In this document: piece after piece, positions 1 to 64,000 of the stretch
Numbering within the stretch: position 1 is the first letter of the stretch
Layout of the letters: each line of letters opens with the position of its first letter
NCBI RefSeq assembly: GCF_002261345.1
Contig: NZ_NEVT01000009.1
Coordinates: 186,001-250,000, forward strand
Direction: 5' to 3'
Source: Bordetella genomosp. 2
GTDB taxonomy: Bacteria; Pseudomonadota; Gammaproteobacteria; Burkholderiales; Burkholderiaceae_B
Length of the DNA: 64,000 nucleotides
The notes under the pieces: generated by a model
Told to the model about the DNA's origin: nothing
The model's database searches: none
The model's input: the letters and a program-made list of their open reading frames with translations, nothing else
Made by a program: the position numbers and the translations under genes

Positions 1-2
1 GG

Positions 3-44
3 CCGCTGTACCCGCTGGAAGCGGCCGAGTATGACGGCCGCTAG
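3..44 (+). CDS. possible C-terminal tail of a gene entering from the left
   Basis: Reading from base 3 gives 13 codons ending in TAG at 42-44 (residues PLYPLEAAEYDGR). The codons have the G/C-rich third positions typical of real genes here. The other two forward frames stop later or look less gene-like. The gene body lies outside the window, so no function can be given. It would converge with trmL on the minus strand, 12 bp away. Confidence 0.35.
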   Translation, partial: PLYPLEAAEYDGR

Positions 45-56
45 CGCCGCCCCGGA

Positions 57-527
57 CTACGCCGCGCCGGCGTAGCCGTTCTGGCGCCATGCCTCGAACA
101 CGGTGACCGCCACCGCGTTCGACAGGTTCAGGCTGCGCTGGCCCTCGCGCATGGGCAGGCGCAGCCGCTGCTGGGGCGCGAACAGGGCCATGTGTTCGTC
201 GGACAGCCCGGCCGTTTCGCGGCCGAACACGAACACGTCGCCGGGCTGGAACGCCACGTCGCCGACATGGCGCTGCGCGCGCGTGGTCAGCGCGTAGATG
301 TGGCCGGCCGGCGCCGCCGTGGCGGCCAGCGCCGCCTCGAGCGTGTCGTGCACCTGCACCGGCTGCCATTCGTGATAGTCGAGCCCGGCGCGGCGCAGGC
401 GCGCGTCGTCGAGCTCGAAACCGAGCGGACGCACCAGGTGCAGTTGCGCGCCTGTATTGGCGCACAGGCGGATGGCATTGCCCGTATTGGGCGGGATCTC
501 GGGACAGACGAGCACGACGTGGAACAT
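57..527 (-). CDS. trmL: tRNA (cytidine/uridine-34 2'-O)-methyltransferase TrmL
   Basis: 156 aa, essentially the length of E. coli TrmL. This SPOUT-fold enzyme 2'-O-methylates the wobble base of leucine tRNAs using S-adenosylmethionine, as a cytoplasmic dimer. The three family motifs are visible: PEIPPNTGNAIRLCANTG at residues 9-26, FGRETAGL near 101 and RSLNLSNAVAV near 130, which builds the trefoil-knot SAM site. The ATG at 527 is the only sensible start. It lies 46 bp downstream of comF on the same strand, so the two may be cotranscribed. Confidence 0.93.
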   Translation of the reverse strand: MFHVVLVCPEIPPNTGNAIRLCANTGAQLHLVRPLGFELDDARLRRAGLDYHEWQPVQVHDTLEAALAATAAPAGHIYALTTRAQRHVGDVAFQPGDVFVFGRETAGLSDEHMALFAPQQRLRLPMREGQRSLNLSNAVAVTVFEAWRQNGYAGAA

Positions 528-573
528 GGCGTTTTCCTGGCGCGCCGGGGCCAGGCCGGCGCAATGACGACCG

Positions 574-1326
574 CTATTGTGCCAGGGGCGTGCGCGCCGC
601 CACCAGGACGATCACCTCGGCGGCGCCGGCCCGCAGCAGGGCGCGGGCGGCGGCGTCGACGGTGCTGCCGGTGGTCATGACGTCGTCGACCAGCCCGACG
701 GGCAGCCCGGCCAGCGGCGCGACACATTCGAACAGGCCCTGCGCGCCGCGGCGGCGCGCCTGGCGGGTGCCGGCGGCCTGGCGCGGGCCCTCACGCAGGC
801 GCCGCAAGGCGCCGCGCCGCAGCGGCAGGCCGAGCCGGTCGGCCAGGCCGGCGGCCAACTCGGCGGCGGGGTTGATGCCGCGGCGCAGCAAGGAGGCGCG
901 GCTGGCCGGAATCGGCACCAGCACCGTGCCCGCCGCCAGCGGCGCGGCGCGCGCCGCCGCGTCGGCCAGCAGGCAGGCCAGCGCGGTGCTCAGGCCATGG
1001 CGCCGCTCACCCTTGTAGCGTCCGATCAGGCTGTCGAACGGCGGTTCGTAGTCGAACGCGGCGATGGTGCGCGCAAACGCCGGCGCGGCCGGCGCGCAAT
1101 CGGGGCACGGGCCGCCGCGCGGCGCCAGCCGCAGGGCGCAGCGGCCGCAGCGGCGGCCGCCGGCGCGCATGGTATGGACGATATCGGCGGCGCAGCCATG
1201 GCACAGCAGGCCGCCGGCCGCGGCCCCGCCGCACAGCGGGCAATCGGACGGCAGGTGCGCCACCACCCGCCGGACGGCGGCGCGCAGCGGGAAGAGAAAA
1301 CGCGGATCGGCAATAATGGACGGCAT
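574..1326 (-). CDS. comF: ComF family phosphoribosyltransferase-like protein
   Basis: 250 aa from the ATG at 1326. The frame stays open to 1434 but would overlap the divergent bioC start. An N-terminal zinc-binding region carries four CxxC-type pairs (CPLC, CHGC, CGRC, CPDC), followed by a PRTase fold with the PRPP loop VGLVDDVMTTGSTVD near residue 213. ComF/GntX proteins are linked to DNA uptake in competent bacteria; the biochemical reaction is not settled. It is divergent from bioC across a 76-bp gap, and comF/gntX next to biotin genes is a common proteobacterial arrangement. Confidence 0.9.
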   Translation of the reverse strand: MPSIIADPRFLFPLRAAVRRVVAHLPSDCPLCGGAAAGGLLCHGCAADIVHTMRAGGRRCGRCALRLAPRGGPCPDCAPAAPAFARTIAAFDYEPPFDSLIGRYKGERRHGLSTALACLLADAAARAAPLAAGTVLVPIPASRASLLRRGINPAAELAAGLADRLGLPLRRGALRRLREGPRQAAGTRQARRRGAQGLFECVAPLAGLPVGLVDDVMTTGSTVDAAARALLRAGAAEVIVLVAARTPLAQ

Positions 1327-1402
1327 GGCGGCCCGTGCAAGATGGCGCGGGCCGATATCACAGCACGCTTTTGCAGCGCCGCCGCCCGGCGGCGCGACCT
1401 TC

Positions 1403-2332
1403 ATGTCCCAGTCCGCTCCCGCCACGCCCCCCACCCTGCCCCTGGTTCCCGCTCACGTCGTACAGCAGTTCGCGCGGCGCGGCGACCTGGCCGAGGCGCA
1501 GTTCCTCTATGGCGAAGTCGCCCGCCGCATGCTGGGCCGCCTGCAGTACATCCGCCTGCGCCCGGCGGCCATGCTGGACGCGGGCTGCGGCGCCGGCGAC
1601 AACCTGCCGCTGCTGCGGGAACGCTACCCGGAAGCCGCCTACCTGGGGCTGGATGCCTGCGAGCCGCTGCTGGCGCATGCCCGCAAGCGCCATGCGGAGG
1701 GCGGCGTGGCGCAATGGCTGGGCAAGCTGGTGGGGCGCGGCGGCGACGGCCCGCGCTTCGTGCGGGGCGACCTGGCCGACACGGGGCTGGCGGCGGAATC
1801 GCTCGACCTGGTGTGGTCCAACCTGGCCCTGCACTGGCACCCCGAGCCGCATGCAGCGCTGGCAGAATGGCGCCGCGTGCTCAAGGTCGGCGGGCTGGCG
1901 ATGTTCTCCTGTCTGGGGCCGGGCACCCTGCGCGAACTGCGCCAGGCGGTGGACGATGCCGGCCTGCGCACCGCCACGCCCTCGTTCGTGGACATGCACG
2001 ATTTCGGCGACCTGCTGGTCGAAAACGGCTTTGCCGACCCGGTGATGGACCAGGAAACCCTGACCCTGACGTACCGCAGCCCGCAACGGCTGCTGGAAGA
2101 CGTGCGCGCCCTGGGCGGCAACCCGGCCCGCGACCGGCGCCGGGGGCTGGCCGGCCGCGCCTGGCGCGACCGCCTGTGCGCCGCGCTGGAAGCGCAGCGC
2201 AATGCCGACGGAGTGATTCCGCTGAGTATCGAGGTGGCCTACGGCCATGCCTGGCGCGCCGCCGCCCGCCGCGCCGCGCCGGGCGAAACGCGCCTGTCGG
2301 TCAGCGCCATCGGCGGCCGCCGCGCGGGCTAG
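1403..2332 (+). CDS. bioC: malonyl-ACP O-methyltransferase BioC-like SAM methyltransferase
   Basis: 309 aa from ATG 1403. The Rossmann SAM-binding motif I (MLDAGCGAGDN) is at residues 57-67, with an acidic LGLDA strand after it and a post-II region SLDLVWSNLALHW typical of BioC. BioC methylates malonyl-ACP to start the pimeloyl chain of biotin. The longer open frame from 1064 is rejected because it crosses the comF promoter and start. No other bio gene lies in the window, so a general class I methyltransferase remains possible. It converges with the ligase gene at 2336 with only 3 bp between stops. Confidence 0.72.
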   Translation: MSQSAPATPPTLPLVPAHVVQQFARRGDLAEAQFLYGEVARRMLGRLQYIRLRPAAMLDAGCGAGDNLPLLRERYPEAAYLGLDACEPLLAHARKRHAEGGVAQWLGKLVGRGGDGPRFVRGDLADTGLAAESLDLVWSNLALHWHPEPHAALAEWRRVLKVGGLAMFSCLGPGTLRELRQAVDDAGLRTATPSFVDMHDFGDLLVENGFADPVMDQETLTLTYRSPQRLLEDVRALGGNPARDRRRGLAGRAWRDRLCAALEAQRNADGVIPLSIEVAYGHAWRAAARRAAPGETRLSVSAIGGRRAG

Positions 2333-2335
2333 GCG

Positions 2336-3580
2336 TCAGTGCAGGCGGTCGGGCCGCCAGCCCGGCACCCCGACTTCGGGCGTGGCCAGGGCCTGCACCC
2401 CGCCGTGCACCGGCTCGGAGGTGGCGCGGATGCGGCGGCGCGGCACTTCGGCCGGCGGCGCAACCTCGCCTTCGCCGCGCCAGGCGCGGGTCATGGAATC
2501 CACCACCAGCGGCAGGTCGCGCACCCGGTGGAACTGGCTGCGCAGCCAGCGCGCGTCGTTGCCGTTGCGGATCGACTCGTCGCGCAGGGCCGCCAGCATG
2601 TCGCCGGTACCCAGTTCGTCGGCGATCGGCAGCAGGCGCTGGAACAGGCCGCGCAGGTGGTCGATGAGCCGCAGGCGCTGGCCGTCGGGCGTGACGTAGC
2701 TGCCCTGCAGGCCGAACCGGCACGCCTGGAAATGGTTGCTGCGATAGGCCAGCCAGGCCGTCTGCGGCGGCTCGGGCTCGCGCGACACCAGCACCGCCAG
2801 CGCCTGGGCGAACGCCGCCAGCTGGCAGGCGCGCTCGACCGTCAGGGGCGTGTCGCAGACGCGGATCTCGACCGTGCCGAATTCGGGCTTGGGCCGGATG
2901 TCCCAGTACAGGTCCTTGATGCTCTCGGCCAGGCCGCTGGCGCGCAATTGCGCCATGTGGGCCTCGAAGCGGTACCAGTCGGTGACCTCGGCCGGCAGGT
3001 GGCCGGCCAGCGGGAAGCTGCTGACGGCGTTCAGGCGGCAGCACGAGAACAGCGTGTCGACCCCTTCGTAATAGGGCGAGGACGCGGACAGGGCGATGAA
3101 ATGCGGCACATAGGGCGACAGGCCGCGCACCATGCGCACGGCGGCGTCGCCGGACGGCACGCCCAGGTGGATGTGCTGGCCGAACACGGTGAACTGGCGC
3201 GCCAGGTAGCCGTACATTTCGGCCAGGTACTGGAAGCGCGGGGAATCCGAGATGGCGCGCTCCTGCCAGCGCATGAAGGGGTGCGCCCCGCCGCCGGCCA
3301 CCGCCACGCCGACCGCGTCGGCCGCTTCGCACAGCGCGTCGCGCATTTCGCGCATTTCGGCCAGCAGGCCCATGGGGTGCTCGTGCACCGAGGAATTCAG
3401 TTCGATCATGGACCGGGTGATTTCTGGCTTGACCCGGTCTGCGATGGGGTGGTTCGCCATCTGGGCGAGCAGTTCGTCGGCGGCTGCGGCCAAGTCGAAA
3501 CTGCGCGGATTGATGAGCTGCAGTTCGAGCTCGATGCCTAGCGTGTTGGGGGCGGACGAATTGAACGGGATCTGTTCCAT
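2336..3580 (-). CDS. YbdK-type carboxylate-amine ligase (glutamate-cysteine ligase 2 family)
   Basis: 414 aa from the ATG at 3580, which follows a GGAGTCGGAGATG context. The open frame extends to 3736, but the extra residues look non-coding. The family signature near the N-terminus ([17 protein letters not shown], residues 15-31) and the later blocks [10 protein letters not shown] and [13 protein letters not shown] match the GCS2/YbdK group, which makes weak gamma-glutamylcysteine ligases in the ATP-grasp-like glutamine synthetase superfamily. Physiological substrate is not certain. A 359-bp gap follows upstream. Confidence 0.82.
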
Positions 3581-3939
3581 CTCCGACTCCTTCCATGTAT
3601 GTTGGTAGGGGCGCACCGTTCGGCCTTGAAGCCCGGCAGCTTCCCGGGGGGCACTCGATGGTGTCTTATGTCTGCATGATAGCCGCAACTTTATGTCGGG
3701 AAGAATCAAAATCGTGACATTTGTGCGCAACTTCAAGAATCAATGAGTTTTTGTCTGTGACGACAAAGTGAGTAAACGCTCACAGCCTAGCAATGGCGCG
3801 GGTCGTGGGCGGACGCCCGGCGCAAGGCCCCGGAAAATGGGCCATTGGCGAGGGCAAGGGATTACCCTAAATAGGGTAATCCCTTATATTTTGCCGGCGC
3901 CGGCTGACCGAATCGTGACAGAATCCGGCGCCGTTCGGG
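3581..3939. other. 359-bp intergenic region with several dyads
   Basis: No gene seen. It presumably holds the promoter of the ligase gene at 3580 and the end of the dctM transcript. It contains a dyad TTTGTC-N6-GACAAA at 3750-3767, directly followed by GTGAG-N6-CTCAC at 3768-3783, and a strong hairpin at 3856-3885 listed separately. The 3660-3780 stretch is visibly more A/T-rich than its surroundings, as expected for a promoter. Confidence 0.5.
3856..3885 (+). terminator. perfect 13-bp hairpin, plus-strand intrinsic-terminator-like
   Basis: Arms at 3856-3868 and 3873-3885 are perfectly complementary with a 4-base loop (AAAT), followed on the plus strand by ATATTTTGCC. The T-rich tract is on the plus strand only, while both neighbouring genes run on the minus strand. 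It therefore fits a terminator of an antisense or leftover plus transcript better than the end of dctM. It could also simply be a dyad operator. Confidence 0.5.
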
Positions 3940-5610
3940 CTACTTGAACGCCGCGGCCGGGTCGCCGCCGGCGCCGCCGTAGATGCCGCCGCCATACGAG
4001 CCCTCGATCTCGATCTTGACCGTGCTGGGATCGACGGTGGACTGGCCAGCCTTGTAGTGCATGACCAGGCCGGGGAACAGCATGACCGCGGCCACCATCA
4101 GCAGCTGGATCACGATGAACGGCACCGAGCCCCAGTAGATCTGGCCGGTGGTCACCGGCTCGATGCGCTGGCCGGTGACCTTGTCGCGGTAGGCGTCCTT
4201 GGGCGCGACCGAGCGCAGGTAGAACAGCGCGAAGCCGAACGGCGGGTGCATGAACGAGGTCTGCATGTTCACCGCCAGCAGCACCCCGAACCAGATCAGG
4301 TCGATGCCCATCTTGTCGGCCACCGGCCCCAGCAGCGGCACGATGATGAACGCCAGCTCGAAGAAGTCCAGGAAGAACGCCAGCACGAAGGTCAGCACGC
4401 TGACCACGATCAGGAACCCCCACTCCCCGCCCGGCACGCTGGTCAGCAGGTGCTCGACCCACAGGTCGCCGCTCACGCCCCGGAAGGTCAGCCCGAACAC
4501 CGTCGAGCCCACCAGGATGAACACCACGAAGCACGACAGCTTGGTGGTCGTGTCCATCGCCTGGCGCAGCAGGTCCAGCGTCAGCCGCCGGCGGATCAGC
4601 GCCATCACGATCGCGCCCACCGCCCCCATCGCCCCACCCTCGGTCGGCGTGGCGATGCCGATGAAGATCGTGCCCAGCACCAGGAAGATCAGAAACAGCG
4701 GCGGGATCATCACGAAGGTCACCCGCTCGGCCAGCGCCGACAGCATGTTCAACCGGAACAGCTTGTTGACGATGGCGATCACGAAGGCCGTCAGCCCCCA
4801 CAGCAGCAGGCTGAGCACCACCTTCTCGTCGACCGGCGCGTCGGCCTTCTCGATCCACTGCGTGATCAGGTAGGCCGACAGCGCCGAGACCAGCATCAGC
4901 ACCAGCAGCGAGCGCCCCCCGCGCGAGCCGTTCGGCTCGCGGAAGGCCCGCGCCTCCTCGGGCAGCGCCGGCGCCGACGACGGCTTGAGCACCGACATCA
5001 CCACGATGTACAGGATGTACGCCCCGGCCAGCAGGAACCCCGGCAGCATCGCCCCGCGGTACATGTCGCCGATCGAGCGGCCCAGCTGGTCGGCCAGGAT
5101 GATCAGCACCAGCGACGGCGGGATGATCTGCGACAGCGTGCCCGAGGCGGCGATCACCCCCGTGGCCAGCCGCCGGTCGTAGCCGTAGCGCAGCATGATC
5201 GGCAGCGAGATCAGCCCCATGGAGATCACCGAGGCCGACACCACCCCGGTCGTCGCCGCCAGCATCGCGCCCACCACCACCACCGCGATGGCCAGGCCCC
5301 CGCGCAGCGGCCCGAACACCTGCCCGATCGTCTCGAGCAGGTCCTCGGCCATGCCCGAGCGCTCCAGCACCAGCCCCATCAGCGTGAAGAACGGCACCGC
5401 CAGCAGCGTGTCGTTGGCCACGATCCCGAACACCCGCTGCGGCAGCGCCTGGAACAGCGAGGCGTTGAACAGCCCCAGCTCCATGCCCACCAGCCCGTAC
5501 AGGATCCCGTTGGCCGCCAGCGCGAACGCCACCGGAAAGCCCAGCAGCAGGAACACCACCAGCGTGCCGAACATGATCGGCGCCAGGTTGGCTAGAAAGA
5601 ATTCCATCAT
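3940..5610 (-). CDS. TRAP transporter large membrane subunit (DctM, FcbT3-like)
   Basis: 556 aa, an extended DctM of the mannitol/chloroaromatic TRAP subgroup rather than the usual 425-430 aa. It is almost wholly hydrophobic with many membrane helices, starting MMEFFLANLAPIMFGTLVV, and carries the family-like blocks FTLMGLVLERSGMAEDL and ASGTLSQIIPPSLVLIILADQ. It is the Na+-coupled pore of the importer. Two bases separate its ATG from the stop of dctQ. No binding-protein gene is adjacent; the only dctP-like gene is at 13469-14575, first in the same-strand gene array. Likely cargo is an aromatic carboxylate such as picolinate (inference). Confidence 0.9.
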   Translation of the reverse strand: MMEFFLANLAPIMFGTLVVFLLLGFPVAFALAANGILYGLVGMELGLFNASLFQALPQRVFGIVANDTLLAVPFFTLMGLVLERSGMAEDLLETIGQVFGPLRGGLAIAVVVVGAMLAATTGVVSASVISMGLISLPIMLRYGYDRRLATGVIAASGTLSQIIPPSLVLIILADQLGRSIGDMYRGAMLPGFLLAGAYILYIVVMSVLKPSSAPALPEEARAFREPNGSRGGRSLLVLMLVSALSAYLITQWIEKADAPVDEKVVLSLLLWGLTAFVIAIVNKLFRLNMLSALAERVTFVMIPPLFLIFLVLGTIFIGIATPTEGGAMGAVGAIVMALIRRRLTLDLLRQAMDTTTKLSCFVVFILVGSTVFGLTFRGVSGDLWVEHLLTSVPGGEWGFLIVVSVLTFVLAFFLDFFELAFIIVPLLGPVADKMGIDLIWFGVLLAVNMQTSFMHPPFGFALFYLRSVAPKDAYRDKVTGQRIEPVTTGQIYWGSVPFIVIQLLMVAAVMLFPGLVMHYKAGQSTVDPSTVKIEIEGSYGGGIYGGAGGDPAAAFK

Positions 5611-5612
5611 GA

Positions 5613-6236
5613 TCAGCGGCCCTTGTCCTGTTGTTGTTGCAGGGCCGCTTCGCGCGCCTGCGCTTCACGGGCGATCTCCTCGGCCAGTTGCTCCTCGGCG
5701 CTCTTGCCCTCGGCGCGCGCCAGCGGGTCCGGCGCCTGCCCGCGCAGGTACCCCACGCACTTGATCAGCCGCGACACGCCCGCCAGCACCAGCAGCGCGA
5801 ACCCCACCGGGATCAGCAGCTTGACCGGCCAGCGCACCAGCCCGCCCGAGTTCGACGACTGCTCGTTGGACACGTACGAGTCCATGAACATCGGCCACGA
5901 CAAGTACATGATCAGGATCGCCATGGGCAACAGGAAAAACACCACGCCGAAGATCTCGATGTAGATCTGCGTACGCTTGGACAGGCGCGAGGACAGGATG
6001 TCCACCCGCACGTGTTCGTTCTTGAGCAGGGTGTAGCCGGCCGTGAGCAGGAACATGGCACCGAACATGTACCACTGCAGTTCCAGCCACGCGTTCGAGC
6101 TCGTCTCGAACACCTTGCGGACCAGGGCGTTGCCGGCGCTCACCAGCACCACCAGCAGCGTGATCCACGTCACGGCTCGCCCCACCCGCAGGTTCAGCGC
6201 GTCTATGGCGCGCGAGATAGCGAGTAATGCTTTCAT
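5613..6236 (-). CDS. TRAP transporter small membrane subunit (DctQ, FcbT2-like)
   Basis: 207 aa from ATG 6236. There are four hydrophobic helices, with the DctQ-type core W-I-T-L-L-V-V-L-V-S near residue 20 and WLELQWYMFGAMFLLTAGYTLL around residue 50. The C-terminal 40 residues are charged and glutamine-rich, ending in QQQQDKGR. It pairs with the large subunit at 3940-5610. The frame stays open far upstream (to 7112), but that part is antisense-like and crosses a repeat hairpin. The family-1 repeat hairpin lies 55 bp upstream, between it and the ABC permease gene. Confidence 0.88.
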   Translation of the reverse strand: MKALLAISRAIDALNLRVGRAVTWITLLVVLVSAGNALVRKVFETSSNAWLELQWYMFGAMFLLTAGYTLLKNEHVRVDILSSRLSKRTQIYIEIFGVVFFLLPMAILIMYLSWPMFMDSYVSNEQSSNSGGLVRWPVKLLIPVGFALLVLAGVSRLIKCVGYLRGQAPDPLARAEGKSAEEQLAEEIAREAQAREAALQQQQDKGR

Positions 6237-6290
6237 GAAGATTCCCTTGGGGGTGTCATTGGAGGTTTTCTCGGTAGTGGTTGATGCGTT

Positions 6291-6358
6291 GGTGTCAGGC
6301 ACGCAAGGTGTCTGACGCATGCTGCAAGGGGTGTCAGACACCTTGCGTGCCTGACACC
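6291..6358. repeat. family-1 repeat: 26-bp perfect inverted repeat with GGTGTC ends
   Basis: Arms at 6291-6316 and 6333-6358 are perfectly complementary, with a 16-base loop. Both arms contain the GGTGTC/GACACC words shared by four other loci in this window. It lies between the ABC permease gene (stop at 6410) and dctQ (start at 6236), so as RNA it would form a strong 3' stem-loop behind the ABC operon. It may separate dctQM transcription from the genes upstream, or protect an mRNA end. Confidence 0.85.
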
Positions 6359-6409
6359 TGGCGGCGCATGATGGCTGACTGGCACCGCCGCCGGCGCGCC
6401 GTGCCGCCG

Positions 6410-7183
6410 TCAATGCCCGCCATCGCGGCGGCGCCAGGGCGTGGCCTTGCGCTCCAGCCAGGCCAGCAGCCCGAACAGCGCCATGCCCATCAGCGCCAGC
6501 ACGAACAGGGCGGCGAACACCCGCACGGTGTCGAAGGTGCCCTGCGCGCTCATGATGACGTAGCCCAGGCCGCGCTGCGACGAGACGAACTCGCCGACGA
6601 TGGCGCCCACCAGCGCCAGCGAGATCGCCACCTTCATGCCGGTCACGATGGAAGGCAGGGCGGCCGGCAGCCGCACCTTGAAAAAGAAATCGCGCCGCGA
6701 GCCCTTCAGCACCCGGCCCAGGTCCAGCACGTCCTGCGGCACCGACTTCAGTCCGTGCACGGTGTCCACCACGATGGCGAACACCGCGATCAGGAACGCG
6801 ATGGCGATCTTGGGCTCGGCGCCCGTGCCGAGCCAGATGACGAACAGCGGCGCCACCGCCACCTTGGGCACGCTGTTGAGCGCCACGATCAGGGGATAGC
6901 ACACACTCTCGAACCAGCGCGATCCGACCAGCAGCACGGCCGTCAGTACGCCACCCACCACCGCCGCCAGGAAGCCGCCCACGGTGGTCAGCAGGGTGTA
7001 CCAGGCATGGCCCGCGTACCAGCGCCAGTCGGTCGCCAGTTCGGCGGCGATCTGCGTCGGCAGGGGCAGCATGATGGGACGCACGTGCAGCGCGCGGGCC
7101 AGCGCCTCCCACAGCGCCAGGAACAGCAGCAGCGAAGCCAGGCCGGCGGCGCCGTGCAGCAGTTGTCGCGAAATGCCGGTCAT
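6410..7183 (-). CDS. ABC transporter permease (SsuC/TauC family)
   Basis: 257 aa inner-membrane permease with about six helices. The ATPase-coupling EAA-type loop is seen as GEFVSSQRGLGYVIMSA in the second half of the protein. This family imports sulfonates, nitrate, thiamine precursors and aromatic acids. Start ATG 7183 overlaps the ATPase stop by 4 bp (ATGA), so the pair is translationally coupled. It is the last gene of the binding protein-ATPase-permease trio that follows the molybdenum hydroxylase genes, which suggests uptake of the pathway substrate. Confidence 0.9.
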   Translation of the reverse strand: MTGISRQLLHGAAGLASLLLFLALWEALARALHVRPIMLPLPTQIAAELATDWRWYAGHAWYTLLTTVGGFLAAVVGGVLTAVLLVGSRWFESVCYPLIVALNSVPKVAVAPLFVIWLGTGAEPKIAIAFLIAVFAIVVDTVHGLKSVPQDVLDLGRVLKGSRRDFFFKVRLPAALPSIVTGMKVAISLALVGAIVGEFVSSQRGLGYVIMSAQGTFDTVRVFAALFVLALMGMALFGLLAWLERKATPWRRRDGGH

Positions 7184-7968
7184 GAGGCGCGCCCTCCTTC
7201 GTCGATCAGGCCCATCTGCTGGAACAGGCCGCGGATATGGCTTACATAGCGGCCGAATTCGGGGGTTTCGCGGATAGCCAGCGGCCGCGGCCGCGGCAGG
7301 TCGATGGCGATGGTCTCGACGACGCGGCCGGGACGCGGCGAGAACACCATGACGGTGTCGCCCAGGAAGACCGCCTCGGCGATGCCGTGCGTGACGAACA
7401 GCACGGTATTGCGGGTTTCCATCCAGATGCGCTGCAGTTCGACATTCATCTGGTCGCGCGTCAGCGCGTCCAGGGCGCCGAACGGCTCGTCCATCAGCAG
7501 CAGCCGCGGATCGTCGACCAGCGCCCGGCAGATGGCGGCGCGCTGGCGCATGCCGCCCGACAGCTCATGCGGATAGCACTCGGCGAAATCCTGCAGCCCC
7601 GTCAGCGCCAGCAAGGCGCGCACCTTGTCGGCATAGGCGCCCGCCGGCTTGTGGGCGAACTCGACCGGCAGCAGCACGTTGCGGCGGATGCTGCGCCAGT
7701 CCAGCAGCGCATCGCGCTGGAACACCATGCCGATGCCGTCGGGCGGGCCTTGCACCGGCCGGCCTTCGACCGCCAGTTCGCCCTGGCTGATGGTTTCCAG
7801 CCCGGCCACGCAGCGCAGGAAGGTGCTCTTGCCGCAGCCGCTGGGGCCCAGGATGCTGAGAAAGCGCCCGGCCGGCAGCTCCAGCGATACCGAATCGAGC
7901 GCGCGCACCCCACGCGCGCCGGGATATTGCTTGCCGACCCCGCGCGCCGCCACCGCCCATTGCGTCAT
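7180..7968 (-). CDS. ABC transporter ATP-binding protein (SsuB/TauB family)
   Basis: 262 aa from ATG 7968. Walker A GPSGCGKST is at residues 41-49, the signature reads LSGGMRQR, and Walker B plus D-loop reads LLLMDEPFGALD. The H-loop histidine follows in VLFVTHGIAEAV. The start overlaps the binding-protein stop by 4 bp. It energises the permease at 6410-7183. The frame runs open to 9099, but the upstream part is a shadow of the binding-protein gene. Confidence 0.93.
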   Translation of the reverse strand: MTQWAVAARGVGKQYPGARGVRALDSVSLELPAGRFLSILGPSGCGKSTFLRCVAGLETISQGELAVEGRPVQGPPDGIGMVFQRDALLDWRSIRRNVLLPVEFAHKPAGAYADKVRALLALTGLQDFAECYPHELSGGMRQRAAICRALVDDPRLLLMDEPFGALDALTRDQMNVELQRIWMETRNTVLFVTHGIAEAVFLGDTVMVFSPRPGRVVETIAIDLPRPRPLAIRETPEFGRYVSHIRGLFQQMGLIDEGGRAS

Positions 7969-8990
7969 GGCCGCACCATGGCGTCGTAGCGTTCCGGCTG
8001 CACCAGGCCGGGCGCGTAGAACGCCGCCGGGTCGGCATCGGCGCGCACCAGCCCCACCGAGGACAGCGTCTTGACCGCCTGCACCCAGTCCGCCGGCACC
8101 GGCGCGCCCACCCGCTGGCCGGCCGCCGGCGTGCCGAAGTAGTCGCGCAGCGCATCGATCTGGCCACGCAGTACGCGGGCATCCAGGCGCGCCTGCGGCC
8201 GCTGGGCCAGGATGGCCTGCACCGCCTCGTCCTGGTGGCCGGCATAGATGTATTCCCAGGCGCGCGCGCTGACGCTGGCGAAGCGCGCGATGGCGTCGCG
8301 CCGCTCGGCCAGCTTCTGTTCGCTGGCGAACAGGCCGAAGCTGGGCATGTCCAGGCCGAAATCGGCGAAGCGCACCGCCTTGGACGGCCGGTTCTGCGAC
8401 ACCACCGGCAAGAAGAACGGAATGGTGGAGAACGCCGCGTCGGCGCGGCCCACGGCGTAGGTCGACGCCTTGCCGGCGGCATCCACGTTGACCAGCTCCA
8501 GGTCGCCCTTGGCCAGCTTGCCGCGCGCCAGGAAGGCGTCGATGAACGGCGCCTCCAGCGATCCGGCGGTGTAGGCGACCTTCTTGCCCTTCAATTGCGC
8601 CGGGCCCTCGATGCCGGAGTCGGCCGGCACCAGCAGGCCGATGTCGCTGTGGCGCGCGAACACCGCCACCGCCTTGACCGGCAGGCCCTTGTCGCGCGCG
8701 ATCATCATGGACGCCAGCGCGGCGTGGCCCACATCGAAGCTGTCGCCGCCGCCGACGATCTGCACCGTGGTGACCGAGCCGTTGCCATCCTCCAGGGCGA
8801 CATCCAGGCCCGCCTGGCGGTACCAGCCCTTGTGCTGCGCCAGGTGGAAGGCGGCCTGCACGCCCCAGGGCGTCCAGTCGAGCCGCACCTTGAGCGGCTC
8901 CAGCGGCGGCGCCGCGAGCGCCTGGCCGCAGCACGCGACAGCCAGGGCCAGCACGAGCCGCCGCCCTATTCTTTCCATGACCGAGTGCAT
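7965..8990 (-). CDS. ABC transporter periplasmic substrate-binding protein (NMT1/SsuA-like)
   Basis: 341 aa from ATG 8990. It has a signal peptide with basic start (ERIGRR), hydrophobic core LVLALAVACC and likely AxA cleavage near residue 27. The mature start KVRLDWTPWGVQAAFHLAQHKGWY is the hallmark of the NMT1/THI5-like family. This family binds pyrimidine precursors, sulfonates and aromatic acids. It is 41 bp downstream of the fused iron-sulfur subunit gene, so probably in the same transcript as the hydroxylase. Picolinate or a related pyridine acid is the inferred ligand. Confidence 0.88.
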   Translation of the reverse strand: MHSVMERIGRRLVLALAVACCGQALAAPPLEPLKVRLDWTPWGVQAAFHLAQHKGWYRQAGLDVALEDGNGSVTTVQIVGGGDSFDVGHAALASMMIARDKGLPVKAVAVFARHSDIGLLVPADSGIEGPAQLKGKKVAYTAGSLEAPFIDAFLARGKLAKGDLELVNVDAAGKASTYAVGRADAAFSTIPFFLPVVSQNRPSKAVRFADFGLDMPSFGLFASEQKLAERRDAIARFASVSARAWEYIYAGHQDEAVQAILAQRPQARLDARVLRGQIDALRDYFGTPAAGQRVGAPVPADWVQAVKTLSSVGLVRADADPAAFYAPGLVQPERYDAMVRP

Positions 8991-9031
8991 CGTTTTTTCC
9001 CCTTGACGATTGCTCCGCGGCGCGCCGGCAG

Positions 9032-10234
9032 TCAGCCCGCGCGCCCGAACCAGCGCTTGACGCGCATCCACAGCACGCTGAAGAACATCCCCACTGCATT
9101 GAACTCGGCTTGCGCCGGCGCTTCGCCGTCGGCGCCGGCGCCCAGGCGGGCGCCGACGTTCTTGCCGAAGTCGGCGATCATGCGGCGCACGAAGTCCTGC
9201 ACCAGGCCGGAACGCGAGAACTGGGCCAGCGGCCCTTGCAGCGTGTATTGCAGGTCGACATCGACCCGGGTCTGCCCGCCCTCCAGCGCGCGCACCTGGT
9301 AGGCGATGTCGCCGGTGGCGCGCGACTGGCTCAAGGTGTCCTGGCCCGCGCCGCGCAGCACGGCGCGCCGGTTGGCGTCGTCGCGCTCGAGCCGCGCCGC
9401 GCCATTGAAGGCGGCGGCCATCGGACCGAACTTGATGGCAATGCGGCCCTTGACGCGGTCGCCGTCATGCTCCTGGATCGCGGCGCCCGGCAGACAGGCC
9501 GCCACCGCCGGCAGGTCGACCATGAAGGTCCATACCTGGTCCGCCGGGAACGGCACCTGGAAGCCGCCTTCGATATGGTTGCCCTTGCCGGCCGCGCGGG
9601 CCGGCGCCGGCTCGGCCGTGGCGGCGCGCGGCGTGGCCGGCGCGGCCGGGACCGGGTCCGCCGGGGCGAACGCCTGGAAGCCCGTCGGCGCGGGCGTGGC
9701 CGCGGCCGGGGCGGCGCCGCGCCCTTGCGCCAGTGCTTCGCGCAACGCGGTCACCGCCGCGTCGGGCTGCTCGCGCAGCTCGGCCAGCACCGACATCACG
9801 GCCGCGACGATCCCCATATAGCCAGTGCAGCGGCACAGGTTGCCGGACAGCTCCACGCGCACCCGGGCCTCGTCGGCCTCGGGCAGGCGCAGCACGATGT
9901 CGCGCGCCGTGGCCAGCATGCCGGGCGTGCAATAACCGCACTGCAGCGCATGATGGCGGGTGAAGGCCTGGCGCAGGCGGGCCATGACCGGATCGCCGTC
10001 GTAGCCCTCGATGGTGGTCACCCGGCGGCCCTCGCAGGCGGCGGCGAAGGCGATGCACGAACGCACCGGCTGTCCGTCCAGCAGCACCGTGCACGCGCCG
10101 CACACGCCGTGTTCGCAGCCCAGGTGGGTGCCGGTCAGGCGCGCCTGGTCGCGCAGAAAGTCGCCCAGGTGCATGCGCGCGGGCGCCTCGTGCGATACCC
10201 GCTTGCCGTTGATTTCCAATGAAACTTGAACCAT
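9032..10234 (-). CDS. molybdenum hydroxylase [2Fe-2S] subunit fused to a CoxG/SRPBCC domain (PicA component)
   Basis: 400 aa. Residues 1-165 are the CoxS-type electron-transfer subunit: plant-type 2Fe-2S cysteines C40, C45, C48 and C60, then the second cluster C99, C102, C134 and C136. An Ala/Pro-rich linker (about 165-210) leads to an SRPBCC domain (about 213-365) like CoxG, and a hydrophobic C-terminal patch near FFSVLWMRVKRWFGRAG. CoxS proteins are normally about 160 aa, so this is a fusion. CoxG is linked to membrane attachment of CO dehydrogenase. With the two genes upstream it should form a heterotrimer that hydroxylates a pyridine ring next to N (picolinate to 6-hydroxypicolinate, inferred). 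Confidence 0.85.
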   Translation of the reverse strand: MVQVSLEINGKRVSHEAPARMHLGDFLRDQARLTGTHLGCEHGVCGACTVLLDGQPVRSCIAFAAACEGRRVTTIEGYDGDPVMARLRQAFTRHHALQCGYCTPGMLATARDIVLRLPEADEARVRVELSGNLCRCTGYMGIVAAVMSVLAELREQPDAAVTALREALAQGRGAAPAAATPAPTGFQAFAPADPVPAAPATPRAATAEPAPARAAGKGNHIEGGFQVPFPADQVWTFMVDLPAVAACLPGAAIQEHDGDRVKGRIAIKFGPMAAAFNGAARLERDDANRRAVLRGAGQDTLSQSRATGDIAYQVRALEGGQTRVDVDLQYTLQGPLAQFSRSGLVQDFVRRMIADFGKNVGARLGAGADGEAPAQAEFNAVGMFFSVLWMRVKRWFGRAG

Positions 10235-10243
10235 GGTGTCTTC

Positions 10244-11074
10244 CTATGCGGCCAGGGCCTGCCCGAGGCAGCGCGCCACGGCGGTGGCATGCAGCTTGCG
10301 ATGCAGCGGGTCTTTGTCGGGCATGACGGCGGCCAGCTCGTCCAGGATGCGGCCATTGGCGGCCGGCGCGGCGCCGGTGCGCGCCACCTCGGCGGCCAGG
10401 CCGGGCAGCAGCGCCGGCGGGCCGTCCAGGGCGCCGACCGCGACGCGGGCCACCTTGCCCGCCGGGTCGAACCAGGCCGCACAGGCGGCCTCGGCGAACT
10501 CGCCGGTCTTGCGGCAGAACTTGTAATAGCCCCAGCGCGCCTGGGCCTCCCGGCGCGGCACGTGGACCGCGACGATCAGTTCGTCCTCGCCCACCGCCGT
10601 CGTATAGGCGCCGTGCATGAAGTCACTGGCGGCGACCAGGCGCGTGCCGGCCGGCCCGGCGATCTCGATGTCGGCGCCGAGCGCCACCATGGTCAATACC
10701 CAGTCGGCCGCCGGGTCGGCATGCGCCAGACTGCCGCCCAGGGTGCCGCGATTGCGGATGGCGCGGTAGGCGATGCCGCCCGCCACCTGCTGCAGCACCG
10801 AGCCGCGCAGCGGCGGAAACACGCCATCCTCGATCTCGGCGTGGGTGACGCCGGCGCCGACCCGCAAGCGGCCGTCCTGTTCGGCAACGCCGCGCAACTC
10901 GTCCATGCCGGCGATATCCACCACCACGGCCGGCCGCGCCAGACGCAAGTTGAGCATCGGCCCCAGCGACTGGCCGCCGGCCATGAGCTTGGCGCGGCCC
11001 TCGTGCTCGCGCAGCAGGCCGAGCGCCTGCGCCACCGACGCGGCGCGCACATAATCGAAGCGGGCGGCTTTCAC
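10244..11074 (-). CDS. molybdenum hydroxylase FAD-binding medium subunit (CoxM-like, PicA component)
   Basis: 276 aa, typical of CoxM-type subunits. The N-terminal FAD motifs are present: AGGQSLGPMLNLRLARPAVVVDI near residue 32 and the AxRNRGTLGGSLAHADPAADW block near 100. It passes electrons between the 2Fe-2S centres and the quinone or respiratory acceptor. The start overlaps the large-subunit stop by 4 bp, and it ends 9 bp before the iron-sulfur subunit, as expected for a large-medium-small operon. Confidence 0.92.
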   Translation of the reverse strand: MKAARFDYVRAASVAQALGLLREHEGRAKLMAGGQSLGPMLNLRLARPAVVVDIAGMDELRGVAEQDGRLRVGAGVTHAEIEDGVFPPLRGSVLQQVAGGIAYRAIRNRGTLGGSLAHADPAADWVLTMVALGADIEIAGPAGTRLVAASDFMHGAYTTAVGEDELIVAVHVPRREAQARWGYYKFCRKTGEFAEAACAAWFDPAGKVARVAVGALDGPPALLPGLAAEVARTGAAPAANGRILDELAAVMPDKDPLHRKLHATAVARCLGQALAA

Positions 11075-13449
11075 GCGACCTCCTTTGCGCCGGCGGCAAT
11101 GGCGCTCAGCACGCGCATGGGCGTCAACGGGGTATGCGACAGCTCGGCGGCACCGATGCGCGCCAGCGCGTCGTTGACCGCGCCGAACAGCACCGCCGGC
11201 GGCGCGATGGCGCCGCCCTCGCCCATGCCCTTGGCGCCGAACTCGGTATGCGGCGAGGGGGTTTCGAAATGGTGCAGGCGCAGGTTGGGCACCTCGGTGG
11301 CCCCCGGCAGCATGTAATCGGCCAGGGTCGAAGCCAGCGGCTGGCCGTTGCCGTCGTACGGCACTTCCTCCAGGAATGCCGTGCCGATGCCCTGCGCGAT
11401 GCCGCCGATGGTCTGGCCCTCGACCACCATCGGGTTGATCATGGTGCCGCAGTCCTCGACCACCGCGTAGTCAAGGATCTCGACCGCGCCGGTGTCCGGG
11501 TCGACGGCCACCACGGCCGCCTGGCTGGCATAGGTGAAACAGCCGGTGTCCACTTTCGGCTTGTAGCCCACGTGCACCTCCAGGCCGGCCGGATCCACAT
11601 CGGCGGGCAGGAGGTGCGGCCGCAGGTACCAGGCATCGGCCACCTCGGCGGTCGGCACCGATTTGCCGCCGGCGCGGTAGCAGCCGTCCTGCAGTACCAC
11701 CTGGGCCGCCTCGGCGCCCAGCAGGTGCGCGGCGATGTGGGTCAGGCGCGGCAGCAGGCGCTTGCATGCCTGCGACACCGCGCCGCCCGACATCACCAGC
11801 GAGCGCGATGCATAGGTACCGGTAGAAAACGGCGTCTGGCCGGTGTCGCCATGCAGCACCTTGATGCGGTGCACGTCGATGCCGAGGATCTCGTGGGCGA
11901 TCTGGGCAAAGGTGGTTTCCATGCCCTGGCCATGCGAATGCACGCCGACGCGCACCTCCAGCCCGCCATCGGGCGTGACGCGCACGGTGGCCTGGTCATA
12001 GCCCGGGATGACCGGCGTGCCCCAGGCGGCGAACACCGACGTGCCGTGCGCGGCCTGTTCGGTATAAGTAGCCACGCCCAGGCCGATCAGGCGCCCGTCG
12101 GGCTCGCCGGCCGCCTGGCGCGCCCGCACCGCCGGCGCATCGACCATATCGAGCGCCTTGCGCAGGCTGGCGGGGTAATCGCCGCTGTCCAGGTGCTTGT
12201 TGGTCACGTTCACATAGGGCATCTGTTCGGCCTGGACCAGGTTCTCCAGCCGCACTTCCCACGGCTCGCGGCCCACTTCGCGCGCAATCGCGTTCATGGT
12301 CAGCTCCATGGCGAAGCACACGCCGGTGCGGGCCACGCCGCGATAGGGCACGAAGCCCGGCTTGTTGGTGGCGACGCAGCGCGTCACGCAGCGATAGCCC
12401 TTGAAGCCATACGGGCCGGGCAGGTTGCCGATGGCCTGGCCGGGCTCCAGGCCGATGGTGAACGGCCAGACCGAATACGCCCCGCCGTCGATGGTGATCT
12501 GGGCGTCCAGCGCCAGCAGCTTGCCGCGCCGGTCCACATAGGCGGCCATCTCGTAGTAATGCTCGCGCGAGTTGGCGCCGGCGGTCAGGTGCTCGCGGCG
12601 GTCCTCGATGAAGCGGAAGGGCCGCCGGTGGGTCTTGGCCAGCCACGCCACGCACAGCTCTTCCTGCTGCAGCACGCACTTGTAGCCGAACGCGCCGCCC
12701 ACATCGGGCGAGATGACGCGCACGCGCCCCTGGTCCAGCCCCAGGCACTGGGCCAGGATGCTGCGGATCATGTGCGGCACCTGGGTGGCGCTGACCACCA
12801 CCAACTGGTCGGCCTGGTGGTCCCAGTACGCCAGCACCGCCTTGCCTTCCATGGGCACCATGCACTGGCGGGCCAGGTCGATCTTGCGCCGCACCACCAG
12901 GTCGGCCTGCGCGGCGTACGCCTCGAAATCCTTGTCGGCGTTGAGCGTGACGAACACGTTGTCGCGCCAGTGCTCGTGCACCAGGTCCGTGGTGGCGGCC
13001 TGGGCGCTGGCGACATCGGCGTATACGGGCAGGTCGTCGTAGTCGACTTCGACCAGCTCGGCGTAGTCCTCGGCCTCGGCGCGCGTGGGCGCGAACGTCA
13101 TGGCCACCGGCTCGCCCACGAAGCGCACCTTGCCAGAGGCCAGCGGCGGCTGGCTGGACGACTGGTAGGTGGGCAGCGTGGAGTCGGCCACGATGTCCAG
13201 CGCGTCCGCCATCATGTCGCGCAGCACCACGCTGCCCGCCACGCTGTCGGGCACGCGCACCGCCGTGATGCGCGCATGAGCCAGCGGGCTGCGCAGGAAC
13301 GCCACCTCGCACAGGCCGGGCATTGCCATGTCGGCCACGAAGTTGCCCTTGCCGTGCAGGTGGCGCGCGTCTTCTTTGCGCGGCACGCGCGCGCCCACCC
13401 CCTGGCGCGCGCCGGCCGGTGCCGCATGGCCGGCGGTTTGTGTATTCAT
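11071..13449 (-). CDS. molybdenum hydroxylase large catalytic subunit (CoxL family, PicA component)
   Basis: 792 aa, xanthine-oxidase family Mo-pterin subunit. Seen: the N-terminal [19 protein letters not shown], the Mo-cofactor block [11 protein letters not shown] near residue 245, and the C-terminal catalytic-glutamate motif [14 protein letters not shown]. The CO-dehydrogenase active-site loop with its AYRCSFR cysteine is absent; this position reads PYRGVARTG, so it is not a CO dehydrogenase. A pyridine-carboxylate hydroxylase (picolinate 6-hydroxylation) is the best reading given the downstream pathway. It starts 19 bp after the dctP stop. Confidence 0.9.
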
Positions 13450-13468
13450 CGCTATCCTCTATGTTGCG

Positions 13469-14575
13469 TCAGGCTTTGGACTGATTGCGCGCCACCGCCG
13501 CGAACGTGTAGTTATCCAGAGCATTCTCGGCCACGCGGAACCAGCTGGCCTCGTCGGCCTGGAACTTCTTCCAGTCCGGGTAGATCGCCTTGAAATCCGG
13601 GTTCTTGTCGGACAGTTCGTCCCACAGTTCTTGCGAGGCCTTGTATACCGCGTCCATCACTTCCTTGGGGAAGAAACGCAGCTTGGCGCCGCCGGCGATG
13701 AGCTTGCGCAGCGCCAGCGGGTTGCGGGCGTCGTAGTTGGCCAGCATTTTCATGGTCTGCTCGCCGCAGGCGCACTCGAAGGCCGCCTGGTAGGCCGGCG
13801 GCAGCGCCTCCCAGGCCTTGTCGTTGACCATGGTGGTGATCGACGCGCTGCCCTCGAACCAGCCGGGCGAGTAATAGAACGGCGCCACCTTGTTGAAGCC
13901 GAGCTTTTCGTCGTCGTACGGGCCGATCCACTCGGCGGCGTCGATGGTGCCCTTCTCCAGCGCGGGATAGATGTCGCTGGGCGGAATCTGCTGGGGCACC
14001 GCGCCCAGCTTGGACAGCACCATGCCGCCGATGCCGCCGATGCGCATGTTGAGCCCCTGCAGGTCGGCGACCGAATTGATTTCCTTGCGGTACCAGCCGC
14101 CCATCTGGACGCCGACGTTGCCACAGACGTGGTTGACGATGTTGTACTTCTTATAGAGCTTGCGCAGCTGTTCCAGGCCGCCGCCATAGTGGATCCAGGC
14201 ATTGTGCTGGCGGGCGTTCAGGCCGAACGACAGCCCGGTGTCGAATGTCAGCGCGGTGTTCTTGCCTATATACATGGTGCTGAGCACGTGGTTGCATTCC
14301 ACCGTGCCGTTGCTGACCGCGTCCATGTTCTGCGCCGAGGGCACCAGCTCGCCGCCGGGAAATGCGCGGATCTCGAACTTGCCGTCGGTCAGCTGGCCGA
14401 CGCGCTTGCACAGCTCGTCAGCCGAACCATAGATGGTGTCGAGGCTCTTGGGCCAGCTGGTGGACATGCGCCAGCGCACGGTAGGACTGCCTTGCGCCAG
14501 TGCGGGCAGGCTGGCGGCGGCCAGTCCGGCGCCGGCGGCGCCGGCGGCTTGAGCGAGAAAACGGCGTCGTTGCAT
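13469..14575 (-). CDS. TRAP transporter periplasmic binding protein (DctP, FcbT1/TakP-like)
   Basis: 368 aa from ATG 14575. It has a Tat-type signal (MQRRRFLAQAAGAAGAG) with cleavage after ALA near residue 27. The DctP core follows: RMSTSWPKS, LNMRIGGIGGMVLSKLGAVPQQ and the ligand-pocket block AAEWIGPYDDEKLGF seen in the mannitol/chloroaromatic subgroup that includes FcbT1 and TakP. It is the first gene of a minus-strand array running into the hydroxylase, ABC and finally TRAP membrane genes at 3940-6236, which are its probable partners. Two PicR-like boxes lie about 190-220 bp upstream. Confidence 0.9.
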   Translation of the reverse strand: MQRRRFLAQAAGAAGAGLAAASLPALAQGSPTVRWRMSTSWPKSLDTIYGSADELCKRVGQLTDGKFEIRAFPGGELVPSAQNMDAVSNGTVECNHVLSTMYIGKNTALTFDTGLSFGLNARQHNAWIHYGGGLEQLRKLYKKYNIVNHVCGNVGVQMGGWYRKEINSVADLQGLNMRIGGIGGMVLSKLGAVPQQIPPSDIYPALEKGTIDAAEWIGPYDDEKLGFNKVAPFYYSPGWFEGSASITTMVNDKAWEALPPAYQAAFECACGEQTMKMLANYDARNPLALRKLIAGGAKLRFFPKEVMDAVYKASQELWDELSDKNPDFKAIYPDWKKFQADEASWFRVAENALDNYTFAAVARNQSKA

Positions 14576-14763
14576 GAATAGCTCCTGGTTTTCCGAAAAT
14601 CGTTCCGCGGAACGGTCTGTCACGGCATCCGGGGGACGTCGCAGCCGGTCCGCCGGTTTATGAAGAAAGCTGTACAAAGACTGATTGCCGCATCTGCCAA
14701 GGTCTTGCCGGAGCGCGCGCGTGAAGCGCGGTTTGCTGCTGCGCAAAGTTCTGCCAAAAAAAT

Positions 14764-14795
14764 GCAGTATGCTGACGTTTTATTCAGCATACTGA
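14764..14795. promoter_or_regulatory. pair of PicR-like operator boxes before dctP/hydroxylase genes
   Basis: Box 1 at 14764-14775 reads GCAGTATGCTGA (minus strand TCAGCATACTGC). Box 2 at 14784-14795 reads TCAGCATACTGA. Their centres are 20 bp apart, about two helical turns, so two MarR dimers would bind the same face of DNA. The same box recurs only at the other promoters of this locus. Confidence 0.75.
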
Positions 14796-15009
14796 TAGAT
14801 TTTTCGGGTGTCAACGAGGTTTTCCCCGCACCACAGGCGGGCTTTCGCAAGGCCCGCACGCGCTTCCCCCGCCATTCGCTGATCGCGCGCATCTCCTTGC
14901 CTGGCGCGGCTTCCGGTGCAACGCCGGAGATCGGCGAAGAACCGACGCGGCATCCCCCGCCGGCCGTGCGCGCCTCGGGAAATCCCTAAGCCCGGTTCAC
15001 GATTTATAG

Positions 15010-15043
15010 GCAGTACACTGTGCACATTTACTCAGCACACTGA
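15010..15043. promoter_or_regulatory. pair of PicR-like operator boxes before the Rieske oxygenase operon
   Basis: Boxes at 15010-15021 (GCAGTACACTGT) and 15032-15043 (TCAGCACACTGA), with centres 22 bp apart. The second ends 11 bp before the ATG at 15055, where a bound repressor would cover the transcription start or the ribosome-binding region. Confidence 0.72.
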
Positions 15044-15054
15044 ATATATAAATC

Positions 15055-15369
15055 ATGCCCTGGACCAAGATCGCCACGACCGACCAACTGGAAGACGACG
15101 ACGAAATCCTGCCGGTTTCGATCGGCCAGACACAGCTTGCGCTGTATCGCAGCGAGGGCCAGTTCTTCGCCTCCGACAATGTCTGTACGCACGCTTATGC
15201 GCTGCTGTCGGACGGCTTCCTGGAGGACGGCTGCATTGAATGCCCGCTGCACCAGGCCAAGTTCGACATCCGCACCGGCCGTGCCCTGTGCGCGCCGGCC
15301 ACGCGCGACATCCGCGTCTATCCGGTCAGGGTCGACAACAACGACATCCTGGTCGACCTGGAAGGCTAG
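15055..15369 (+). CDS. Rieske-type [2Fe-2S] ferredoxin of the oxygenase (PicB component)
   Basis: 104 aa. The Rieske signature is complete: C-T-H near residue 43 and C-P-L-H near residue 63, which ligate the cluster through two Cys and two His. The size and the N-terminal W-x-K-I-A pattern match biphenyl/naphthalene dioxygenase ferredoxins. It shuttles electrons from the reductase (15397-16665) to the oxygenase (16701-18523). It is first in the operon and directly behind two PicR-like boxes. No strong ribosome-binding site is visible, so translation may start on a short or leaderless mRNA. Confidence 0.93.
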   Translation: MPWTKIATTDQLEDDDEILPVSIGQTQLALYRSEGQFFASDNVCTHAYALLSDGFLEDGCIECPLHQAKFDIRTGRALCAPATRDIRVYPVRVDNNDILVDLEG

Positions 15370-15396
15370 GCCTGTCGAGGCCGCAAGGAGCCCCGC

Positions 15397-16665
15397 ATGG
15401 AACCCTTATCGTCCATTGTGATTGTCGGCGCCGGGCAGGCCGGGGCAGTGGCGGCGGCCACGCTGCGCGAGCTGGGCTACGCGGGCGCGCTCACGCTGGT
15501 GGGCCAGGAACCGCACCCGCCCTACGAGCGCCCGCCGCTGTCCAAGGCGGTGCTGCAGGACGAAGCCGCCGCCGCGGCGGCCGCCGTGCACCCCGCCGAT
15601 TTCTATAGCGCGCGCGATGTGCGGCTGGTCACCGGCGCCGCAGTGCGGACGCTGGACCGCGCGGCCCGCACGGTGGTGCTGGCCGATGGGCGCGAGCTGC
15701 GCTACGACCGCTGCCTGCTGGCCACCGGCGGCCAGGCCCGCGAGCTGCCGGGCTTGCCGCGCGGCGCGGCCGGCGTGCATTACATCCGCACCCTGGATGA
15801 CGCGGCCGCGTTGCGCCAGGCCTTGCGGCCGGGCGCCTCTGTCGTGGTGGTGGGCGGCGGCTTCCTGGGACTGGAGGTGGCTTCCACCGCGCTGGCGCTG
15901 GGGGCCCGCGTCACCGTGCTGGAAGCCGCGCCGCGCTTGCTGCCGCGCGCCCTGCCCCCGGTCTTTTCCGACTGGCTCGCCGACCGGGCGCGCCAGGCCG
16001 GCGTGGCGCTGCGGCTGGACTGCGGCCTGCGCGCGAGCGCGCCCGGCCAGCCGGCCCGCGTGCAATTGCAGGACGGCGCCGAACTGCAGGCCGACGTGCT
16101 GGTGGTGGCGGTGGGGCTGGCCCCGTCGGTGGAGCTGGCGCGCGACGCCGGCCTGGCCATCGACGCAGCCACCGGCGGCATAAGGGTGGATGCGGCCTGC
16201 CGCAGCAGCGACCCGCATATCTACGCGGCCGGCGACTGCGCCAGCCAGCAGCGCGCGCCCCAGGATGCCTGCCTGCGCCTGGAATCCTGGCAGAACGCCA
16301 ACGAGCAGGCCCGCACCGCCGCCGCCGGCCTGCTGGGCATGCCGCTGCCGGCGCCCGCATACCCGTGGTTCTGGACCGACCAGTACGGCTGCAATATCCA
16401 GATGCTGGGCCTGCCGCAGCCCGGGCTGGCCTATGTGCGCCGCGGCGCGGCCGACGCTGCGGCCGCGGCGCCGCGCTTCCTGTGGCTCGGCCTGCGCGAC
16501 GGCGTGCCAGTGCACGGCATTGCCGTCAATGCCGGCGGCGAGCTGCGGCAGCTGCGCGCGCTGTTCGAACGCGGGCTGCCGATCGACCCGCTGCTCTTCG
16601 CCGACCCGGACACGCCGCTCAAGCCACTGGTCAAGGCCTGGCAAAGCGCGGCCGCCGGCGCCTGA
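15397..16665 (+). CDS. FAD-dependent ferredoxin reductase of the oxygenase (PicB component)
   Basis: 422 aa, BphA4/HcaD-type NAD(P)H reductase. It has an N-terminal FAD Rossmann motif IVGAGQAGAVAA at residues 7-18, an NAD-binding motif VVVVGGGFLGLEVAS near residue 149, and the FAD-contact block YAAGDCASQQ near 275. It starts 27 bp after the ferredoxin stop and ends 35 bp before the oxygenase alpha gene. It supplies electrons to the Rieske ferredoxin. Four components (ferredoxin, reductase, alpha, beta) match the reported make-up of 6-hydroxypicolinate 3-monooxygenase. Confidence 0.92.
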   Translation: MEPLSSIVIVGAGQAGAVAAATLRELGYAGALTLVGQEPHPPYERPPLSKAVLQDEAAAAAAAVHPADFYSARDVRLVTGAAVRTLDRAARTVVLADGRELRYDRCLLATGGQARELPGLPRGAAGVHYIRTLDDAAALRQALRPGASVVVVGGGFLGLEVASTALALGARVTVLEAAPRLLPRALPPVFSDWLADRARQAGVALRLDCGLRASAPGQPARVQLQDGAELQADVLVVAVGLAPSVELARDAGLAIDAATGGIRVDAACRSSDPHIYAAGDCASQQRAPQDACLRLESWQNANEQARTAAAGLLGMPLPAPAYPWFWTDQYGCNIQMLGLPQPGLAYVRRGAADAAAAAPRFLWLGLRDGVPVHGIAVNAGGELRQLRALFERGLPIDPLLFADPDTPLKPLVKAWQSAAAGA

Positions 16666-16700
16666 CTGTTGTTTCTTCCCTCCGGACTGGAGCTTGTTCC

Positions 16701-18008
16701 ATGTATCAATCACAAACCGTCATCGGCCGCACCCTGGCGGCCAAGGATGCGGCGCTCGAGGACTGCATATGGCCCGAGGACGCGCTGCACGCCATTCCCG
16801 ACTGGGTCTACACCAGCGCGGCCGTGTATGAGAAAGAGATAGAGGTCATCTTCCATGGCAAGACCTGGAACTATGTGGCCCTGGAAGCCGAAGTCCCCAA
16901 CCCGGGGGACTACAAGCGCTCTTATGTCGGCCCCACGCCGGTGGTGGTGTCGCGCGCCGAGGACGGCTCGATCAACGTGTTCGAGAACCGCTGCGCCCAT
17001 CGCGGCGCGGAGTTCTGCCGGCACAGCCAGGGCAACGCGAAGGAGTTCGTGTGCCCGTATCACCAGTGGTCCTACGACCTGAAGGGCAACTTGCAGGGCA
17101 TACCCTTCAAGCGCGGCGTGAACCGCATCGGCGGCATGCCCAAGGACTTCCGCAACGAGCAGCACGGCTTGCGCAAGCTGCGCGTGACCACGCGCCACGG
17201 CGTGGTGTTCGCATCGTATTCGGAAGAGACCGAGCCGCTGGAGGAATACCTGACGCCGGAGATCCTGGCCGACTTCGACACGGTATTCCCGGGCAAGCCG
17301 CTCAAGGTGCTGGGCTACTACCGCAACGAACTGCCCTGCAACTGGAAGATGTACCACGAGAACCTCAAGGACCCCTACCACGCCACATTGCTGCATTCGT
17401 TCCTGGTGGTGTTCGGGCTGCTGGTGGCGGGCAACAAGTCGGCCATGCTGGTCGATACCGTGCACGGCCGCCACGGCACCATGGCGTCGGCCAAGAGCGA
17501 AGACAAGTACGCCAAGGTCAGCGACGAGAACAAGAAGGAAATGCGCTCGTTCCACGACGGCCTGTCGCTGCGCGATGATCGCTTCCTGGAGTTCGTCAAG
17601 GAATTCGATTCGCCCTGGTCGGTCACCATGCAGACCATCTGGCCGAACCTGATCGTGCAGCGCGAGATGAACACCCTGGGCGTGCGCCAGATCGTGCCCA
17701 ACGGACCGGACAGCATGATCATGCAGTGGACCATGTTCGGCTATGAAGACGACACACCGGAAATGCAGCGGCACCGCCTGCGCCAGGGCAACCTGATGGG
17801 ACCGGCCGGTTTCCTGGGGCTGGAAGACAACGAGGCGATGAAATTCGTGCAGGAAGGCGTGCGGCGCGCCAGCACCGGCGTCAATGTGCTGAAACTGGAG
17901 TCCGGCAAGCTGGGCACCTCGGACAGCCTGATCTCCGAGGCGGCCATCCGCTCCATGTATGCCTATTACCGCCAGGTCATGGGCATCCCCGTGGGAGGCG
18001 CGCAATGA
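16701..18008 (+). CDS. Rieske non-heme iron oxygenase alpha subunit (PicB component)
   Basis: 435 aa from ATG 16701; the frame is open from 16365 but that part overlaps the reductase. The Rieske centre is C98, H100, C118, H121. The mononuclear iron site is D224-P-Y-H227-x4-H232 within NWKMYHENLKDPYHATLLH, with a likely third ligand D376. It is the catalytic subunit of an aromatic ring oxygenase. In this context the inferred reaction is 3-hydroxylation of 6-hydroxypicolinate. A salicylate- or anthranilate-type hydroxylase is the alternative by family alone. Confidence 0.92.
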   Translation: MYQSQTVIGRTLAAKDAALEDCIWPEDALHAIPDWVYTSAAVYEKEIEVIFHGKTWNYVALEAEVPNPGDYKRSYVGPTPVVVSRAEDGSINVFENRCAHRGAEFCRHSQGNAKEFVCPYHQWSYDLKGNLQGIPFKRGVNRIGGMPKDFRNEQHGLRKLRVTTRHGVVFASYSEETEPLEEYLTPEILADFDTVFPGKPLKVLGYYRNELPCNWKMYHENLKDPYHATLLHSFLVVFGLLVAGNKSAMLVDTVHGRHGTMASAKSEDKYAKVSDENKKEMRSFHDGLSLRDDRFLEFVKEFDSPWSVTMQTIWPNLIVQREMNTLGVRQIVPNGPDSMIMQWTMFGYEDDTPEMQRHRLRQGNLMGPAGFLGLEDNEAMKFVQEGVRRASTGVNVLKLESGKLGTSDSLISEAAIRSMYAYYRQVMGIPVGGAQ

Positions 18009-18523
18009 GCATGCAACTCGCCTATGCCGAGCGCCGGATCGATCCCGCCCGCGCCATTGCGCTGAAACTGGAGATCGAGGAGTTCAACGCCGACTACTGC
18101 GCGGCACTGGATGGCGGCCAGGTCGAGCGCTGGCCCGAGTTCTTCACGCGGGACGCGCTATACCGGGTCACGGCGCGCGAGAACGCCGAGCTCGGCCTGC
18201 CGGTCGGCCTGGTGTACGCCGAGGGCCGCGACATGATGCACGACCGCGCCGTCGCCATCGCCCGCACCCAGATGTTCGCGCCGCGCCACATGCTGCACCT
18301 GTTGAGCAATACGCGCGTCACGCACGAGTCGGCCGACGGCGAGATCGCGGCGACGGCCAGCTTCCTGCTGCTGCAGACACTGGTGGAAGGCCCCACCACC
18401 CTGCACCTGGCGGGGGTGTACTACGACCGCTACGCGCGGGAAGACGGCGTGCTGAAGCTGCGCGAACGGCAGGTGGTGTATGACACCACCATCCTGGCCA
18501 ACGACCTGGTGTACCCCGTCTGA
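18005..18523 (+). CDS. Rieske oxygenase beta subunit (PicB component)
   Basis: 172 aa, NTF2-fold small subunit of ring-hydroxylating oxygenases, typical length. The start ATG overlaps the alpha-subunit stop (ATGA), ensuring equal synthesis. Recognisable features are the acidic N-terminal helix EIEEFNADYCAALDGGQVERW and the C-terminal LKLRERQVVYDTTILANDL common to this subunit. It is structural in the alpha3beta3 complex. It is last in the plus-strand operon and converges with picF across a repeat. Confidence 0.92.
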   Translation: MSMQLAYAERRIDPARAIALKLEIEEFNADYCAALDGGQVERWPEFFTRDALYRVTARENAELGLPVGLVYAEGRDMMHDRAVAIARTQMFAPRHMLHLLSNTRVTHESADGEIAATASFLLLQTLVEGPTTLHLAGVYYDRYAREDGVLKLRERQVVYDTTILANDLVYPV

Positions 18524-18560
18524 GCGCCTGCCGCCCTGCCCGGGGGCAGGCGTCGCGGGA

Positions 18561-18648
18561 GGTGTCTGACACCCTGCGGGTGTCAGACACCGAGATGCGG
18601 CCAGGCCGCCCTCACGCAGCGGTGTCGGGCGCCCCGTGGCCTGACACC
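18561..18648. repeat. family-1 repeat: two GGTGTC hairpins between convergent operons
   Basis: Hairpin 1 has arms GGTGTCTGACACC (18561-18573) and GGTGTCAGACACC (18579-18591) around a 5-base loop. Hairpin 2 has arms at 18621-18630 and 18639-18648 with one G-T mismatch. It lies between the stops of the oxygenase beta gene and picF, where it could end or protect both transcripts. Confidence 0.85.
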
Positions 18649-18662
18649 TGTCCCGCCGCTTT

Positions 18663-19292
18663 CTACAGCCGCTCCAGCGCGGCCAGCGCTTCATCGCGGG
18701 GCATTACGGCGGCGTACTTCTGCTCCATGTCGAACAGGCTCGCCTCGTGCGGCGCCAGGGCGCGGTCGCCCACGCAGTCGGCCACCACCAGCGGGCGAAA
18801 GCCGTGCGACATGGCGTCGACCACGCTGGCGCGCACGCAGCCGCTGGTGACGGCGCCGGCCACCGCCAGGGTCTGCACCCCGCGCTGGGCCAGCCAGGCC
18901 GCCAGGCCGGTGCCGAAGAAGGCCGACGGCACGGTCTTGCGCACCACCAGCTCGCCGGCCTGCGGCGCCAGTTCGGGCACGATGGCGCTGTTGTGCGCCG
19001 CCTCCTTCAAGGTCAGCATGCCCGGCACCTTGAGGCTGAAGATATTGTGGTCGGCGTCGTCGTCGGCATAGACGATGCGGCTGTGCGCCACTGCCCAGCC
19101 GCGTTCGCGGGCGCGCCGCAGCAGCGGCACGGTACGCTCGATGGCCTGCGGGATATTGCCGCCGCCGAACACCGCCGGGTCGGCAAAGCCGTTGACGAAA
19201 TCGACGATCAGCAGGCCCACGGGCGCCTTCAGCTCGAGGCTGGCGCCGAAACCCTGGCGGCGATAGGTGCCGACTTCCCTGTCCACGCTCAT
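18663..19292 (-). CDS. picF: maleamate amidohydrolase (isochorismatase family, PicF/NicF)
   Basis: 209 aa from ATG 19292, whose ATGA overlaps the picD stop. The isochorismatase-family catalytic triad is visible: D31 in LLIVDFVNGF, K119 in VVRKTVPSAFFGT and C152 in VTSGCVRASV. NicF/PicF hydrolyses maleamate to maleate and ammonia, releasing the pyridine nitrogen. It is last in the minus-strand run picC-G-E-D-F, so the predicted steps are all together. N-carbamoylsarcosine amidase is the nearest alternative, unlikely beside picD and picE. Confidence 0.9.
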   Translation of the reverse strand: MSVDREVGTYRRQGFGASLELKAPVGLLIVDFVNGFADPAVFGGGNIPQAIERTVPLLRRARERGWAVAHSRIVYADDDADHNIFSLKVPGMLTLKEAAHNSAIVPELAPQAGELVVRKTVPSAFFGTGLAAWLAQRGVQTLAVAGAVTSGCVRASVVDAMSHGFRPLVVADCVGDRALAPHEASLFDMEQKYAAVMPRDEALAALERL

Positions 19293-20332
19293 GCCGCTTC
19301 TCCGTCCAGGACCTTGCCGTTGGCCACCACGTCCACGCCGTCCAGCCTCACCGTGCAGCGGCGCAGCGGAATGTCGATGTGGCAGGTGGTGGTGCGCGAG
19401 CCGCCCGCCTCGTTGTTGGGGCCCAGCGAGAACAGGAAGTTGCCCTCGTAGGCGCGCGCATCCATGCCGATGGTGGCCTCGCGGTCGTACAGGCCCAGCG
19501 TGGTCCAGTGGGCGCGCGGCTGCAGGCCCCAGCCGATATGCGATATGGCATAGGCCTCCGGGTCCTTGAACGAGGCCACGTACTCGCGCAGCAGCTCGGC
19601 ATCCACGCCGCCCTCGATGCGGGTGGCATAGCCGTTTTCCACGGTCAGGCGCACCGGCTCGGCCACATAGCACTTCTGCGGCAGCAGGATGTCGCCGCGG
19701 TCCAGCACGATGGTGCCGTTGGCGCCGCCCTCGTTCGGCCAGGTCAGCACGAAGCCGCTGGGCCAGTGGTCCCAGCGGCCCGGCTCATCGACGAAACCGT
19801 ACTCGCTGATGGCCGGGAACTCGCCCAGCGGGCAGCGCAGGTCGGTGCCGGCCGCCGACACCACGGTCATCTCGCGCGCCTGCGACAGACGCGCGGCGGC
19901 GCGCTTGACGCGCGCGCGATCCGCCTCGGTGGGCACCAGCCGGGCCAGCACCTCGGGCGGCTCGACCGCCAGCAGGATCTTGGTGCCGGTCTGCAGGATC
20001 TCGTGCTGCTCGGGCGAGAACAGCAGCGTCATCAGGTCCAGCACCAGGTCGCTTTCCTTCAGCGCGGCGATGGCCGCCCGATTGCCGGTCAGCGGGGTGG
20101 TGCCCAGGTAGGCCAGCGAATCGCGGCTCAGCGCCTTTGCGCCATTGACCGGCGGCAGGTCCAGCCGGTTGACCACCGCGCCCATCGACTGGGCGGCGAT
20201 CAGGGCCGTGGACAGGTTCTGCGGGTGGGTGGCGGCGCTGGTCAGGATGGTGACCGTCTGGCCGGCCTGCAAGTTGGACAATGTCAGCACCTGCTTCCAG
20301 GCGCTGATCATTTCATGATCGCTCACGGGCAT
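19289..20332 (-). CDS. picD: 2,5-dihydroxypyridine 5,6-dioxygenase (PicD/NicX)
   Basis: 347 aa, a NicX-type enzyme of the M29 aminopeptidase-like fold. It is an unusual Fe(II) extradiol dioxygenase that opens 2,5-dihydroxypyridine to N-formylmaleamate. The metal ligands known from Pseudomonas NicX (His265, His318, Asp320 as I recall) fall at the same numbers here: H265 in AISHIGWG, then H318 and D320 in TTCHIDIPL. Thirteen bases separate it from the deformylase gene upstream. Its presence fixes 2,5-dihydroxypyridine as the pathway hub, shared by nicotinate and picolinate breakdown. Confidence 0.93.
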   Translation of the reverse strand: MPVSDHEMISAWKQVLTLSNLQAGQTVTILTSAATHPQNLSTALIAAQSMGAVVNRLDLPPVNGAKALSRDSLAYLGTTPLTGNRAAIAALKESDLVLDLMTLLFSPEQHEILQTGTKILLAVEPPEVLARLVPTEADRARVKRAAARLSQAREMTVVSAAGTDLRCPLGEFPAISEYGFVDEPGRWDHWPSGFVLTWPNEGGANGTIVLDRGDILLPQKCYVAEPVRLTVENGYATRIEGGVDAELLREYVASFKDPEAYAISHIGWGLQPRAHWTTLGLYDREATIGMDARAYEGNFLFSLGPNNEAGGSRTTTCHIDIPLRRCTVRLDGVDVVANGKVLDGEAA

Positions 20333-20345
20333 GATGGGCTCCTTG

Positions 20346-21158
20346 TCAAAGCGGGGCGCCGAGGAAGTCGCCGAAGGCGGCGTAGAAACCCGCCTCGTTG
20401 TCCCAGGGGATCATGTGGCCGGCGCCGGCCACCCGCACATGGGCCACGCCGGGCGCCAGCTGCTGGATCTCGCGCACGTCCTCGTCGCGCACCACGTCGC
20501 CGCGCTCGGCCGTCACCAGCAGGCCGGGCACGCGCAGCGCGGGCAGGTCGGCATGAATATCGTCGCGCTGGAAGCCGTCGAAGCTCGCCAGAATGGCCCG
20601 CTCGTCGCAGGTATGCAGCCACTGGGCGCGCAGCCGCAGCTGCTCTTCGGTCCAGGTCGGGCAATAGACCCGCATGTCCTCGGCGCTCATGCCGGCGCGC
20701 GCTTCGGCCATGGAGCCCACGTACCACGGCAGTTTGGCGGGGTACGGCCGGCGGCCGGGGCCCGAGACGGGCGGGTCCACCATGACCAGCCGCGCCAGGC
20801 CCGGCGGCTGGGCGCGCGCGGCGCGAATGCCGATGCGCGCGCCCATCGAATGTCCCACCAGGCTGTAGCGCGCCAGGCCCAGCGCCTGGGCGAAGGCGAC
20901 GACATCGGCGGCCTGCGCGTCCAGGCTGTAGTCCAGGCTGTCCGAAGCCTCCGACAAGCCGCGGCCGCGCACATCCAGAACGTAGGTATCGAACACGGCG
21001 CCGAAGCGCTCGCCGACGAACCCCCAGGTCACCGCCGGGCTGGTGATGCCCGGCACGATGATCACCGGGTCCGCGCCCTCGCGCGCGCCGCCGTAGCGCA
21101 GGTAGTGCTGGCGGATGCCGTTGGCGCGCACGTGGGCGCCATAGAGATAGGTGCTCAT
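20346..21158 (-). CDS. picE: N-formylmaleamate deformylase (alpha/beta hydrolase, PicE/NicD)
   Basis: 270 aa alpha/beta-hydrolase. The nucleophile elbow GHSMG places the serine at S104. D128 (in MVDPPVSGP) and H248 (in GAGHMIPWDN) complete the triad, with the same spacing as the Pseudomonas NicD triad. It removes formate from N-formylmaleamate to give maleamate. It lies between picG and picD in the minus-strand pathway run, with short gaps (25 and 13 bp). Confidence 0.9.
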   Translation of the reverse strand: MSTYLYGAHVRANGIRQHYLRYGGAREGADPVIIVPGITSPAVTWGFVGERFGAVFDTYVLDVRGRGLSEASDSLDYSLDAQAADVVAFAQALGLARYSLVGHSMGARIGIRAARAQPPGLARLVMVDPPVSGPGRRPYPAKLPWYVGSMAEARAGMSAEDMRVYCPTWTEEQLRLRAQWLHTCDERAILASFDGFQRDDIHADLPALRVPGLLVTAERGDVVRDEDVREIQQLAPGVAHVRVAGAGHMIPWDNEAGFYAAFGDFLGAPL

Positions 21159-21183
21159 GGTTGCTCCCCTTGTCCGCGCCCGC

Positions 21184-21936
21184 TCAGTACGCGCCCGACA
21201 GCAGCGCGCCGGCGCCGGGCACCACCGGCTCCAGGTCCAGCGCCTTGAGCATGGCGTAGGTCGTGGCCACCGCGGCGGTGACCACCGGCTTGCCGGTCAG
21301 CGCCTCGACCTTGGCGATGGCCGGCAGCGACGGCATCTGCACGCAGGCCGACAACACGATCGCATCGACCCCGCGCGTGTCCATCTGCGCCACGATCCCG
21401 GGCAGGCGCGCCGGATCGTGCCGCCCCACCTCCAGGTTGTCGGGGATCTCCAGCGCGCGGTAGTCGGCCACCTCGTAGCCTTCGTTGCGGATGTAGTCCA
21501 CCACCAGCTCGGTCAGCGGCTTCATATAGGGCGCCACCACGGCGATGCGCCGCGCGCCGATGACTTGCAGCCCGTTGACCAGCGCGCCGGCGCTGGTGAT
21601 CACCGGCGCGTCGGCGCCGTTGGCGGCGGTATGCGCCTGCAGCCGCTGTTCCGAGACCCGGTGGTAACCGTGCCCCATCGCCATGATGGCCACCAGGCAG
21701 GCATAGCCCAGCACGTCGACCCGCGCGTCGCTCAGCTCCACCGCGCAGCGGTCGGATTCGGCGTCCATGGCGGCCAGTTCCTCCTTGACCACCTTCTTCA
21801 TGCGCATGCGGCTGGAATGAAAAGTGAAGCGCTCCGGCCGGATCTGCTGGCGCGCCATCAGCATGGCCGGAATCTCGGTTTCCATCGTGGTGTTGGAACT
21901 CGGCACGATCTGGCCGATGCGGTAGGTCTTCTGCAT
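21184..21936 (-). CDS. picG: maleate cis-trans isomerase (PicG/NicE)
   Basis: 250 aa of the Asp/Glu racemase superfamily. The two catalytic cysteines expected in maleate isomerases appear as C80 (LGYACLVAIM) and C198 (LSACVQMPSL), with the N-terminal phosphate/carboxylate loop VPSSNTTMETE at residues 11-21. It converts maleate to fumarate, which enters the TCA cycle. It starts 25 bp after the picC stop. In the reported Alcaligenes cluster picG is, as I recall, not in the main string, so having it inside the run is a local difference. Confidence 0.92.
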   Translation of the reverse strand: MQKTYRIGQIVPSSNTTMETEIPAMLMARQQIRPERFTFHSSRMRMKKVVKEELAAMDAESDRCAVELSDARVDVLGYACLVAIMAMGHGYHRVSEQRLQAHTAANGADAPVITSAGALVNGLQVIGARRIAVVAPYMKPLTELVVDYIRNEGYEVADYRALEIPDNLEVGRHDPARLPGIVAQMDTRGVDAIVLSACVQMPSLPAIAKVEALTGKPVVTAAVATTYAMLKALDLEPVVPGAGALLSGAY

Positions 21937-21961
21937 GTCGTCCTCCGTGGGCGTCGGATGG

Positions 21962-22924
21962 TCAGAGTTTGAACAGGCGCTGGGCGTTGCCGCGACAGAC
22001 CAGCTCGCGGGTGGCTTCGTCCAGCGGCGCGGTCTCGATGAATTCCACCGCCAGCTCGGTGGACTCGTACGGATAATCGATGGAGAACATCACCGCTTCG
22101 GCGCCCATCTCGGCAATGGCGCCCACCAGCGTGGCGTGCGAACACACGCCGGAAGTGGTGATCAGGACGTTGGCGCCGATGTACTCGGATGGCTTGCGCT
22201 GCAGCTTGACGCCGTAGGGATAGGCGGCGAAGCGGCTGTCGAACCGCCAGCGCTGGAACGGCAGGCCCTCGCCCATGTGCCCCAGGATGAGCTTCACCCC
22301 GGGATAGCGGTCGAACACGCCGCCGAAGATCAGGCGCAGCGTGTGGGTGGCGGTCTCGACCCCCCAGCCCCAGGTGGCGCCGGCCAGTTCCGGGTGCCCG
22401 CGGTAGGCGTGCGGCTCGACATACGCGTAGAACGGATGCAGGTACAGGGGCACGTCGAGGTCCTGCAGGCGTTGCCAGAATACGTCGTAGGCAGGGTCGT
22501 CGTAGTACACGCCGTTGGTGTGGCCGTTGACCAGCGCGCCCTTGAAGCCCAGCTCGGTGACGGCGCGCTCCAGTTCGGCGGCGGCGGTGGCCGGGTCATG
22601 CATGGGCAGCGTGGCAAACGCGCCGTAGCGATCGGGGCGCTGCGCGACCTGCCCGGCCAGGAAATCGTTGTTCTCGCGCGCCCGCTTGAGGGCGATGGCG
22701 GGGTCGCGCTCGCCCTGCACGCCGGGGCCGGTCTGCGACAAGATGACATAGTCGATCCCGGCGCGGTCCATCAGGTCCAGCCGGTCCTGGCCGAAATCCG
22801 TCAGCCGGGCGCCCAGCTCGGCCGCGGTGGCCGGGTCCAGGTGCTGGACGAAGGCCCGTGAATAGTCCCCGAATCCGACCGCCGTGTAGTGCTCCTCGAA
22901 GGCAATCTTGCGCACTCTCGTCAT
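21962..22924 (-). CDS. picC: 3,6-dihydroxypicolinate decarboxylase (amidohydrolase-2 family, PicC)
   Basis: 320 aa ACMSD/gamma-resorcylate decarboxylase-type amidohydrolase. The N-terminal metal motif is the decarboxylase form E-E-H (residues 10-12). Other candidate ligands are H163 (YLHPFY), H216 (LGHMGEG) and D283 (SIDYPYES). These non-oxidative decarboxylases act on hydroxylated aromatic acids. Here the inferred step is 3,6-dihydroxypicolinate to 2,5-dihydroxypyridine. It is first in the minus-strand picC-G-E-D-F run, with three PicR-like boxes 56-165 bp upstream. This gene is what separates a picolinate pathway from a nicotinate one. Confidence 0.85.
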   Translation of the reverse strand: MTRVRKIAFEEHYTAVGFGDYSRAFVQHLDPATAAELGARLTDFGQDRLDLMDRAGIDYVILSQTGPGVQGERDPAIALKRARENNDFLAGQVAQRPDRYGAFATLPMHDPATAAAELERAVTELGFKGALVNGHTNGVYYDDPAYDVFWQRLQDLDVPLYLHPFYAYVEPHAYRGHPELAGATWGWGVETATHTLRLIFGGVFDRYPGVKLILGHMGEGLPFQRWRFDSRFAAYPYGVKLQRKPSEYIGANVLITTSGVCSHATLVGAIAEMGAEAVMFSIDYPYESTELAVEFIETAPLDEATRELVCRGNAQRLFKL

Positions 22925-22979
22925 TCCTCTACTCCCCTGGGGATGCGGCCGTCGTTGCCGTGGCCATCCGGTCAGTTAA

Positions 22980-22991
22980 TCAGCATACTGA
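22980..22991. promoter_or_regulatory. PicR-like operator box upstream of picC
   Basis: TCAGCATACTGA, 55 bp before the picC start, placed where a sigma-70 promoter or start site would be. It is identical to two other boxes in the locus (14784 and 23078). Confidence 0.72.
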
Positions 22992-23057
22992 ATATATGCG
23001 ACGGTTGCCGCCGCCACCATCGTGCCGCCGCCACGCCGGCAGCGGCCTCGATTTATT

Positions 23058-23089
23058 TCAGTATACTGATTTTATACTCAGCATACTGA
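23058..23089. promoter_or_regulatory. pair of PicR-like operator boxes in the picR-picC gap
   Basis: TCAGTATACTGA (23058-23069) is a perfect palindrome, and TCAGCATACTGA lies at 23078-23089. Centres are 20 bp apart, the same spacing as the pair at 14764-14795. The stretch around them is strongly A/T-rich and contains TATACT and TATAAA-like hexamers on the minus strand, consistent with a picC promoter overlapped by repressor sites. Confidence 0.75.
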
Positions 23090-23200
23090 CAAATAAAAGG
23101 GATTTTTGGGGATCGTGCACAGGGTTATCCCGCCCCTCTCCCCGGGTCCAGGGAAGGGGCCTGGACGAAAACCGCCGGCGGGAAAAGACGCGGGACGGCC

Positions 23201-23734
23201 TCAGAAGGTCTTGAGGGCCGTCCGGCTGTACTGGTTATTGGCCTCGACCAGCGTCGACAGCAGCTTCATGAAGATCTCGCGGTTGCGCGGCGTCAGCGGC
23301 TCGAGCAGGCGCTGCTGGGCGCGCGCCATGCCGCCCTGCAGCAGGCCCATGATGCGCAGGCCTTCCTGGGTGATCACCGCCTGCCGCGACCGCTTGTCGT
23401 TGGGATTGACGCGGCGCTCGACCAGGCCGCGCTCCTGCAGGCGCTTGATCACGTCCGCCGTGGTGGTGCGGTCCAGGCCGAGCTCCATGCCGATGGCGGT
23501 CTGGTCCAGCCAGGGGCTGAGCGACAGCGCGGTCAGCACCCCGTACTGCACCGGGGTGACGTTCTGGGTCTTGCACTCTTCGTAGAACAGCGCGTAGTGG
23601 ATCTGGTTGAGCCGGCGCACCAGGTAGCCGGGGCGCGACCAGAGCACCTGCTTGGCCGGGTCGAAGACCGTGCTTTCGGAAGGCCGGGAAGCGCCGCGCG
23701 CCTTTTTGCTTGCCTGGTTGTCTCGTTCCGGCAT
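23201..23734 (-). CDS. picR: MarR-family repressor of the picolinate locus (PicR)
   Basis: 177 aa. The winged helix-turn-helix spans about residues 60-125 (TPVQYGVLTALSLSPWLDQT then LGLDRTTTADVIKRLQERGLVERR), with the MarR wing NPNDKRSRQAVI. The N-terminal helix LNQIHYALFYEEC is also seen in the NicR/BpsR group that responds to hydroxylated pyridine acids. It lies 276 bp upstream of picC on the same strand, with three boxes between and one box before its own start, predicting self-regulation. The expected inducer is a pathway intermediate such as 6-hydroxypicolinate (inference). Confidence 0.87.
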   Translation of the reverse strand: MPERDNQASKKARGASRPSESTVFDPAKQVLWSRPGYLVRRLNQIHYALFYEECKTQNVTPVQYGVLTALSLSPWLDQTAIGMELGLDRTTTADVIKRLQERGLVERRVNPNDKRSRQAVITQEGLRIMGLLQGGMARAQQRLLEPLTPRNREIFMKLLSTLVEANNQYSRTALKTF

Positions 23735-23755
23735 GGAAAACGTAGCCTTATATTG

Positions 23756-23767
23756 TTAGTACACTGA
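23756..23767. promoter_or_regulatory. PicR-like operator box before picR
   Basis: TTAGTACACTGA, one base off the TCAG-N4-CTGA form, ending 21 bp upstream of the picR ATG at 23734. It suggests autorepression. It sits in the 68-bp gap after trkH. Confidence 0.6.
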
Positions 23768-23802
23768 ATATTACACCACCACCATGAAGTGGCCTTTACA
23801 GG

Positions 23803-25272
23803 CTATTTTCGCCAGAACATCGGCGTGAACAACACCATTACGGTCAATAATTCGAGCCGGCCGATCAGCATCGCGAAGGTGCAGACCCAGGTCTGGAAGT
23901 CGGTCAGTACCGAGAAATTGCCCATCGGGCCCACGGGTCCCAGGCCCGGGCCGGTATTGTTGATGCTGGCGATGACCGCCGAGAAGGCCGTGACGGGCTC
24001 CAGGCCCGACACCAGCAGCAGGCTGGTGAGCACCCCGATCGACAGGCCGTAGGCCACCATGAAGGCCAGCACCGAGGCCATGACGCGCGGGTTCACCAGC
24101 CGCCCGCCCACGCGGATGGGGCTGACCGCCTGCGGATGCAGCATGGTGACCAGCTCGTTGCGGGCCTGCTTGACCAGCAGCACGGCGCGGATCATCTTGA
24201 TGCCGCCGCCGGTCGAGCCGGCCGAGGTCACGAAGCCCGACAGCAGCAGCATGGTGAGCGGCGCGATCAGCGGCCAGGCGGCGTAGTCCACATTGGCGAA
24301 GCCGGTGGTGGTGGCCACCGAGATGGTATTGAACATGCCGTAGCGCAGGGCCTCCAGCGGCTCGTCGTAGATGCCGCGGAAATACAGGTACGCCGAGATC
24401 ACCGCCCCGGCGCCCAGCATGATGACCAGGTAGGGAATGGTCTGCGGGCAGACCAGGTAGGCGCGGATGCGTCCCTGGCGCAGCGCGCTGAAATGGGTGG
24501 CGAAGTTGATGCCGGCCAGCGTCATGAAGACCATGGCGACCAGTTCGACCGGCACCGAGTCGAAATGCGCGAAGCCATCGTCGCGATTGGAAAACCCACC
24601 CAGGCCCATGGTGGTGGCGGTATGGCACCAGGCGTCGAACCACGACAGCCCGACGCCGCGGTAAGCGACCAGGCACAGCAGCGACATGCCGAAATAGACG
24701 CCGTACAAGGCCTTGGCGGTGCTGGCGATGCGCGGCGTCAGGCGCTCGTCTTTCATGGGGCCGGGGGTCTCGGCGCGCACCACCTGGTGCCCGCCCACGC
24801 CCAGCAGCGGCATGATGGCCACCGCCAGCACCAGGATGCCCAGGCCGCCGATCCACACCAGCGTGACGCGCCACAGGTTGATGGACGGCGGCAGCTTGTC
24901 CAGGCCGGTCAGCACGGTGGCGCCGGTGGTGGTCAGGCCGGACATGGCCTCGAAATACGCGTCGGTGAACGACAGCGGCAGGCCGGCGCGGTCGAAATAG
25001 ATCAGCAGCGGAATGGCCGCCAGCAGCGGCAGCGCGGCCCATACCACCGACACCAGCAGGAAGCCGTCGCGCGCGTGCAGCTCGCTGCGGCAGCGGCGCG
25101 TCACCGCCCAGACCGCCGCCCCGCCGCCGAAGGCCAGCAGGAAGCCGTCGAGGAACGCGGTAAAGCCGCCGTCGTCGCCGATGTAGGCCATCAGCAGCGG
25201 CAGCAGCATGGTGAGCGAGAACACGACCATGGTCAGGCCGGCCACGTAGAAGGTCGCCAGCAAGCGCTTCAT
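23803..25272 (-). CDS. trkH: Trk potassium uptake membrane subunit TrkH
   Basis: 489 aa, polytopic. The four pore-loop repeats of the K+ channel-like fold can be read: GLTTTGATVLTG, TATTMGLGGFSN, SVATTTGFANVD and TSAGSTGGGIKMIR, the last being the strongest TrkH signature. It imports K+ driven by the membrane potential and is gated by TrkA. It begins 52 bp after the trkA stop. It ends 68 bp before picR, so read-through from trkH into the picolinate locus is physically possible; no clear terminator is seen. Confidence 0.95.
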   Translation of the reverse strand: MKRLLATFYVAGLTMVVFSLTMLLPLLMAYIGDDGGFTAFLDGFLLAFGGGAAVWAVTRRCRSELHARDGFLLVSVVWAALPLLAAIPLLIYFDRAGLPLSFTDAYFEAMSGLTTTGATVLTGLDKLPPSINLWRVTLVWIGGLGILVLAVAIMPLLGVGGHQVVRAETPGPMKDERLTPRIASTAKALYGVYFGMSLLCLVAYRGVGLSWFDAWCHTATTMGLGGFSNRDDGFAHFDSVPVELVAMVFMTLAGINFATHFSALRQGRIRAYLVCPQTIPYLVIMLGAGAVISAYLYFRGIYDEPLEALRYGMFNTISVATTTGFANVDYAAWPLIAPLTMLLLSGFVTSAGSTGGGIKMIRAVLLVKQARNELVTMLHPQAVSPIRVGGRLVNPRVMASVLAFMVAYGLSIGVLTSLLLVSGLEPVTAFSAVIASINNTGPGLGPVGPMGNFSVLTDFQTWVCTFAMLIGRLELLTVMVLFTPMFWRK

Positions 25273-25324
25273 GCGATCCGCTCAACGTGCGTGGCCGTAT
25301 GGCGCATGGATGGTCCGTCCGCGG

Positions 25325-26704
25325 TCAGAAGAAAGACGCCGACACCTGGAACAGCTTTTCCACGCGCGGCATCATCTGGCGCGACGGCACGAACACGATG
25401 ACGTGGTCGTCGGTCTGGATGACGGTGTCGTCGTCCGGCATGATGATCTCGTCGCCGCGCGCCAGCGCGCCGATGCTGGCGCCCCTGGGCAGGCGGATGT
25501 CGCCGACCGCGCGGCCCACCACCTTGGAATTGCTGCGGTCGCCGTGCGCGACGGCCTCGATGGCCTCGGCCACGCCCTGCCGCAGGCGATGCACGGCGGC
25601 GATGTCGCCGCGGCGCACGTGGCGCAGCAGTTCGCTCAGGGTGGCCTGCGACGGCGACACGGCGATGTCGATGTGGCTGCCCTGCATCAGTTCGCCGTAG
25701 GCCTGCCGGTTGATCAGCGCGATCACCTTGCGGGCGCCCAGCCGCTTGGCCAGCAGCGACGACATGATGTTGTCCTCGTCGTCGCTGGTCAGGGCCAGCC
25801 AGGTGTCCATGTCCTCGATGTTCTCGCGCTCGAGCAGCTCTTCGTCGGTGCCGTTGCCGTTCAGGACCAGCACATTGCTGGGCAGTTCGGCGACCAGGTA
25901 CTCGCAGCGCTTGGGGTCGCGCTCGATGATGCGCACGCTGTAGCCTTCGTCGGCCAGCTGGCGGGCCAGGCGCAGGCCGATGTTGCCGCCGCCGGCGATC
26001 ATGACGCGGCGCACGGACTTCTCGGCCTCGCGCAGCTGGCGCACGGCGCGGCGCGCATGGCGGGTGTCGACCACCAGCACCACTTCGTCGCCCGGCGCGA
26101 TGACGGTGCCGCGGTCGGCCTGCAGGGGCCGGCCGTCGCGCACCACGTCGACCACGCGCGCCGACACGTCGGGCCACACTTCGCGCAGCTGCGCCACCGG
26201 GTGGTGGGCCATGGGGCTGCCGTGGCCCACGCGCACCGTGAGCACGCTGATGCGCCCGTCGGCGAATTCGACCACCTGCAGGGCCTCGGGGAACTCGATC
26301 AGGCTGTGCAGGTAGGTGGTGACGCTGCGCTCGGGGCTGATCAGGGCGTCGATGCAGAAGCCCTCCTCGCCCATGAGCTCGGGATGCTCGGCGAAATCGG
26401 GCATGCGGATGCGGGCGATGCGCCGCGGCACATTGAACAGCTGCCGCGCGATCTTGCAGCCCACCATGTTGGCCGCGTCGGAGGCCGAACAGGCGATGAA
26501 CAGGTCGGCGTCGGCCGCCCCGGCCGATTCCAGCACGGCCACCTGGGTGCCGTCGCCATGCACCACGCGCAGGTCGAAGCGGTCTTGCAGGTAGCGCAGG
26601 TGGTCGACGTTCGTGTCGATGACGGTAATGTCGTTCTGCTCGGACACCAGGTTTTCGGCCAGGCTGGTGCCGACACGACCGGCCCCCATGATGAGGATCT
26701 TCAT
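25325..26704 (-). CDS. trkA: Trk potassium uptake regulatory subunit TrkA
   Basis: 459 aa from ATG 26704, which overlaps the ntrX stop by 4 bp. It has two tandem RCK units, each with a Rossmann NAD-binding motif (GAGRVGTSLAE at residues 7-17 and GGGNIGLRLARQL near 239) and a following TrkA-C domain. It is cytoplasmic, binds NAD(H)/ATP and gates TrkH. The frame open to 27196 is a shadow of ntrX. Confidence 0.95.
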   Translation of the reverse strand: MKILIMGAGRVGTSLAENLVSEQNDITVIDTNVDHLRYLQDRFDLRVVHGDGTQVAVLESAGAADADLFIACSASDAANMVGCKIARQLFNVPRRIARIRMPDFAEHPELMGEEGFCIDALISPERSVTTYLHSLIEFPEALQVVEFADGRISVLTVRVGHGSPMAHHPVAQLREVWPDVSARVVDVVRDGRPLQADRGTVIAPGDEVVLVVDTRHARRAVRQLREAEKSVRRVMIAGGGNIGLRLARQLADEGYSVRIIERDPKRCEYLVAELPSNVLVLNGNGTDEELLERENIEDMDTWLALTSDDEDNIMSSLLAKRLGARKVIALINRQAYGELMQGSHIDIAVSPSQATLSELLRHVRRGDIAAVHRLRQGVAEAIEAVAHGDRSNSKVVGRAVGDIRLPRGASIGALARGDEIIMPDDDTVIQTDDHVIVFVPSRQMMPRVEKLFQVSASFF

Positions 26705-27393
26705 GTGCCTCGCTTGCGCGCGGATTCGATGCCCAGCTGCTTGAGCTTGCGGTACAGGTGGGTGCGTTCCAGCCCGGTGCGCTCGGATACGCGGGTCATG
26801 CTGTGGTTCTCGCGCGCCAGGTGGTATTCGAAATAGATGCGTTCGAATTCGTCGCGCGCCTCGCGCAGGGGCTGGTCGAGGGCGATGGAGCCGAGCCGGC
26901 CGCTGGCCAGCGGGGCGGCCTCGGCCATGGGCGCGGCGGGCATGGCCACGGGCGCGTCGAGCTCGTCTTCGAGCGCCACGACCGGCGCCGCGGCCAGCGG
27001 CGCGGCGGCGGGCAGCGGATGCGGGGCCCGCCCGCGCGCCAGGCCAGCGGCGATGGTCTTGAGCAGGCGCTGCAGGGTGATGGGTTTCTCGAGGAAGTCC
27101 ATGGCGCCGATGCGCGTGGCCTCGACGGCGGTATCGATGGTGGCGTGGCCGCTCATCATGATGACCGGCATGTCGAGCAGCCCTTGCGAGCCCCATTCCT
27201 TGAGCAGGCTGACGCCGTCGGTGTCCGGCATCCAGATGTCCAGCAGCACCAGGTCGGGGCGCGTGCGCAGGCGCGCGGCGCGTGCCTGCGCGGCATTTTC
27301 GGCCAGCTCGACCGTGTGTCCTTCATCGTAAAGAATCTCGGACAGGAGTTCGCGAATGCCGACTTCGTCGTCAACCACCAGAATTCTGGCCAT
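26701..27393 (-). CDS. ntrX: NtrX-like response regulator without an AAA+ domain
   Basis: 230 aa. The receiver domain (1-120) has the acidic pocket D9/D10, phospho-acceptor D52 and K103. An Ala/Pro-rich linker (about 125-180) leads to a Fis-type helix-turn-helix (about 188-225, MTRVSERTGLERTHLYRKLK). Full NtrX proteins are about 450 aa with a sigma-54 AAA+ domain between these parts; none is present and no remnant is seen. The Fis helix matches NtrX, so this is a clean domain loss. It acts with the NtrY-like kinase 11 bp upstream. It should bind DNA but not activate sigma-54 polymerase. Confidence 0.88.
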   Translation of the reverse strand: MARILVVDDEVGIRELLSEILYDEGHTVELAENAAQARAARLRTRPDLVLLDIWMPDTDGVSLLKEWGSQGLLDMPVIMMSGHATIDTAVEATRIGAMDFLEKPITLQRLLKTIAAGLARGRAPHPLPAAAPLAAAPVVALEDELDAPVAMPAAPMAEAAPLASGRLGSIALDQPLREARDEFERIYFEYHLARENHSMTRVSERTGLERTHLYRKLKQLGIESARKRGT

Positions 27394-27404
27394 AAACCAT
27401 CCAC

Positions 27405-29723
27405 CTATTGCGTAGCCGCATTATCCTTTTCTTGCGCAGTCGCGTCCATAGCGCCGGCTTTCGGCGCCAGGCGGGTCAGCAGTATCGAGACCCGCGCCCC
27501 ACCTTCCTTGCGATTGGCAAGATCGATCCTGCCGCCATGTTCTTCGATGATTTTGCGCACAATTGCCAATCCTAACCCAGTCCCATGGGCCTTGGTGGTC
27601 ACGTAGGGCTCGAAGGCCCGCTGCATGACCTTCTGCGAGAAGCCCTGGCCGGTGTCGGCGACGGTGAAGCGCAGCGCGGGCTGCGCGGCCGCTTCGTCTT
27701 CGGGCCCGCGCATCAGCTGCGTGGTGACGCGCACGCGCCCCTGGCCGCCCTGCTCCGCGATCGCGTCGCGGGCGTTCGACAGCAGGTTGTGGATGACCTG
27801 CCGCAGCTGGGTGGGATCGCCCTCGATCCAGGGCAGGCCGGGCTCGAGCTCGACGTCGAGATTCAGCGCCGGCGCGCCGGCGCGGCCCGCGCCGCCGCCT
27901 TCGCCCGGCTCCCAGCCGTACAGGGCCAGGACGTCGGCCACCAGGGCGTTGAAGTCGATCGACTGCATCACGGCCGGCGGGGTCCGGGCGTATTCGCGGA
28001 AGTCGTCGACCATCTGCTTGAGCGACCCCACCTGGTTGACGATGGTGTTGGTGGCGCGCTCGAGCATCTGCCGGTCGGCCGGCGCCAGGCGGTCGGCGAG
28101 CTTCATGGCCAGGCGCTCGGCCGACAGCTGGATGGGCGTGAGCGGGTTCTTGATCTCGTGCGCCAGCCGGCGCGCCACCTCGCCCCAGGCCACCGTGCGG
28201 TTGGCCGAGATGACTTCGGAGATATCGTCGAACACCACCAGGTAGCCGTTGCCGCGCCCGTCGACACGCAGGTGGGTGCCGCGCGCCAGCAGGGTCAGCG
28301 GCTGCGGCGGCTCGTCGCCGGAGCCGGCCAGGGCGATCTCGAACTGCTGCTGCCAGTGCAGGCGCTCGGACCCCACCGCGGCGTGCTGAGCGAAGGCCTG
28401 GCGCACGATCTGGGTGAATTCCAGCAAGCCGTCGACGGTTTCCAGCGGCCGCCCGATGACCGAGCGCAGGTCGGCCTGCAGAATGGATTGCGCCCCCTGG
28501 TTCACCATGGTGACGCGGAACCCTTCGTCGAACACCAGCACGCCGGACGACAGGTTCGACAGCACGCTTTCCAGGTATACGTTGGAACGCTCCAGCTGGC
28601 GGCGGTTGCTTTCCACCATGTGGCGGGCTTCGTCGAGCTGGCGCGTCATGGCGTTGAACGAGCGCGTCAACTGCCCGACCTCGTCGCGCTCGGGCGGTTC
28701 GGGCAGCGGCCGGTAGTCGCCCACCCCCACCGCCTGCGTCCCGGCCGCCAGGCGCAGCAGGGGCCGCACCAGCCGCTTGGACAGCGACAGGGCCACGGCG
28801 ATGGCGGCGAACACCGCCAGCAGCAGCGCCAGCGTCAGGGTGATGCCGTACAGCTTGCGCAGGCCCAGGCGCGACAGGGCCAGTTCCTGGTAGTCGCGGA
28901 AGCCCTGCTGTACCTGGTTGGCGTTGTCGGCGATCTGCTCGGGCACCGGCTGCACCAGTTGCAGCCAGCGCGGCTCGGACGGCGAGGACAGCAGGCTGTC
29001 GAAGCGCGCCGGCGCGCCCAGCGGGATGACCACGCGCAGCAGCAGGCGGTCCTTGCCGCCCTGCGGGCCGGCCTCTTCGGCTTCGGCGGCCGAGTAGCCC
29101 CGGCCCAGGCGCAGCTGGTTGAGCACGGCGGGCGGCGGCATCTCGGGCAGCAACTGGCCGTACTGGTCGGTGGAGAACGCCACCAGCCGGCCGCTGCCCG
29201 TGAATACCATGACCTCCTGGACGCCGCTGGACTCGCGCAGCCGCGTGAGCGCCAGGGGGATGTCGCGGTCGGCGGCGTTGTTGAGCTCGGAGGCCATGGC
29301 GCGCGCCTTGGCGTCCATGTCGGCCAGCAGCGAGTCGAGCGCGGCGCGGCCGAGATTCAGGCCCGATTCGAGCGCGCTGTCGACCCGCACGTTGAACCAG
29401 GACTCGATCGAGCGCGACATGAACTGCACCGACACGGTGTAGATCAGCGCTCCCGGCACCACCCCGATGAGGGCGAACGCCAGCGCGAAGCGGGCCGTCA
29501 TGCGGGCGCCGAACTGGCGGCGGCGGATCTGCCGCACCAGCCGGGTGGTCAATGCCACCACCCAGACGAACAGGGCCAGCGCGAAGACGCCGTTGAGGAT
29601 CAGCAGGGTGTCGTAATAGCGGGCGAAGCGCGAGGCATTGCCGGTGGACCAGGCCAGCAGGCCCAGCAGCGCCAGCCCGCTGACCGCCCCGATGATCAGG
29701 GCCAGGCGTAGCAGGAGTCTCAT
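27405..29723 (-). CDS. ntrY: NtrY-like sensor histidine kinase
   Basis: 772 aa from ATG 29723. N-terminal membrane helices (RLLLRLALIIGAVSGLALLG and a second near residue 35) are followed by a periplasmic sensor region, another helix near 290, HAMP, and PAS. The HisKA box LAHEIKNPLTPIQL has phospho-histidine H522, and HATPase_c carries N, G1 (DTGQGFS) and G2 (GTGLGLAIV). It phosphorylates the receiver of the NtrX-like protein. The start overlaps the DUF4390 stop by 4 bp, so this is one operon with rsmB and DUF4390. Confidence 0.92.
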   Translation of the reverse strand: MRLLLRLALIIGAVSGLALLGLLAWSTGNASRFARYYDTLLILNGVFALALFVWVVALTTRLVRQIRRRQFGARMTARFALAFALIGVVPGALIYTVSVQFMSRSIESWFNVRVDSALESGLNLGRAALDSLLADMDAKARAMASELNNAADRDIPLALTRLRESSGVQEVMVFTGSGRLVAFSTDQYGQLLPEMPPPAVLNQLRLGRGYSAAEAEEAGPQGGKDRLLLRVVIPLGAPARFDSLLSSPSEPRWLQLVQPVPEQIADNANQVQQGFRDYQELALSRLGLRKLYGITLTLALLLAVFAAIAVALSLSKRLVRPLLRLAAGTQAVGVGDYRPLPEPPERDEVGQLTRSFNAMTRQLDEARHMVESNRRQLERSNVYLESVLSNLSSGVLVFDEGFRVTMVNQGAQSILQADLRSVIGRPLETVDGLLEFTQIVRQAFAQHAAVGSERLHWQQQFEIALAGSGDEPPQPLTLLARGTHLRVDGRGNGYLVVFDDISEVISANRTVAWGEVARRLAHEIKNPLTPIQLSAERLAMKLADRLAPADRQMLERATNTIVNQVGSLKQMVDDFREYARTPPAVMQSIDFNALVADVLALYGWEPGEGGGAGRAGAPALNLDVELEPGLPWIEGDPTQLRQVIHNLLSNARDAIAEQGGQGRVRVTTQLMRGPEDEAAAQPALRFTVADTGQGFSQKVMQRAFEPYVTTKAHGTGLGLAIVRKIIEEHGGRIDLANRKEGGARVSILLTRLAPKAGAMDATAQEKDNAATQ

Positions 29724-30307
29724 GATGGATCCCGGGGCTCGGCCAGCGAGAACGAGAAATCGGTCCAGGGAGTGGCCAGCGACCATGAACTGCTGTTGAG
29801 CGCGTTGACCTGGAACGGCCGCGCCAGTTGCGAGGTATCGAGCCGCAGGCGCAGCTGGCCGCTATAGGACACGCCGTAGTCGAGCTCGTCCGCGCCGACC
29901 AGCGGCCAGTTGCGGATGTGGCGCACCATGTCCATGGCCTCGTCCAGCGACGACACCGGCAGCGAGAGTTCGCCGGTGCCGGCGCGCCACTGGCGGGTCA
30001 GGGCGTTGTAGACCACGCGCCAGGTCATGCTGGTGTCGACCACGGTTTCGTCGAACCACCACCAGCGGGCGCGGGTGATGGTGATGTCGGCGGTGAAGTA
30101 CAGCGGCAGGCCGCGTTCGGCGGCATCGCGCAGCTGGTCGTTGAGCGGGAAATCGATGTCGGCGCTGATCTCGAGGCTGCCGTTGCGGATGCCCGGCTCG
30201 ATGCGCGTGACGCGCGCCTCGTCGGCGTGCGCCAGCCCGCCCGGCCCGAGCGGGAACAGGGCAAATACCAGCAATAGCGCGCAACATAGGCGAGAGATCA
30301 TCGACAT
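29720..30307 (-). CDS. DUF4390 exported protein
   Basis: 195 aa. The signal peptide MSMISRLCCALLLVFALFPL is followed by cleavage near AHA at residue 28, and a beta-rich mature part follows. The function of DUF4390 is unknown. It is regularly placed between rsmB and ntrY in betaproteobacteria, as here, which suggests a role with the NtrY sensor or the envelope. The ATG at 30307 is chosen; a second ATG two codons later is equally possible. Confidence 0.85.
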   Translation of the reverse strand: MSMISRLCCALLLVFALFPLGPGGLAHADEARVTRIEPGIRNGSLEISADIDFPLNDQLRDAAERGLPLYFTADITITRARWWWFDETVVDTSMTWRVVYNALTRQWRAGTGELSLPVSSLDEAMDMVRHIRNWPLVGADELDYGVSYSGQLRLRLDTSQLARPFQVNALNSSSWSLATPWTDFSFSLAEPRDPS

Positions 30308-30345
30308 TCGGCACCCAACGACATCATCCGGGTATTCTTGGCGAT

Positions 30346-31704
30346 TCAGGACTGCTTGGCAAACAGCGCATAGAAAAATCCGTCGTGCTGGTCCTGCGGT
30401 GTTGCGTCGATGGCAACAGGCAGCAGCTGGCCGGGGGCGTCCAGGCGCCGGGCATCCGGATGACGCCGCAGGAAGCCGGCGGCCTGGTCGGCGCCCTCGG
30501 CGGGAAAAATCGAACACGTCACATATAGCAGGCGGCCGCCCGGCGCGACCGTGCGCCACAGCGCATCGACGATGCGCGCCTGCAGCGCGGCGGTGCGGGC
30601 CACGTCCGGCGCGCGCCGCAGCCAGCGGATATCGGGATGACGGCGCACGATGCCCGATGCGGTGCAGGGCACGTCGGCCAGCACCGCGTCGAAAGGCCGG
30701 CCGTCCCACCAGGCGTCCGGGTCGGCGGCATCGGCGGCGGCCAGCGCGACACGCTCCGAGCGCAGCCCCAGCCGGTCGAGGTTCTGCTCTACGCGCTGCA
30801 GCCGGCCGGCGTCGGCGTCCAGCGCCAGCAGGTCGATGTCGGCCAGTTCCAGCAGGTGCGCCGTCTTGCCGCCGGGCGCCGCGCACGCGTCGAGCACGCG
30901 TTCGCCGTCGCGCACGCCGAGCAGCGGCGCGGCCAGTTGCGCGCCGGCGTCCTGCACCGACCACCAGCCTTCGGCGAAGCCGGGCAGTTGCGTGACCGGC
31001 CGGGCCTGCGCCAGCACCAGCCCGGCGGGGCCGGTGGGCGTGGCGTCGATGCCGGCCGCGCGCAGGGCGTCGCGCACCTGGTCGCGGCCGGCGCGGCGCC
31101 GGTTCACCCGCAGGGTCAGGGGCGCCGGCAGGTTGGCCGCGGCCACGATGTCGCGCCACCGCGCCGGGTAGGCCTGTTCCAGTTCCCGCACCCACCAGCC
31201 GGGGTGATGCCAGCGCGCCTCCGGACGATCGGCCACGGCCGCCTCGAGGGCGGCGCGCTCGCGCAGGAAGCGGCGCAGGCTGGCATTGAGCAGGCCCTTG
31301 TAGGCCGACAGGCCGCGCTGGCCGGCGGCGGCCGTGACGGCCTGGTTCACTACGGTGTGCGGCGCGTAGACGGGCATGCCGGGAACCGGGTCGGCCGGCG
31401 CGGGCGCGTCGGCCGCCGGCGCCTTCAGGAGGCTCAGCGCCACCCGCAGCAGGGCGTCGAACATGGCGCCGGGCGAACGCTGCACCAGGCTGGCCGCGAT
31501 GGCGTCGGCCCAGCCCAGGTAGCGCATGGCATGGAACGACACCGCCTGCACGGCCGGCCGCAAGCGCGGGGGCACGCCGGCCAGTGCGTCGGTCAGCGAG
31601 CGGCCGTCGCGCACGGCGCGGACGGCGCCGGCGGTGGCCAGCAAGACGGCTGCCAGGGCCGGGCCCGGCGATGGCGGATCAGGGGAATCGGAACGCGCAG
31701 ACAT
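30346..31704 (-). CDS. rsmB: 16S rRNA m5C967 methyltransferase RsmB
   Basis: 452 aa from ATG 31704. The N-terminal NusB-like RNA-binding domain (about 15-165) is followed by the methyltransferase domain with SAM motif LDACAAPGGKTAHLLEL. The two catalytic cysteines of the RsmB/Nol1 class are in DVPCTASGIV and TCSIFPAEG. It modifies C967 of 16S rRNA. Upstream starts to 31788 would overlap the divergent exporter's promoter. In most betaproteobacteria def and fmt lie directly upstream; here they are about 6 kb away. Confidence 0.94.
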   Translation of the reverse strand: MSARSDSPDPPSPGPALAAVLLATAGAVRAVRDGRSLTDALAGVPPRLRPAVQAVSFHAMRYLGWADAIAASLVQRSPGAMFDALLRVALSLLKAPAADAPAPADPVPGMPVYAPHTVVNQAVTAAAGQRGLSAYKGLLNASLRRFLRERAALEAAVADRPEARWHHPGWWVRELEQAYPARWRDIVAAANLPAPLTLRVNRRRAGRDQVRDALRAAGIDATPTGPAGLVLAQARPVTQLPGFAEGWWSVQDAGAQLAAPLLGVRDGERVLDACAAPGGKTAHLLELADIDLLALDADAGRLQRVEQNLDRLGLRSERVALAAADAADPDAWWDGRPFDAVLADVPCTASGIVRRHPDIRWLRRAPDVARTAALQARIVDALWRTVAPGGRLLYVTCSIFPAEGADQAAGFLRRHPDARRLDAPGQLLPVAIDATPQDQHDGFFYALFAKQS

Positions 31705-31802
31705 GGACGACACACGAGAAGCAACCCCGCTATGGTAGCCGCTGGCTGGACGGATCCGGCCTGGCGGTCCACACTTGGCCTTCTTCACGCTCCGCCGCCG
31801 CC

Positions 31803-32429
31803 ATGACTCTCGCCACCCTGCTGCTGTTCGCCCTGGCCTCCGGCATCACCATCGCCACGCCGGGCCCGACCGTGCTGCTCGCCATGAGCAACGGCTCGCG
31901 CCATGGCGTGCGCGCCGCCGCCTGGGGCATGGCGGGAGCCGTGCTGGCCGACATGATCCTGGTCGCCATCGTGGCCTCGGGGCTGGGAGTGCTGCTGGCG
32001 GCCTCGGAAGTCGCCTTCCAGGCGCTCAAATGGGCCGGCGCGGCCTACCTGGCCTACCTGGGCTGGCGCCTGCTGCGCACCGACGCGCCGGCCGTGCTGG
32101 CGGCCGAGCCCCCCGACGCGCCCGGCGCGCGGCAGCTGTTCCTGCGCAGCTTCCTGGTCGCCATCACCAACCCCAAGGCGCTGCTGTTCATGTCGGCCTT
32201 CCTGCCGCAGTTCATCGACCCGGCCGCGCCGCTGCTGCCCCAATACCTGGCGCTGGCGGCGGTGCTGGCCGTGCTCAACCTGGCCGCCATGCTGGCCTAT
32301 GCGCTGCTGGGCGCCCGCCTGATGCGGGCGCTGAAACACGGCGGGCTGCGCTGGCTCAACCGCCTGTGCGGCGGCGCGCTGATCGCCATGGCGGCCACGC
32401 TGGCGCTGTACCGGCGCGGCGGCGCGTGA
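31803..32429 (+). CDS. LysE/RhtB family amino acid exporter
   Basis: 208 aa with about six membrane helices. The family start is canonical: LASGITIATPGPTVLLAMSNGSRHGVRAAAWGMAG, with the TPGP motif near residue 19. Exporters of this family expel homoserine, threonine or other amino acids; the substrate cannot be read from sequence. It is divergent from rsmB. The frame is open upstream to 31584 but that region belongs to rsmB. Confidence 0.88.
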   Translation: MTLATLLLFALASGITIATPGPTVLLAMSNGSRHGVRAAAWGMAGAVLADMILVAIVASGLGVLLAASEVAFQALKWAGAAYLAYLGWRLLRTDAPAVLAAEPPDAPGARQLFLRSFLVAITNPKALLFMSAFLPQFIDPAAPLLPQYLALAAVLAVLNLAAMLAYALLGARLMRALKHGGLRWLNRLCGGALIAMAATLALYRRGGA

Positions 32430-32490
32430 GCGGCGCGCGCCCGGCGCCGCGAAGCGGCTAGAATCGCCTGTTTGCCCCGTCCCGTGGGCT

Positions 32491-32506
32491 AAAATTGCGC
32501 AATTTT
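32491..32506. promoter_or_regulatory. perfect 16-bp palindrome upstream of rimO
   Basis: AAAATTGCGCAATTTT lies 39 bp before the rimO start, preceded by TAAAAT-like -10 sequence. It may be an operator or part of the promoter. No matching site was noticed elsewhere in the window. Confidence 0.45.
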
Positions 32507-32545
32507 CGACCGCCTGCGCGCGCCGCGCGCTCCCCGAGGTATTCC

Positions 32546-33862
32546 ATGTCTTCCCCCAAAGTCGGCTTCGTCAGCCTGGGCTGCCCGAAAGCCCTGGTCG
32601 ATTCCGAACGCATCCTGACCCAACTGCGCACCGAGGGCTACCAGGTCACGCCCGAATACGATGACGCCGACGTGGTCGTGGTCAACACCTGCGGCTTCAT
32701 CGACAGCGCCAAGGCCGAATCGCTGGAGGCCATCGGCGAAGCCATCGCCGAGAACGGCAAGGTGATCGTCACCGGCTGCATGGGCGTCGAGGAATCGGTC
32801 ATCCGCGAGGTCCATCCCAGCGTGCTGGCAGTGACCGGCCCGCAGCAATATGAAGAAGTGGTGCGCGCGGTGCACCAGGCCGCGCCGCCGAAGGCGGACC
32901 ACAACCCGTATGTCGACCTGGTGCCGCCGCAGGGCATCAAGCTCACGCCGCGCCACTACGCCTACCTGAAGATTTCCGAAGGCTGCAACCACCGCTGCAG
33001 CTTCTGCATCATCCCGTCCATGCGCGGCGACCTGGTCAGCCGGCCGGTGGGCGAGGTCCTGAACGAGGCCGAGCGCCTGGTGAAGGCCGGCGTCAAGGAG
33101 CTGCTGGTCATTTCGCAGGACACCAGCGCCTACGGCGTGGACATCAAGTACCGCAGCGGCTTCTGGAACGGCCGGCCGGTCAGGACGCGCATGACCGAGC
33201 TCTGTACGGCCTTGTCCGAACTCGGCGTCTGGACGCGCCTGCACTATGTATACCCCTACCCGCACGTGGACGAGGTGATTCCGCTGATGGCGCAGGGCAA
33301 GGTGCTGCCGTACCTGGACATCCCGTTCCAGCACGCCAGCCCGCGCATCCTGAAGGCCATGAAGCGGCCGGCCTTCGAGGACAAGACGCTGGCGCGCATC
33401 AAGCGCTGGCGCGAAGAATGCCCCGACCTGACCCTGCGCTCCACCTTCATCGTCGGCTTTCCCGGCGAAACCGAGGAAGACTTCCAGTACCTGCTGGACT
33501 GGATGAGCGAGGCGCAACTCGACCGCGTCGGCTGTTTCCAGTATTCGCCGGTGGACGGGGCGCCCGCCAATGCCCTGCCGGACGCCGTGCCCGACGAGGT
33601 CAAGCAGGAACGCTGGGACCGCTTCATGGCGCACCAGCAGGCCATTTCGGCCGCGCGCCTGCAGACGCGCGTGGGCCGCGACATCGACGTGCTGATCGAC
33701 AGCGTCGACGCCGACGGCGCGGTCGGGCGCTCCAGCGCCGATGCGCCGGAAATCGACGGCAACGTCTACGTCAGCAGCGCGCGCACCCTGCGGCCGGGCG
33801 ACCTGGTGCGCGTGCGCGTCACCGGGGCGGACGAGTACGACCTGTACGGCGACGCGGCCTGA
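32546..33862 (+). CDS. rimO: ribosomal protein S12 methylthiotransferase RimO
   Basis: 438 aa from ATG 32546. The N-terminal UPF0004 domain has three Fe-S cysteines ([25 protein letters not shown]). The radical-SAM centre is CNHRCSFC, and a TRAM domain occupies the last 65 residues. It adds a methylthio group to Asp88/89 of ribosomal protein S12 using two 4Fe-4S clusters. It ends before a family-1 repeat that separates it from the convergent ferritin gene. Confidence 0.96.
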
Positions 33863-33929
33863 CGGTCCGGCGGCGCGGCGCCAGCCACCCTGCGGGAGCC
33901 TGGCACCTGAAATTGCGCGGCCTTGCTTT

Positions 33930-33960
33930 GGTGTCAGGCCCCCGCGGGGTGCCTGGCACC
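33930..33960. repeat. family-1 repeat variant between rimO and the ferritin gene
   Basis: Hairpin with outer arms GGTGTCAGGC (33930-33939) and GCCTGGCACC (33951-33960), one G-T mismatch, and an inner CCCC/GGGG pairing. A partial word GCCTGGCACC also occurs at 33898-33907. It lies between convergent stops and is a diverged member of the family. Confidence 0.75.
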
Positions 33961-33967
33961 AGCGACA

Positions 33968-34534
33968 TCAGTTCTTGTCCAGGAAATCCGACAAATCGTC
34001 GGCGTGCTCCTCCTCGACCGCCAGGATTTCCTCCAGCAGGCGGCGCGTGGTGGGGTCCTTGTCGCCCACGTAGTCGACCATCTGCCGGTAACTGTCGATG
34101 GCGATGCGCTCGGCGATCAGGTTTTCCTTGATCATGTCCTGCAGGTTGCTGGCCTCGACGTATTCCGAATGACTGCGCTCCAGCAGGCCGACCGGCGACA
34201 GGTTGGGCTCGCCGCCCAGCTGCACGATACGCTCGGCGATGCGGTCGGCGTGGCTGAGCTCCTCGGCCGCGTGCTCGGCGAACTCGGCGGCCACCGGCTC
34301 GGCGTTGAGGCCGCGCGCCATGAAATAGTGGCGCTTGTAGCGCAGCACACAGACCACTTCCGTGGCCAGGGCCTCGTTCAGCAGCTTGAGCACCGCTTCG
34401 CGGTCGGCGCGGTAGCCTTCGGTGACGGCGCCGGACTCGATGTCCTGGCGGGCCTTGGCGCGGATGCCGGCCACGTCCACTTCGAACGCGCCGCCGCTGC
34501 GGGATGACGATTGGGCTTGGGTAGTTTGTTGCAT
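33968..34534 (-). CDS. ferritin-like (bacterioferritin-type) diiron protein
   Basis: 188 aa from ATG 34534. It is an all-helical four-helix bundle. Carboxylate-histidine motifs of the ferritin diiron site are present: NEALATEVVCVLRYKRHYF, EHAAEELSHADRIAERI (ExxH), ENLIAERIAIDSY and EILAVEEEHADDL (ExxH). It is probably an iron-storage or stress-protection protein related to bacterioferritin/Dps. No heme-ligand methionine can be assigned with confidence. It is divergent from the LOG gene across 206 bp. Confidence 0.85.
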   Translation of the reverse strand: MQQTTQAQSSSRSGGAFEVDVAGIRAKARQDIESGAVTEGYRADREAVLKLLNEALATEVVCVLRYKRHYFMARGLNAEPVAAEFAEHAAEELSHADRIAERIVQLGGEPNLSPVGLLERSHSEYVEASNLQDMIKENLIAERIAIDSYRQMVDYVGDKDPTTRRLLEEILAVEEEHADDLSDFLDKN

Positions 34535-34740
34535 ATCGCTGGCTCCTTGTTCTGATGAGGGCAAGACGATGGTGGCGCCCATGGGACGCCGACAACCCAG
34601 TGTATCGGCCGTGCCGTGCCCACGCTGTGTCCAAACATTGCTTGAAGCGCGCCGGACAGGATCTGCAACTTGCGTAAACTACTTACTGATCGCCGCTATG
34701 GCGGACGATGTAATTTGTAACGGGTGTACGCTCTCCAACC

Positions 34741-35328
34741 ATGAAATTACAGAACATCTGCGTTTATTGCGGCTCCAACGGCGGCAGCCGTCCCGACTAT
34801 GCCGACGGCGCGCGCGAACTGGCGCGCGAGCTGGTGCGACGCGACATCGGCCTGGTCTACGGCGGCGCGAGCGTCGGCATCATGGGCATCGTGGCCGACG
34901 CCGTGCTGGCCGAGGGCGGCCGCGTCATCGGCGTCATCCCCGAGCCGCTGATGCGCAAGGAACTGGCGCATCGCGGCCTGACCGAGCTGCACGTGGTGCA
35001 GACCATGCACGAGCGCAAGACCATGATGGCGGCGCGGGCCGACGGCTTCGTGGCCCTGCCCGGCGGCGCCGGCACCCTGGAAGAGATCTTCGAGACCTGG
35101 ACCTGGGCCCAGCTGGGGATGCACGAGAAGCCCTGCGGCCTGCTCAACATTGCCGGTTATTACGATCAACTGGCCGGGTTCCCGGACCACGCGGTGCAGG
35201 AATCGTTCATGCGCGCCGAACACCGCGCCATGCTGGCCGTGGAAAGCCGGCCGGGCGCCCTGCTGGACCGCTTTGCCTCCTACCAGCCCCCCACCGTATC
35301 CAAATGGATCGATCCGGGCGAACACTGA
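34741..35328 (+). CDS. LOG family protein (nucleotide 5'-monophosphate phosphoribohydrolase)
   Basis: 195 aa. The LOG motif PGGAGTLEE is near residue 103, followed by TWTWAQLGMHEKP. The N-terminal CVYCGSNGG and VYGGASVGIMG form the nucleotide-binding fold. LOG enzymes release the base from nucleoside monophosphates, best known for cytokinin activation; in bacteria the role is often nucleotide clean-up. It starts a plus-strand run of four genes to 37228. Confidence 0.92.
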   Translation: MKLQNICVYCGSNGGSRPDYADGARELARELVRRDIGLVYGGASVGIMGIVADAVLAEGGRVIGVIPEPLMRKELAHRGLTELHVVQTMHERKTMMAARADGFVALPGGAGTLEEIFETWTWAQLGMHEKPCGLLNIAGYYDQLAGFPDHAVQESFMRAEHRAMLAVESRPGALLDRFASYQPPTVSKWIDPGEH

Positions 35329-35368
35329 ACCGCACTGAACTGAACCCCTGTCCATCGCGTATTCCGCC

Positions 35369-35959
35369 ATGCCCACAGCCACGGTCATTCCAGCCAGTAC
35401 GTCGTCCTTGATGCGGAACTACCTCCGCGCCAAGGACGAAAACCGCCCCCTCTTCATGGCGCGCGCCTTCGCGCCGGACGCCGTCCTCAAGATGACGCTG
35501 CGCACCCAGGCCATCGCCTTCCCGCCCGAAGCGCGCGGCCTGGACGCGATCACCGAGGCGCTGGTCCGCACCTTCGGCCAGACCTACGAAAACGTCTTCA
35601 CCTTCTATCTCGCCCATCCGGGCGACGACGCGGTCCTGTCCGAGTACACCTGCGACTGGTTCGTGGGCATGACCGAGAAGAGCACCCGCCAGGTGCGGGT
35701 GGGCTGCGGCACTTATGACTGGGCGTTCCAGCAGGCGCCGCACCTGGCCACGCGCCTGGAGATCACCATCGAGACCATGCTGAGCCTGCCGGCCGACACC
35801 GCGCCGGCGGTGTTCGCCTGGTTGACCACGCTGCCCTACCCCTGGACGGACTCGCAGCGCGTGGTCAACAGCGCCCCGCCCATCGAGGCGCTGGCGCCGG
35901 TCATGCACTGGATCCGCCGGGTCGAGCGCACGGCCTACCCGGCGGACGGCACGGCTTGA
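35369..35959 (+). CDS. NTF2/SnoaL-like protein of unknown function
   Basis: 196 aa, no signal peptide. An alpha+beta pattern with RNYLRAKDENRPLFMARAF then AFPPEARGLDAITEALVRTF resembles the NTF2-like (SnoaL) fold, which covers small isomerases, hydrolases and binding proteins. No catalytic residues can be assigned. It overlaps the next gene by 4 bp (TTGA), so the two are translationally coupled. Confidence 0.7.
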   Translation: MPTATVIPASTSSLMRNYLRAKDENRPLFMARAFAPDAVLKMTLRTQAIAFPPEARGLDAITEALVRTFGQTYENVFTFYLAHPGDDAVLSEYTCDWFVGMTEKSTRQVRVGCGTYDWAFQQAPHLATRLEITIETMLSLPADTAPAVFAWLTTLPYPWTDSQRVVNSAPPIEALAPVMHWIRRVERTAYPADGTA

Positions 35960-36591
35960 AATACGACCTGGCGGCATTCGATTTCGACGGCACGCTGGCC
36001 GACACCATGCCCTGGTTCGAGTCGGTGCTGGACGGGGTGGCGGACCGCTATGGCTTTCGCAAGGTGGATGCCGCCGAGCGGGCGCAACTGCGCCACCGCA
36101 ACGCCCACGAGATCCTCAAGTACCTGGGCATCCCGGCATGGAAAATGCCGGCCATCATGGCGCACGTGCGCCAGCTCATGCGCGACGGCGCGCCCGGCCT
36201 GCAGCTGTTCGACGGCATCGCGCCGGCGCTGGGGCGCGTGCGCGAGGCCGGGCTGCGGCTGGCGGTGGTCAGCTCGAACTCGCCCGACAACGTGCGCCGC
36301 GCGCTGGGCCCGCAGACCAGCCAGCTGTTCGACGATTACGAATGCGGCATCGACATGTTCGGCAAGGCCGCCAAGCTGAAGCGGCTGCTGGCGCGCCACC
36401 GGGTGGCGCCGCAGCGCTGCATCCTGGTGGGCGACGAAATGCGCGACATCGACGCGGCGCGCAAGGCCGGCGTGCGCGTGGCTGCCGTGGCCTGGGGCTA
36501 TAACCACGTGGACGCGCTGCGCGGCCATGGCCCCGACGAGATCATCATGCACGTGGCCGACCTGCCGGCCGTCCTGACACGCACTGACTAG
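35956..36591 (+). CDS. HAD-superfamily phosphatase (phosphoglycolate phosphatase-like)
   Basis: 211 aa with a TTG start overlapping the previous stop. HAD motifs: I FDFDGTLADT (residues 5-14), II VVSSNS near 98, III K in GKAAKLKRLL near 137, IV LVGDEMRDIDAARKAG near 158. The helical cap places it in subfamily I with Gph-like enzymes. Substrate unknown. The rare TTG start probably serves translational coupling. Confidence 0.85.
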   Translation: MKYDLAAFDFDGTLADTMPWFESVLDGVADRYGFRKVDAAERAQLRHRNAHEILKYLGIPAWKMPAIMAHVRQLMRDGAPGLQLFDGIAPALGRVREAGLRLAVVSSNSPDNVRRALGPQTSQLFDDYECGIDMFGKAAKLKRLLARHRVAPQRCILVGDEMRDIDAARKAGVRVAAVAWGYNHVDALRGHGPDEIIMHVADLPAVLTRTD

Positions 36592-36601
36592 AGCCTGGAC
36601 C

Positions 36602-37228
36602 ATGGATATCGACGACTCCCATCGCATTGCCGACCTCGACGCCTTGCTGGCCCTGTACGGCCAGCCCAGCGAGGCCTCGATCATGAAGGAAGTGGACCAT
36701 GTGCACCCGCACTACCGCGCCTTCATCGAGGCCGCGCCGTTCGCGGTGCTGGCCACCAGCGGGCCGGACGGCCTGGACGCCTCGCCGCGCGGCGACCCGG
36801 CCGGCTTCGTGACCGTGGCCGATGACAAGACCCTGCTCATTCCGGACCGGCGCGGCAACAACCGCATCGATACGCTGCGCAATATCCTGGCGGATCCGCG
36901 CGTGGCGCTGCTGTTCCTGGTGCCGGGCGTGGGCGAGACGCTGCGCGTCAACGGCCGCGCCAGCATCAGCACCGACCCGGCCCTGCTGGCGCGCTTCGCC
37001 ATGCAGGACAAGCCGCCCCGCTCGGTGCTGGTGGTGCACGTGGAGACCGTGTTCTTCCAGTGCTCGCGCGCCATCGTGCGCTCGGCGCTGTGGGACCCGG
37101 CCACGCAGATCGAACGGTCGCGGCTGCCCAGCACGGGGCGGATCCTGGCCGACATCAGCGCCGGCACCATCGACGGCGAAGCCTATGACCGGGCGCTGCC
37201 GGGGAGAGTGCGAGATACGTTGTATTGA
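36602..37228 (+). CDS. pyridoxamine 5'-phosphate oxidase-family flavoprotein
   Basis: 208 aa, FMN-binding split-barrel. The blocks LATSGPDGLDASPRGDPAGFV (about residues 46-66) and LIPDRRGNNRIDTLRNIL (about 79-96) match the PPOx-type group (MSMEG_1061-like) rather than true PdxH. Substrate unknown. It is the last gene before the composite repeat at 37290. Confidence 0.85.
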   Translation: MDIDDSHRIADLDALLALYGQPSEASIMKEVDHVHPHYRAFIEAAPFAVLATSGPDGLDASPRGDPAGFVTVADDKTLLIPDRRGNNRIDTLRNILADPRVALLFLVPGVGETLRVNGRASISTDPALLARFAMQDKPPRSVLVVHVETVFFQCSRAIVRSALWDPATQIERSRLPSTGRILADISAGTIDGEAYDRALPGRVRDTLY

Positions 37229-37289
37229 TTGCCTGCGGTTGTATTGATTGCATGCGTGCCGGCGGTGATGTTCCGGGGCGGGGGATTGG

Positions 37290-37822
37290 GTTCTATAGGC
37301 GTCGTTGTGGGGGGCCGGGCTGATCAGGTTCTTGCACTTCGTGGGCGCGCAAGGGAAGGGGGGAACATTTTGCGGAGCCGCGCCGGACAGGCGCCCTGCG
37401 CGCCTGTCCGGCGCATTCAGGCTGGGCATGCGGCGGGTGTCATTGCATGGCAAACGCCTGGCTGGGTCACCTTGAGCCAGGCACTTCAACTTAAAGATGG
37501 CCCACTCTCACGACGGCTGCCATGCGAAGGGTCATTCAAGCCGCGCAGGGCGGCTTGAATGACCGGCCCGGCAAGACTTTCTTCCCTTCGCTCCCTGTCG
37601 CCGACGAAGCATCAGAACCCCGACCGCCCCGGCGATGTGTCGATTCGAGTTGTCGCGAGCCGGGGCGCGGGGCTGGGCGCGGCGGGGCGCCTCGGGGCCG
37701 AGCGAGGGAAACCGAAGGAACGCAGCGACGAGGTTGACGACGCGGTGCCGGGCGCGCTGGGCGCCCGGCCGGCCCCGTGAAGCCCCGCCGCGCCCAGCCC
37801 CGCGTCCCGGCGCCGGAAGAAC
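37290..37822. repeat. family-2 composite repeat element, copy 1
   Basis: It fills the 620-bp gap between convergent PPOx and fmt genes. It contains module A in forward orientation (37329-37440) with hairpin arms 37382-37394/37400-37412. A second module A in reverse (about 37511-37612) has hairpin arms 37530-37544/37550-37564. Then comes module B: 30-base arms 37659-37688 and 37782-37811 (one G-T pair) around a 93-base loop that begins GCCTCGGGGCCGAGCGAG and ends CCGTGA. An inner hairpin is GCCGGGCGC/GCGCCCGGC. Ends resemble each other inverted (GTTCT...GGCG near 37290 and its complement near 37822). Reading frames here are judged spurious. Confidence 0.8.
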
Positions 37823-37848
37823 GCAAACATCTCCCGGCCGCGCCGCGA

Positions 37849-38793
37849 TCAACCGGCCGGCTGCCATCCCCGCACGAAGACATCCACGGGCTGCCGCTTC
37901 CCACCGGCCTTTTGCAATTCGAGCAGGCGCAGCACCCCTTCCCCGGTAGCCAGGTCGATGCCATCGGCCGCAGCGCGCAATACGGTACCCGCCGGCTCGG
38001 CGACGGCCTGGTCAAGCGCCTGGGCGCGCCACACCTTGACCGGGTCGGCCAGGCCGGGCAGGCGCACGGTGGCGCCGGGCACCGGATTGAAGGCGCGCAC
38101 GCGGCGGGCCAGCAGCGCGGCGGGCTGTGAGCAATCGAGCGCCGCCTCGGCCTTGTCCAGCTTGGCGGCATAGGTCACGCCGTCAGCGGGCTGCGGGCGC
38201 GGCGCCAGGCCGCCGGCCTGCAGCGCCTGCAAGGCGGCGACAATGGCCTCGCCGCCAGCGGCGGCCAGCGCGTCGTGCAACTGGGCGGCGGTGTCGTCCG
38301 GGCCGATGGGCACTTCGCGTTCCAGCAGCATGTCGCCGGTATCCAGGCCCTCGTCCATCTGCATGATAGTCACGCCGGTGCGGGCGTCGCCCGCTTCGAT
38401 GGCCCGCTGGATCGGCGCCGCGCCGCGCCAGCGCGGCAGCAGGCTGGCGTGGATGTTCAGGCAGCCGCGCGGCGGCAGCGCCAGGGTCCAGGCCGGCAGG
38501 ATCAGGCCGTAGGCGGCCACCACCATCACGTCGGGCACGGCTTGCCGCAGTTGGTCGCGGGCCTGCGCGGCCTCGTCCGGGTAGCGGCCGTCGAGCCGCA
38601 GGCTGCGCGGCTGGGCCACGGCGATGCCGGCGGCCAGGGCGGCCTGCTTGACGGGGCTGGGCGTGAGTTTCAGGCCGCGGCCGGCGGGCCGGTCGGGCTG
38701 GGTCAGCACCAGGGGGATATCGTGGCCGGCGGCCAGCAGCGCGTCCAGCGCGACGCGCGCGAATTCCGGCGTTCCGGCAAAGACCAGGCGCAT
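37849..38793 (-). CDS. fmt: methionyl-tRNA formyltransferase
   Basis: 314 aa from ATG 38793, usual length. N-terminal formyltransferase domain: [12 protein letters not shown], the catalytic block [20 protein letters not shown] with the essential Asn-His, and the downstream D in [12 protein letters not shown]. The C-terminal tRNA-binding barrel starts near residue 210. It formylates initiator Met-tRNA. It is 5 bp downstream of def on the same strand, so the two act as one operon. Confidence 0.97.
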
Positions 38794-38798
38794 GGGGC

Positions 38799-39311
38799 TC
38801 AGGCGCGCAGCGCTTCGCGCTCGGCCTTCTTGAGCTTGGTCTTGATGCGGCTTTGCTTCAGGTTGGACAGGTACTCGACGAACACCTTGCCGTCGAGATG
38901 ATCGAGCTCGTGCTGCACGCACACCGCCAGCAGGCCGTCGGCCTCGGCCTCGTACGGCTTGCCGTCGATATCCAGCGCCTTGTAGCGGATGCGCGCCGCG
39001 CGCTCGACCTCGTCGTAGATGCCCGGCACCGACAGGCAGCCTTCCTCGTAGGTCTGGCGCTCGTCGCTCTTCCAGGTGATCTCGGGGTTGATCAGCACGC
39101 GCAGCTCGTTGCCGCCCTCGGAGACGTCGATGACCACCACGCGCTCGTGCACGTCGACCTGGGTGGCGGCCAGGCCGACGCCCGGCGCCTCGTACATGGT
39201 GTCGGCCATGTCGCGCACCAGTTGCCGGATGCGGTCGTCCACCACCGCAACCGGCGCGGCCTTCTTGTGCAGGCGCGGGTCGGGATAATGAAGAATGGGA
39301 AGCAAAGCCAT
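38799..39311 (-). CDS. def: peptide deformylase
   Basis: 170 aa from ATG 39311 (a start three codons earlier is possible). All three metal/active-site motifs are present: GVGLAATQ (44-51), EGCLSVP with ligand C92, and HELDH with ligands H134/H138 and catalytic E135. It removes the formyl group from nascent proteins. It is first of def-fmt. The upstream 208-bp gap to dprA is A/T-rich around 39340-39390 and should hold both divergent promoters. Confidence 0.97.
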
Positions 39312-39519
39312 GGCAAACACGAAATCGTCGGAGCTGATTATGCAGCGATGGTTTAATAATAATTCATTAGAGGCTTGATTTCTAATAGATTCCGGCTAAT
39401 CGCGCCATTGCCGGCCGGCCGCCGGGACGCTTTTGGCGCGGCGCGCGCGGCGTCGGCCGCGAGCCGTGCGACACTAGCGCACCCCGGCCTCCTGGCCGCC
39501 GGCCGCCCCCTCACGAACC

Positions 39520-40629
39520 ATGCCGCTTTCGCACTCCGAAGCCGAACTGTCCGCCTGGCTGCGCTTGTCGCTCGAGCCCGGCCTGGGCCCGGCCGACGCC
39601 TACCCGCTGCTGTCGGCGCTCGGGCTGCCGGAACAGATCTACGCGCTGGGCGCGGCCGCCCTGGCCCGCCACGTCCCGCACGAACTGGCGCGCCAACTGG
39701 CGGCGCCGCCATCGTCCGACGTGCAGGACCAGATCGCCCGCACCCTGGAATGGGTGGCGGAGCCGGGCCGGCACATCCTGACATTGTCGGATCCAGCCTA
39801 CCCCCAAAGCCTGCTGACCACCGCCGACCCGCCGCTGCTGCTGTACGTCAATGGCGACCCGGCGCGCCTGGCCACGCGGGCGCTGGCGGTGGTGGGCGCC
39901 CGCAGCGCCACGCCGGGCGGCTGCGACAACGCGCGCGCCTTTGCCCGCCACCTGGCCGGCCACGGCTGGTGCGTGGTCAGCGGCCTGGCCCTGGGCATCG
40001 ACGCCGCCGCCCACGAAGGCGCCTTGCAGGCCGGCCCCGCCGGCGCGGGCACGGTGGCCGTCATGGGCACCGGCATCGACCGCGTCTACCCCGCCCGCCA
40101 CCGCGAGCTGGCGCACCGCATCGCCGAACAGGGCGCGCTGGTGTCCGAGCTGCCGCTGGGCACGGGCGCGCGGCCGCACCACTTCCCGCGCCGCAACCGG
40201 TTGGTGGCCGGCCTGGCGCGCGGCGTACTGGTGGTGGAGGCGGCGCGCCAGAGCGGCTCCCTGATCACCGCCCGCCTGGCCGGCGAAAGCGGCCGCGAGG
40301 TGTTCGCCATCCCCGGCTCGATCCACTCGCCGTTGTCGCGCGGCTGCCATGCGCTGATCCGCCAGGGCGCCAAGCTGGTCGAGACGGCCCAGGACATTAC
40401 CGACGAGCTGGGCGGCGGCGACCGGGCCCCCGCGGCGACGGCGGCGGCCGCGCCGTCCCTGCAGGAAACCCCGCTGTTGCAGGCCCTCGGCTACGACCCG
40501 CTGCACCTGGACGCGCTGCAGGCGCGCACCGGCCTGGACGTCGCCACGCTGAACGCCCAGCTGCTCGAACTGGAACTGGCCGGTCGCGTCGCGCGCCTGG
40601 ACGGCGGCCGCTTCCAGCGCCTGAAATAG
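39520..40629 (+). CDS. dprA: DNA-processing protein DprA
   Basis: 369 aa. The Rossmann-like ssDNA-binding core has VVGARSATPGG near residue 124, VSGLALGIDAAAHEGAL near 152 and PRRNRLVAGL near 223. A C-terminal winged-helix (DprA_WH) occupies the last 60 residues. It loads RecA on incoming ssDNA in transformation. With comF at 574 this gives two competence-type genes in the window, though natural competence itself cannot be inferred. Confidence 0.95.
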   Translation: MPLSHSEAELSAWLRLSLEPGLGPADAYPLLSALGLPEQIYALGAAALARHVPHELARQLAAPPSSDVQDQIARTLEWVAEPGRHILTLSDPAYPQSLLTTADPPLLLYVNGDPARLATRALAVVGARSATPGGCDNARAFARHLAGHGWCVVSGLALGIDAAAHEGALQAGPAGAGTVAVMGTGIDRVYPARHRELAHRIAEQGALVSELPLGTGARPHHFPRRNRLVAGLARGVLVVEAARQSGSLITARLAGESGREVFAIPGSIHSPLSRGCHALIRQGAKLVETAQDITDELGGGDRAPAATAAAAPSLQETPLLQALGYDPLHLDALQARTGLDVATLNAQLLELELAGRVARLDGGRFQRLK

Positions 40630-40703
40630 GCAGCGGGGCTACTATTGGGATATTCGACCCGCGCCGGCCGCCCGGCGCGCCATTACTTGCCACAGGAAGA
40701 GAC

Positions 40704-41612
40704 ATGCCGCTGCCCTCCCGCGCCAAGATCGTCGAGGTATCGCCCCGCGATGGCCTGCAGAACGAAAAAACCCTCATCGCCACCGACATCAAGGTAGAGC
40801 TGGTCGACCGCCTGACCGCCGCCGGCTTTCCCAACATCGAGGCCACCTCGTTCGTCTCCCCCAAGTGGGTGCCGCAGATGGCCGATGCCGCCGACGTCAT
40901 GGCCCGCATCCAGCGCAAGCCGGGGGTGATCTACTCGGTGCTGACGCCCAACATGAAGGGCCTGGAAGGCGCGCTGGCCGCCAAGGCGGACGAGGTCGTG
41001 ATCTTCGGCGCGGCCAGCGAGGCGTTCTCCCAGAAGAACATCAACTGCTCGATCGCCGAATCGATCGCCCGCTTCGAACCGGTGGCCGAGGCCGCGCGCG
41101 CGGCCGGGGTGCGCCTGCGCGGCAGCATCAGCTGCGCGCTGGGCTGTCCGTACCAGGGCGAGGTGCCGGTCGAGGCCGTGGTGGACGTCGCGCGCCGCTA
41201 CGTGGCGCTGGGCTGCGACGAGATCGACGTGGCCGACACCATCGGCGTGGGCACGCCGCGGCGGGTCCGCGAAGTCATGGCGGCAGTCACCCAGGTGATC
41301 GATCCGGCGCGCGTGTCCGGACACTTCCACGACACCTATGGCCAGGCGCTGGCCAACATCCTGGCGGCGCTGGAAACCGGCATCGGCATCTTCCACACCT
41401 CGGTGGCCGGCCTGGGAGGCTGCCCGTACGCCAAGGGCGCCACCGGCAACGTCGCCACCGAAGACGTGCTGTACATGCTGCGCGGCCTGGACATCGACAC
41501 GGGCGTGGACTTCGATGCCGTGGTCGACATCGGCCAGTGGATGTCGGCGCACCTGGACCGCAAGGGCGGCAGCCGCGCCGGCAATGCGGTCGCCGCCAAG
41601 CGCGCCGCCTGA
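40704..41612 (+). CDS. hydroxymethylglutaryl-CoA lyase
   Basis: 302 aa from ATG 40704; the frame open from 39375 overlaps dprA. HMGL-like TIM barrel: EVSPRDGLQNE at residues 10-20 with the metal/catalytic R-D, GSISCALGCPYQGE in the middle, the HFHDTYGQ metal site, and the catalytic-cysteine loop GGCPYAKGATGNVATED near 233. It cleaves HMG-CoA to acetoacetate and acetyl-CoA in leucine breakdown. It stands alone here, without other leucine genes. Confidence 0.93.
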   Translation: MPLPSRAKIVEVSPRDGLQNEKTLIATDIKVELVDRLTAAGFPNIEATSFVSPKWVPQMADAADVMARIQRKPGVIYSVLTPNMKGLEGALAAKADEVVIFGAASEAFSQKNINCSIAESIARFEPVAEAARAAGVRLRGSISCALGCPYQGEVPVEAVVDVARRYVALGCDEIDVADTIGVGTPRRVREVMAAVTQVIDPARVSGHFHDTYGQALANILAALETGIGIFHTSVAGLGGCPYAKGATGNVATEDVLYMLRGLDIDTGVDFDAVVDIGQWMSAHLDRKGGSRAGNAVAAKRAA

Positions 41613-41665
41613 GCCGCGTGCGCCAGAATGCCCGCCCCGCGCCGCGCCACCGGACCCCGCCCGTC

Positions 41666-42142
41666 ATGACCTCACTCTTTGCCCCGCCCCCGGCGGAAGA
41701 ACGCGACGCGCTGCTGCGCGAAATCGGCCCGCTGCCGCTGACCGGCCAGGCCTGGCCGGACTGGGTGCGCATCCTGGCCTGGATCATCCTGGCCATCATC
41801 GGGGTGCAGATCGTCTCGTCGGCGATCCGGCTGCCGCCGGGTCAGGTCAGCACTGTATTGGCGGCCATCGTGATCCTGTGCTTCCTGGGGCTGGTGCTGG
41901 TCTCCTGGCACATGCAGAAATCCGTCACCACCATCGACGAGTCCGGCCTGCGCCAGACCTGGATCACCCGCCGCGAAGTGACCTGGCAGGAAATCCAGTT
42001 CGCCAAGTTCGTGCCGCTGCTGTTCTCGAAGCGGCTGGTGGTGTTCACCCAGCGCGGCCGCCCGGTGGTGTTCCAGGGCGGCACGCGGGAACTGCAGATC
42101 GCCTTCGCGAAGATTTCCCTGCTGTACCGGCGCAAGCGCTAG
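41666..42142 (+). CDS. small two-helix membrane protein of unknown function
   Basis: 158 aa. Two membrane helices (about residues 35-58 and 62-82: ILAWIILAIIGVQIV and VSTVLAAIVILCFLGLVLVSW) are followed by a cytoplasmic PH-like beta-rich part with a basic end. No family recognised with certainty. Its TAG stop shares the tetramer CTAG with the stop of the convergent aminotransferase gene. Confidence 0.78.
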   Translation: MTSLFAPPPAEERDALLREIGPLPLTGQAWPDWVRILAWIILAIIGVQIVSSAIRLPPGQVSTVLAAIVILCFLGLVLVSWHMQKSVTTIDESGLRQTWITRREVTWQEIQFAKFVPLLFSKRLVVFTQRGRPVVFQGGTRELQIAFAKISLLYRRKR

Positions 42143-43377
42143 GCGGCCAGCGACACCGAGACCGGCGCGTTGGCCTCGCAGGCGTCCAGCGCCTGGCCGA
42201 GCCGCGCGATGCCCTGGGCGATCTGCGTTTCGTTCATGGTGGCGAAGGACATGCGCATGGCGTGCAGGTCGGCCTGCGCCGGATCGGCATAGAACGCCTT
42301 GCCCGGCACATAGACCACGCCCTGCTCGATGGCATAGGGCAGCAGGCGGGTGGCGTCGGCCTCGCCCTCGAGGCGGGCCCAGAAGAACATGCCGCCTTCC
42401 GGCTTGCGGAAGCTGACCCGGCCGGCCAGGCCGGCCAGTGCCTGGGCCAGCGCGTCGCAGCGCGCGCCGTAGGCGGCGCGGATGCGCGGCACGTGCTGCT
42501 GGTAGCGGCCGTTGGCCAGGTACTGCGCCACCACTTCCTGCACCCATGCCGACGACGCCATGTCGTCGGCCGCCTTGGCGCCCACGCAACGGCGGCGCAC
42601 TTCGGCGGGCGCCACCAGCCAGCCGATGCGCAGCGCCGGCGCCATGGTCTTGGACATGGTCGAGATGTACACCGCCCAGTGGCGCGCCTCGCCCTCGGCC
42701 AGGGCGGCGATGGGCGGGACCACCTCGCCGGCGAAGCGCAGTTCGCCATAGGGGTCGTCCTCGACGATGAGGAACTGGTGCTTGACCGCCAGTTCGAGCA
42801 GCCGCAGGCGGCGCTGCCGGCTGATGGTGGCGCCGCACGGGTTGGAGAACGACGCCACCACGCAGACGATCTTGGGCTTCAGGCGCGCGGCCATGTCGTC
42901 CAGGGCGTCCACGTCGATGCCTTCCGGCCCGGACGCCACCGGATGCACGGTGGCGCCGGTGTAGCGCAGGGCCTGCACCGAATTGGGAAAAGCAGGGCTT
43001 TCGATGAAGGCATGGTCGCCGGGCTGCAACATGACGCGGCTGACCAGCGCCAGCGCCTGCTGCGAGCCGCCGGTCACGGCCAGCTCGGTATCGGGATCGC
43101 ACGCCAGCCCGCGTTCGGCGGTGAGGCGCGCCAGCTCGGCGCGCAGGCTGGCCTGGCCGTCGATGTTGGAATACTGCAGGCACGCTCCGAGGCGCGCCAG
43201 CACCTGGTTCGACGCGCTGGTCAGGCCGTCGATGTCGAACAGTTCCTGGGCGGGATAGCCGCCCGCCAGCGAAATGGTGCCGGGGCTCATGGCGTACGAC
43301 ATGAGCGAGCGGATGGGCGAGGCGGCGGGAGTCTGGAAGGGGGCGGCGAAAGCGTAGCGTGGCGCTGCGGAAGACAT
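42139..43377 (-). CDS. PLP-dependent aminotransferase (2-aminoadipate transaminase-like)
   Basis: 412 aa from ATG 43377, fold type I class I/II aminotransferase. Seen: SLAGGYPAQELFD at the N-terminus, the cofactor-binding Asn/Asp/Tyr blocks SFSNPCGATIS and VEDDPYGELRF, and the PLP-binding lysine in STMSKTMAPALRIGW. It resembles LysN and valine-pyruvate type enzymes used without an attached MocR HTH domain. Substrate uncertain. It is divergent from the PLP homeostasis gene yggS, a suggestive PLP pairing. Confidence 0.87.
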   Translation of the reverse strand: MSSAAPRYAFAAPFQTPAASPIRSLMSYAMSPGTISLAGGYPAQELFDIDGLTSASNQVLARLGACLQYSNIDGQASLRAELARLTAERGLACDPDTELAVTGGSQQALALVSRVMLQPGDHAFIESPAFPNSVQALRYTGATVHPVASGPEGIDVDALDDMAARLKPKIVCVVASFSNPCGATISRQRRLRLLELAVKHQFLIVEDDPYGELRFAGEVVPPIAALAEGEARHWAVYISTMSKTMAPALRIGWLVAPAEVRRRCVGAKAADDMASSAWVQEVVAQYLANGRYQQHVPRIRAAYGARCDALAQALAGLAGRVSFRKPEGGMFFWARLEGEADATRLLPYAIEQGVVYVPGKAFYADPAQADLHAMRMSFATMNETQIAQGIARLGQALDACEANAPVSVSLAA

Positions 43378-43551
43378 GATGGAGGGCGGAGCCGGCGGGA
43401 ACAGGGGCATCGGCGCGGCAGAACGCCGCGGGACGGCATAGAACCTTGAAATATAAACAAATATCAAAAGATTCTATGCCCGCCCCCCCAGGCCGGTCAA
43501 CGCGCGCCGCGCCGGCCGCGCGGCGCGCGGCGTTTATCATGATCGTTTTGT

Positions 43552-44280
43552 ATGGAATCCCCCACACACATGAGTTCCGACGACTCCATGGCGGCGCGCG
43601 TGGCGCGGCTGCGCCAGCGCATCGACGCGGCGTGCGAGCGGGCCGGGCGGGCCCCCGGCAGCGTGGCGCTGCTGCCGGTCAGCAAGACCTTCGGCGCCGA
43701 GGCGGTGCGCGCGGCCGCCGCCCTGGGCTTGCGCCGCTTCGGCGAGAACAAGACCCAGGAAATCCGCCAGAAGGCCGTGGAGCTGGCCGACCTGGACATC
43801 CAATGGGTAATGATCGGCCACCTGCAGACCAACAAGGCCAAGGACGCGGCGCGCGATGCCGCCGAAGTGCAGTCGCTGGACCGCCTGGAACTGGCCCATG
43901 CGCTGCAGCGCCGGCTCGAAGCCGCCGGCCGCGCCATCGACGTGCTGGTGCAGGTCAAGACCTCGCCCGAACCCAGCAAGCATGGCCTGGCGCCGCAGGA
44001 CGCGGCCGGCTTCCTGCGCACCCTGGCGCGCGAATGCCCGGCCCTGCGGGTCCAGGGGCTGATGACCATGGCGGTGCAATCGGACGATGCCGGCGCGGTG
44101 CGCGCCTGCTTCCGCCGCCTGCGGGAGTTGCGCGACCGCCTGCGGGACGAGGCCATCGACGGGGTGCGGCTGGACCGCCTGTCGATGGGCATGAGCGGCG
44201 ATTTCGAGATCGCCGTCGAAGAAGGCGCCACCGAAGTGCGTATCGGCAGCGCCATTTTCGGGGCCCGGCACTACGCCTAG
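43552..44280 (+). CDS. yggS: YggS-family pyridoxal phosphate homeostasis protein
   Basis: 242 aa. Alanine-racemase-like barrel with the PLP lysine in LLPVSKTFGAEAV (about residue 45). Family blocks FGENKTQEIRQKA, WVMIGHLQTNKAKD and RLSMGMSGDFEIAVEEGATEVRIGSAIFG are all present. It binds PLP and keeps free PLP levels balanced; no enzymatic activity known. The start at 43552 is taken, but the ATG at 43570 is equally plausible. Confidence 0.93.
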   Translation: MESPTHMSSDDSMAARVARLRQRIDAACERAGRAPGSVALLPVSKTFGAEAVRAAAALGLRRFGENKTQEIRQKAVELADLDIQWVMIGHLQTNKAKDAARDAAEVQSLDRLELAHALQRRLEAAGRAIDVLVQVKTSPEPSKHGLAPQDAAGFLRTLARECPALRVQGLMTMAVQSDDAGAVRACFRRLRELRDRLRDEAIDGVRLDRLSMGMSGDFEIAVEEGATEVRIGSAIFGARHYA

Positions 44281-44305
44281 CGGGCCCCGGCAGGGCGGGG
44301 CGGCG

Positions 44306-44788
44306 TCAGTGCTTCATGTGCATGCCATGGCCGGCGTTGTGGCCGATCGGCATGACCTTGAATTTCACCGCGACTTCCCCGGCGTGTTCGAACTTCAGGG
44401 TGGCGGGCACTTCGGCGCCTTCGGTGAACGGCTGCTTCAGCTTCAGGAACATGACGTGATAGCCGCCCGGCGCCAGCTTGACCTCGCCGTCGGCCGGCAC
44501 CGGAATGCCGTCCGGCAGGTGGCGCATGCGGGCCACGCCGTTTTCGGTCTGCACGGTATGCAGCTCGACGCGCTCGGCGGCGTCGGAAGTCACGGACACC
44601 AGGCGGTCGGCGGTCTTGGCGTCGTTGTCGATCTCCATATAGCCGGCGCCGTTGGGCTGGCCGGGCGCGGTCGCGCGCACCCAGGCGTCGTCGATCTCGA
44701 TCTGGCCGACCTTGTAGTCCACTGCCCAGGCGGACGTCGCGGCGCACAGTCCCAGCGCGGCCATGAGTGTCCATTGACGCAATTTCAT
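44306..44788 (-). CDS. periplasmic copper chaperone PCu(A)C
   Basis: 160 aa from ATG 44788. Signal peptide with cleavage near AWA at residue 22. The copper-binding motif H-x10-M-x21-H-x-M is complete: H of VELHTVQ, M of ARMRHLP and H-V-M of GGYHVMF. The extra His/Met tail GHNAGHGMHMKH can bind more copper. It delivers Cu(I) to cytochrome oxidase. It stands alone; no sco gene is adjacent. Confidence 0.93.
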   Translation of the reverse strand: MKLRQWTLMAALGLCAATSAWAVDYKVGQIEIDDAWVRATAPGQPNGAGYMEIDNDAKTADRLVSVTSDAAERVELHTVQTENGVARMRHLPDGIPVPADGEVKLAPGGYHVMFLKLKQPFTEGAEVPATLKFEHAGEVAVKFKVMPIGHNAGHGMHMKH

Positions 44789-44832
44789 GAGGCGTTCCTC
44801 CATGCTGCCGACCCGCGACCGGGCGCGGCGGG

Positions 44833-45732
44833 TTAACGCCGCCGGACCAGGTTGCCGGCGGCCGCCAGGACCGACTGGGTCAAGGCTTCCATAGCCTGCG
44901 AGTTTACCCGCCAGTGCTGCCAGTACAGCGGCACATCCTCAGTGGCGCGGGCGCGCAGCGGAACCAGGCGCCCGCTTTCCAGCGCTTCGTTGATCAGCGG
45001 CAAGGGGTTCATGGTCCAGCCCAGGCCGTCGAGAGTGGCCTGCACGAACGCGCGCGACGAGGGCAGCCACCACACGGGCGGCTGCCACGGCACATCGCCC
45101 ATGACCTTGCGAGCGAAGCGCGCCTGCAGGGCGTCCTTGCGGTTGAAGACCAGCACCGGCGCGCTGGCCAGGCTGCGCGCATTGACGCCCTGGGCGAAAT
45201 GGCGGGCGTGGAACTCCGGCGTGCAGGTCGCCACATACCGCATGCTGCCCAGCGGATGGATGCGGCAGCCCTGCACCGGGTCGGCCAGCGCGGTGACCGC
45301 GCCCATCACCGAGCCGTTGCGCAACAGCGCCGCGGTGTGGTCCTGGTCTTCGGACTGCAGGTCCAGCGTCGCCCGGCTGCGCGCCGCGAACAGCCGGGCC
45401 GCCTCCATGAACCAGGTTTCCAGGCTGTCGTGGTTGACCGCCACCGCGATGCTGGCGTGCGGCACGGCGTCGCCTTCCAGGCCGAGGCGGTCGAGGGCGT
45501 CGTGCTCTAGCAGCGCGGTCTGTTCGGCCAGCTGCACCAGCACCTGGCCATCGGGCGTGGGCACCGCCGGCACGGTGCGCTGCACCAGCAGCCGGCCCAT
45601 GCGCGCCTCGAGCGCCTTGACCCGTTGCGACACCGCCGATGGGGTGACATTGAGGGCTGAGGCGGCCCGTTCGAAGCTGCCTTCGCGCACCACCGCGGCC
45701 AAGGCGCGCAGGTTGCCGTGATCGATTTTCAT
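44833..45732 (-). CDS. argP: LysR-type regulator ArgP (IciA)
   Basis: 299 aa. The N-terminal LysR helix-turn-helix (residues 5-60: LRALAAVVREGSFERAASALNVTPSAVSQRVKALEARMG) precedes a periplasmic-binding-like effector domain. The divergent argO gene 142 bp away makes ArgP the natural identity: it activates lysine/arginine export in response to arginine and lysine. The intergenic region is A/T-rich, as expected for its binding site. Confidence 0.88.
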   Translation of the reverse strand: MKIDHGNLRALAAVVREGSFERAASALNVTPSAVSQRVKALEARMGRLLVQRTVPAVPTPDGQVLVQLAEQTALLEHDALDRLGLEGDAVPHASIAVAVNHDSLETWFMEAARLFAARSRATLDLQSEDQDHTAALLRNGSVMGAVTALADPVQGCRIHPLGSMRYVATCTPEFHARHFAQGVNARSLASAPVLVFNRKDALQARFARKVMGDVPWQPPVWWLPSSRAFVQATLDGLGWTMNPLPLINEALESGRLVPLRARATEDVPLYWQHWRVNSQAMEALTQSVLAAAGNLVRRR

Positions 45733-45874
45733 GACATTAGATTTGCTTAATCAGCTTAAACAAAATTAGCTTTATTTCATCGATTCCACAAGCCAGAATA
45801 CGGGTCCTGGCCGCGGCGCATTGCCGCGGCGTTGTTTTCATCGCCACGCCGGTGGCCTGCTCACCCCACGGATC
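45733..45874. promoter_or_regulatory. argP-argO divergent control region
   Basis: 142 bp. The 45733-45782 stretch is A/T-rich (ATTAGATTTGCTTAATCAGC and a second half AAAATTAGC), a probable ArgP binding site beside the argP start. No exact operator is assigned. Confidence 0.5.
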
Positions 45875-46513
45875 ATGTTTTCGCTCGCGTCCTTGCCCGC
45901 TTTCTTCACCGCCTGGGCCAGTGGCACCGCCACCGGCCTGGGGCTGTTCGCCGTGGTGGGCGCGCAAAGCGCGTTCATCCTGCGACAGGGGCTGATGCGC
46001 GCGCACCTGCTGAGCATCCTGGCCGTGTGCGCCGCCATCGACGCCGTATTCATCTTCGCCAGCGTGTGGGGGCTGCAGGCGGTGGCCGCCTGGTTCCCCT
46101 GGCTGACCGAGGCGGTGCTGTGGTTCGGCGTGGCGTTCCTGGCCTGGTACGCGCTGCAGTCGGCCCGCCGCGCGCTGCGGGCGCAAGGCGGCCTGGTCGC
46201 CGCGCGGCAAGCCGTGCCGTCGCGCCGCGCCGCCCTGCTCGGGGCGGCCGGCTTCACGCTGCTGAACCCGCATTTCTGGCTGGACATCATGGTGGTGGGC
46301 TCGCTGGCGCACAGCTTCGAAGACGCCCGCCTGGCCTTCGCCGCCGGCGCGCTCACCGCCAGCCTGCTATGGCTGGCCGTGCTGGGCATCGGCTCCCGCC
46401 TGTTCGCCCCCTGGTTCGCCAACCCGCGCGCCTGGCGGGTGCTGGACGGCGGGATCGCCATGGTGCTGATCGTATTGGTGGGGCGGCTGGCCTACAAAGG
46501 GTTGGCGGGATGA
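45875..46513 (+). CDS. argO: arginine/lysine exporter ArgO (LysE family)
   Basis: 212 aa from ATG 45875. Six membrane helices. The ArgO/LysE block GLGLFAVVGAQSAFILRQGL lies at about residues 17-36, and LLNPHFWLDIMVVGSLA near 129 is diagnostic of this subgroup. It exports arginine and toxic analogues. Divergent from argP, its predicted activator. It is followed by the second composite repeat. Confidence 0.9.
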   Translation: MFSLASLPAFFTAWASGTATGLGLFAVVGAQSAFILRQGLMRAHLLSILAVCAAIDAVFIFASVWGLQAVAAWFPWLTEAVLWFGVAFLAWYALQSARRALRAQGGLVAARQAVPSRRAALLGAAGFTLLNPHFWLDIMVVGSLAHSFEDARLAFAAGALTASLLWLAVLGIGSRLFAPWFANPRAWRVLDGGIAMVLIVLVGRLAYKGLAG

Positions 46514-46540
46514 CCGGTCGGTTCCTGAGGGCCATGACGG

Positions 46541-47000
46541 GTTCTTCTGGACGTCGTGGCGGGGCGGCCGGTAGGCCAGGCTTCTTTGCCGCCCATGGAT
46601 TCTTCTTGCCGAAGAATTACATGGCCTAGCCGCCGGCCAATCACCGCTCACCCCTCGAACCTCATCGCCACACCCGGGCATGCCAAGCCTGAATGCCTTG
46701 CTGGGGCCGCTCGGGGCGGCCCCAGAAAGGCGGCCCCACAAACTGTTCCTGTCCCCACCCGCGGCAGCCGACGAAGTGCAAGCAAGACGACCTGCCCGGC
46801 GATGGGATGAACTCAAGCCACTGCGAGTCGTGGCGGGGCGGGGGCCGTGGGCGGGCGCCTCGGGGCCGAGCGAGCGGAGGCCGAACGGAGGCCCGCAGGG
46901 GCCGGAGGAGGCGAGCGATGCGGTGTCGGCCGCCCGGGCGGCCGACCGGCACCGTGAAGCCCGCCCACGGCCCCCGCCCCGCCACGACGCCCAGAAGAAT
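46541..47000. repeat. family-2 composite repeat element, copy 2
   Basis: It fills the 503-bp gap between convergent argO and crp-like genes. Ends are inverted copies of each other: GTTCTTCTGGACGTCGTGGC at 46541-46560 and the complement of a near-identical word ending at 47000. Module A (reverse) is at about 46675-46785 with hairpin arms 46701-46710/46716-46725. Module B has arms 46827-46856 and 46959-46988, a perfect 30-bp stem, around a 102-base loop that starts GCCTCGGGGCCGAGCGAG and ends CCGTGA. An inner hairpin is GTCGGCCGC/GCGGCCGAC. The arm sequence differs from copy 1 but the pairing and the loop ends are kept. Confidence 0.82.
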
Positions 47001-47016
47001 TCACCCCACCCCGCGA

Positions 47017-47706
47017 CTACTCCCCGACTCCATCTCCGCCGTATTCCTTCAACCCCTCCAGATCAAGCACCCGCACCGCCCCATACTCCACCCGCAACAA
47101 GCCCACCCCCTCCAGCTTCCCCAACGCCTGGTTGGCGCGCTGCCGCGACACCCTCGCCAGGTAGCCGACTTCTTCCTGCGTGATGGCCAGCCGCATCCCC
47201 ATGCCGGGATACAGCAGCGGATTGAAGAGTTCGGCCAGGCAGCGCGCCACGCGGGCATCCGGGTCCAGCAGGCGGTCGTACTCGGCCTTGCCGATGAACT
47301 GCGCGACGCGCTCATTCAGTTGGTGCAGCAGATAGCGGTTGAACGGAATGCTGGTGTCGAGCAGCCAGTCGAAGGTGGCCGCCGGCAGCCGCGCCACCAC
47401 GGAATCGCGCAATGCCACCACGTCGTACTTGCGCACTTCGCGCTTGAGCAGCGAGCCTTCGCCGATCCAGCCGCCGGCCGGCACGCCGGTCAGCGAGGCG
47501 ATCTTGCCTTCGGCATTGCCCACGGAAACCTTCACCAGCCCGGCCAGCACGCCGATCCAGACCTGCGCAAGTTCGCCTTTGCGCTCTATGATCGTGCCAG
47601 CCTGCGCGGACTGCACGGCGATATCCCGCTCGACGCGCGCTTGCTGCTCGTCGGTCAAGACGCGGAACCAGGCCGCGGCAAGGTGCAGGGAATCGGCTAG
47701 CTGCAT
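47017..47706 (-). CDS. Crp/Fnr-family transcriptional regulator
   Basis: 229 aa. An N-terminal cyclic-nucleotide-binding-type barrel (about 15-130) is followed by a long C-helix and a winged HTH (about 168-215: ITQEEVGYLARVSRQRANQALGKLEGVGLL). No N-terminal cysteine cluster as in Fnr, so it does not sense oxygen through an Fe-S centre. It is divergent from the acyl-CoA ligase/Liv operon across 173 bp and likely controls it. Confidence 0.88.
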   Translation of the reverse strand: MQLADSLHLAAAWFRVLTDEQQARVERDIAVQSAQAGTIIERKGELAQVWIGVLAGLVKVSVGNAEGKIASLTGVPAGGWIGEGSLLKREVRKYDVVALRDSVVARLPAATFDWLLDTSIPFNRYLLHQLNERVAQFIGKAEYDRLLDPDARVARCLAELFNPLLYPGMGMRLAITQEEVGYLARVSRQRANQALGKLEGVGLLRVEYGAVRVLDLEGLKEYGGDGVGE

Positions 47707-47732
47707 CGGGAATACCCTATATGTTCCTGGAA

Positions 47733-47748
47733 TGTCGCAATCGTGACA
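47733..47748. promoter_or_regulatory. candidate Crp/Fnr-type dyad
   Basis: TGTCGCAATCGTGACA has 6 of 8 complementary positions and the 16-bp length and TGT...ACA ends of Crp/Fnr-class sites. It lies 26 bp before the regulator's start and about 130 bp before the divergent ligase. Only one copy is seen. Confidence 0.45.
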
Positions 47749-47879
47749 GTCGGTCGCAACCCAACCTTATACCTTAACTACCGCTGCATATCGAAAATGA
47801 ACTGGTCAAGTGCCGCCCCGGTGTTCATGCCGCCAGCTTGAACGCCACACGGGGCGGCCCCCAAACCGGAGGAGACAAC

Positions 47880-49856
47880 GTGGCGCATGCACTGCCCGCC
47901 GGCGCACCCGCGCCGGCCACGCCAGGCACTTTCCCTGGCCTGCTGCTGGAGCACGCCCGGGTGCGCGGCGCGCGGCCGGCCATCCGCGAGAAAGACCTGG
48001 GCATCTGGCAGACGCTCAGCTGGGCCGAAGTCGCCAGCCACGTCCGCCAGGCCGCGCACGGCCTGGCCGCGCTGGGCATCGCGCCGGGCATGCACGTGGC
48101 CGTCATCGGCGAGAACCGCCCGCGCCTGTACATCGCCATGATGGCCACGCAGGCGCTCGGCGCGATCCCGGTGCCGCTCTACCAGGACGCGGTCGCGCAG
48201 GAAATGGTCTACGTCCTGCAGGACGCCGGCATCACCGTGGCCGTGGTCGAAGACCAGGAACAGGTCGACAAGATGCTCGAAGTGCGCGACCAGTGCCCGG
48301 CCCTGGCGCACGTGGTGTACGATGACCCGCGCGGCATGCGCCATTACACCGACCCGATGCTGCGTTCGTACGAACAGCTCGAGGCCATCGGCCGCGAGCA
48401 TGCCGAACGCCATCCCGCGTATTTCGACGACGCGGTCGCGGCGGTGCAGCCGCACGACGCCGCCGCCATGTTCTATACCTCCGGCACCACCGGCAAGCCC
48501 AAGGGCGTGGTGCTGACGCACCATGCCCTGATCGACCGCGCGCGCGCCGTGGCCGAACTGGAAAAACTCACCGACCAGGAAGACGTGCTGGCCTACCTGC
48601 CGCCCGCATGGATCGGCCAGAACATGTTCTCGTACACCCAGCTGCTGGTCAGCGGCTTCACGGTCAACCACCCCGAATCGCCCGATACGGTGGCGATCGA
48701 TATGCGCGACATCGGCCCCACGTATTATTTCGCGCCGCCGCGCGTGCTGGAAGGGCTGCTCACCCATGTCATGATCCGCATGGAAGACGCCGGCCGCCTC
48801 AAGCGCGCGATGTTCCGCCGCTGCATGAACCTGGCGCGCAAGGTGGGCGTGCGCATCCTCGACGGCGAGCCGGTGGGCGCGTGGGACCGCCTGCGCTATG
48901 CCATCGGCAACGTGCTGGTCTACGGTCCGCTGCGCAACGCGCTGGGCATGAGCCGCGTGCGCGTGGCCTATACCGCCGGCGAAGCCATCGGGCCGGACCT
49001 GTTCGTGTTCTACCGGTCCATCGGCATCAACCTGAAGCAGCTGTACGGCTCGACCGAGACCTCGGTGTTCGTCTGCGTGCAGCCCGACGGCCAGGTGCGC
49101 GACGACACCGTGGGCCCGCCCGTCAGCGGGGTGGAAATCCGGGTAGCCGACAACGGCGAGATCCTGGTCAAGAGCCCCGGGCTGTTCAAGGAGTACTACC
49201 GCAACCCGCAGGCCACCGAAGAAGCGCGCGACGCGGACGGCTGGTTCCATACCGGCGACGCCGGCTACTTGGACACCGACGGCCAGCTCAAGATCATCGA
49301 CCGCGCCAAGGATGTCGGCAAGCTGGCCGACGGCAGCCTGTTCGCGCCCAAGTACCTCGAGAACAAGCTCAAGTTCTTCCCGCACATCAAGGAAGCGGTG
49401 GCCTTCGGCGCCGGCCGCGACCACGTCTGCGCCTTCGTCAACATCGACCTCGAAGCCGTCGGCAACTGGGCCGAGCGCCGCGGCCTGCCCTACGCCGGCT
49501 ACACCGACCTGGCTGGCAAGGACGAGGTCTACCAGCTGGTGGGCGAGTGCATCGAGCAGATCAACGCCGACCTGGCGGGCGACCCCAAGCTGGCCGCCTC
49601 GCAGATCGCCCGCTTCCTGATCCTGCACAAGGAGCTGGACCCGGACGACGACGAACTCACGCGCACCCGCAAGGTGCGGCGCGCCTTCATCGCCCAGAAG
49701 TACGGCGTGCTGGTCGACGCCCTGTTCGCCGGCCAGGAATCCCAATACATCGAGACCGAGGTCAAGTTCGAGGACGGCCGCGTCGGCAAGATCGCCGCCG
49801 ACCTGAAGATCCGCCCGGTCAAGACCTTCCCTCCCATTACCGCCCGGGCCGCGTAG
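47880..49856 (+). CDS. AMP-forming acyl-CoA ligase (long-chain type)
   Basis: 658 aa from GTG 47880. This start is chosen because GGAGGAG at 47868-47874 sits 5 bases before it; an upstream TTG at 47838 has no such site. Adenylate-forming motifs: MFYTSGTTGKPKG near residue 196, YGSTET near 386 and TGDAGYLDTDG near 458. This FAA1-like size class activates fatty or aryl-alkyl acids to CoA thioesters. It is first in an operon with a LivGHMKF-type importer, so it probably activates what that importer brings in. Confidence 0.87.
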   Translation: MAHALPAGAPAPATPGTFPGLLLEHARVRGARPAIREKDLGIWQTLSWAEVASHVRQAAHGLAALGIAPGMHVAVIGENRPRLYIAMMATQALGAIPVPLYQDAVAQEMVYVLQDAGITVAVVEDQEQVDKMLEVRDQCPALAHVVYDDPRGMRHYTDPMLRSYEQLEAIGREHAERHPAYFDDAVAAVQPHDAAAMFYTSGTTGKPKGVVLTHHALIDRARAVAELEKLTDQEDVLAYLPPAWIGQNMFSYTQLLVSGFTVNHPESPDTVAIDMRDIGPTYYFAPPRVLEGLLTHVMIRMEDAGRLKRAMFRRCMNLARKVGVRILDGEPVGAWDRLRYAIGNVLVYGPLRNALGMSRVRVAYTAGEAIGPDLFVFYRSIGINLKQLYGSTETSVFVCVQPDGQVRDDTVGPPVSGVEIRVADNGEILVKSPGLFKEYYRNPQATEEARDADGWFHTGDAGYLDTDGQLKIIDRAKDVGKLADGSLFAPKYLENKLKFFPHIKEAVAFGAGRDHVCAFVNIDLEAVGNWAERRGLPYAGYTDLAGKDEVYQLVGECIEQINADLAGDPKLAASQIARFLILHKELDPDDDELTRTRKVRRAFIAQKYGVLVDALFAGQESQYIETEVKFEDGRVGKIAADLKIRPVKTFPPITARAA

Positions 49857-49859
49857 ACC

Positions 49860-50657
49860 ATGAGCCAGACAGACCGCGACCAGCGCATCGGCAAGGTCAT
49901 GCTCGACCTGCAGAACATCTCGCTGTCGTTCGGGGGCGTGAAGGCCCTGACCGACATCTCGTTCAATGTGCGCGAACACGAGATCCGCGCCATCATCGGC
50001 CCGAACGGCGCCGGCAAGAGCTCGATGCTCAACGTCATCAACGGCGTCTATACGCCGCAGCAGGGTGGCATTGAATTCGAGGGCAGGCGCTACTCGCGCA
50101 TGAACCCGCGCCGCGCCGCCGAGATGGGCATCGCCCGCACGTTCCAGAACCTGGCGCTGTTCAAGGGCATGAGCGTGTTGGACAACATCATGACCGGCCG
50201 CAACCTGCGCATGAAGTGCGGTCTGCTGGCGCAGGCGCTGCGCTGGGGGCCGGCCGAGCGCGAGGAAATCCGCCACCGCGAATTCGTCGAGAACATCATC
50301 GACTTCCTGGAGATCCAGGCCCACCGCAAGACGCCGGTCGGCCGCCTGCCGTACGGCCTGCAGAAGCGCGTCGACCTGGGCCGGGCGCTGGCCATGGAAC
50401 CGCGCCTGCTGCTGCTGGACGAACCCATGGCGGGCATGAACATCGAGGAAAAGCAGGACATGAGCCGCTTCATCCTCGATGTCAACGACGAGTTCGGCAC
50501 CACCATCGTGCTGATCGAGCACGACATGGGCGTGGTCATGGACATCTCCGACCGCGTGGTGGTGCTGGACTACGGCAAGAAGATCGGCGACGGCAAGCCC
50601 GACGAGGTCCGGTCCAACGAGGCGGTGATCCAGGCCTACCTGGGCGTCTCGCACTAA
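49860..50657 (+). CDS. branched-chain amino acid-type ABC ATPase LivG-like
   Basis: 265 aa. Walker A GPNGAGKSS near residue 46. The signature is the LivG-variant LPYGLQKRVDLGRAL instead of LSGGQ. Walker B LLLLDEPMAGM is near 178, with H-loop LIEHDMGVVMDI. It starts 3 bp after the ligase stop. It forms a pair with the LivF-like ATPase at 54168 to drive the HAAT-family importer. Confidence 0.93.
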   Translation: MSQTDRDQRIGKVMLDLQNISLSFGGVKALTDISFNVREHEIRAIIGPNGAGKSSMLNVINGVYTPQQGGIEFEGRRYSRMNPRRAAEMGIARTFQNLALFKGMSVLDNIMTGRNLRMKCGLLAQALRWGPAEREEIRHREFVENIIDFLEIQAHRKTPVGRLPYGLQKRVDLGRALAMEPRLLLLDEPMAGMNIEEKQDMSRFILDVNDEFGTTIVLIEHDMGVVMDISDRVVVLDYGKKIGDGKPDEVRSNEAVIQAYLGVSH

Positions 50658-50672
50658 ACAAGGCAGAAAGAC

Positions 50673-51602
50673 ATGGGATTTTTCCTGGAAACCCTGTTCG
50701 GCGGCCTGATGAGCGGCATGCTGTACGCGCTGATCGGCCTGGGCTTCGTGCTGATCTTCAAGGCCTCGGGCGTGTTCAACTTCGCGCAGGGCGCCATGGT
50801 GCTGGTGGCGGCGCTGTCGATGGCGCGCTTCTCGGAATGGATCCCCGTCTGGCTCGGCTTCGAGAACCAGCTGCTGGCCAATGTCCTGGCGTTCATCGTC
50901 AGCGCCCTGCTGATGTTCCTGCTGGCGGTGGCGGTGGAACGCTACGTGTTGCGCCACCTGGTCAACCAGGAGGCGACCACGCTGCTGATGGCCACGCTCG
51001 GCATCAGCTACTTCCTGGACGGCCTGGGCCAGATCGCCTTCGGCAGTTCGGTCTACAGCATCGACGTGGGCATGCCCAAGGATCCGGCCTTCATCCTGGA
51101 GTCCATGTTCGAGGGCGGCATCCTGATCAACCTGGAAGACCTCACCGCCGCCGTGGTGGCGGCGCTGCTGGTGGCCACCCTGGCCATCTTCTTCCAGTAC
51201 ACCAGCACCGGCCGGGCGCTGCGCGCGGTGGCCGACGACCACCAGGCGGCCCAGTCGATCGGCATCCCGCTGAACCGCATCTGGGTCATCGTCTGGAGCG
51301 TGGCGGGGCTGGTGGCGCTGGTGGCGGGCATCATCTGGGGCTCGAAATTCGGCGTGCAGTTCACCCTGTCGACCGCGGCGCTGCGCGCCCTGCCGGTGGT
51401 CATCCTGGGCGGGCTGACATCGGTGCCGGGCGCCATCCTGGGCGGCCTGATCATCGGCGTGGGCGAGAAGCTGTCGGAAGTCTACCTGGGCTCGCTGGTG
51501 GGCGGCGGCATCGAAATCTGGTTCGCCTACGTACTGGCGCTCGTGTTCCTGCTGTTCCGCCCGCAAGGGCTGTTCGGCGAGAAAATCATCGACCGGGTCT
51601 GA
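50673..51602 (+). CDS. HAAT ABC permease LivH-like
   Basis: 309 aa, about eight membrane helices. Typical LivH start GFFLETLFGGLMSGMLYALIGLGFVLIFKASGVFNFAQG and the coupling-loop region TGRALRAVADDHQAAQSIGIPLNRIW. It forms the channel with the LivM-like protein downstream. Confidence 0.93.
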   Translation: MGFFLETLFGGLMSGMLYALIGLGFVLIFKASGVFNFAQGAMVLVAALSMARFSEWIPVWLGFENQLLANVLAFIVSALLMFLLAVAVERYVLRHLVNQEATTLLMATLGISYFLDGLGQIAFGSSVYSIDVGMPKDPAFILESMFEGGILINLEDLTAAVVAALLVATLAIFFQYTSTGRALRAVADDHQAAQSIGIPLNRIWVIVWSVAGLVALVAGIIWGSKFGVQFTLSTAALRALPVVILGGLTSVPGAILGGLIIGVGEKLSEVYLGSLVGGGIEIWFAYVLALVFLLFRPQGLFGEKIIDRV

Positions 51603-51612
51603 GGACAAAACC

Positions 51613-52677
51613 ATGTTCTACCGCGAAAACGGCCAATTCAAGACCGGCTATCGCGCCGACCAGCAGATCTTCCCGATCCGCCAGGACCGCATCTTCATCG
51701 GCCTGCTGCTGGCGATCGCCTTCGTGGCGGTGCCGCTGCTGGCCAGCGACTACCTGCTGCGCGCCATCCTGATCCCGTTCCTGATCCTGGCGCTGGCCGC
51801 CGTGGGCCTGAACATCCTGGTGGGGTACTGCGGCCAGATCTCGCTGGGCACCGGCGCCTTCATGGCGGTGGGCGCCTACGCCGCCTGGAACTTCGGCGTG
51901 CGTTTTCCCGGCATGCCGCTGGTGGCGCAGATCCTGCTGGGCGGCTGCTTCGCCACGCTGGTGGGGGTGCTGTTCGGCATACCCAGCCTGCGCATCCGCG
52001 GCCTGTACCTGGCGGTGGCCACGCTGGCCGCGCAGTTCTTCGTCGACTGGGCGTTCCTGCGCATTCCGTTCTTCACCAACTATTCCTCGTCGGGCAGCGT
52101 GTCGGTGCCGCCGCTGACGGCCTTCGGGCTGCCGGTGCACACCTCGCTGCAGCGCTACCTGTTCGTGCTGATCTTCGTGGTGGTGTTCGCCCTGCTGGCC
52201 AAGAACCTGGTGCGCGGCGCCATCGGCCGGCAATGGATGGCGATCCGCGACATGGACGTGGCGGCGGCGGTGATCGGCATCCGGCCCATGTACGCCAAAC
52301 TCACCGCCTTCGCGGTCAGCTCGTTCATCGTGGGCGTGGCGGGCGCGCTGTGGGGCTACATCCACCTCGGCTCCTGGGAACCGCTCGCTTTCGACCTGGC
52401 GCGCTCGTTCCAGCTGCTGTTCATGGTGATCATCGGCGGGCTGGGCTCCATCATGGGCAGCTTCTTCGGCGCGGCATTCATCGTGCTGGTGCCGGTGGCG
52501 CTGACCAACGTGCCGCACCTGCTGGGCCTGTCCCTGTCGGTGGACACCGCGGCGCACATCGAACACATGGTGTTCGGCGCGCTGATCGTGTTCTTCCTGA
52601 TCGCCGAGCCGCACGGGCTGGCCCGCCTGTGGAGCATCGGCAAAGAGAAACTGCGCATCTGGCCATTCCCGCATTGA
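51613..52677 (+). CDS. HAAT ABC permease LivM-like
   Basis: 354 aa, polytopic. LivM family blocks: VGLNILVGYCGQISLGTGAFMAVGAYAAW near residue 57 and the coupling segment RGAIGRQWMAIRDMDVAAAVIGI. It starts 10 bp after livH. A 96-bp gap with a strong hairpin follows before the binding-protein gene. Confidence 0.93.
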   Translation: MFYRENGQFKTGYRADQQIFPIRQDRIFIGLLLAIAFVAVPLLASDYLLRAILIPFLILALAAVGLNILVGYCGQISLGTGAFMAVGAYAAWNFGVRFPGMPLVAQILLGGCFATLVGVLFGIPSLRIRGLYLAVATLAAQFFVDWAFLRIPFFTNYSSSGSVSVPPLTAFGLPVHTSLQRYLFVLIFVVVFALLAKNLVRGAIGRQWMAIRDMDVAAAVIGIRPMYAKLTAFAVSSFIVGVAGALWGYIHLGSWEPLAFDLARSFQLLFMVIIGGLGSIMGSFFGAAFIVLVPVALTNVPHLLGLSLSVDTAAHIEHMVFGALIVFFLIAEPHGLARLWSIGKEKLRIWPFPH

Positions 52678-52682
52678 GTTCC

Positions 52683-52710
52683 GGCCGCCGCGCCGGCACG
52701 CGCGGCGGCC
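52683..52710 (+). terminator. intercistronic hairpin before the binding-protein gene
   Basis: Arms GGCCGCCGCG (52683-52692) and CGCGGCGGCC (52701-52710) with an 8-base loop, no T-tract beyond CTTTCG. A matching hairpin lies after the binding-protein gene at 54121-54146. Such pairs can stabilise the mRNA of one gene and allow higher binding-protein synthesis. Confidence 0.6.
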
Positions 52711-52773
52711 CTTTCGACTACCCGGCCTCAGACCGGGCCAATCCCGGTGTCACATGCACCAAGCAGGAGGTAA

Positions 52774-54111
52774 ATGGAGATGAAGCGTCTTAACCTGAAG
52801 TGGGCAGCGGCCATGGTGGCCGTATCCGGCGCCCTGACCGCGGCCGCCGCGCCGGCGCTGGCGGCGGAAGAGCAATTCGTTCCGCTCTTGGTGTACCGCA
52901 CCGGCTCGTTCGCGCCGCTGGGCATTCCGTGGGCCGACGGCAAGCTGGACTACCTGAAGCTGGTCAACGCGCGCGACGGCGGCGTCAACGGCGTGAAGAT
53001 CACCTACGAGGAATGCGAGACCGCCTACGCCACCGACCGTGGCGTGGAATGCTACGAGCGCCTCAAGGGCAAGAACGGCGGCGCGTCCGGCTTCGATACC
53101 CAGTCCACCGGCATTACCTTCGCGGTGAGCGACAAGGCCATCGTCGACAAGGTGCCGGTCGAGACCATGGGCTACGGCCTGTCCCAGTCGGTGGACGGCA
53201 GCGTGTTCGAATGGAACTTCCCGCTGCTGGGCACCTACTGGACCGCCGCCGACGTGATGATCCAGGACATCGCCAAGAAGGAAGGCGGCATGGACAAGCT
53301 CAAGGGCAAGAAGATCGCCCTGGTCTACCATGACTCGCCCTACGGCAAGGAGCCGATCCCGCTGCTGCAGAAGCGCGCCGCCGCGCAGGGCTTCGAGCTG
53401 CTGCTGTATCCGGTGACCGCGCCCGGGGTGGAGCAGAAATCCACCTGGCTGCAGATCCGCCAGTCGCGTCCTGCCTACGTGCTGCTGTGGAGCGCCGGCA
53501 TCATGACGCCCACCGCCATCCGCGAGGCGCAGGCCAGCGGCTACCCGCGCGAGAAGATGTACGCGATCTGGTGGGCCGGCTCCGAAGGCGACGTGAAAGA
53601 CCTCGGCAACGTGGCCAAGGGCTACAACGCCATCACCATCCACAACAGCGCCGCCCAGGGCAAGGTCTATGAAGACCTGAAGAAGTACGTCTACGACAAG
53701 GGCCAGGGCAGCGACGCCTCGGGCAGCACCACGCTGGGCACCATCGCCCATACCCGCGGCATGATGATCTCGATGCTGCAGGTCGAGGCGATCCGCACCG
53801 CCCAGGAGAAGTTCGGCAAGGGCAAGCGCATGACGCCGGAACAGGTGCGCTGGGGCTTCGAGAACCTGAACATCACCCAGGAACGCCTGAACGAGCTGGG
53901 CTTCGGCGACATCATGCGGCCGGTCAAGACCTCGTGCAGCAACCACATGGGCGACGACTGGGCCCGCATCGTGCAATGGGACGGCAAGGAGTTCAAGGTG
54001 GTATCGGACTGGTACCAGTCCGACAAGTCGGTGACGCGTCCGCTGGTGCAGGAAGCCGCGGCGAAGTACGCCAAAGAGAAGAACATCACGCCCCGCAAGT
54101 GCGAAGGCTGA
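52774..54111 (+). CDS. HAAT ABC periplasmic binding protein (LivK-like)
   Basis: 445 aa, longer than classic LivK (about 370). Signal peptide MKRLNLKWAAAMVAVSGALT with cleavage near ALA at residue 29. It is a Venus-flytrap Peripla_BP_6 fold with blocks GVNGVKITYEECETAYATDRGVECYE and ADVMIQDIAKKEG. A good ribosome-binding site (GGAGG, 52766-52770) precedes ATG 52774. Substrate unknown; with two CoA ligases in the operon a carboxylic acid is more likely than an amino acid. Confidence 0.9.
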   Translation: MEMKRLNLKWAAAMVAVSGALTAAAAPALAAEEQFVPLLVYRTGSFAPLGIPWADGKLDYLKLVNARDGGVNGVKITYEECETAYATDRGVECYERLKGKNGGASGFDTQSTGITFAVSDKAIVDKVPVETMGYGLSQSVDGSVFEWNFPLLGTYWTAADVMIQDIAKKEGGMDKLKGKKIALVYHDSPYGKEPIPLLQKRAAAQGFELLLYPVTAPGVEQKSTWLQIRQSRPAYVLLWSAGIMTPTAIREAQASGYPREKMYAIWWAGSEGDVKDLGNVAKGYNAITIHNSAAQGKVYEDLKKYVYDKGQGSDASGSTTLGTIAHTRGMMISMLQVEAIRTAQEKFGKGKRMTPEQVRWGFENLNITQERLNELGFGDIMRPVKTSCSNHMGDDWARIVQWDGKEFKVVSDWYQSDKSVTRPLVQEAAAKYAKEKNITPRKCEG

Positions 54112-54120
54112 TGTGAACCG

Positions 54121-54146
54121 GCCGCCGGCGCCCGCGCGCCGGCGGC
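54121..54146 (+). terminator. intercistronic hairpin after the binding-protein gene
   Basis: Perfect 11-bp stem GCCGCCGGCGC (54121-54131) / GCGCCGGCGGC (54136-54146) with a 4-base loop and no T-tract. It lies 9 bp after the stop, and could act as a 3' stability element. Confidence 0.6.
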
Positions 54147-54167
54147 TACCCCGCCGCAGGAATCGCC

Positions 54168-54998
54168 ATGACCGCTGCAAATCCCGCCGAAGCCGCCAAG
54201 ATGCTGTTGGACGTGAACGGCATCGAGGTCATCTACAACCACGTCATCCTGGTGCTCAAGGGCGTGTCGCTGCAGGTCCCGGAAGGCCGCATCGTGGCGC
54301 TGCTGGGCGCCAATGGCGCCGGCAAGACCACCACGCTGCGCGCCGTGTCCAACCTGCTCAAGGGCGAACGCGGCGACGTCACCAAGGGCTACATCCAGTA
54401 TCGCGGCCAGCGCATCGAGCGGCTGTCGCCGGCCGAGCTGGTCAAGCGCGGCGTGGTGCAGGTAATGGAAGGCCGCCACTGCTTCGCCCACCTGACCATC
54501 GAGGAAAACCTGCTGACCGGCGCCTACACCCGCGACCTGAATCGCGGCGACACGGCCGCCGCGCTGGAGCGGGTGTACCAGTATTTCCCGCGCCTGAAGC
54601 AACGCCGCGCCAGCCAGGCCGGCTACACCTCGGGCGGCGAGCAGCAGATGACGGCCATCGGCCGCGCGCTGATGGCCAACCCCAACATGATCCTGCTCGA
54701 CGAACCGTCGATGGGGCTGGCCCCGCAGATCGTCGAGGAAATCTTCGAGATCGTGCGCGACCTGAACCAGCGCGAACGGGTCAGTTTCCTGCTGGCCGAG
54801 CAGAACACCAACATCGCCCTGCGCTATGCCGACTACGGCTACATCCTGGAAAACGGCCGCGTCATGATGGACGGGGCGGCCGACGACCTGGCGCGCAACG
54901 AGGACGTCAAGGAGTTCTACCTGGGCATTTCCAGCGGCGAGCGCAAGAGCTTCCGCGACCACAAGTTCTACCGGCGCCGCAAGCGCTGGCTGGCCTAG
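54168..54998 (+). CDS. HAAT ABC ATPase LivF-like
   Basis: 276 aa. Walker A GANGAGKTT near residue 46, signature TSGGEQQM near 153, Walker B MILLDEPSMGLAPQIVEEIF near 173. It is slightly longer than LivF (about 235 aa) because of a C-terminal extension after EFYLGI that ends in basic RDHKFYRRRKRWLA. It partners the LivG-like ATPase at 49860. Confidence 0.92.
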   Translation: MTAANPAEAAKMLLDVNGIEVIYNHVILVLKGVSLQVPEGRIVALLGANGAGKTTTLRAVSNLLKGERGDVTKGYIQYRGQRIERLSPAELVKRGVVQVMEGRHCFAHLTIEENLLTGAYTRDLNRGDTAAALERVYQYFPRLKQRRASQAGYTSGGEQQMTAIGRALMANPNMILLDEPSMGLAPQIVEEIFEIVRDLNQRERVSFLLAEQNTNIALRYADYGYILENGRVMMDGAADDLARNEDVKEFYLGISSGERKSFRDHKFYRRRKRWLA

Positions 54999-55055
54999 GT
55001 CTCCCAGGGCGACCCCGACGTTTTCCCCCTATGGCATCCCGAAGAGTGCGACCTC

Positions 55056-56321
55056 ATGCCTGCGTTTTTTGATGCACTGGAAACCCGCGCCCCCGAAGAG
55101 CGCGAACGCGACCTGATGGCAGCCCTGCCGGGCGCCATCGAACGCGCCATGGCCGGGGCGCCCGCCATCGCCGCCCAGCTGCGCGGCGTCGACCCGCGCG
55201 GCATCACATCGCGGCAGGCGCTGGCCGCGCTGCCGGTGCTGCGCAAGCACGAACTGCTGGAACGCCAGCAGCACAGCCGGGCCGGCGCCGGCCCGGCCGG
55301 CGCGGCCAAGGCCTTCGGCGGCTTCTCGACCATCGGCTGGGGCCAGGCGCTGCGCGTGTTCGCCTCGCCCGGCCCGATCTACGAACCCGAGAGCGCGCGC
55401 GCCGACTACTGGCGCTTCGCCCGCGCCCTGTACGCGGCCGGCTTCCGGTCGGGCGAACTGACCTACAACTGCTTTTCCTACCATTTCACGCCGGCCGGCT
55501 CCATGATGGAAACGGCGGCCCACGCGGTCGGCTGCACCGTGTTCCCGGGCGGCACCGGCCAGACCGAACAGCAAGTGCGCGCCATTGCCGACCTGGCCCC
55601 CAGCGGCTACACCGGCACCCCCAGCTTCCTCAAGATCATCCTGGAAAAGGCCGACGAACTGGGCGTGCCGCTGCCGTCGCTGCGGCGCGCGCTGGTGTCG
55701 GGCGAGGCGTTTCCGCCCTCGCTGCGCGACTGGCTGGCCGCGCGCGGCATCGACGGCTACCAGGCCTACGGCAGCGCCGACCTGGGCATGATCGCCTTCG
55801 AGACCGGCGCCCGCGAGGGCTTGGTGGTGGGCGAGGAAATCATCGTCGAGATCGTGCGGCCGGGCACCGGCACGCCAGTGCCCGACGGCGAGGTGGGCGA
55901 GGTGGTCGTCACCACGCTCAACCCCGACTACCCGCTGGTGCGCTTCGGCACCGGCGACCTGTCGGCCATTCTGCCCGGCGCGTCGCCCTGCGGCCGCACC
56001 AATATCCGCATCAAGGGCTGGATGGGCCGCGCCGACCAGACCACCAAGGTGCGCGGCATGTTCGTGCATCCGTCCCAGGTCGCCGAAGTGCTGGCGCGCC
56101 ACCCCGAGATCGCGCGCGCCCGGCTGGTGGTCAGCGGCGAAATGGGAGCCGACCGCATGGTGCTGCAGGTCGAGGCCCCCGAGCGCGGCGACGCGCTGGC
56201 CGCGCGCATCGCCGAATCGGTGCGCGAGGTGACCAAGCTGCGCGCCGACGTGCAATGGGCCGAGCCGGGCAGCCTGCCGAACGACGGCAAGGTGATCGAC
56301 GACGTGCGGTCGTACAAATAG
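55056..56321 (+). CDS. PaaK-like AMP-forming CoA ligase with altered P-loop
   Basis: 421 aa, similar to phenylacetate-CoA ligases. The normal SSGTTG phosphate-binding loop is replaced by FASPGPIYEPE near residue 105. Later motifs are YGSADLG (in place of YGxTE) and the hinge block RFGTGDLSAILPG. The C-terminal domain carries GWMGRADQTTKVRGMFVHP and a candidate catalytic lysine in PNDGKVIDD. Last gene of the ligase/Liv operon, 57 bp after the LivF-like gene. It may act on an aryl acid, or may have lost or changed adenylation. Confidence 0.83.
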   Translation: MPAFFDALETRAPEERERDLMAALPGAIERAMAGAPAIAAQLRGVDPRGITSRQALAALPVLRKHELLERQQHSRAGAGPAGAAKAFGGFSTIGWGQALRVFASPGPIYEPESARADYWRFARALYAAGFRSGELTYNCFSYHFTPAGSMMETAAHAVGCTVFPGGTGQTEQQVRAIADLAPSGYTGTPSFLKIILEKADELGVPLPSLRRALVSGEAFPPSLRDWLAARGIDGYQAYGSADLGMIAFETGAREGLVVGEEIIVEIVRPGTGTPVPDGEVGEVVVTTLNPDYPLVRFGTGDLSAILPGASPCGRTNIRIKGWMGRADQTTKVRGMFVHPSQVAEVLARHPEIARARLVVSGEMGADRMVLQVEAPERGDALAARIAESVREVTKLRADVQWAEPGSLPNDGKVIDDVRSYK

Positions 56322-56333
56322 CGCGGCGCCTCC

Positions 56334-56426
56334 AGGTGTCAGACACCCTTATGGGTGTCTGACACCTTCCGCCGACACGCCACCGCCTCTGCCAGGTGTC
56401 AGACACCCCGTGGGTGTCTGACACCT
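56334..56426. repeat. family-1 repeat: two tandem 15-bp hairpins
   Basis: Hairpin 1 arms are 56334-56348 and 56353-56367 (loop TTAT); hairpin 2 arms are 56394-56408 and 56412-56426 (loop CGT). Each arm is AGGTGTCAGACACCC or its complement, all perfect. They start 12 bp after the PaaK-like stop and precede the PPK2 gene, where they likely end or protect the upstream operon mRNA. Confidence 0.87.
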
Positions 56427-56517
56427 CCTGCCGGCACGCCGCCGCTCGCCGCTTGCGCCGCGCGCCAATATCCCGCAACATCGATGCATCGCCGCCGGGC
56501 CTTGCACGCGTTGCCTC

Positions 56518-57987
56518 ATGTTCGCCGAAGCGCAATCCGACCCTTCCCTGTCCAAAGAGGCCTATGAAGCCCAGGAAGCGCGGCTGCGCGTCGCCTTGCT
56601 CAAGGCGCAGTACGAGCGCCTCGAACGCGCCGAGCGCGCGCTGCTGATCGTGGTGGCCGGCATCGACGGGGCCGGCAAGGGCGCCACCATCAACCTGCTG
56701 AACGAATGGATGGACCCGCGCCATATCCAGACCCTGGCGTTCGGCCCCCCCGAGCCCGACGAGCAGGAACGCCCGCCCATGTGGCGCTACTGGAACGAAC
56801 TGCCGGCCAAGGGCCGCACCGGCATCGTGTTCGGCTCGTGGTACGTGCCGCTGCTGCTCGAGGCCGCCCGCAAGAAGCCCCGCCAGCGCCGCATCGAGGC
56901 GCACGCCGAGGCCATCCGCCGCTTCGAGGCCGTGCTCTCGGCCGACGGAGTGCAGATCATCAAGCTGTGGTACCACCTGTCGGACAAGGCGCAGGCCGAG
57001 CGCACCGAGCGCCTGCTGGCCAGCCCCGAAACCGCCTGGCAGGTGACGCCGGCCGACCGCAAGGTGCGCAAGAAATACGACCGCCTGTGCGATGCCGGCC
57101 GCCTGGCCATCGGCCTGACCAACGGCGCGCACGCGCCCTGGGTGGTGATCCCCAGCGCCGACGACCGCCTGCGCGCCGTGCGCACCAGCGAAGCGGTGCT
57201 GGCCGCGCTGCGGCAGCGCGCCGCGCCGCGCGTCGATCCGGCCTATGCCGGGCCGCCCGCGAAGCCGGCGCGCGGCGCCCGCCGGCTCGAGCAGCTCGAC
57301 TACGACGCCCATATCGACAAGGACGACTACGAAACCGTCCTGGGCCTGCTGCAGGGGCGCCTGGCGCGCGCCGTCCGTTCGCCGGACTTCCGCCGGCGCA
57401 GCCTGGTCCTGGTGTTCGAAGGGCAGGACGCCGCCGGCAAGGGCGGCACCATCCGGCGCGTCACGCATGCGCTGGACGCGCGGCAGTTCGACATCACCCC
57501 GGTCAGCGCGCCCGCCCGGCACGAACTGGCGCGCCCGTATCTGTGGCGGTTCTGGCGCCGCCTGCCCCGACAGGGCCGCATCGCCATCTTCGACCGCTCC
57601 TGGTATGGCCGCGTGCTGGTCGAGCGCGTCGAGGGGCTGGCCGCGCCGGCCGCCTGGCGCCGCGCCTATACCGAGATCAACGATTTCGAGCGCCAGCTGG
57701 CCGAGCACGGCGCCATCGTGCTGAAGTTCTGGCTGGCGGTCACCGCCGACGAACAACTGCGGCGCTTCCGCGAACGCGAACAGTCGCCGTTCAAGCATTT
57801 CAAGATCACGCCCGACGACTGGCGCAACCGCAAGAAGTGGCGCGAGTACGGCGCCGCGGTCGACGACATGCTGGCGCGCACCGACAGCGCCCACGCGCCC
57901 TGGCACGTGATCCCGTCCAACGACAAGCGCTACGCGCGCGTGCAGGTGTTGCGGCATATCGTCGCCGCCCTGGAAGATTCCCTCTGA
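56518..57987 (+). CDS. pap: polyphosphate:AMP phosphotransferase (two-domain PPK2)
   Basis: 489 aa with two PPK2 domains. Domain 1 (about 25-240) has Walker A GIDGAGKGAT near residue 48, but its Walker B region reads VFGSWYVPL. Domain 2 (about 265-485) has GQDAAGKGGT and an intact lid/Walker B DRSWYGRVLVERV. This is the class II PPK2 layout, making ADP from AMP and polyphosphate, with activity mainly in the second domain. Start ATG 56518. It stands between repeat hairpins and the GNAT gene. Confidence 0.92.
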   Translation: MFAEAQSDPSLSKEAYEAQEARLRVALLKAQYERLERAERALLIVVAGIDGAGKGATINLLNEWMDPRHIQTLAFGPPEPDEQERPPMWRYWNELPAKGRTGIVFGSWYVPLLLEAARKKPRQRRIEAHAEAIRRFEAVLSADGVQIIKLWYHLSDKAQAERTERLLASPETAWQVTPADRKVRKKYDRLCDAGRLAIGLTNGAHAPWVVIPSADDRLRAVRTSEAVLAALRQRAAPRVDPAYAGPPAKPARGARRLEQLDYDAHIDKDDYETVLGLLQGRLARAVRSPDFRRRSLVLVFEGQDAAGKGGTIRRVTHALDARQFDITPVSAPARHELARPYLWRFWRRLPRQGRIAIFDRSWYGRVLVERVEGLAAPAAWRRAYTEINDFERQLAEHGAIVLKFWLAVTADEQLRRFREREQSPFKHFKITPDDWRNRKKWREYGAAVDDMLARTDSAHAPWHVIPSNDKRYARVQVLRHIVAALEDSL

Positions 57988-58003
57988 CCCTCCGGTTCTG
58001 CCC

Positions 58004-58462
58004 ATGAAGCCCGCCAAGCCCTCCGCCGATATCCGCCCTGTCGTCTCCGCCAACTTCGAAGTCTGGCTGCCCCTCTGGAAGGGCTACCAGGCCTTCTACA
58101 ACGTCGACATTCCCGACGCAGTCACCCGCAGCACCTGGGAACGCTTCCTGGACCCGGCCGAGCCCATGCACGCCGCGCTGGCCTATGACGGCGGCCGCGC
58201 CGTGGGCATGGTGCACTGGATCCTGCATCGCTCGACCTGGACGGCCGGCGACTACTGCTACCTGCAGGACCTGTTCGTGGCGCCGGACGTGCGCGGCGGC
58301 GGCCACGGCCGCGCCCTCATCGAGCACGTATACGCTCAGGCGCGCGCCGTCAACGCCGCGCGCGTCTACTGGCTGACCCACGAAACCAACCATACGGCGA
58401 TGCAGCTGTACGACCGCATCGCCGACCGGCCCGGGTTTGTGCAGTACCGGAAGGTCCTGTGA
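58004..58462 (+). CDS. GNAT family N-acetyltransferase
   Basis: 152 aa. Acetyl-CoA binding motif A: YLQDLFVAPDVRGGGHGRALIEHVYAQA, with the pyrophosphate loop R-G-G-G-H-G near residue 98. Motif B follows (VYWLTHETNHTAMQLYDRI). Substrate unknown. It overlaps the HIT gene by 4 bp (GTGA). Confidence 0.9.
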   Translation: MKPAKPSADIRPVVSANFEVWLPLWKGYQAFYNVDIPDAVTRSTWERFLDPAEPMHAALAYDGGRAVGMVHWILHRSTWTAGDYCYLQDLFVAPDVRGGGHGRALIEHVYAQARAVNAARVYWLTHETNHTAMQLYDRIADRPGFVQYRKVL

Positions 58463-58923
58463 GCGCGCGCGACCCCGACTGCCCCCTGTGCCGCGAAGAC
58501 GGCGGCGACCTGCTGTGGCAGGGCCCGCACCTGCGCGTCATCGAGGTGCCGGATGCCGACTACCCGGGTTTCACCCGGGTCATCTGGAACGCCCACATCC
58601 CGGAGATGACCAGCCTGTCCACCCACGGGCGCGAGCTGCTGATGCGCGCGGTCTACGCCGTGGAACAGGCGCAGCGCGACATCCTGGCGCCCGACAAGGT
58701 CAACCTGGCCTCGCTGGGCAACATGGTGCCGCACCTGCATTGGCACATCATCCCGCGCTGGCGCGGCGACCGGCATTTCCCCGACGCGGTATGGGCGCCG
58801 CCGCGCGTCGCCCCCGGCGCCGAACCGCCGGACTGGCACGCGCGGCAAAGCCGCATCCAGCAACTGCTGCCGCGCTACCGCAACCGGCTGGCCGAAGCCA
58901 TGAACGCCTTGTTGTGGCATTGA
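58459..58923 (+). CDS. HIT-family nucleotide hydrolase/transferase
   Basis: 154 aa with a GTG start overlapping the GNAT stop. The histidine triad is HLHWHIIPRW near residue 94 (H-x-H-x-H). It starts with a CxxC-like CPLC. HIT proteins cleave nucleotide conjugates such as AMP-NH2 or dinucleoside polyphosphates. The GTG start indicates coupling to the acetyltransferase. Confidence 0.92.
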   Translation: MSARDPDCPLCREDGGDLLWQGPHLRVIEVPDADYPGFTRVIWNAHIPEMTSLSTHGRELLMRAVYAVEQAQRDILAPDKVNLASLGNMVPHLHWHIIPRWRGDRHFPDAVWAPPRVAPGAEPPDWHARQSRIQQLLPRYRNRLAEAMNALLWH

Positions 58924-58954
58924 ATACAAAGGCCCGGCGCCGCTTGGCGCATGG

Positions 58955-59113
58955 AGGTGTCTGACACCCCATGGAGCACCCCGGGCCGGCAACGAGCGTG
59001 GCAAGGGGTGTCAGACACCTCGGTTCTCCCGGGAAGGTGTCTGACACCCCATGGAGCACCCCGCGCCGGCAACGGGCGCGGCAAGGGGTGTCAAACACCT
59101 CGGCCCCCAGGGA
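58955..59113. repeat. family-1 repeat: 80-bp direct tandem of stem-loop units
   Basis: Two units with exact 80-bp period, starting 58955 and 59035. Each has outer arms AGGTGTCTGACACCCC (58955-58970, 59035-59050) and the complement (59005-59020, 59085-59100; unit 2 has one change to TCAAACACC). The loops share ATGGAGCACCCCG...CCGGCAACG...GGCAAG. A third degenerate unit follows to about 59155. It fills the gap between convergent HIT and phospholipase genes. Confidence 0.87.
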
Positions 59114-59169
59114 AGGCGCCAGACACCTCGATCCCCTGGCAAGGTGCCTGACGCGCCGGTCCCCGCAGG

Positions 59170-61338
59170 CTAGAGCGTGGTCGCCATGGCCGGGTCGCTG
59201 ATGCCGTGCTTGCCGGTTTCCAGCCGGCCGGCGAAGCGTCGCTCGACGCCGTCGGCCACCAGCGTGAAGTCGTACCAGTTGCCGCTGTCGGCCAGCGTCC
59301 AGTGCTGCTCGGCCACGCCGCCGGCCGGCACGTCGAGCTGCCACGGGCCGTCGCCGCGATACGCATTGGCCTGCAGCGTCACGCTGGCCGGCGCGCTGCC
59401 GGCATTGGCCACCTTGGCGTACACCGCGCCGTTCTGCACGTCGTAGCAGACCTGCGCCTCCACTTTGGCGCCGGTCGCGCCGTTGCCGCTGAACGTGCGC
59501 ACGAAGCCGTTGGTGCTGTAGACCCACAGGTCGTAATCGCCGCCGTCGGCGGGCGCGTCCCAGTCGTCTTCCAGCAGCTTGCCGGGCTCGACGGTGTAGC
59601 GGCGGGGGATCAGGTCCAGGTGCTTCTTGTCGTACACATGGAACACCGCGCCGACCGTGCCCGTATTGCTGAACAGCAGCGTCACGCGGCCGTCCTCGCC
59701 CACCCTGGCGCTGACGTGCAGCTCATACGGCAGTGCGCGCGAAGGGCGGGTGCCGGTTTCCTGGAACAGCGCCTGCGGCGTCGCCGGCGGATCGGCGCGC
59801 GGCAGGGTGCGCTGCTGGGCCTCCTGCGCGGCGTAGTCGCCATTGTCGGGCAGCACCGGGAAGGACGGATCGTTGGGGCTGGCGAAGTCGAAGGCCGAGG
59901 TCAGGTCGCCGCACACGGCGCGATGCCAGGGGCTGATGCTGTCGACCGTGATGCCGAAGCGCTTCTCCAGGAAGCGGCCCACCGAGGTGTGGTCGAACAC
60001 TTCGGAACTGACCCAGCCGCCGCGGCTCCACGGCGAGATCACGTACATCGGGACGCGCGGCCCCAATCCCCACGGGCGCGTGGTGCCGCTGATGGTGTCG
60101 TCCTCCTTCAGGTACCGGCGGCCGGGGTCCGAGAAATACTCGCCGTCCAGCGGCACCGTGGACTTGCCCATCAGCTTGCCGTCGGCGTCGTACGACGGCA
60201 CGGCGGGCGGCGGCAGGTGGTCGAACAGCCCGTCGTTCTCGTCGAAGGTGATGAAGAACACGGTCTTGCTCCACACCTCCGGGTTGGCGGTCAGCGCATC
60301 CAGCACGCGCGAGATGTAGTCGGCGCCCTGCGAGGTGCTGCCGCCGCCGCTGGGGTGCTCGGACACGGCCGGCCAGGGCAGCACCCAAGAGACCTGCGGC
60401 AGGGTGTTGTTGCGCACGTCGTCGGTCAGGTCCTCAAGGCTGTAGTGCTTCATGCCCTTTTCATACAGCGGCGAGCCGGGCTCGGCGGTGCGGAACGATT
60501 CGAATGCCAGGCCGCCGTGCATGGCGCCGGTCCAGTTGTTGTTGGGGTCCTGATAAAAGCGCCAGCTCACGCCGGCTTGCTCCAGCAGGTCGGGCAGCGT
60601 CGGCCACTTGAACGACGAGCCCTGGTAGGTGTAGCCCGGTTCGGGCAGCGCCCCGGTGATCCAGCAGCGCAGATTGTTCGGCTCGGAATCCGCATCGGTG
60701 CAGTTGATGCCCTGGCGGCCCAGCTCGGGGTTGAAGTTCGAGCCCGACCAGAACACGATGCGATTGGGATCGGTGCCGGTGGTGATCGAACAGTGATAGC
60801 CGTCGCAGATGGTGAAGGCTTCCGCCAGCGCGTACTGGAACGGGATGTCGTTGCGGCGGTAGTAGCCCATCGAATGCACGTTCTTGTACTTGGGCCAGAA
60901 GCCGAACTTGCCCTGGTTCCAGGCCGCCTGGGAATCCGAAAACGAGTGCGGCGTGCCCGGCACGAAGATGGCGTTCATCGACTCGCGGTCCAGGTGGTAC
61001 GGCGGCACCTCCTTGGTGCCGTCGGACTGGAACCACACCGACTTGCCGCTCGCCAGCGGGATCGGGAACCGGTCGCCGAAGCCGCGCACGCCCCGCATGG
61101 CGCCGAAGTAGTGATTGAAGGCGCGGTTCTCCTGCATCAGGATCACCACGTGCTTGACGTCCTGGATGGTGCCGGTTTCAACCGCGGCCGGGATCGCCAG
61201 CGCCCGCTGGATCGACGCGGGCAGCATGGCGGCGGCCGACAGGGCGCCCATGGCGCCGGCCGATTTGCGCAGGAAGTCGCGCCGGTTCGCATTGCGGGGC
61301 GCGAGGTCGCCGGCCGCCGGGGGGAAAGGCTTGTTCAT
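59170..61338 (-). CDS. Tat-exported phospholipase C (non-hemolytic PlcN type)
   Basis: 722 aa from ATG 61338. The twin-arginine signal NRRDFLRKSAGAMGALSAAA is at about residues 18-37. The phosphoesterase domain (about 55-480) has the catalytic ENRAFNHYFGAMRG block, FITFDENDGLFDH and HTSVGRFLEKRFG. Two C-terminal DUF756 domains follow (about 520-615 and 625-715). These enzymes hydrolyse phosphatidylcholine or related lipids outside the inner membrane and can supply phosphate. A small lipoprotein gene ends 58 bp upstream on the same strand. Confidence 0.92.
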   Translation of the reverse strand: MNKPFPPAAGDLAPRNANRRDFLRKSAGAMGALSAAAMLPASIQRALAIPAAVETGTIQDVKHVVILMQENRAFNHYFGAMRGVRGFGDRFPIPLASGKSVWFQSDGTKEVPPYHLDRESMNAIFVPGTPHSFSDSQAAWNQGKFGFWPKYKNVHSMGYYRRNDIPFQYALAEAFTICDGYHCSITTGTDPNRIVFWSGSNFNPELGRQGINCTDADSEPNNLRCWITGALPEPGYTYQGSSFKWPTLPDLLEQAGVSWRFYQDPNNNWTGAMHGGLAFESFRTAEPGSPLYEKGMKHYSLEDLTDDVRNNTLPQVSWVLPWPAVSEHPSGGGSTSQGADYISRVLDALTANPEVWSKTVFFITFDENDGLFDHLPPPAVPSYDADGKLMGKSTVPLDGEYFSDPGRRYLKEDDTISGTTRPWGLGPRVPMYVISPWSRGGWVSSEVFDHTSVGRFLEKRFGITVDSISPWHRAVCGDLTSAFDFASPNDPSFPVLPDNGDYAAQEAQQRTLPRADPPATPQALFQETGTRPSRALPYELHVSARVGEDGRVTLLFSNTGTVGAVFHVYDKKHLDLIPRRYTVEPGKLLEDDWDAPADGGDYDLWVYSTNGFVRTFSGNGATGAKVEAQVCYDVQNGAVYAKVANAGSAPASVTLQANAYRGDGPWQLDVPAGGVAEQHWTLADSGNWYDFTLVADGVERRFAGRLETGKHGISDPAMATTL

Positions 61339-61396
61339 GGAGGTTCTCAGGCTGGAAGGGGAACGGTGGACGAGGCTGGCCGCGGCGGCAGCCGGC

Positions 61397-61558
61397 TCAG
61401 GGCGCGCAGCGCAGTTGCGGCGCGGGGGTTTCCGGCGTTTCGGGCTGCTGCACCGGCGGATCGTCATCGTCGTCGCTGCCGCTGCCGCAGGCGGTCAGCA
61501 GACAGAACAGCAGGCTGGCCGCCAGCGCGGCCCAGGGGCGGGAAGAAAGCGCATTCAT
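61397..61558 (-). CDS. small lipoprotein (53 aa)
   Basis: MNALSSRPWAALAASLLFCL then LTAC-GSGSDDDDD: a signal peptide with lipobox L-T-A-C (Cys24) followed by an acidic run and a Pro/Glu/Thr-rich tail PPVQQPETPETPAPQLRCAP. GAGGA lies about 6 bases before the ATG at 61558. It is upstream of phospholipase C and likely cotranscribed. It could be a tether or immunity-like partner. Function unknown. Confidence 0.75.
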   Translation of the reverse strand: MNALSSRPWAALAASLLFCLLTACGSGSDDDDDPPVQQPETPETPAPQLRCAP

Positions 61559-61705
61559 CACGGGTCCTCGTGCAGTGGGAGTCGTCGATGGATGGCAGCT
61601 TAGGTAGCCAACATGACAGCCGAATGAATAGATTTCAAATATTGTTTATTACAAATTGAGCGTTACTCAGTTACACTGCGCGGGCCTTTTCTGCCGACGC
61701 ATTGC

Positions 61706-62521
61706 ATGTCCACCTACGCTGCCCCCGCCCTGCCCCGTCCCGCGCCATTCCGCCCGTCCGCCACGCCCTGGCACGCCGGGCGCTCCAGGCTGATCCTGGA
61801 CCTGGACGGCACGCTGATCCGCGAACACGAACCGATCGACGGCGCGCACGCGTTGCTGCAGGCATTTCGCGGGCGTTTCGCCATCGTCTCGAACAACTCC
61901 ACGCACACGGCGCGCCAACTGGCCCGGCGCTTGCGCGGCATGGGCCTGCCGGTGCGCGCCGCGGACCTGGTGCTGGCGGGGGAACAGATGGTGGAGTACC
62001 TGCGCGGCCACCATGCGCAGGCGCGCATCCTGATGTACGCCTCTGCGGCGCTGCGCCGCCACGCGGCGGCGCGCGGCTGCCGGCTGGTCGAGCGCGATGC
62101 GCACATCGTGGCGCTGGCCCTGGACAAGCGCTTCGGCTATGCCGCGCTGGCCGACGCCGCGCACGAGTTGGCGCGCGGCGCGCGCCTGGTGGTGAGCAAC
62201 CCCGACCTGACGCACCCGGGACCGGACGGCCGGCAGGTGCCGGAGACCGGCGCCCTGCTGCAGGCCGTGCGGGCCTGCGCCGGCGTGGCGTCCTGGCATA
62301 TGGTGGGCAAGCCAGAGCCGGCCATGTTCGAGGAAGGGCTGCGCCGCCTGGGCGGCGCGCCGCACGACACCCTGGTCATCGGCGACAACCCGCTGACCGA
62401 CGGCGCCGGCGCCGCGCGCGCCGGCCTGCCCTGTCTGCTGCTGGGCCACGACGCGGGCGCGGCCGCGGCCACGCCCGCGCAACTGCTCGCGCTGGACGAC
62501 GCCCCGCTCAGTAGCGCTTGA
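61706..62521 (+). CDS. HAD-IIA (NagD-like) phosphatase
   Basis: 271 aa from ATG 61706. HAD motif I LDLDGTLIREHE near residue 30, motif II IVSNNSTHTARQLARRL near 56, a C2 cap, then motif III/IV GKPEPAMFEEGL and VIGDNPLTDGAGAARAG. It is like p-nitrophenyl/pyridoxal or ribonucleotide phosphatases; the substrate is open. Its end overlaps the convergent RpiR gene by 14 bp. An A/T-rich promoter-like stretch precedes it (61625-61670). Confidence 0.88.
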   Translation: MSTYAAPALPRPAPFRPSATPWHAGRSRLILDLDGTLIREHEPIDGAHALLQAFRGRFAIVSNNSTHTARQLARRLRGMGLPVRAADLVLAGEQMVEYLRGHHAQARILMYASAALRRHAAARGCRLVERDAHIVALALDKRFGYAALADAAHELARGARLVVSNPDLTHPGPDGRQVPETGALLQAVRACAGVASWHMVGKPEPAMFEEGLRRLGGAPHDTLVIGDNPLTDGAGAARAGLPCLLLGHDAGAAAATPAQLLALDDAPLSSA

Positions 62522-63410
62522 GCGACAGCACGTTGAAGGTGCGCTTCAGGGTGTCGACCGACTTGTCGTAGTTGGCCAGCGCCAGGCAGGCGATCAGCGC
62601 GTCGATGATGGCGAGCTGCGCCAGCCGGCTGGTCATGGCCTCGGTGCGGAAGCGCGTCTCGCGCGCCATGGTGTGCAGCAGCACATCGGCGAAGGGCTGG
62701 ATCGGCGACTTGCCGAAGTTGGTGATGCAGATGGTGCGCGCGCCGGCCTCTTTGGCCAGGCGCGTGGCCAGCACGGTTTCGTGGGTGCTGCCCGAATGCG
62801 AGATGGTCAGCACGGCCACGTCGGGCCCGGTCAGCGACGCGCTGATGGCCTGCACGTGCGAATCGGTGACCGCGGTGGCGTTCAGGCCGATGCGCAGCAT
62901 CCGGTAGTGCGCGTCCTCGGCGATGGTGGCCGAGCTGCCGATGCCGTAGATCTCGATGCGGCGCGCCTGCGCGAGCAGCCGCACGGCCTGTTCCAGGGCC
63001 TGTGTGTCGAGCACCGAGGCGGTTTCCTGCAGGGCCTGGATATTGCTCTGGAAGATCTTGCCCACCACCGTGCCGGCGCTGTCCTCGGGCGCAAGGTCTT
63101 CGTGGATGTACTGCACTGGCCGGACGATTTCCTGCGCCAGGGCGATCTTCAGTTGCTGGAAACCCGTGGCGCCCACCATTTTGCAGAAGCCGATGACGCT
63201 GCCTTCGCTGGACTCGGTTTTCTCGGCCACTTCGCTGACCGACATGTGCACCACCTGGGCGGGGTGCCGGATCACGAATTCGCCGATGCGCTGCGTGGCG
63301 GGGCCCATGGACGACAGCAGGCTTTCGATGCGCGCCAGCATGGCGGGCGGCGCCGCATGGGTGGCGGGAGCTTCGGCGCCGGAGGCTGCGGGCTTCTTGG
63401 TAGTGGCCAT
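62508..63410 (-). CDS. MurR/RpiR family transcriptional regulator
   Basis: 300 aa. The N-terminal HTH_6 (about 25-100: RIGEFVIRHPAQVVHMSVSEVAEKTESSEGSVIGFCKMVG) precedes a SIS sugar-phosphate-binding domain (about 145-270) with YGIGSSATIAEDAHYRMLRIG and VLTISHSGSTHETV. It senses a phosphosugar. No sugar gene is adjacent in the window except the HAD phosphatase it overlaps. Confidence 0.92.
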   Translation of the reverse strand: MATTKKPAASGAEAPATHAAPPAMLARIESLLSSMGPATQRIGEFVIRHPAQVVHMSVSEVAEKTESSEGSVIGFCKMVGATGFQQLKIALAQEIVRPVQYIHEDLAPEDSAGTVVGKIFQSNIQALQETASVLDTQALEQAVRLLAQARRIEIYGIGSSATIAEDAHYRMLRIGLNATAVTDSHVQAISASLTGPDVAVLTISHSGSTHETVLATRLAKEAGARTICITNFGKSPIQPFADVLLHTMARETRFRTEAMTSRLAQLAIIDALIACLALANYDKSVDTLKRTFNVLSLKRY

Positions 63411-63476
63411 GGCGTGACAATCAGGGGAGCGGCCATTCTCTCACAGCCACATGACGCGCCGCCACGCCGGCGGTAT

Positions 63477-64000
63477 TCAGCCCGGCCGGCCGTCCACTCG
63501 CGGACGCGCCAGCCGGGGCGCGTAGGCCAGCGCGTACAGCGTGAAGCCCAGCACCCAGCACAACGCGGCGCCGTAGAGCCAATGCAGGAAGCCGGCCGGC
63601 CAGACCAGCGGCCCCAGCACGCGCAACACGGCGGCGGCGACGACCAGCCAGTAGGCCGCGACCTCGGCGCGGCCCGCCGCCAGCCGCCGGCCCGTATGGC
63701 CCAGCGCCGTGCGGGTGATCATGGCGATGATGGCCGTGCCCACCACGCCCACCGCGAAGGCGTGCTCTGCCACGCCGGGCATCACCCAGCCCAGCGCGCT
63801 GGCTGCCAGCAGCAGGAAGCTGACCGGCAGCCAGGCGTACGCCAGGTGCAGGATCCACAGAATGGGCCGGTTGCCCACCGCATAGCCGCGCCAGCCCGCC
63901 ACCCGCACCGCCAGCAATGCGCCGGCCAGCGCAGCCAGCGGCGCCATCAGCCAGCCGGGCGCGGCCAGCACCCAGGCCAGCAGCGCCAGGATGGTCGCCC
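63477..64000 (-). CDS. NnrS family membrane protein, C-terminal part (cut by window end)
   Basis: At least 174 aa of hydrophobic helices. The NnrS hallmark appears as HAFAVGVVGTAIIAMITRTALGHTGR, and WILHLAYAWLPVSFLLLAAS is also typical. NnrS is a heme- and copper-linked membrane protein tied to nitric oxide stress. The frame is still open at base 64000, so the N-terminal half (full proteins are about 400 aa) lies outside. Confidence 0.88.
   Translation of the reverse strand, partial: ATILALLAWVLAAPGWLMAPLAALAGALLAVRVAGWRGYAVGNRPILWILHLAYAWLPVSFLLLAASALGWVMPGVAEHAFAVGVVGTAIIAMITRTALGHTGRRLAAGRAEVAAYWLVVAAAVLRVLGPLVWPAGFLHWLYGAALCWVLGFTLYALAYAPRLARPRVDGRPG

Follow-up and report, generated by a model that had tools for sequence, protein, structure and literature searches.

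The pic cluster for picolinate degradation has previously been described in Bordetella and in Alcaligenes, hence the pathway considered here is known and not new. The cluster of Alcaligenes faecalis JQ135 was reportedly described by Qiu et al. in 2019, and its last operon is said to be picT1A1A2A3T2T3MN. For Bordetella bronchiseptica RB50 the cluster is published with BB0271 as picC, whose product was enzymatically shown to decarboxylate 3,6-dihydroxypicolinate, H163 and H216 each being essential (the mutants were inactive); gentisate and 2,3-dihydroxybenzoate gave no activity (PMC10142695). The discussion of that paper raises the use of host picolinate by such bacteria as a question (PMC10142695). 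For the nic cluster, PMC6837509 describes the regulator BpsR, which is released by 6-hydroxynicotinate.

We analysed a window of 64,000 nt, that is, the whole stretch of DNA at its full length. All the published components of the pic pathway (PicA, PicB, PicC, PicG, PicE, PicD, PicF and PicR) lie within positions 3940-23734, together with two importers, a split TRAP system and a nested NMT1-type ABC system. We considered this region to be, very probably, a complete locus for the import and degradation of picolinate, of the Bordetella type, with TRAP uptake and PicR-repressed promoters. Its gene content, motifs and palindromes were observed directly, and the sequence supports the reading as a picolinate degradation locus. 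A preliminary description of the same DNA had listed the parts, and ORF translations, Pfam and matches to solved structures confirm them as intact open frames with the coordinates and families given below, also for the maleate isomerase, the MarR regulator and the two importers; the expected active-site residues of the named enzymes were likewise found in a motif check of the translations. One detail of the layout that it had proposed needs correction: the + strand carries picB alone, with its four genes, and the rest of the cluster lies on the - strand. Neither Rfam nor a tRNA scan gave a match anywhere in the window. Among the ten ORFs first chosen from its right half, eight had no Pfam match; a second choice in that half, by codon G+C, gave a better Pfam yield.

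PicR, the MarR-family regulator, is encoded at 23201..23734 on the - strand (PF12802, E 3.3e-13) and has five other matches in its own genome, at 26-29% identity; the MarR entries 6pco and 6pcp, which we take to be BpsR, match it distantly (E about 4e-7). As its candidate operator we considered the palindrome TCAGYAYACTGA, which occurs exactly at 5 places of the 5.02-Mb genome, every one in pic promoters, the reversed-sequence control having 0 places in the genome. Precisely, predicted PicR boxes (all without strand) are at 14784..14795, in the divergent region between dctP and the ferredoxin gene, and at 15032..15043, immediately 5′ of the ferredoxin start codon, both exact, and three other TCAGYAYACTGA matches stand before picC, at 22980..22991, 23058..23069 (the perfect palindrome TCAGTATACTGA) and 23078..23089. 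A weak PicR-like box with one mismatch, at 23756..23767, precedes picR. The palindrome is probably not new, since it fits the PicR footprint of JQ135, which is reportedly TCAG-N4-CTNN. Another palindrome, the looser TCAGYRYRCTGA, was dropped for TCAGYAYACTGA: having 15 places in this genome, up to 18 in others and up to 4 in the control, it is too common in this G+C-rich genus.

The palindromes could, in principle, belong to a regulator other than PicR. Of the 80 named loci of our comparison set, 40 have the looser form TCAG-N4-CTGA in the 250 bases that precede picC and 40 do not, hence the operator is not universal, and the half without a box speaks for another regulator. Of the four genomes in the genus that lack a close PicC, two contain 1 or 2 exact matches of TCAGYAYACTGA, and two pic-bearing genomes of the genus have 1 or 2 such places on other contigs. 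We nevertheless consider another regulator quite unlikely, given the confinement of the exact places of this genome to pic promoters and the reported JQ135 footprint, which both point to PicR.

The TRAP importer is split, with dctP on one side of picA and dctQM on the other. The large membrane subunit DctM (3940..5610, PF06808, E 7.7e-94), the small membrane subunit DctQ (5613..6239, PF04290, E 5.7e-22) and the binding protein DctP (13469..14575, PF03480 for the ORF 13469-14746) are all on the - strand. DctP aligns to 4yic_A without gaps (E 7.7e-239), with 28 differences in 368 residues (92% identity), and 4yzz is a further solved counterpart. We take 4yic to be BB0280 of RB50, probably with bound picolinate, and this tag is consistent with our locus, since BB0271 (picC) plus nine genes fits the gene order here. 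Among the papers searched none mentions 4yic or 4yzz, and no ABC or TRAP importer of picolinate was named in the titles among the matches listed.

The least described part of the locus is the ABC importer, which is nested between picA3 and dctQ on the - strand and has the identical position in three relatives (L128, L130 and L133). It is represented by a permease (6410..7183, PF00528, E 7.7e-28), an ATPase (7180..7968, PF00005, E 7.5e-30, the ATG start being taken from the translation) and an NMT1/THI5-like binding protein (7965..8990, PF09084, E 5.4e-35 for the ORF 7965-9071), whose nearest solved chain is the formyl-aminopyrimidine binder 3ix1 (E 5.4e-14). We tentatively suggest, with somewhat more doubt than belief, that it may serve picolinate or a pyridine acid as an additional, dedicated uptake system, controlled by PicR beside the TRAP system; if it does import the same substrate, a single operon would provide two routes for it, one driven by ATP and the other by ions.

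The importers also bear on another reading, in which the cluster, intact as it is, is silent or has decayed in this species and picolinate supports no growth. In the relative G004 dctQ is matched only in part, and the 7.5 kb examined beyond abcP contain nothing that matches dctM, therefore transport parts may be lost in the genus; for the present locus, the open frames, the expected active-site residues and the promoter palindromes make a silent cluster highly improbable.

By Pfam, the three-subunit Mo hydroxylase PicA spans 9032-13449 on the - strand: a [2Fe-2S] subunit that carries a fused CoxG-like domain (9032..10234; PF01799, E 2.9e-24; PF06240 COXG, E 6.1e-17), an FAD subunit (10244..11074; PF00941, E 2.7e-46) and the molybdenum subunit (11071..13449; PF20256, E 2e-77; PF02738, E 2.8e-63), to which we assign the predicted 6-hydroxylation of picolinate. 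The four-component Rieske system PicB is complete on the + strand by Pfam and motifs, with the Rieske ferredoxin (15055..15369; PF00355, E 2.4e-20; C-X-H...C-X2-H), its reductase (15397..16665; PF07992, E 1.1e-67; PF14759) and the oxygenase alpha (16701..18008; PF00355, PF00848; Rieske motif at C98; D224-x2-H-x4-H) and beta (18005..18523; PF13577, PF00866) subunits.

PicC, the 3,6-dihydroxypicolinate decarboxylase, is encoded at 21962..22924 on the - strand (PF04909), with H163 and H216, which all 10 aligned PicC sequences share. In the alignment its identity to three relatives in the genus is 91-93% (93% for Bordetella sp. BOR01) and to six others 69-75%, and over the 80 named loci it is 58-93%; no NCBIfam model reaches its cut-off. 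As a point against the reading, an XdhC-type maturation gene adjoins picC in Achromobacter (L038) and is absent at the locus here; this genome has two XdhC matches, both on another contig.

The NicF-, NicX-, NicD- and NicE-like enzymes together cover 18663-21936, all on the - strand. The maleamate amidohydrolase PicF (18663..19292) matches 3ot4/3uao over 18663-19286 (E 2.5e-103), with an ATG two codons upstream. The 2,5-dihydroxypyridine dioxygenase PicD (19289..20332; H265, H318, D320) has no Pfam match and aligns to the solved 2,5-dihydroxypyridine dioxygenase 7cn3 (E 2.7e-123); a genome search gave as its sole other match one of 34% identity and partial length. The other two are the N-formylmaleamate deformylase PicE (20346..21158; PF00561; GHSMG at 102) and the maleate isomerase PicG (21184..21936; 4fq7, E 2.4e-114; C80, C198).

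We found the 80 named loci of the comparison set by PicC alone. Matches were present for the Rieske alpha subunit in 70 (65-94% identity), PicD in 70, PicF in 72, PicE in 69 and PicR in 63; at an identity of at least 55% there were 37 of the 63 for PicR, 65 of 70 for PicD, 64 of 72 for PicF and 58 of 63 for PicA1, the remainder being weak, which counts against the reading. Since alpha and PicD were both matched in 64 of the 80, the component set is beyond chance.

The preliminary description had named closer kinship of the oxygenase and decarboxylase to enzymes of another aromatic acid as evidence against picolinate; the identity comparisons gave other pic loci as the closest matches, from which the nearest solved relatives acting on other substrates, salicylate 5-hydroxylase for PicB alpha and gamma-resorcylate decarboxylase for PicC, are much more distant. 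Hardly any weight can be given to a locus for a related pyridine or aromatic acid (a substituted picolinate or hydroxybenzoate) with picolinate as a poor substrate only: it has in its favour those solved relatives and the best NCBIfam model of alpha, the anthranilate dioxygenase AndAc, which at 442 bits stays under its cut-off of 750, as does every other model, and against it a ring-opening set that matches 2,5-dihydroxypyridine dioxygenase and maleate isomerase and not benzene-ring enzymes, the high identity of PicC within the genus and the inactivity of RB50 PicC on gentisate and 2,3-dihydroxybenzoate (PMC10142695).

For the picolinate locus, we infer the reactions from homology and from the published work on JQ135 and RB50. 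Picolinate would enter through DctPQM, and perhaps the nested ABC importer too; PicA would add a hydroxyl at C6 and PicB one at C3; decarboxylation by PicC would lead to 2,5-dihydroxypyridine; PicD would open the ring, and PicE, PicF and PicG would lead to formate, ammonia and fumarate. PicR, presumably bound at the TCAGYAYACTGA palindromes, would repress the pic promoters until a pathway intermediate releases it. A pathway whose PicC step is enzymatically proven in B. bronchiseptica is thus complete by gene content in another Bordetella genome, with a compact predicted operator that is open to testing and, nested in the cluster, an ABC importer with a measurable substrate.

Among the known systems, RB50 is a closer published match than JQ135 (PMC10142695). 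Our locus shares with the RB50 cluster the components, the place of picG (between picC and picE), the divergence of picB from picT and a 320-residue PicC that has H163 and H216; picR and picC have no gene between them here but two unknown ones in RB50, and the published oligo for the RB50 picC start differs from our sequence at 3 of 23 bases (PMC10142695). JQ135 has the same pathway and component list, with picG apart from its pic cluster, whereas here it is inside (PMC10142695). The nic (nicotinate) cluster of B. bronchiseptica and Pseudomonas putida has the part from 2,5-dihydroxypyridine to fumarate in common, and in RB50 it carries a second, identical picGEDF copy (PMC10142695), whereas PicD here is without a close second copy. 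Its upper pathway differs from that of our locus, in which the sole close PicD copy adjoins not NicA, NicB or NicC, but PicA, PicB and PicC.

The genome containing the window comprises 5.02 Mb in 9 contigs, and the window corresponds to positions 186001-250000 of contig C3. On the minus strand, open frames were found for picR-picC-picG-picE-picD-picF, in that order, from 23734 down to 18663, and for dctP-picA1-picA2-picA3-abcS-abcA-abcP-dctQ-dctM, in that order, from 14575 down to 3940. Between these two blocks, open frames for the ferredoxin, reductase, alpha and beta components of the oxygenase run on the plus strand (15055-18523). A glutamate-cysteine ligase family protein flanks the cluster on one side, and the genes on the other flank are, judging from their translations, presumably trkG, trkA, ntrX and ntrY. 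All the cluster proteins matched fitting Pfam families except PicD, which had no Pfam match and whose residues 1-343 give an ungapped alignment to a 2,5-dihydroxypyridine dioxygenase of known structure (7cn3). The preliminary description had proposed a complete locus for picolinate degradation and uptake; its gene content was confirmed and its predicted pathway supported. The iron-sulphur subunit of PicA (9032-10234) carries a fused CoxG-like domain. Elsewhere in the window, AMP-binding enzymes flank a set of ABC importer genes of the branched-chain amino acid type (47838-56321), and 59170-61467 encodes a protein of the phosphoesterase family that has a bacterial phospholipase C C-terminal domain.

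Residues expected at the active sites from NicX, maleate isomerase and NicF are present in PicD (H265, H318, D320), PicG (C80, C198) and PicF (D29, K117, C150, counting from a frame start at 19286), respectively. PicE has the GHSMG motif, and the alpha subunit has a Rieske motif at 98 and D-x2-H-x4-H at 224. PicC retains E10, H12, H163, H216 and D283; for RB50 PicC, H163A and H216A are each reported to abolish activity (PMC10142695).

We also considered whether the oxygenase or the decarboxylase was closer to enzymes for a different substrate, and neither fits another substrate better. No NCBIfam model reached its cut-off for the alpha subunit (AndAc scored 442 vs 750 required), and PicC had no NCBIfam match. 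The nearest solved structure was gamma-resorcylate decarboxylase (3s4t/4qro) for PicC, at 266 bits vs 675-691 for PicC of the same genus, and salicylate 5-hydroxylase (7c8z) for the alpha subunit. Both chemistries would fit the pathway, the first being decarboxylation ortho to a hydroxyl and the second hydroxylation para to a hydroxyl, as needed to convert 6-hydroxypicolinate to 3,6-dihydroxypicolinate.

Nine genomes of the genus, including the window's own, were searched. PicC of the relatives G001, G004 and G005 is 91-93% identical to that of the window, and PicC of B. ansorpii (L060) and B. genomosp. 13 (L045) is 74% identical. A profile search of genome contigs with 10 aligned PicC sequences gave 80 loci, the best 80 of at least 570 candidate stretches encoding a relative. 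Considering a gene as present at E 1e-10 over half of the query length, we found, among the 80 loci listed, alpha in 70, PicD in 70, PicF in 72, PicE in 69, PicR in 63, PicA1 in 63, PicG in 54 and DctP in 21; each locus spans at most 10 kb either side of picC, hence absences prove little. At 55% identity or more these counts were 70, 65, 64, 66, 37, 58, 54 and 21, respectively. Among the listed loci that are 20,000 bases or longer, the alpha subunit was absent from the extracted stretch in L060, L086 and L099. The recurrence of the same gene set in many gene orders supports a single pathway. In a plasmid collection, 96 records carry PicC relatives (E 1e-60 or better), and Rhizobium accounts for 66 of these records; identity was below 60% in 85 and 60-80% in 11.

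Regarding uptake, the TRAP binding protein DctP aligns to 4yic_A over 368 residues without gaps and with 28 differences (92% identity), and 4yzz_A scored almost equally. The annotation of 4yic in the structure match is a TRAP transporter solute binding protein, nothing more specific, and no mention of 4yic or 4yzz was found in the literature searched. We take 4yic to be RB50 BB0280 with picolinic acid bound; this numbering fits the gene order here, BB0280 being nine genes on from picC (BB0271). The ABC set directly follows picA3 in G005 (L128; Bordetella sp. BOR01), in G004 (L130) and in a genome of another genus (L133); in G002 (L132) picA3 is followed by dctQ, not by the ABC set, and the stretch from G001 (L131) ends before the region beyond picA3 can be judged. 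The ABC binding protein occurs at >50% identity in 8 of the 80 loci listed. It comes next after picA3 in two, L045 and L060, both Bordetella, of the 25 named loci that contain picA3 and extend 2.5 kb or more past it, and stands elsewhere in L056, L065, L096, L097, L103 and L107. Its nearest solved relative binds formyl-aminopyrimidine (3ix1, E 5.4e-14), which makes a heterocycle a plausible candidate substrate for this importer. In G004 (L130:10505-18000) the dctQ match covers 45%, with no dctM match within 7.5 kb beyond abcP; there the TRAP membrane part may have been lost or moved and the ABC importer kept.

The pic promoters contain palindromes. Allowing at most one mismatch, TCAGYAYACTGA gave 13 matches at 9 places in the window vs 0.39 matches expected; seven places lie in pic intergenic regions and two inside genes, at 4392 (dctM) and 17881 (alpha). 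Exact matches occur at 5 places genome-wide, all pic promoters, and the reversed control gave 0. Among the five genomes of the genus with a close picC, exact places numbered 5 (the window's genome), 5 (G004), 6 (G001), 3 (G002) and 7 (G005); of these, one place in G001 and two in G005 fall on contigs without any observed pic gene (C223 and C11, respectively). The four genomes without a close picC had 2 (G003), 1 (G008), 0 and 0. The looser pattern TCAG-N4-CTGA occurs 189 times, in 60 of the 80 loci listed, vs 6-25 occurrences for five control patterns. In 40 of these 80 loci, including all three named Bordetella loci (L035, L045, L060), the 250 bases preceding picC contain this pattern; it is missing there in the other 40, among them Variovorax, Advenella, Ramlibacter and Bradyrhizobium. 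Equal stretches within genes gave 0/80, 0/80, 0/70, 1/70 and 0/63, and two rearranged patterns before picC gave 3/80 and 1/80. The 300 bases preceding the ferredoxin gene contain the pattern in 41 of 65 cases. A 2022 paper on JQ135 PicR reportedly gives the motif TCAG-N4-CTNN with 6-hydroxypicolinate as ligand, so we claim no priority for the operator.

In the window and in G004, picR adjoins picC, unlike in RB50. In G001 the two genes are ~3.5 kb apart, and the space between them codes for an enolase-superfamily protein, a binding protein of the TctC type and a LysR regulator; Achromobacter pestifer has an XdhC-type gene in this position, likely a PicA maturation factor. The window's genome has two XdhC-family matches, both on contig C5 (369266-369691 and 374103-374528), of equal score and 4.8 kb apart, which suggests that a gene for Mo-hydroxylase maturation was duplicated locally. 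Its contig C7 carries a second Mo hydroxylase trio (10577-14394 of L134, within 3397-18167; L134 is C7:416001-436000) near genes for an amidohydrolase 33% identical to PicC (8319-9353), a protein of the glyoxalase fold, an aldehyde dehydrogenase and a member of the enolase superfamily; together these may form another pathway for an aromatic compound or a heterocycle.

The oligonucleotide for the RB50 picC start differs from the window picC at 3 of 23 bases, which shows that the window does not come from RB50. RB50 has picGEDF in two copies (PMC10142695), whereas the window's genome lacks a close second PicD; its one other match covers part of the protein at 34% identity. The RB50 study lists pic clusters in B. 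ansorpii, B. bronchialis, B. bronchiseptica, B. flabilis, B. parapertussis, B. pertussis, B. petrii, B. pseudohinzii and unclassified strains (PMC10142695), and no description of an ABC importer in a pic locus was found in the pic literature searched. The locus is one more instance of a published cluster that had already been described in this genus, and the only additions are a tidy operator, to which PicR is predicted to bind, and the ABC importer.
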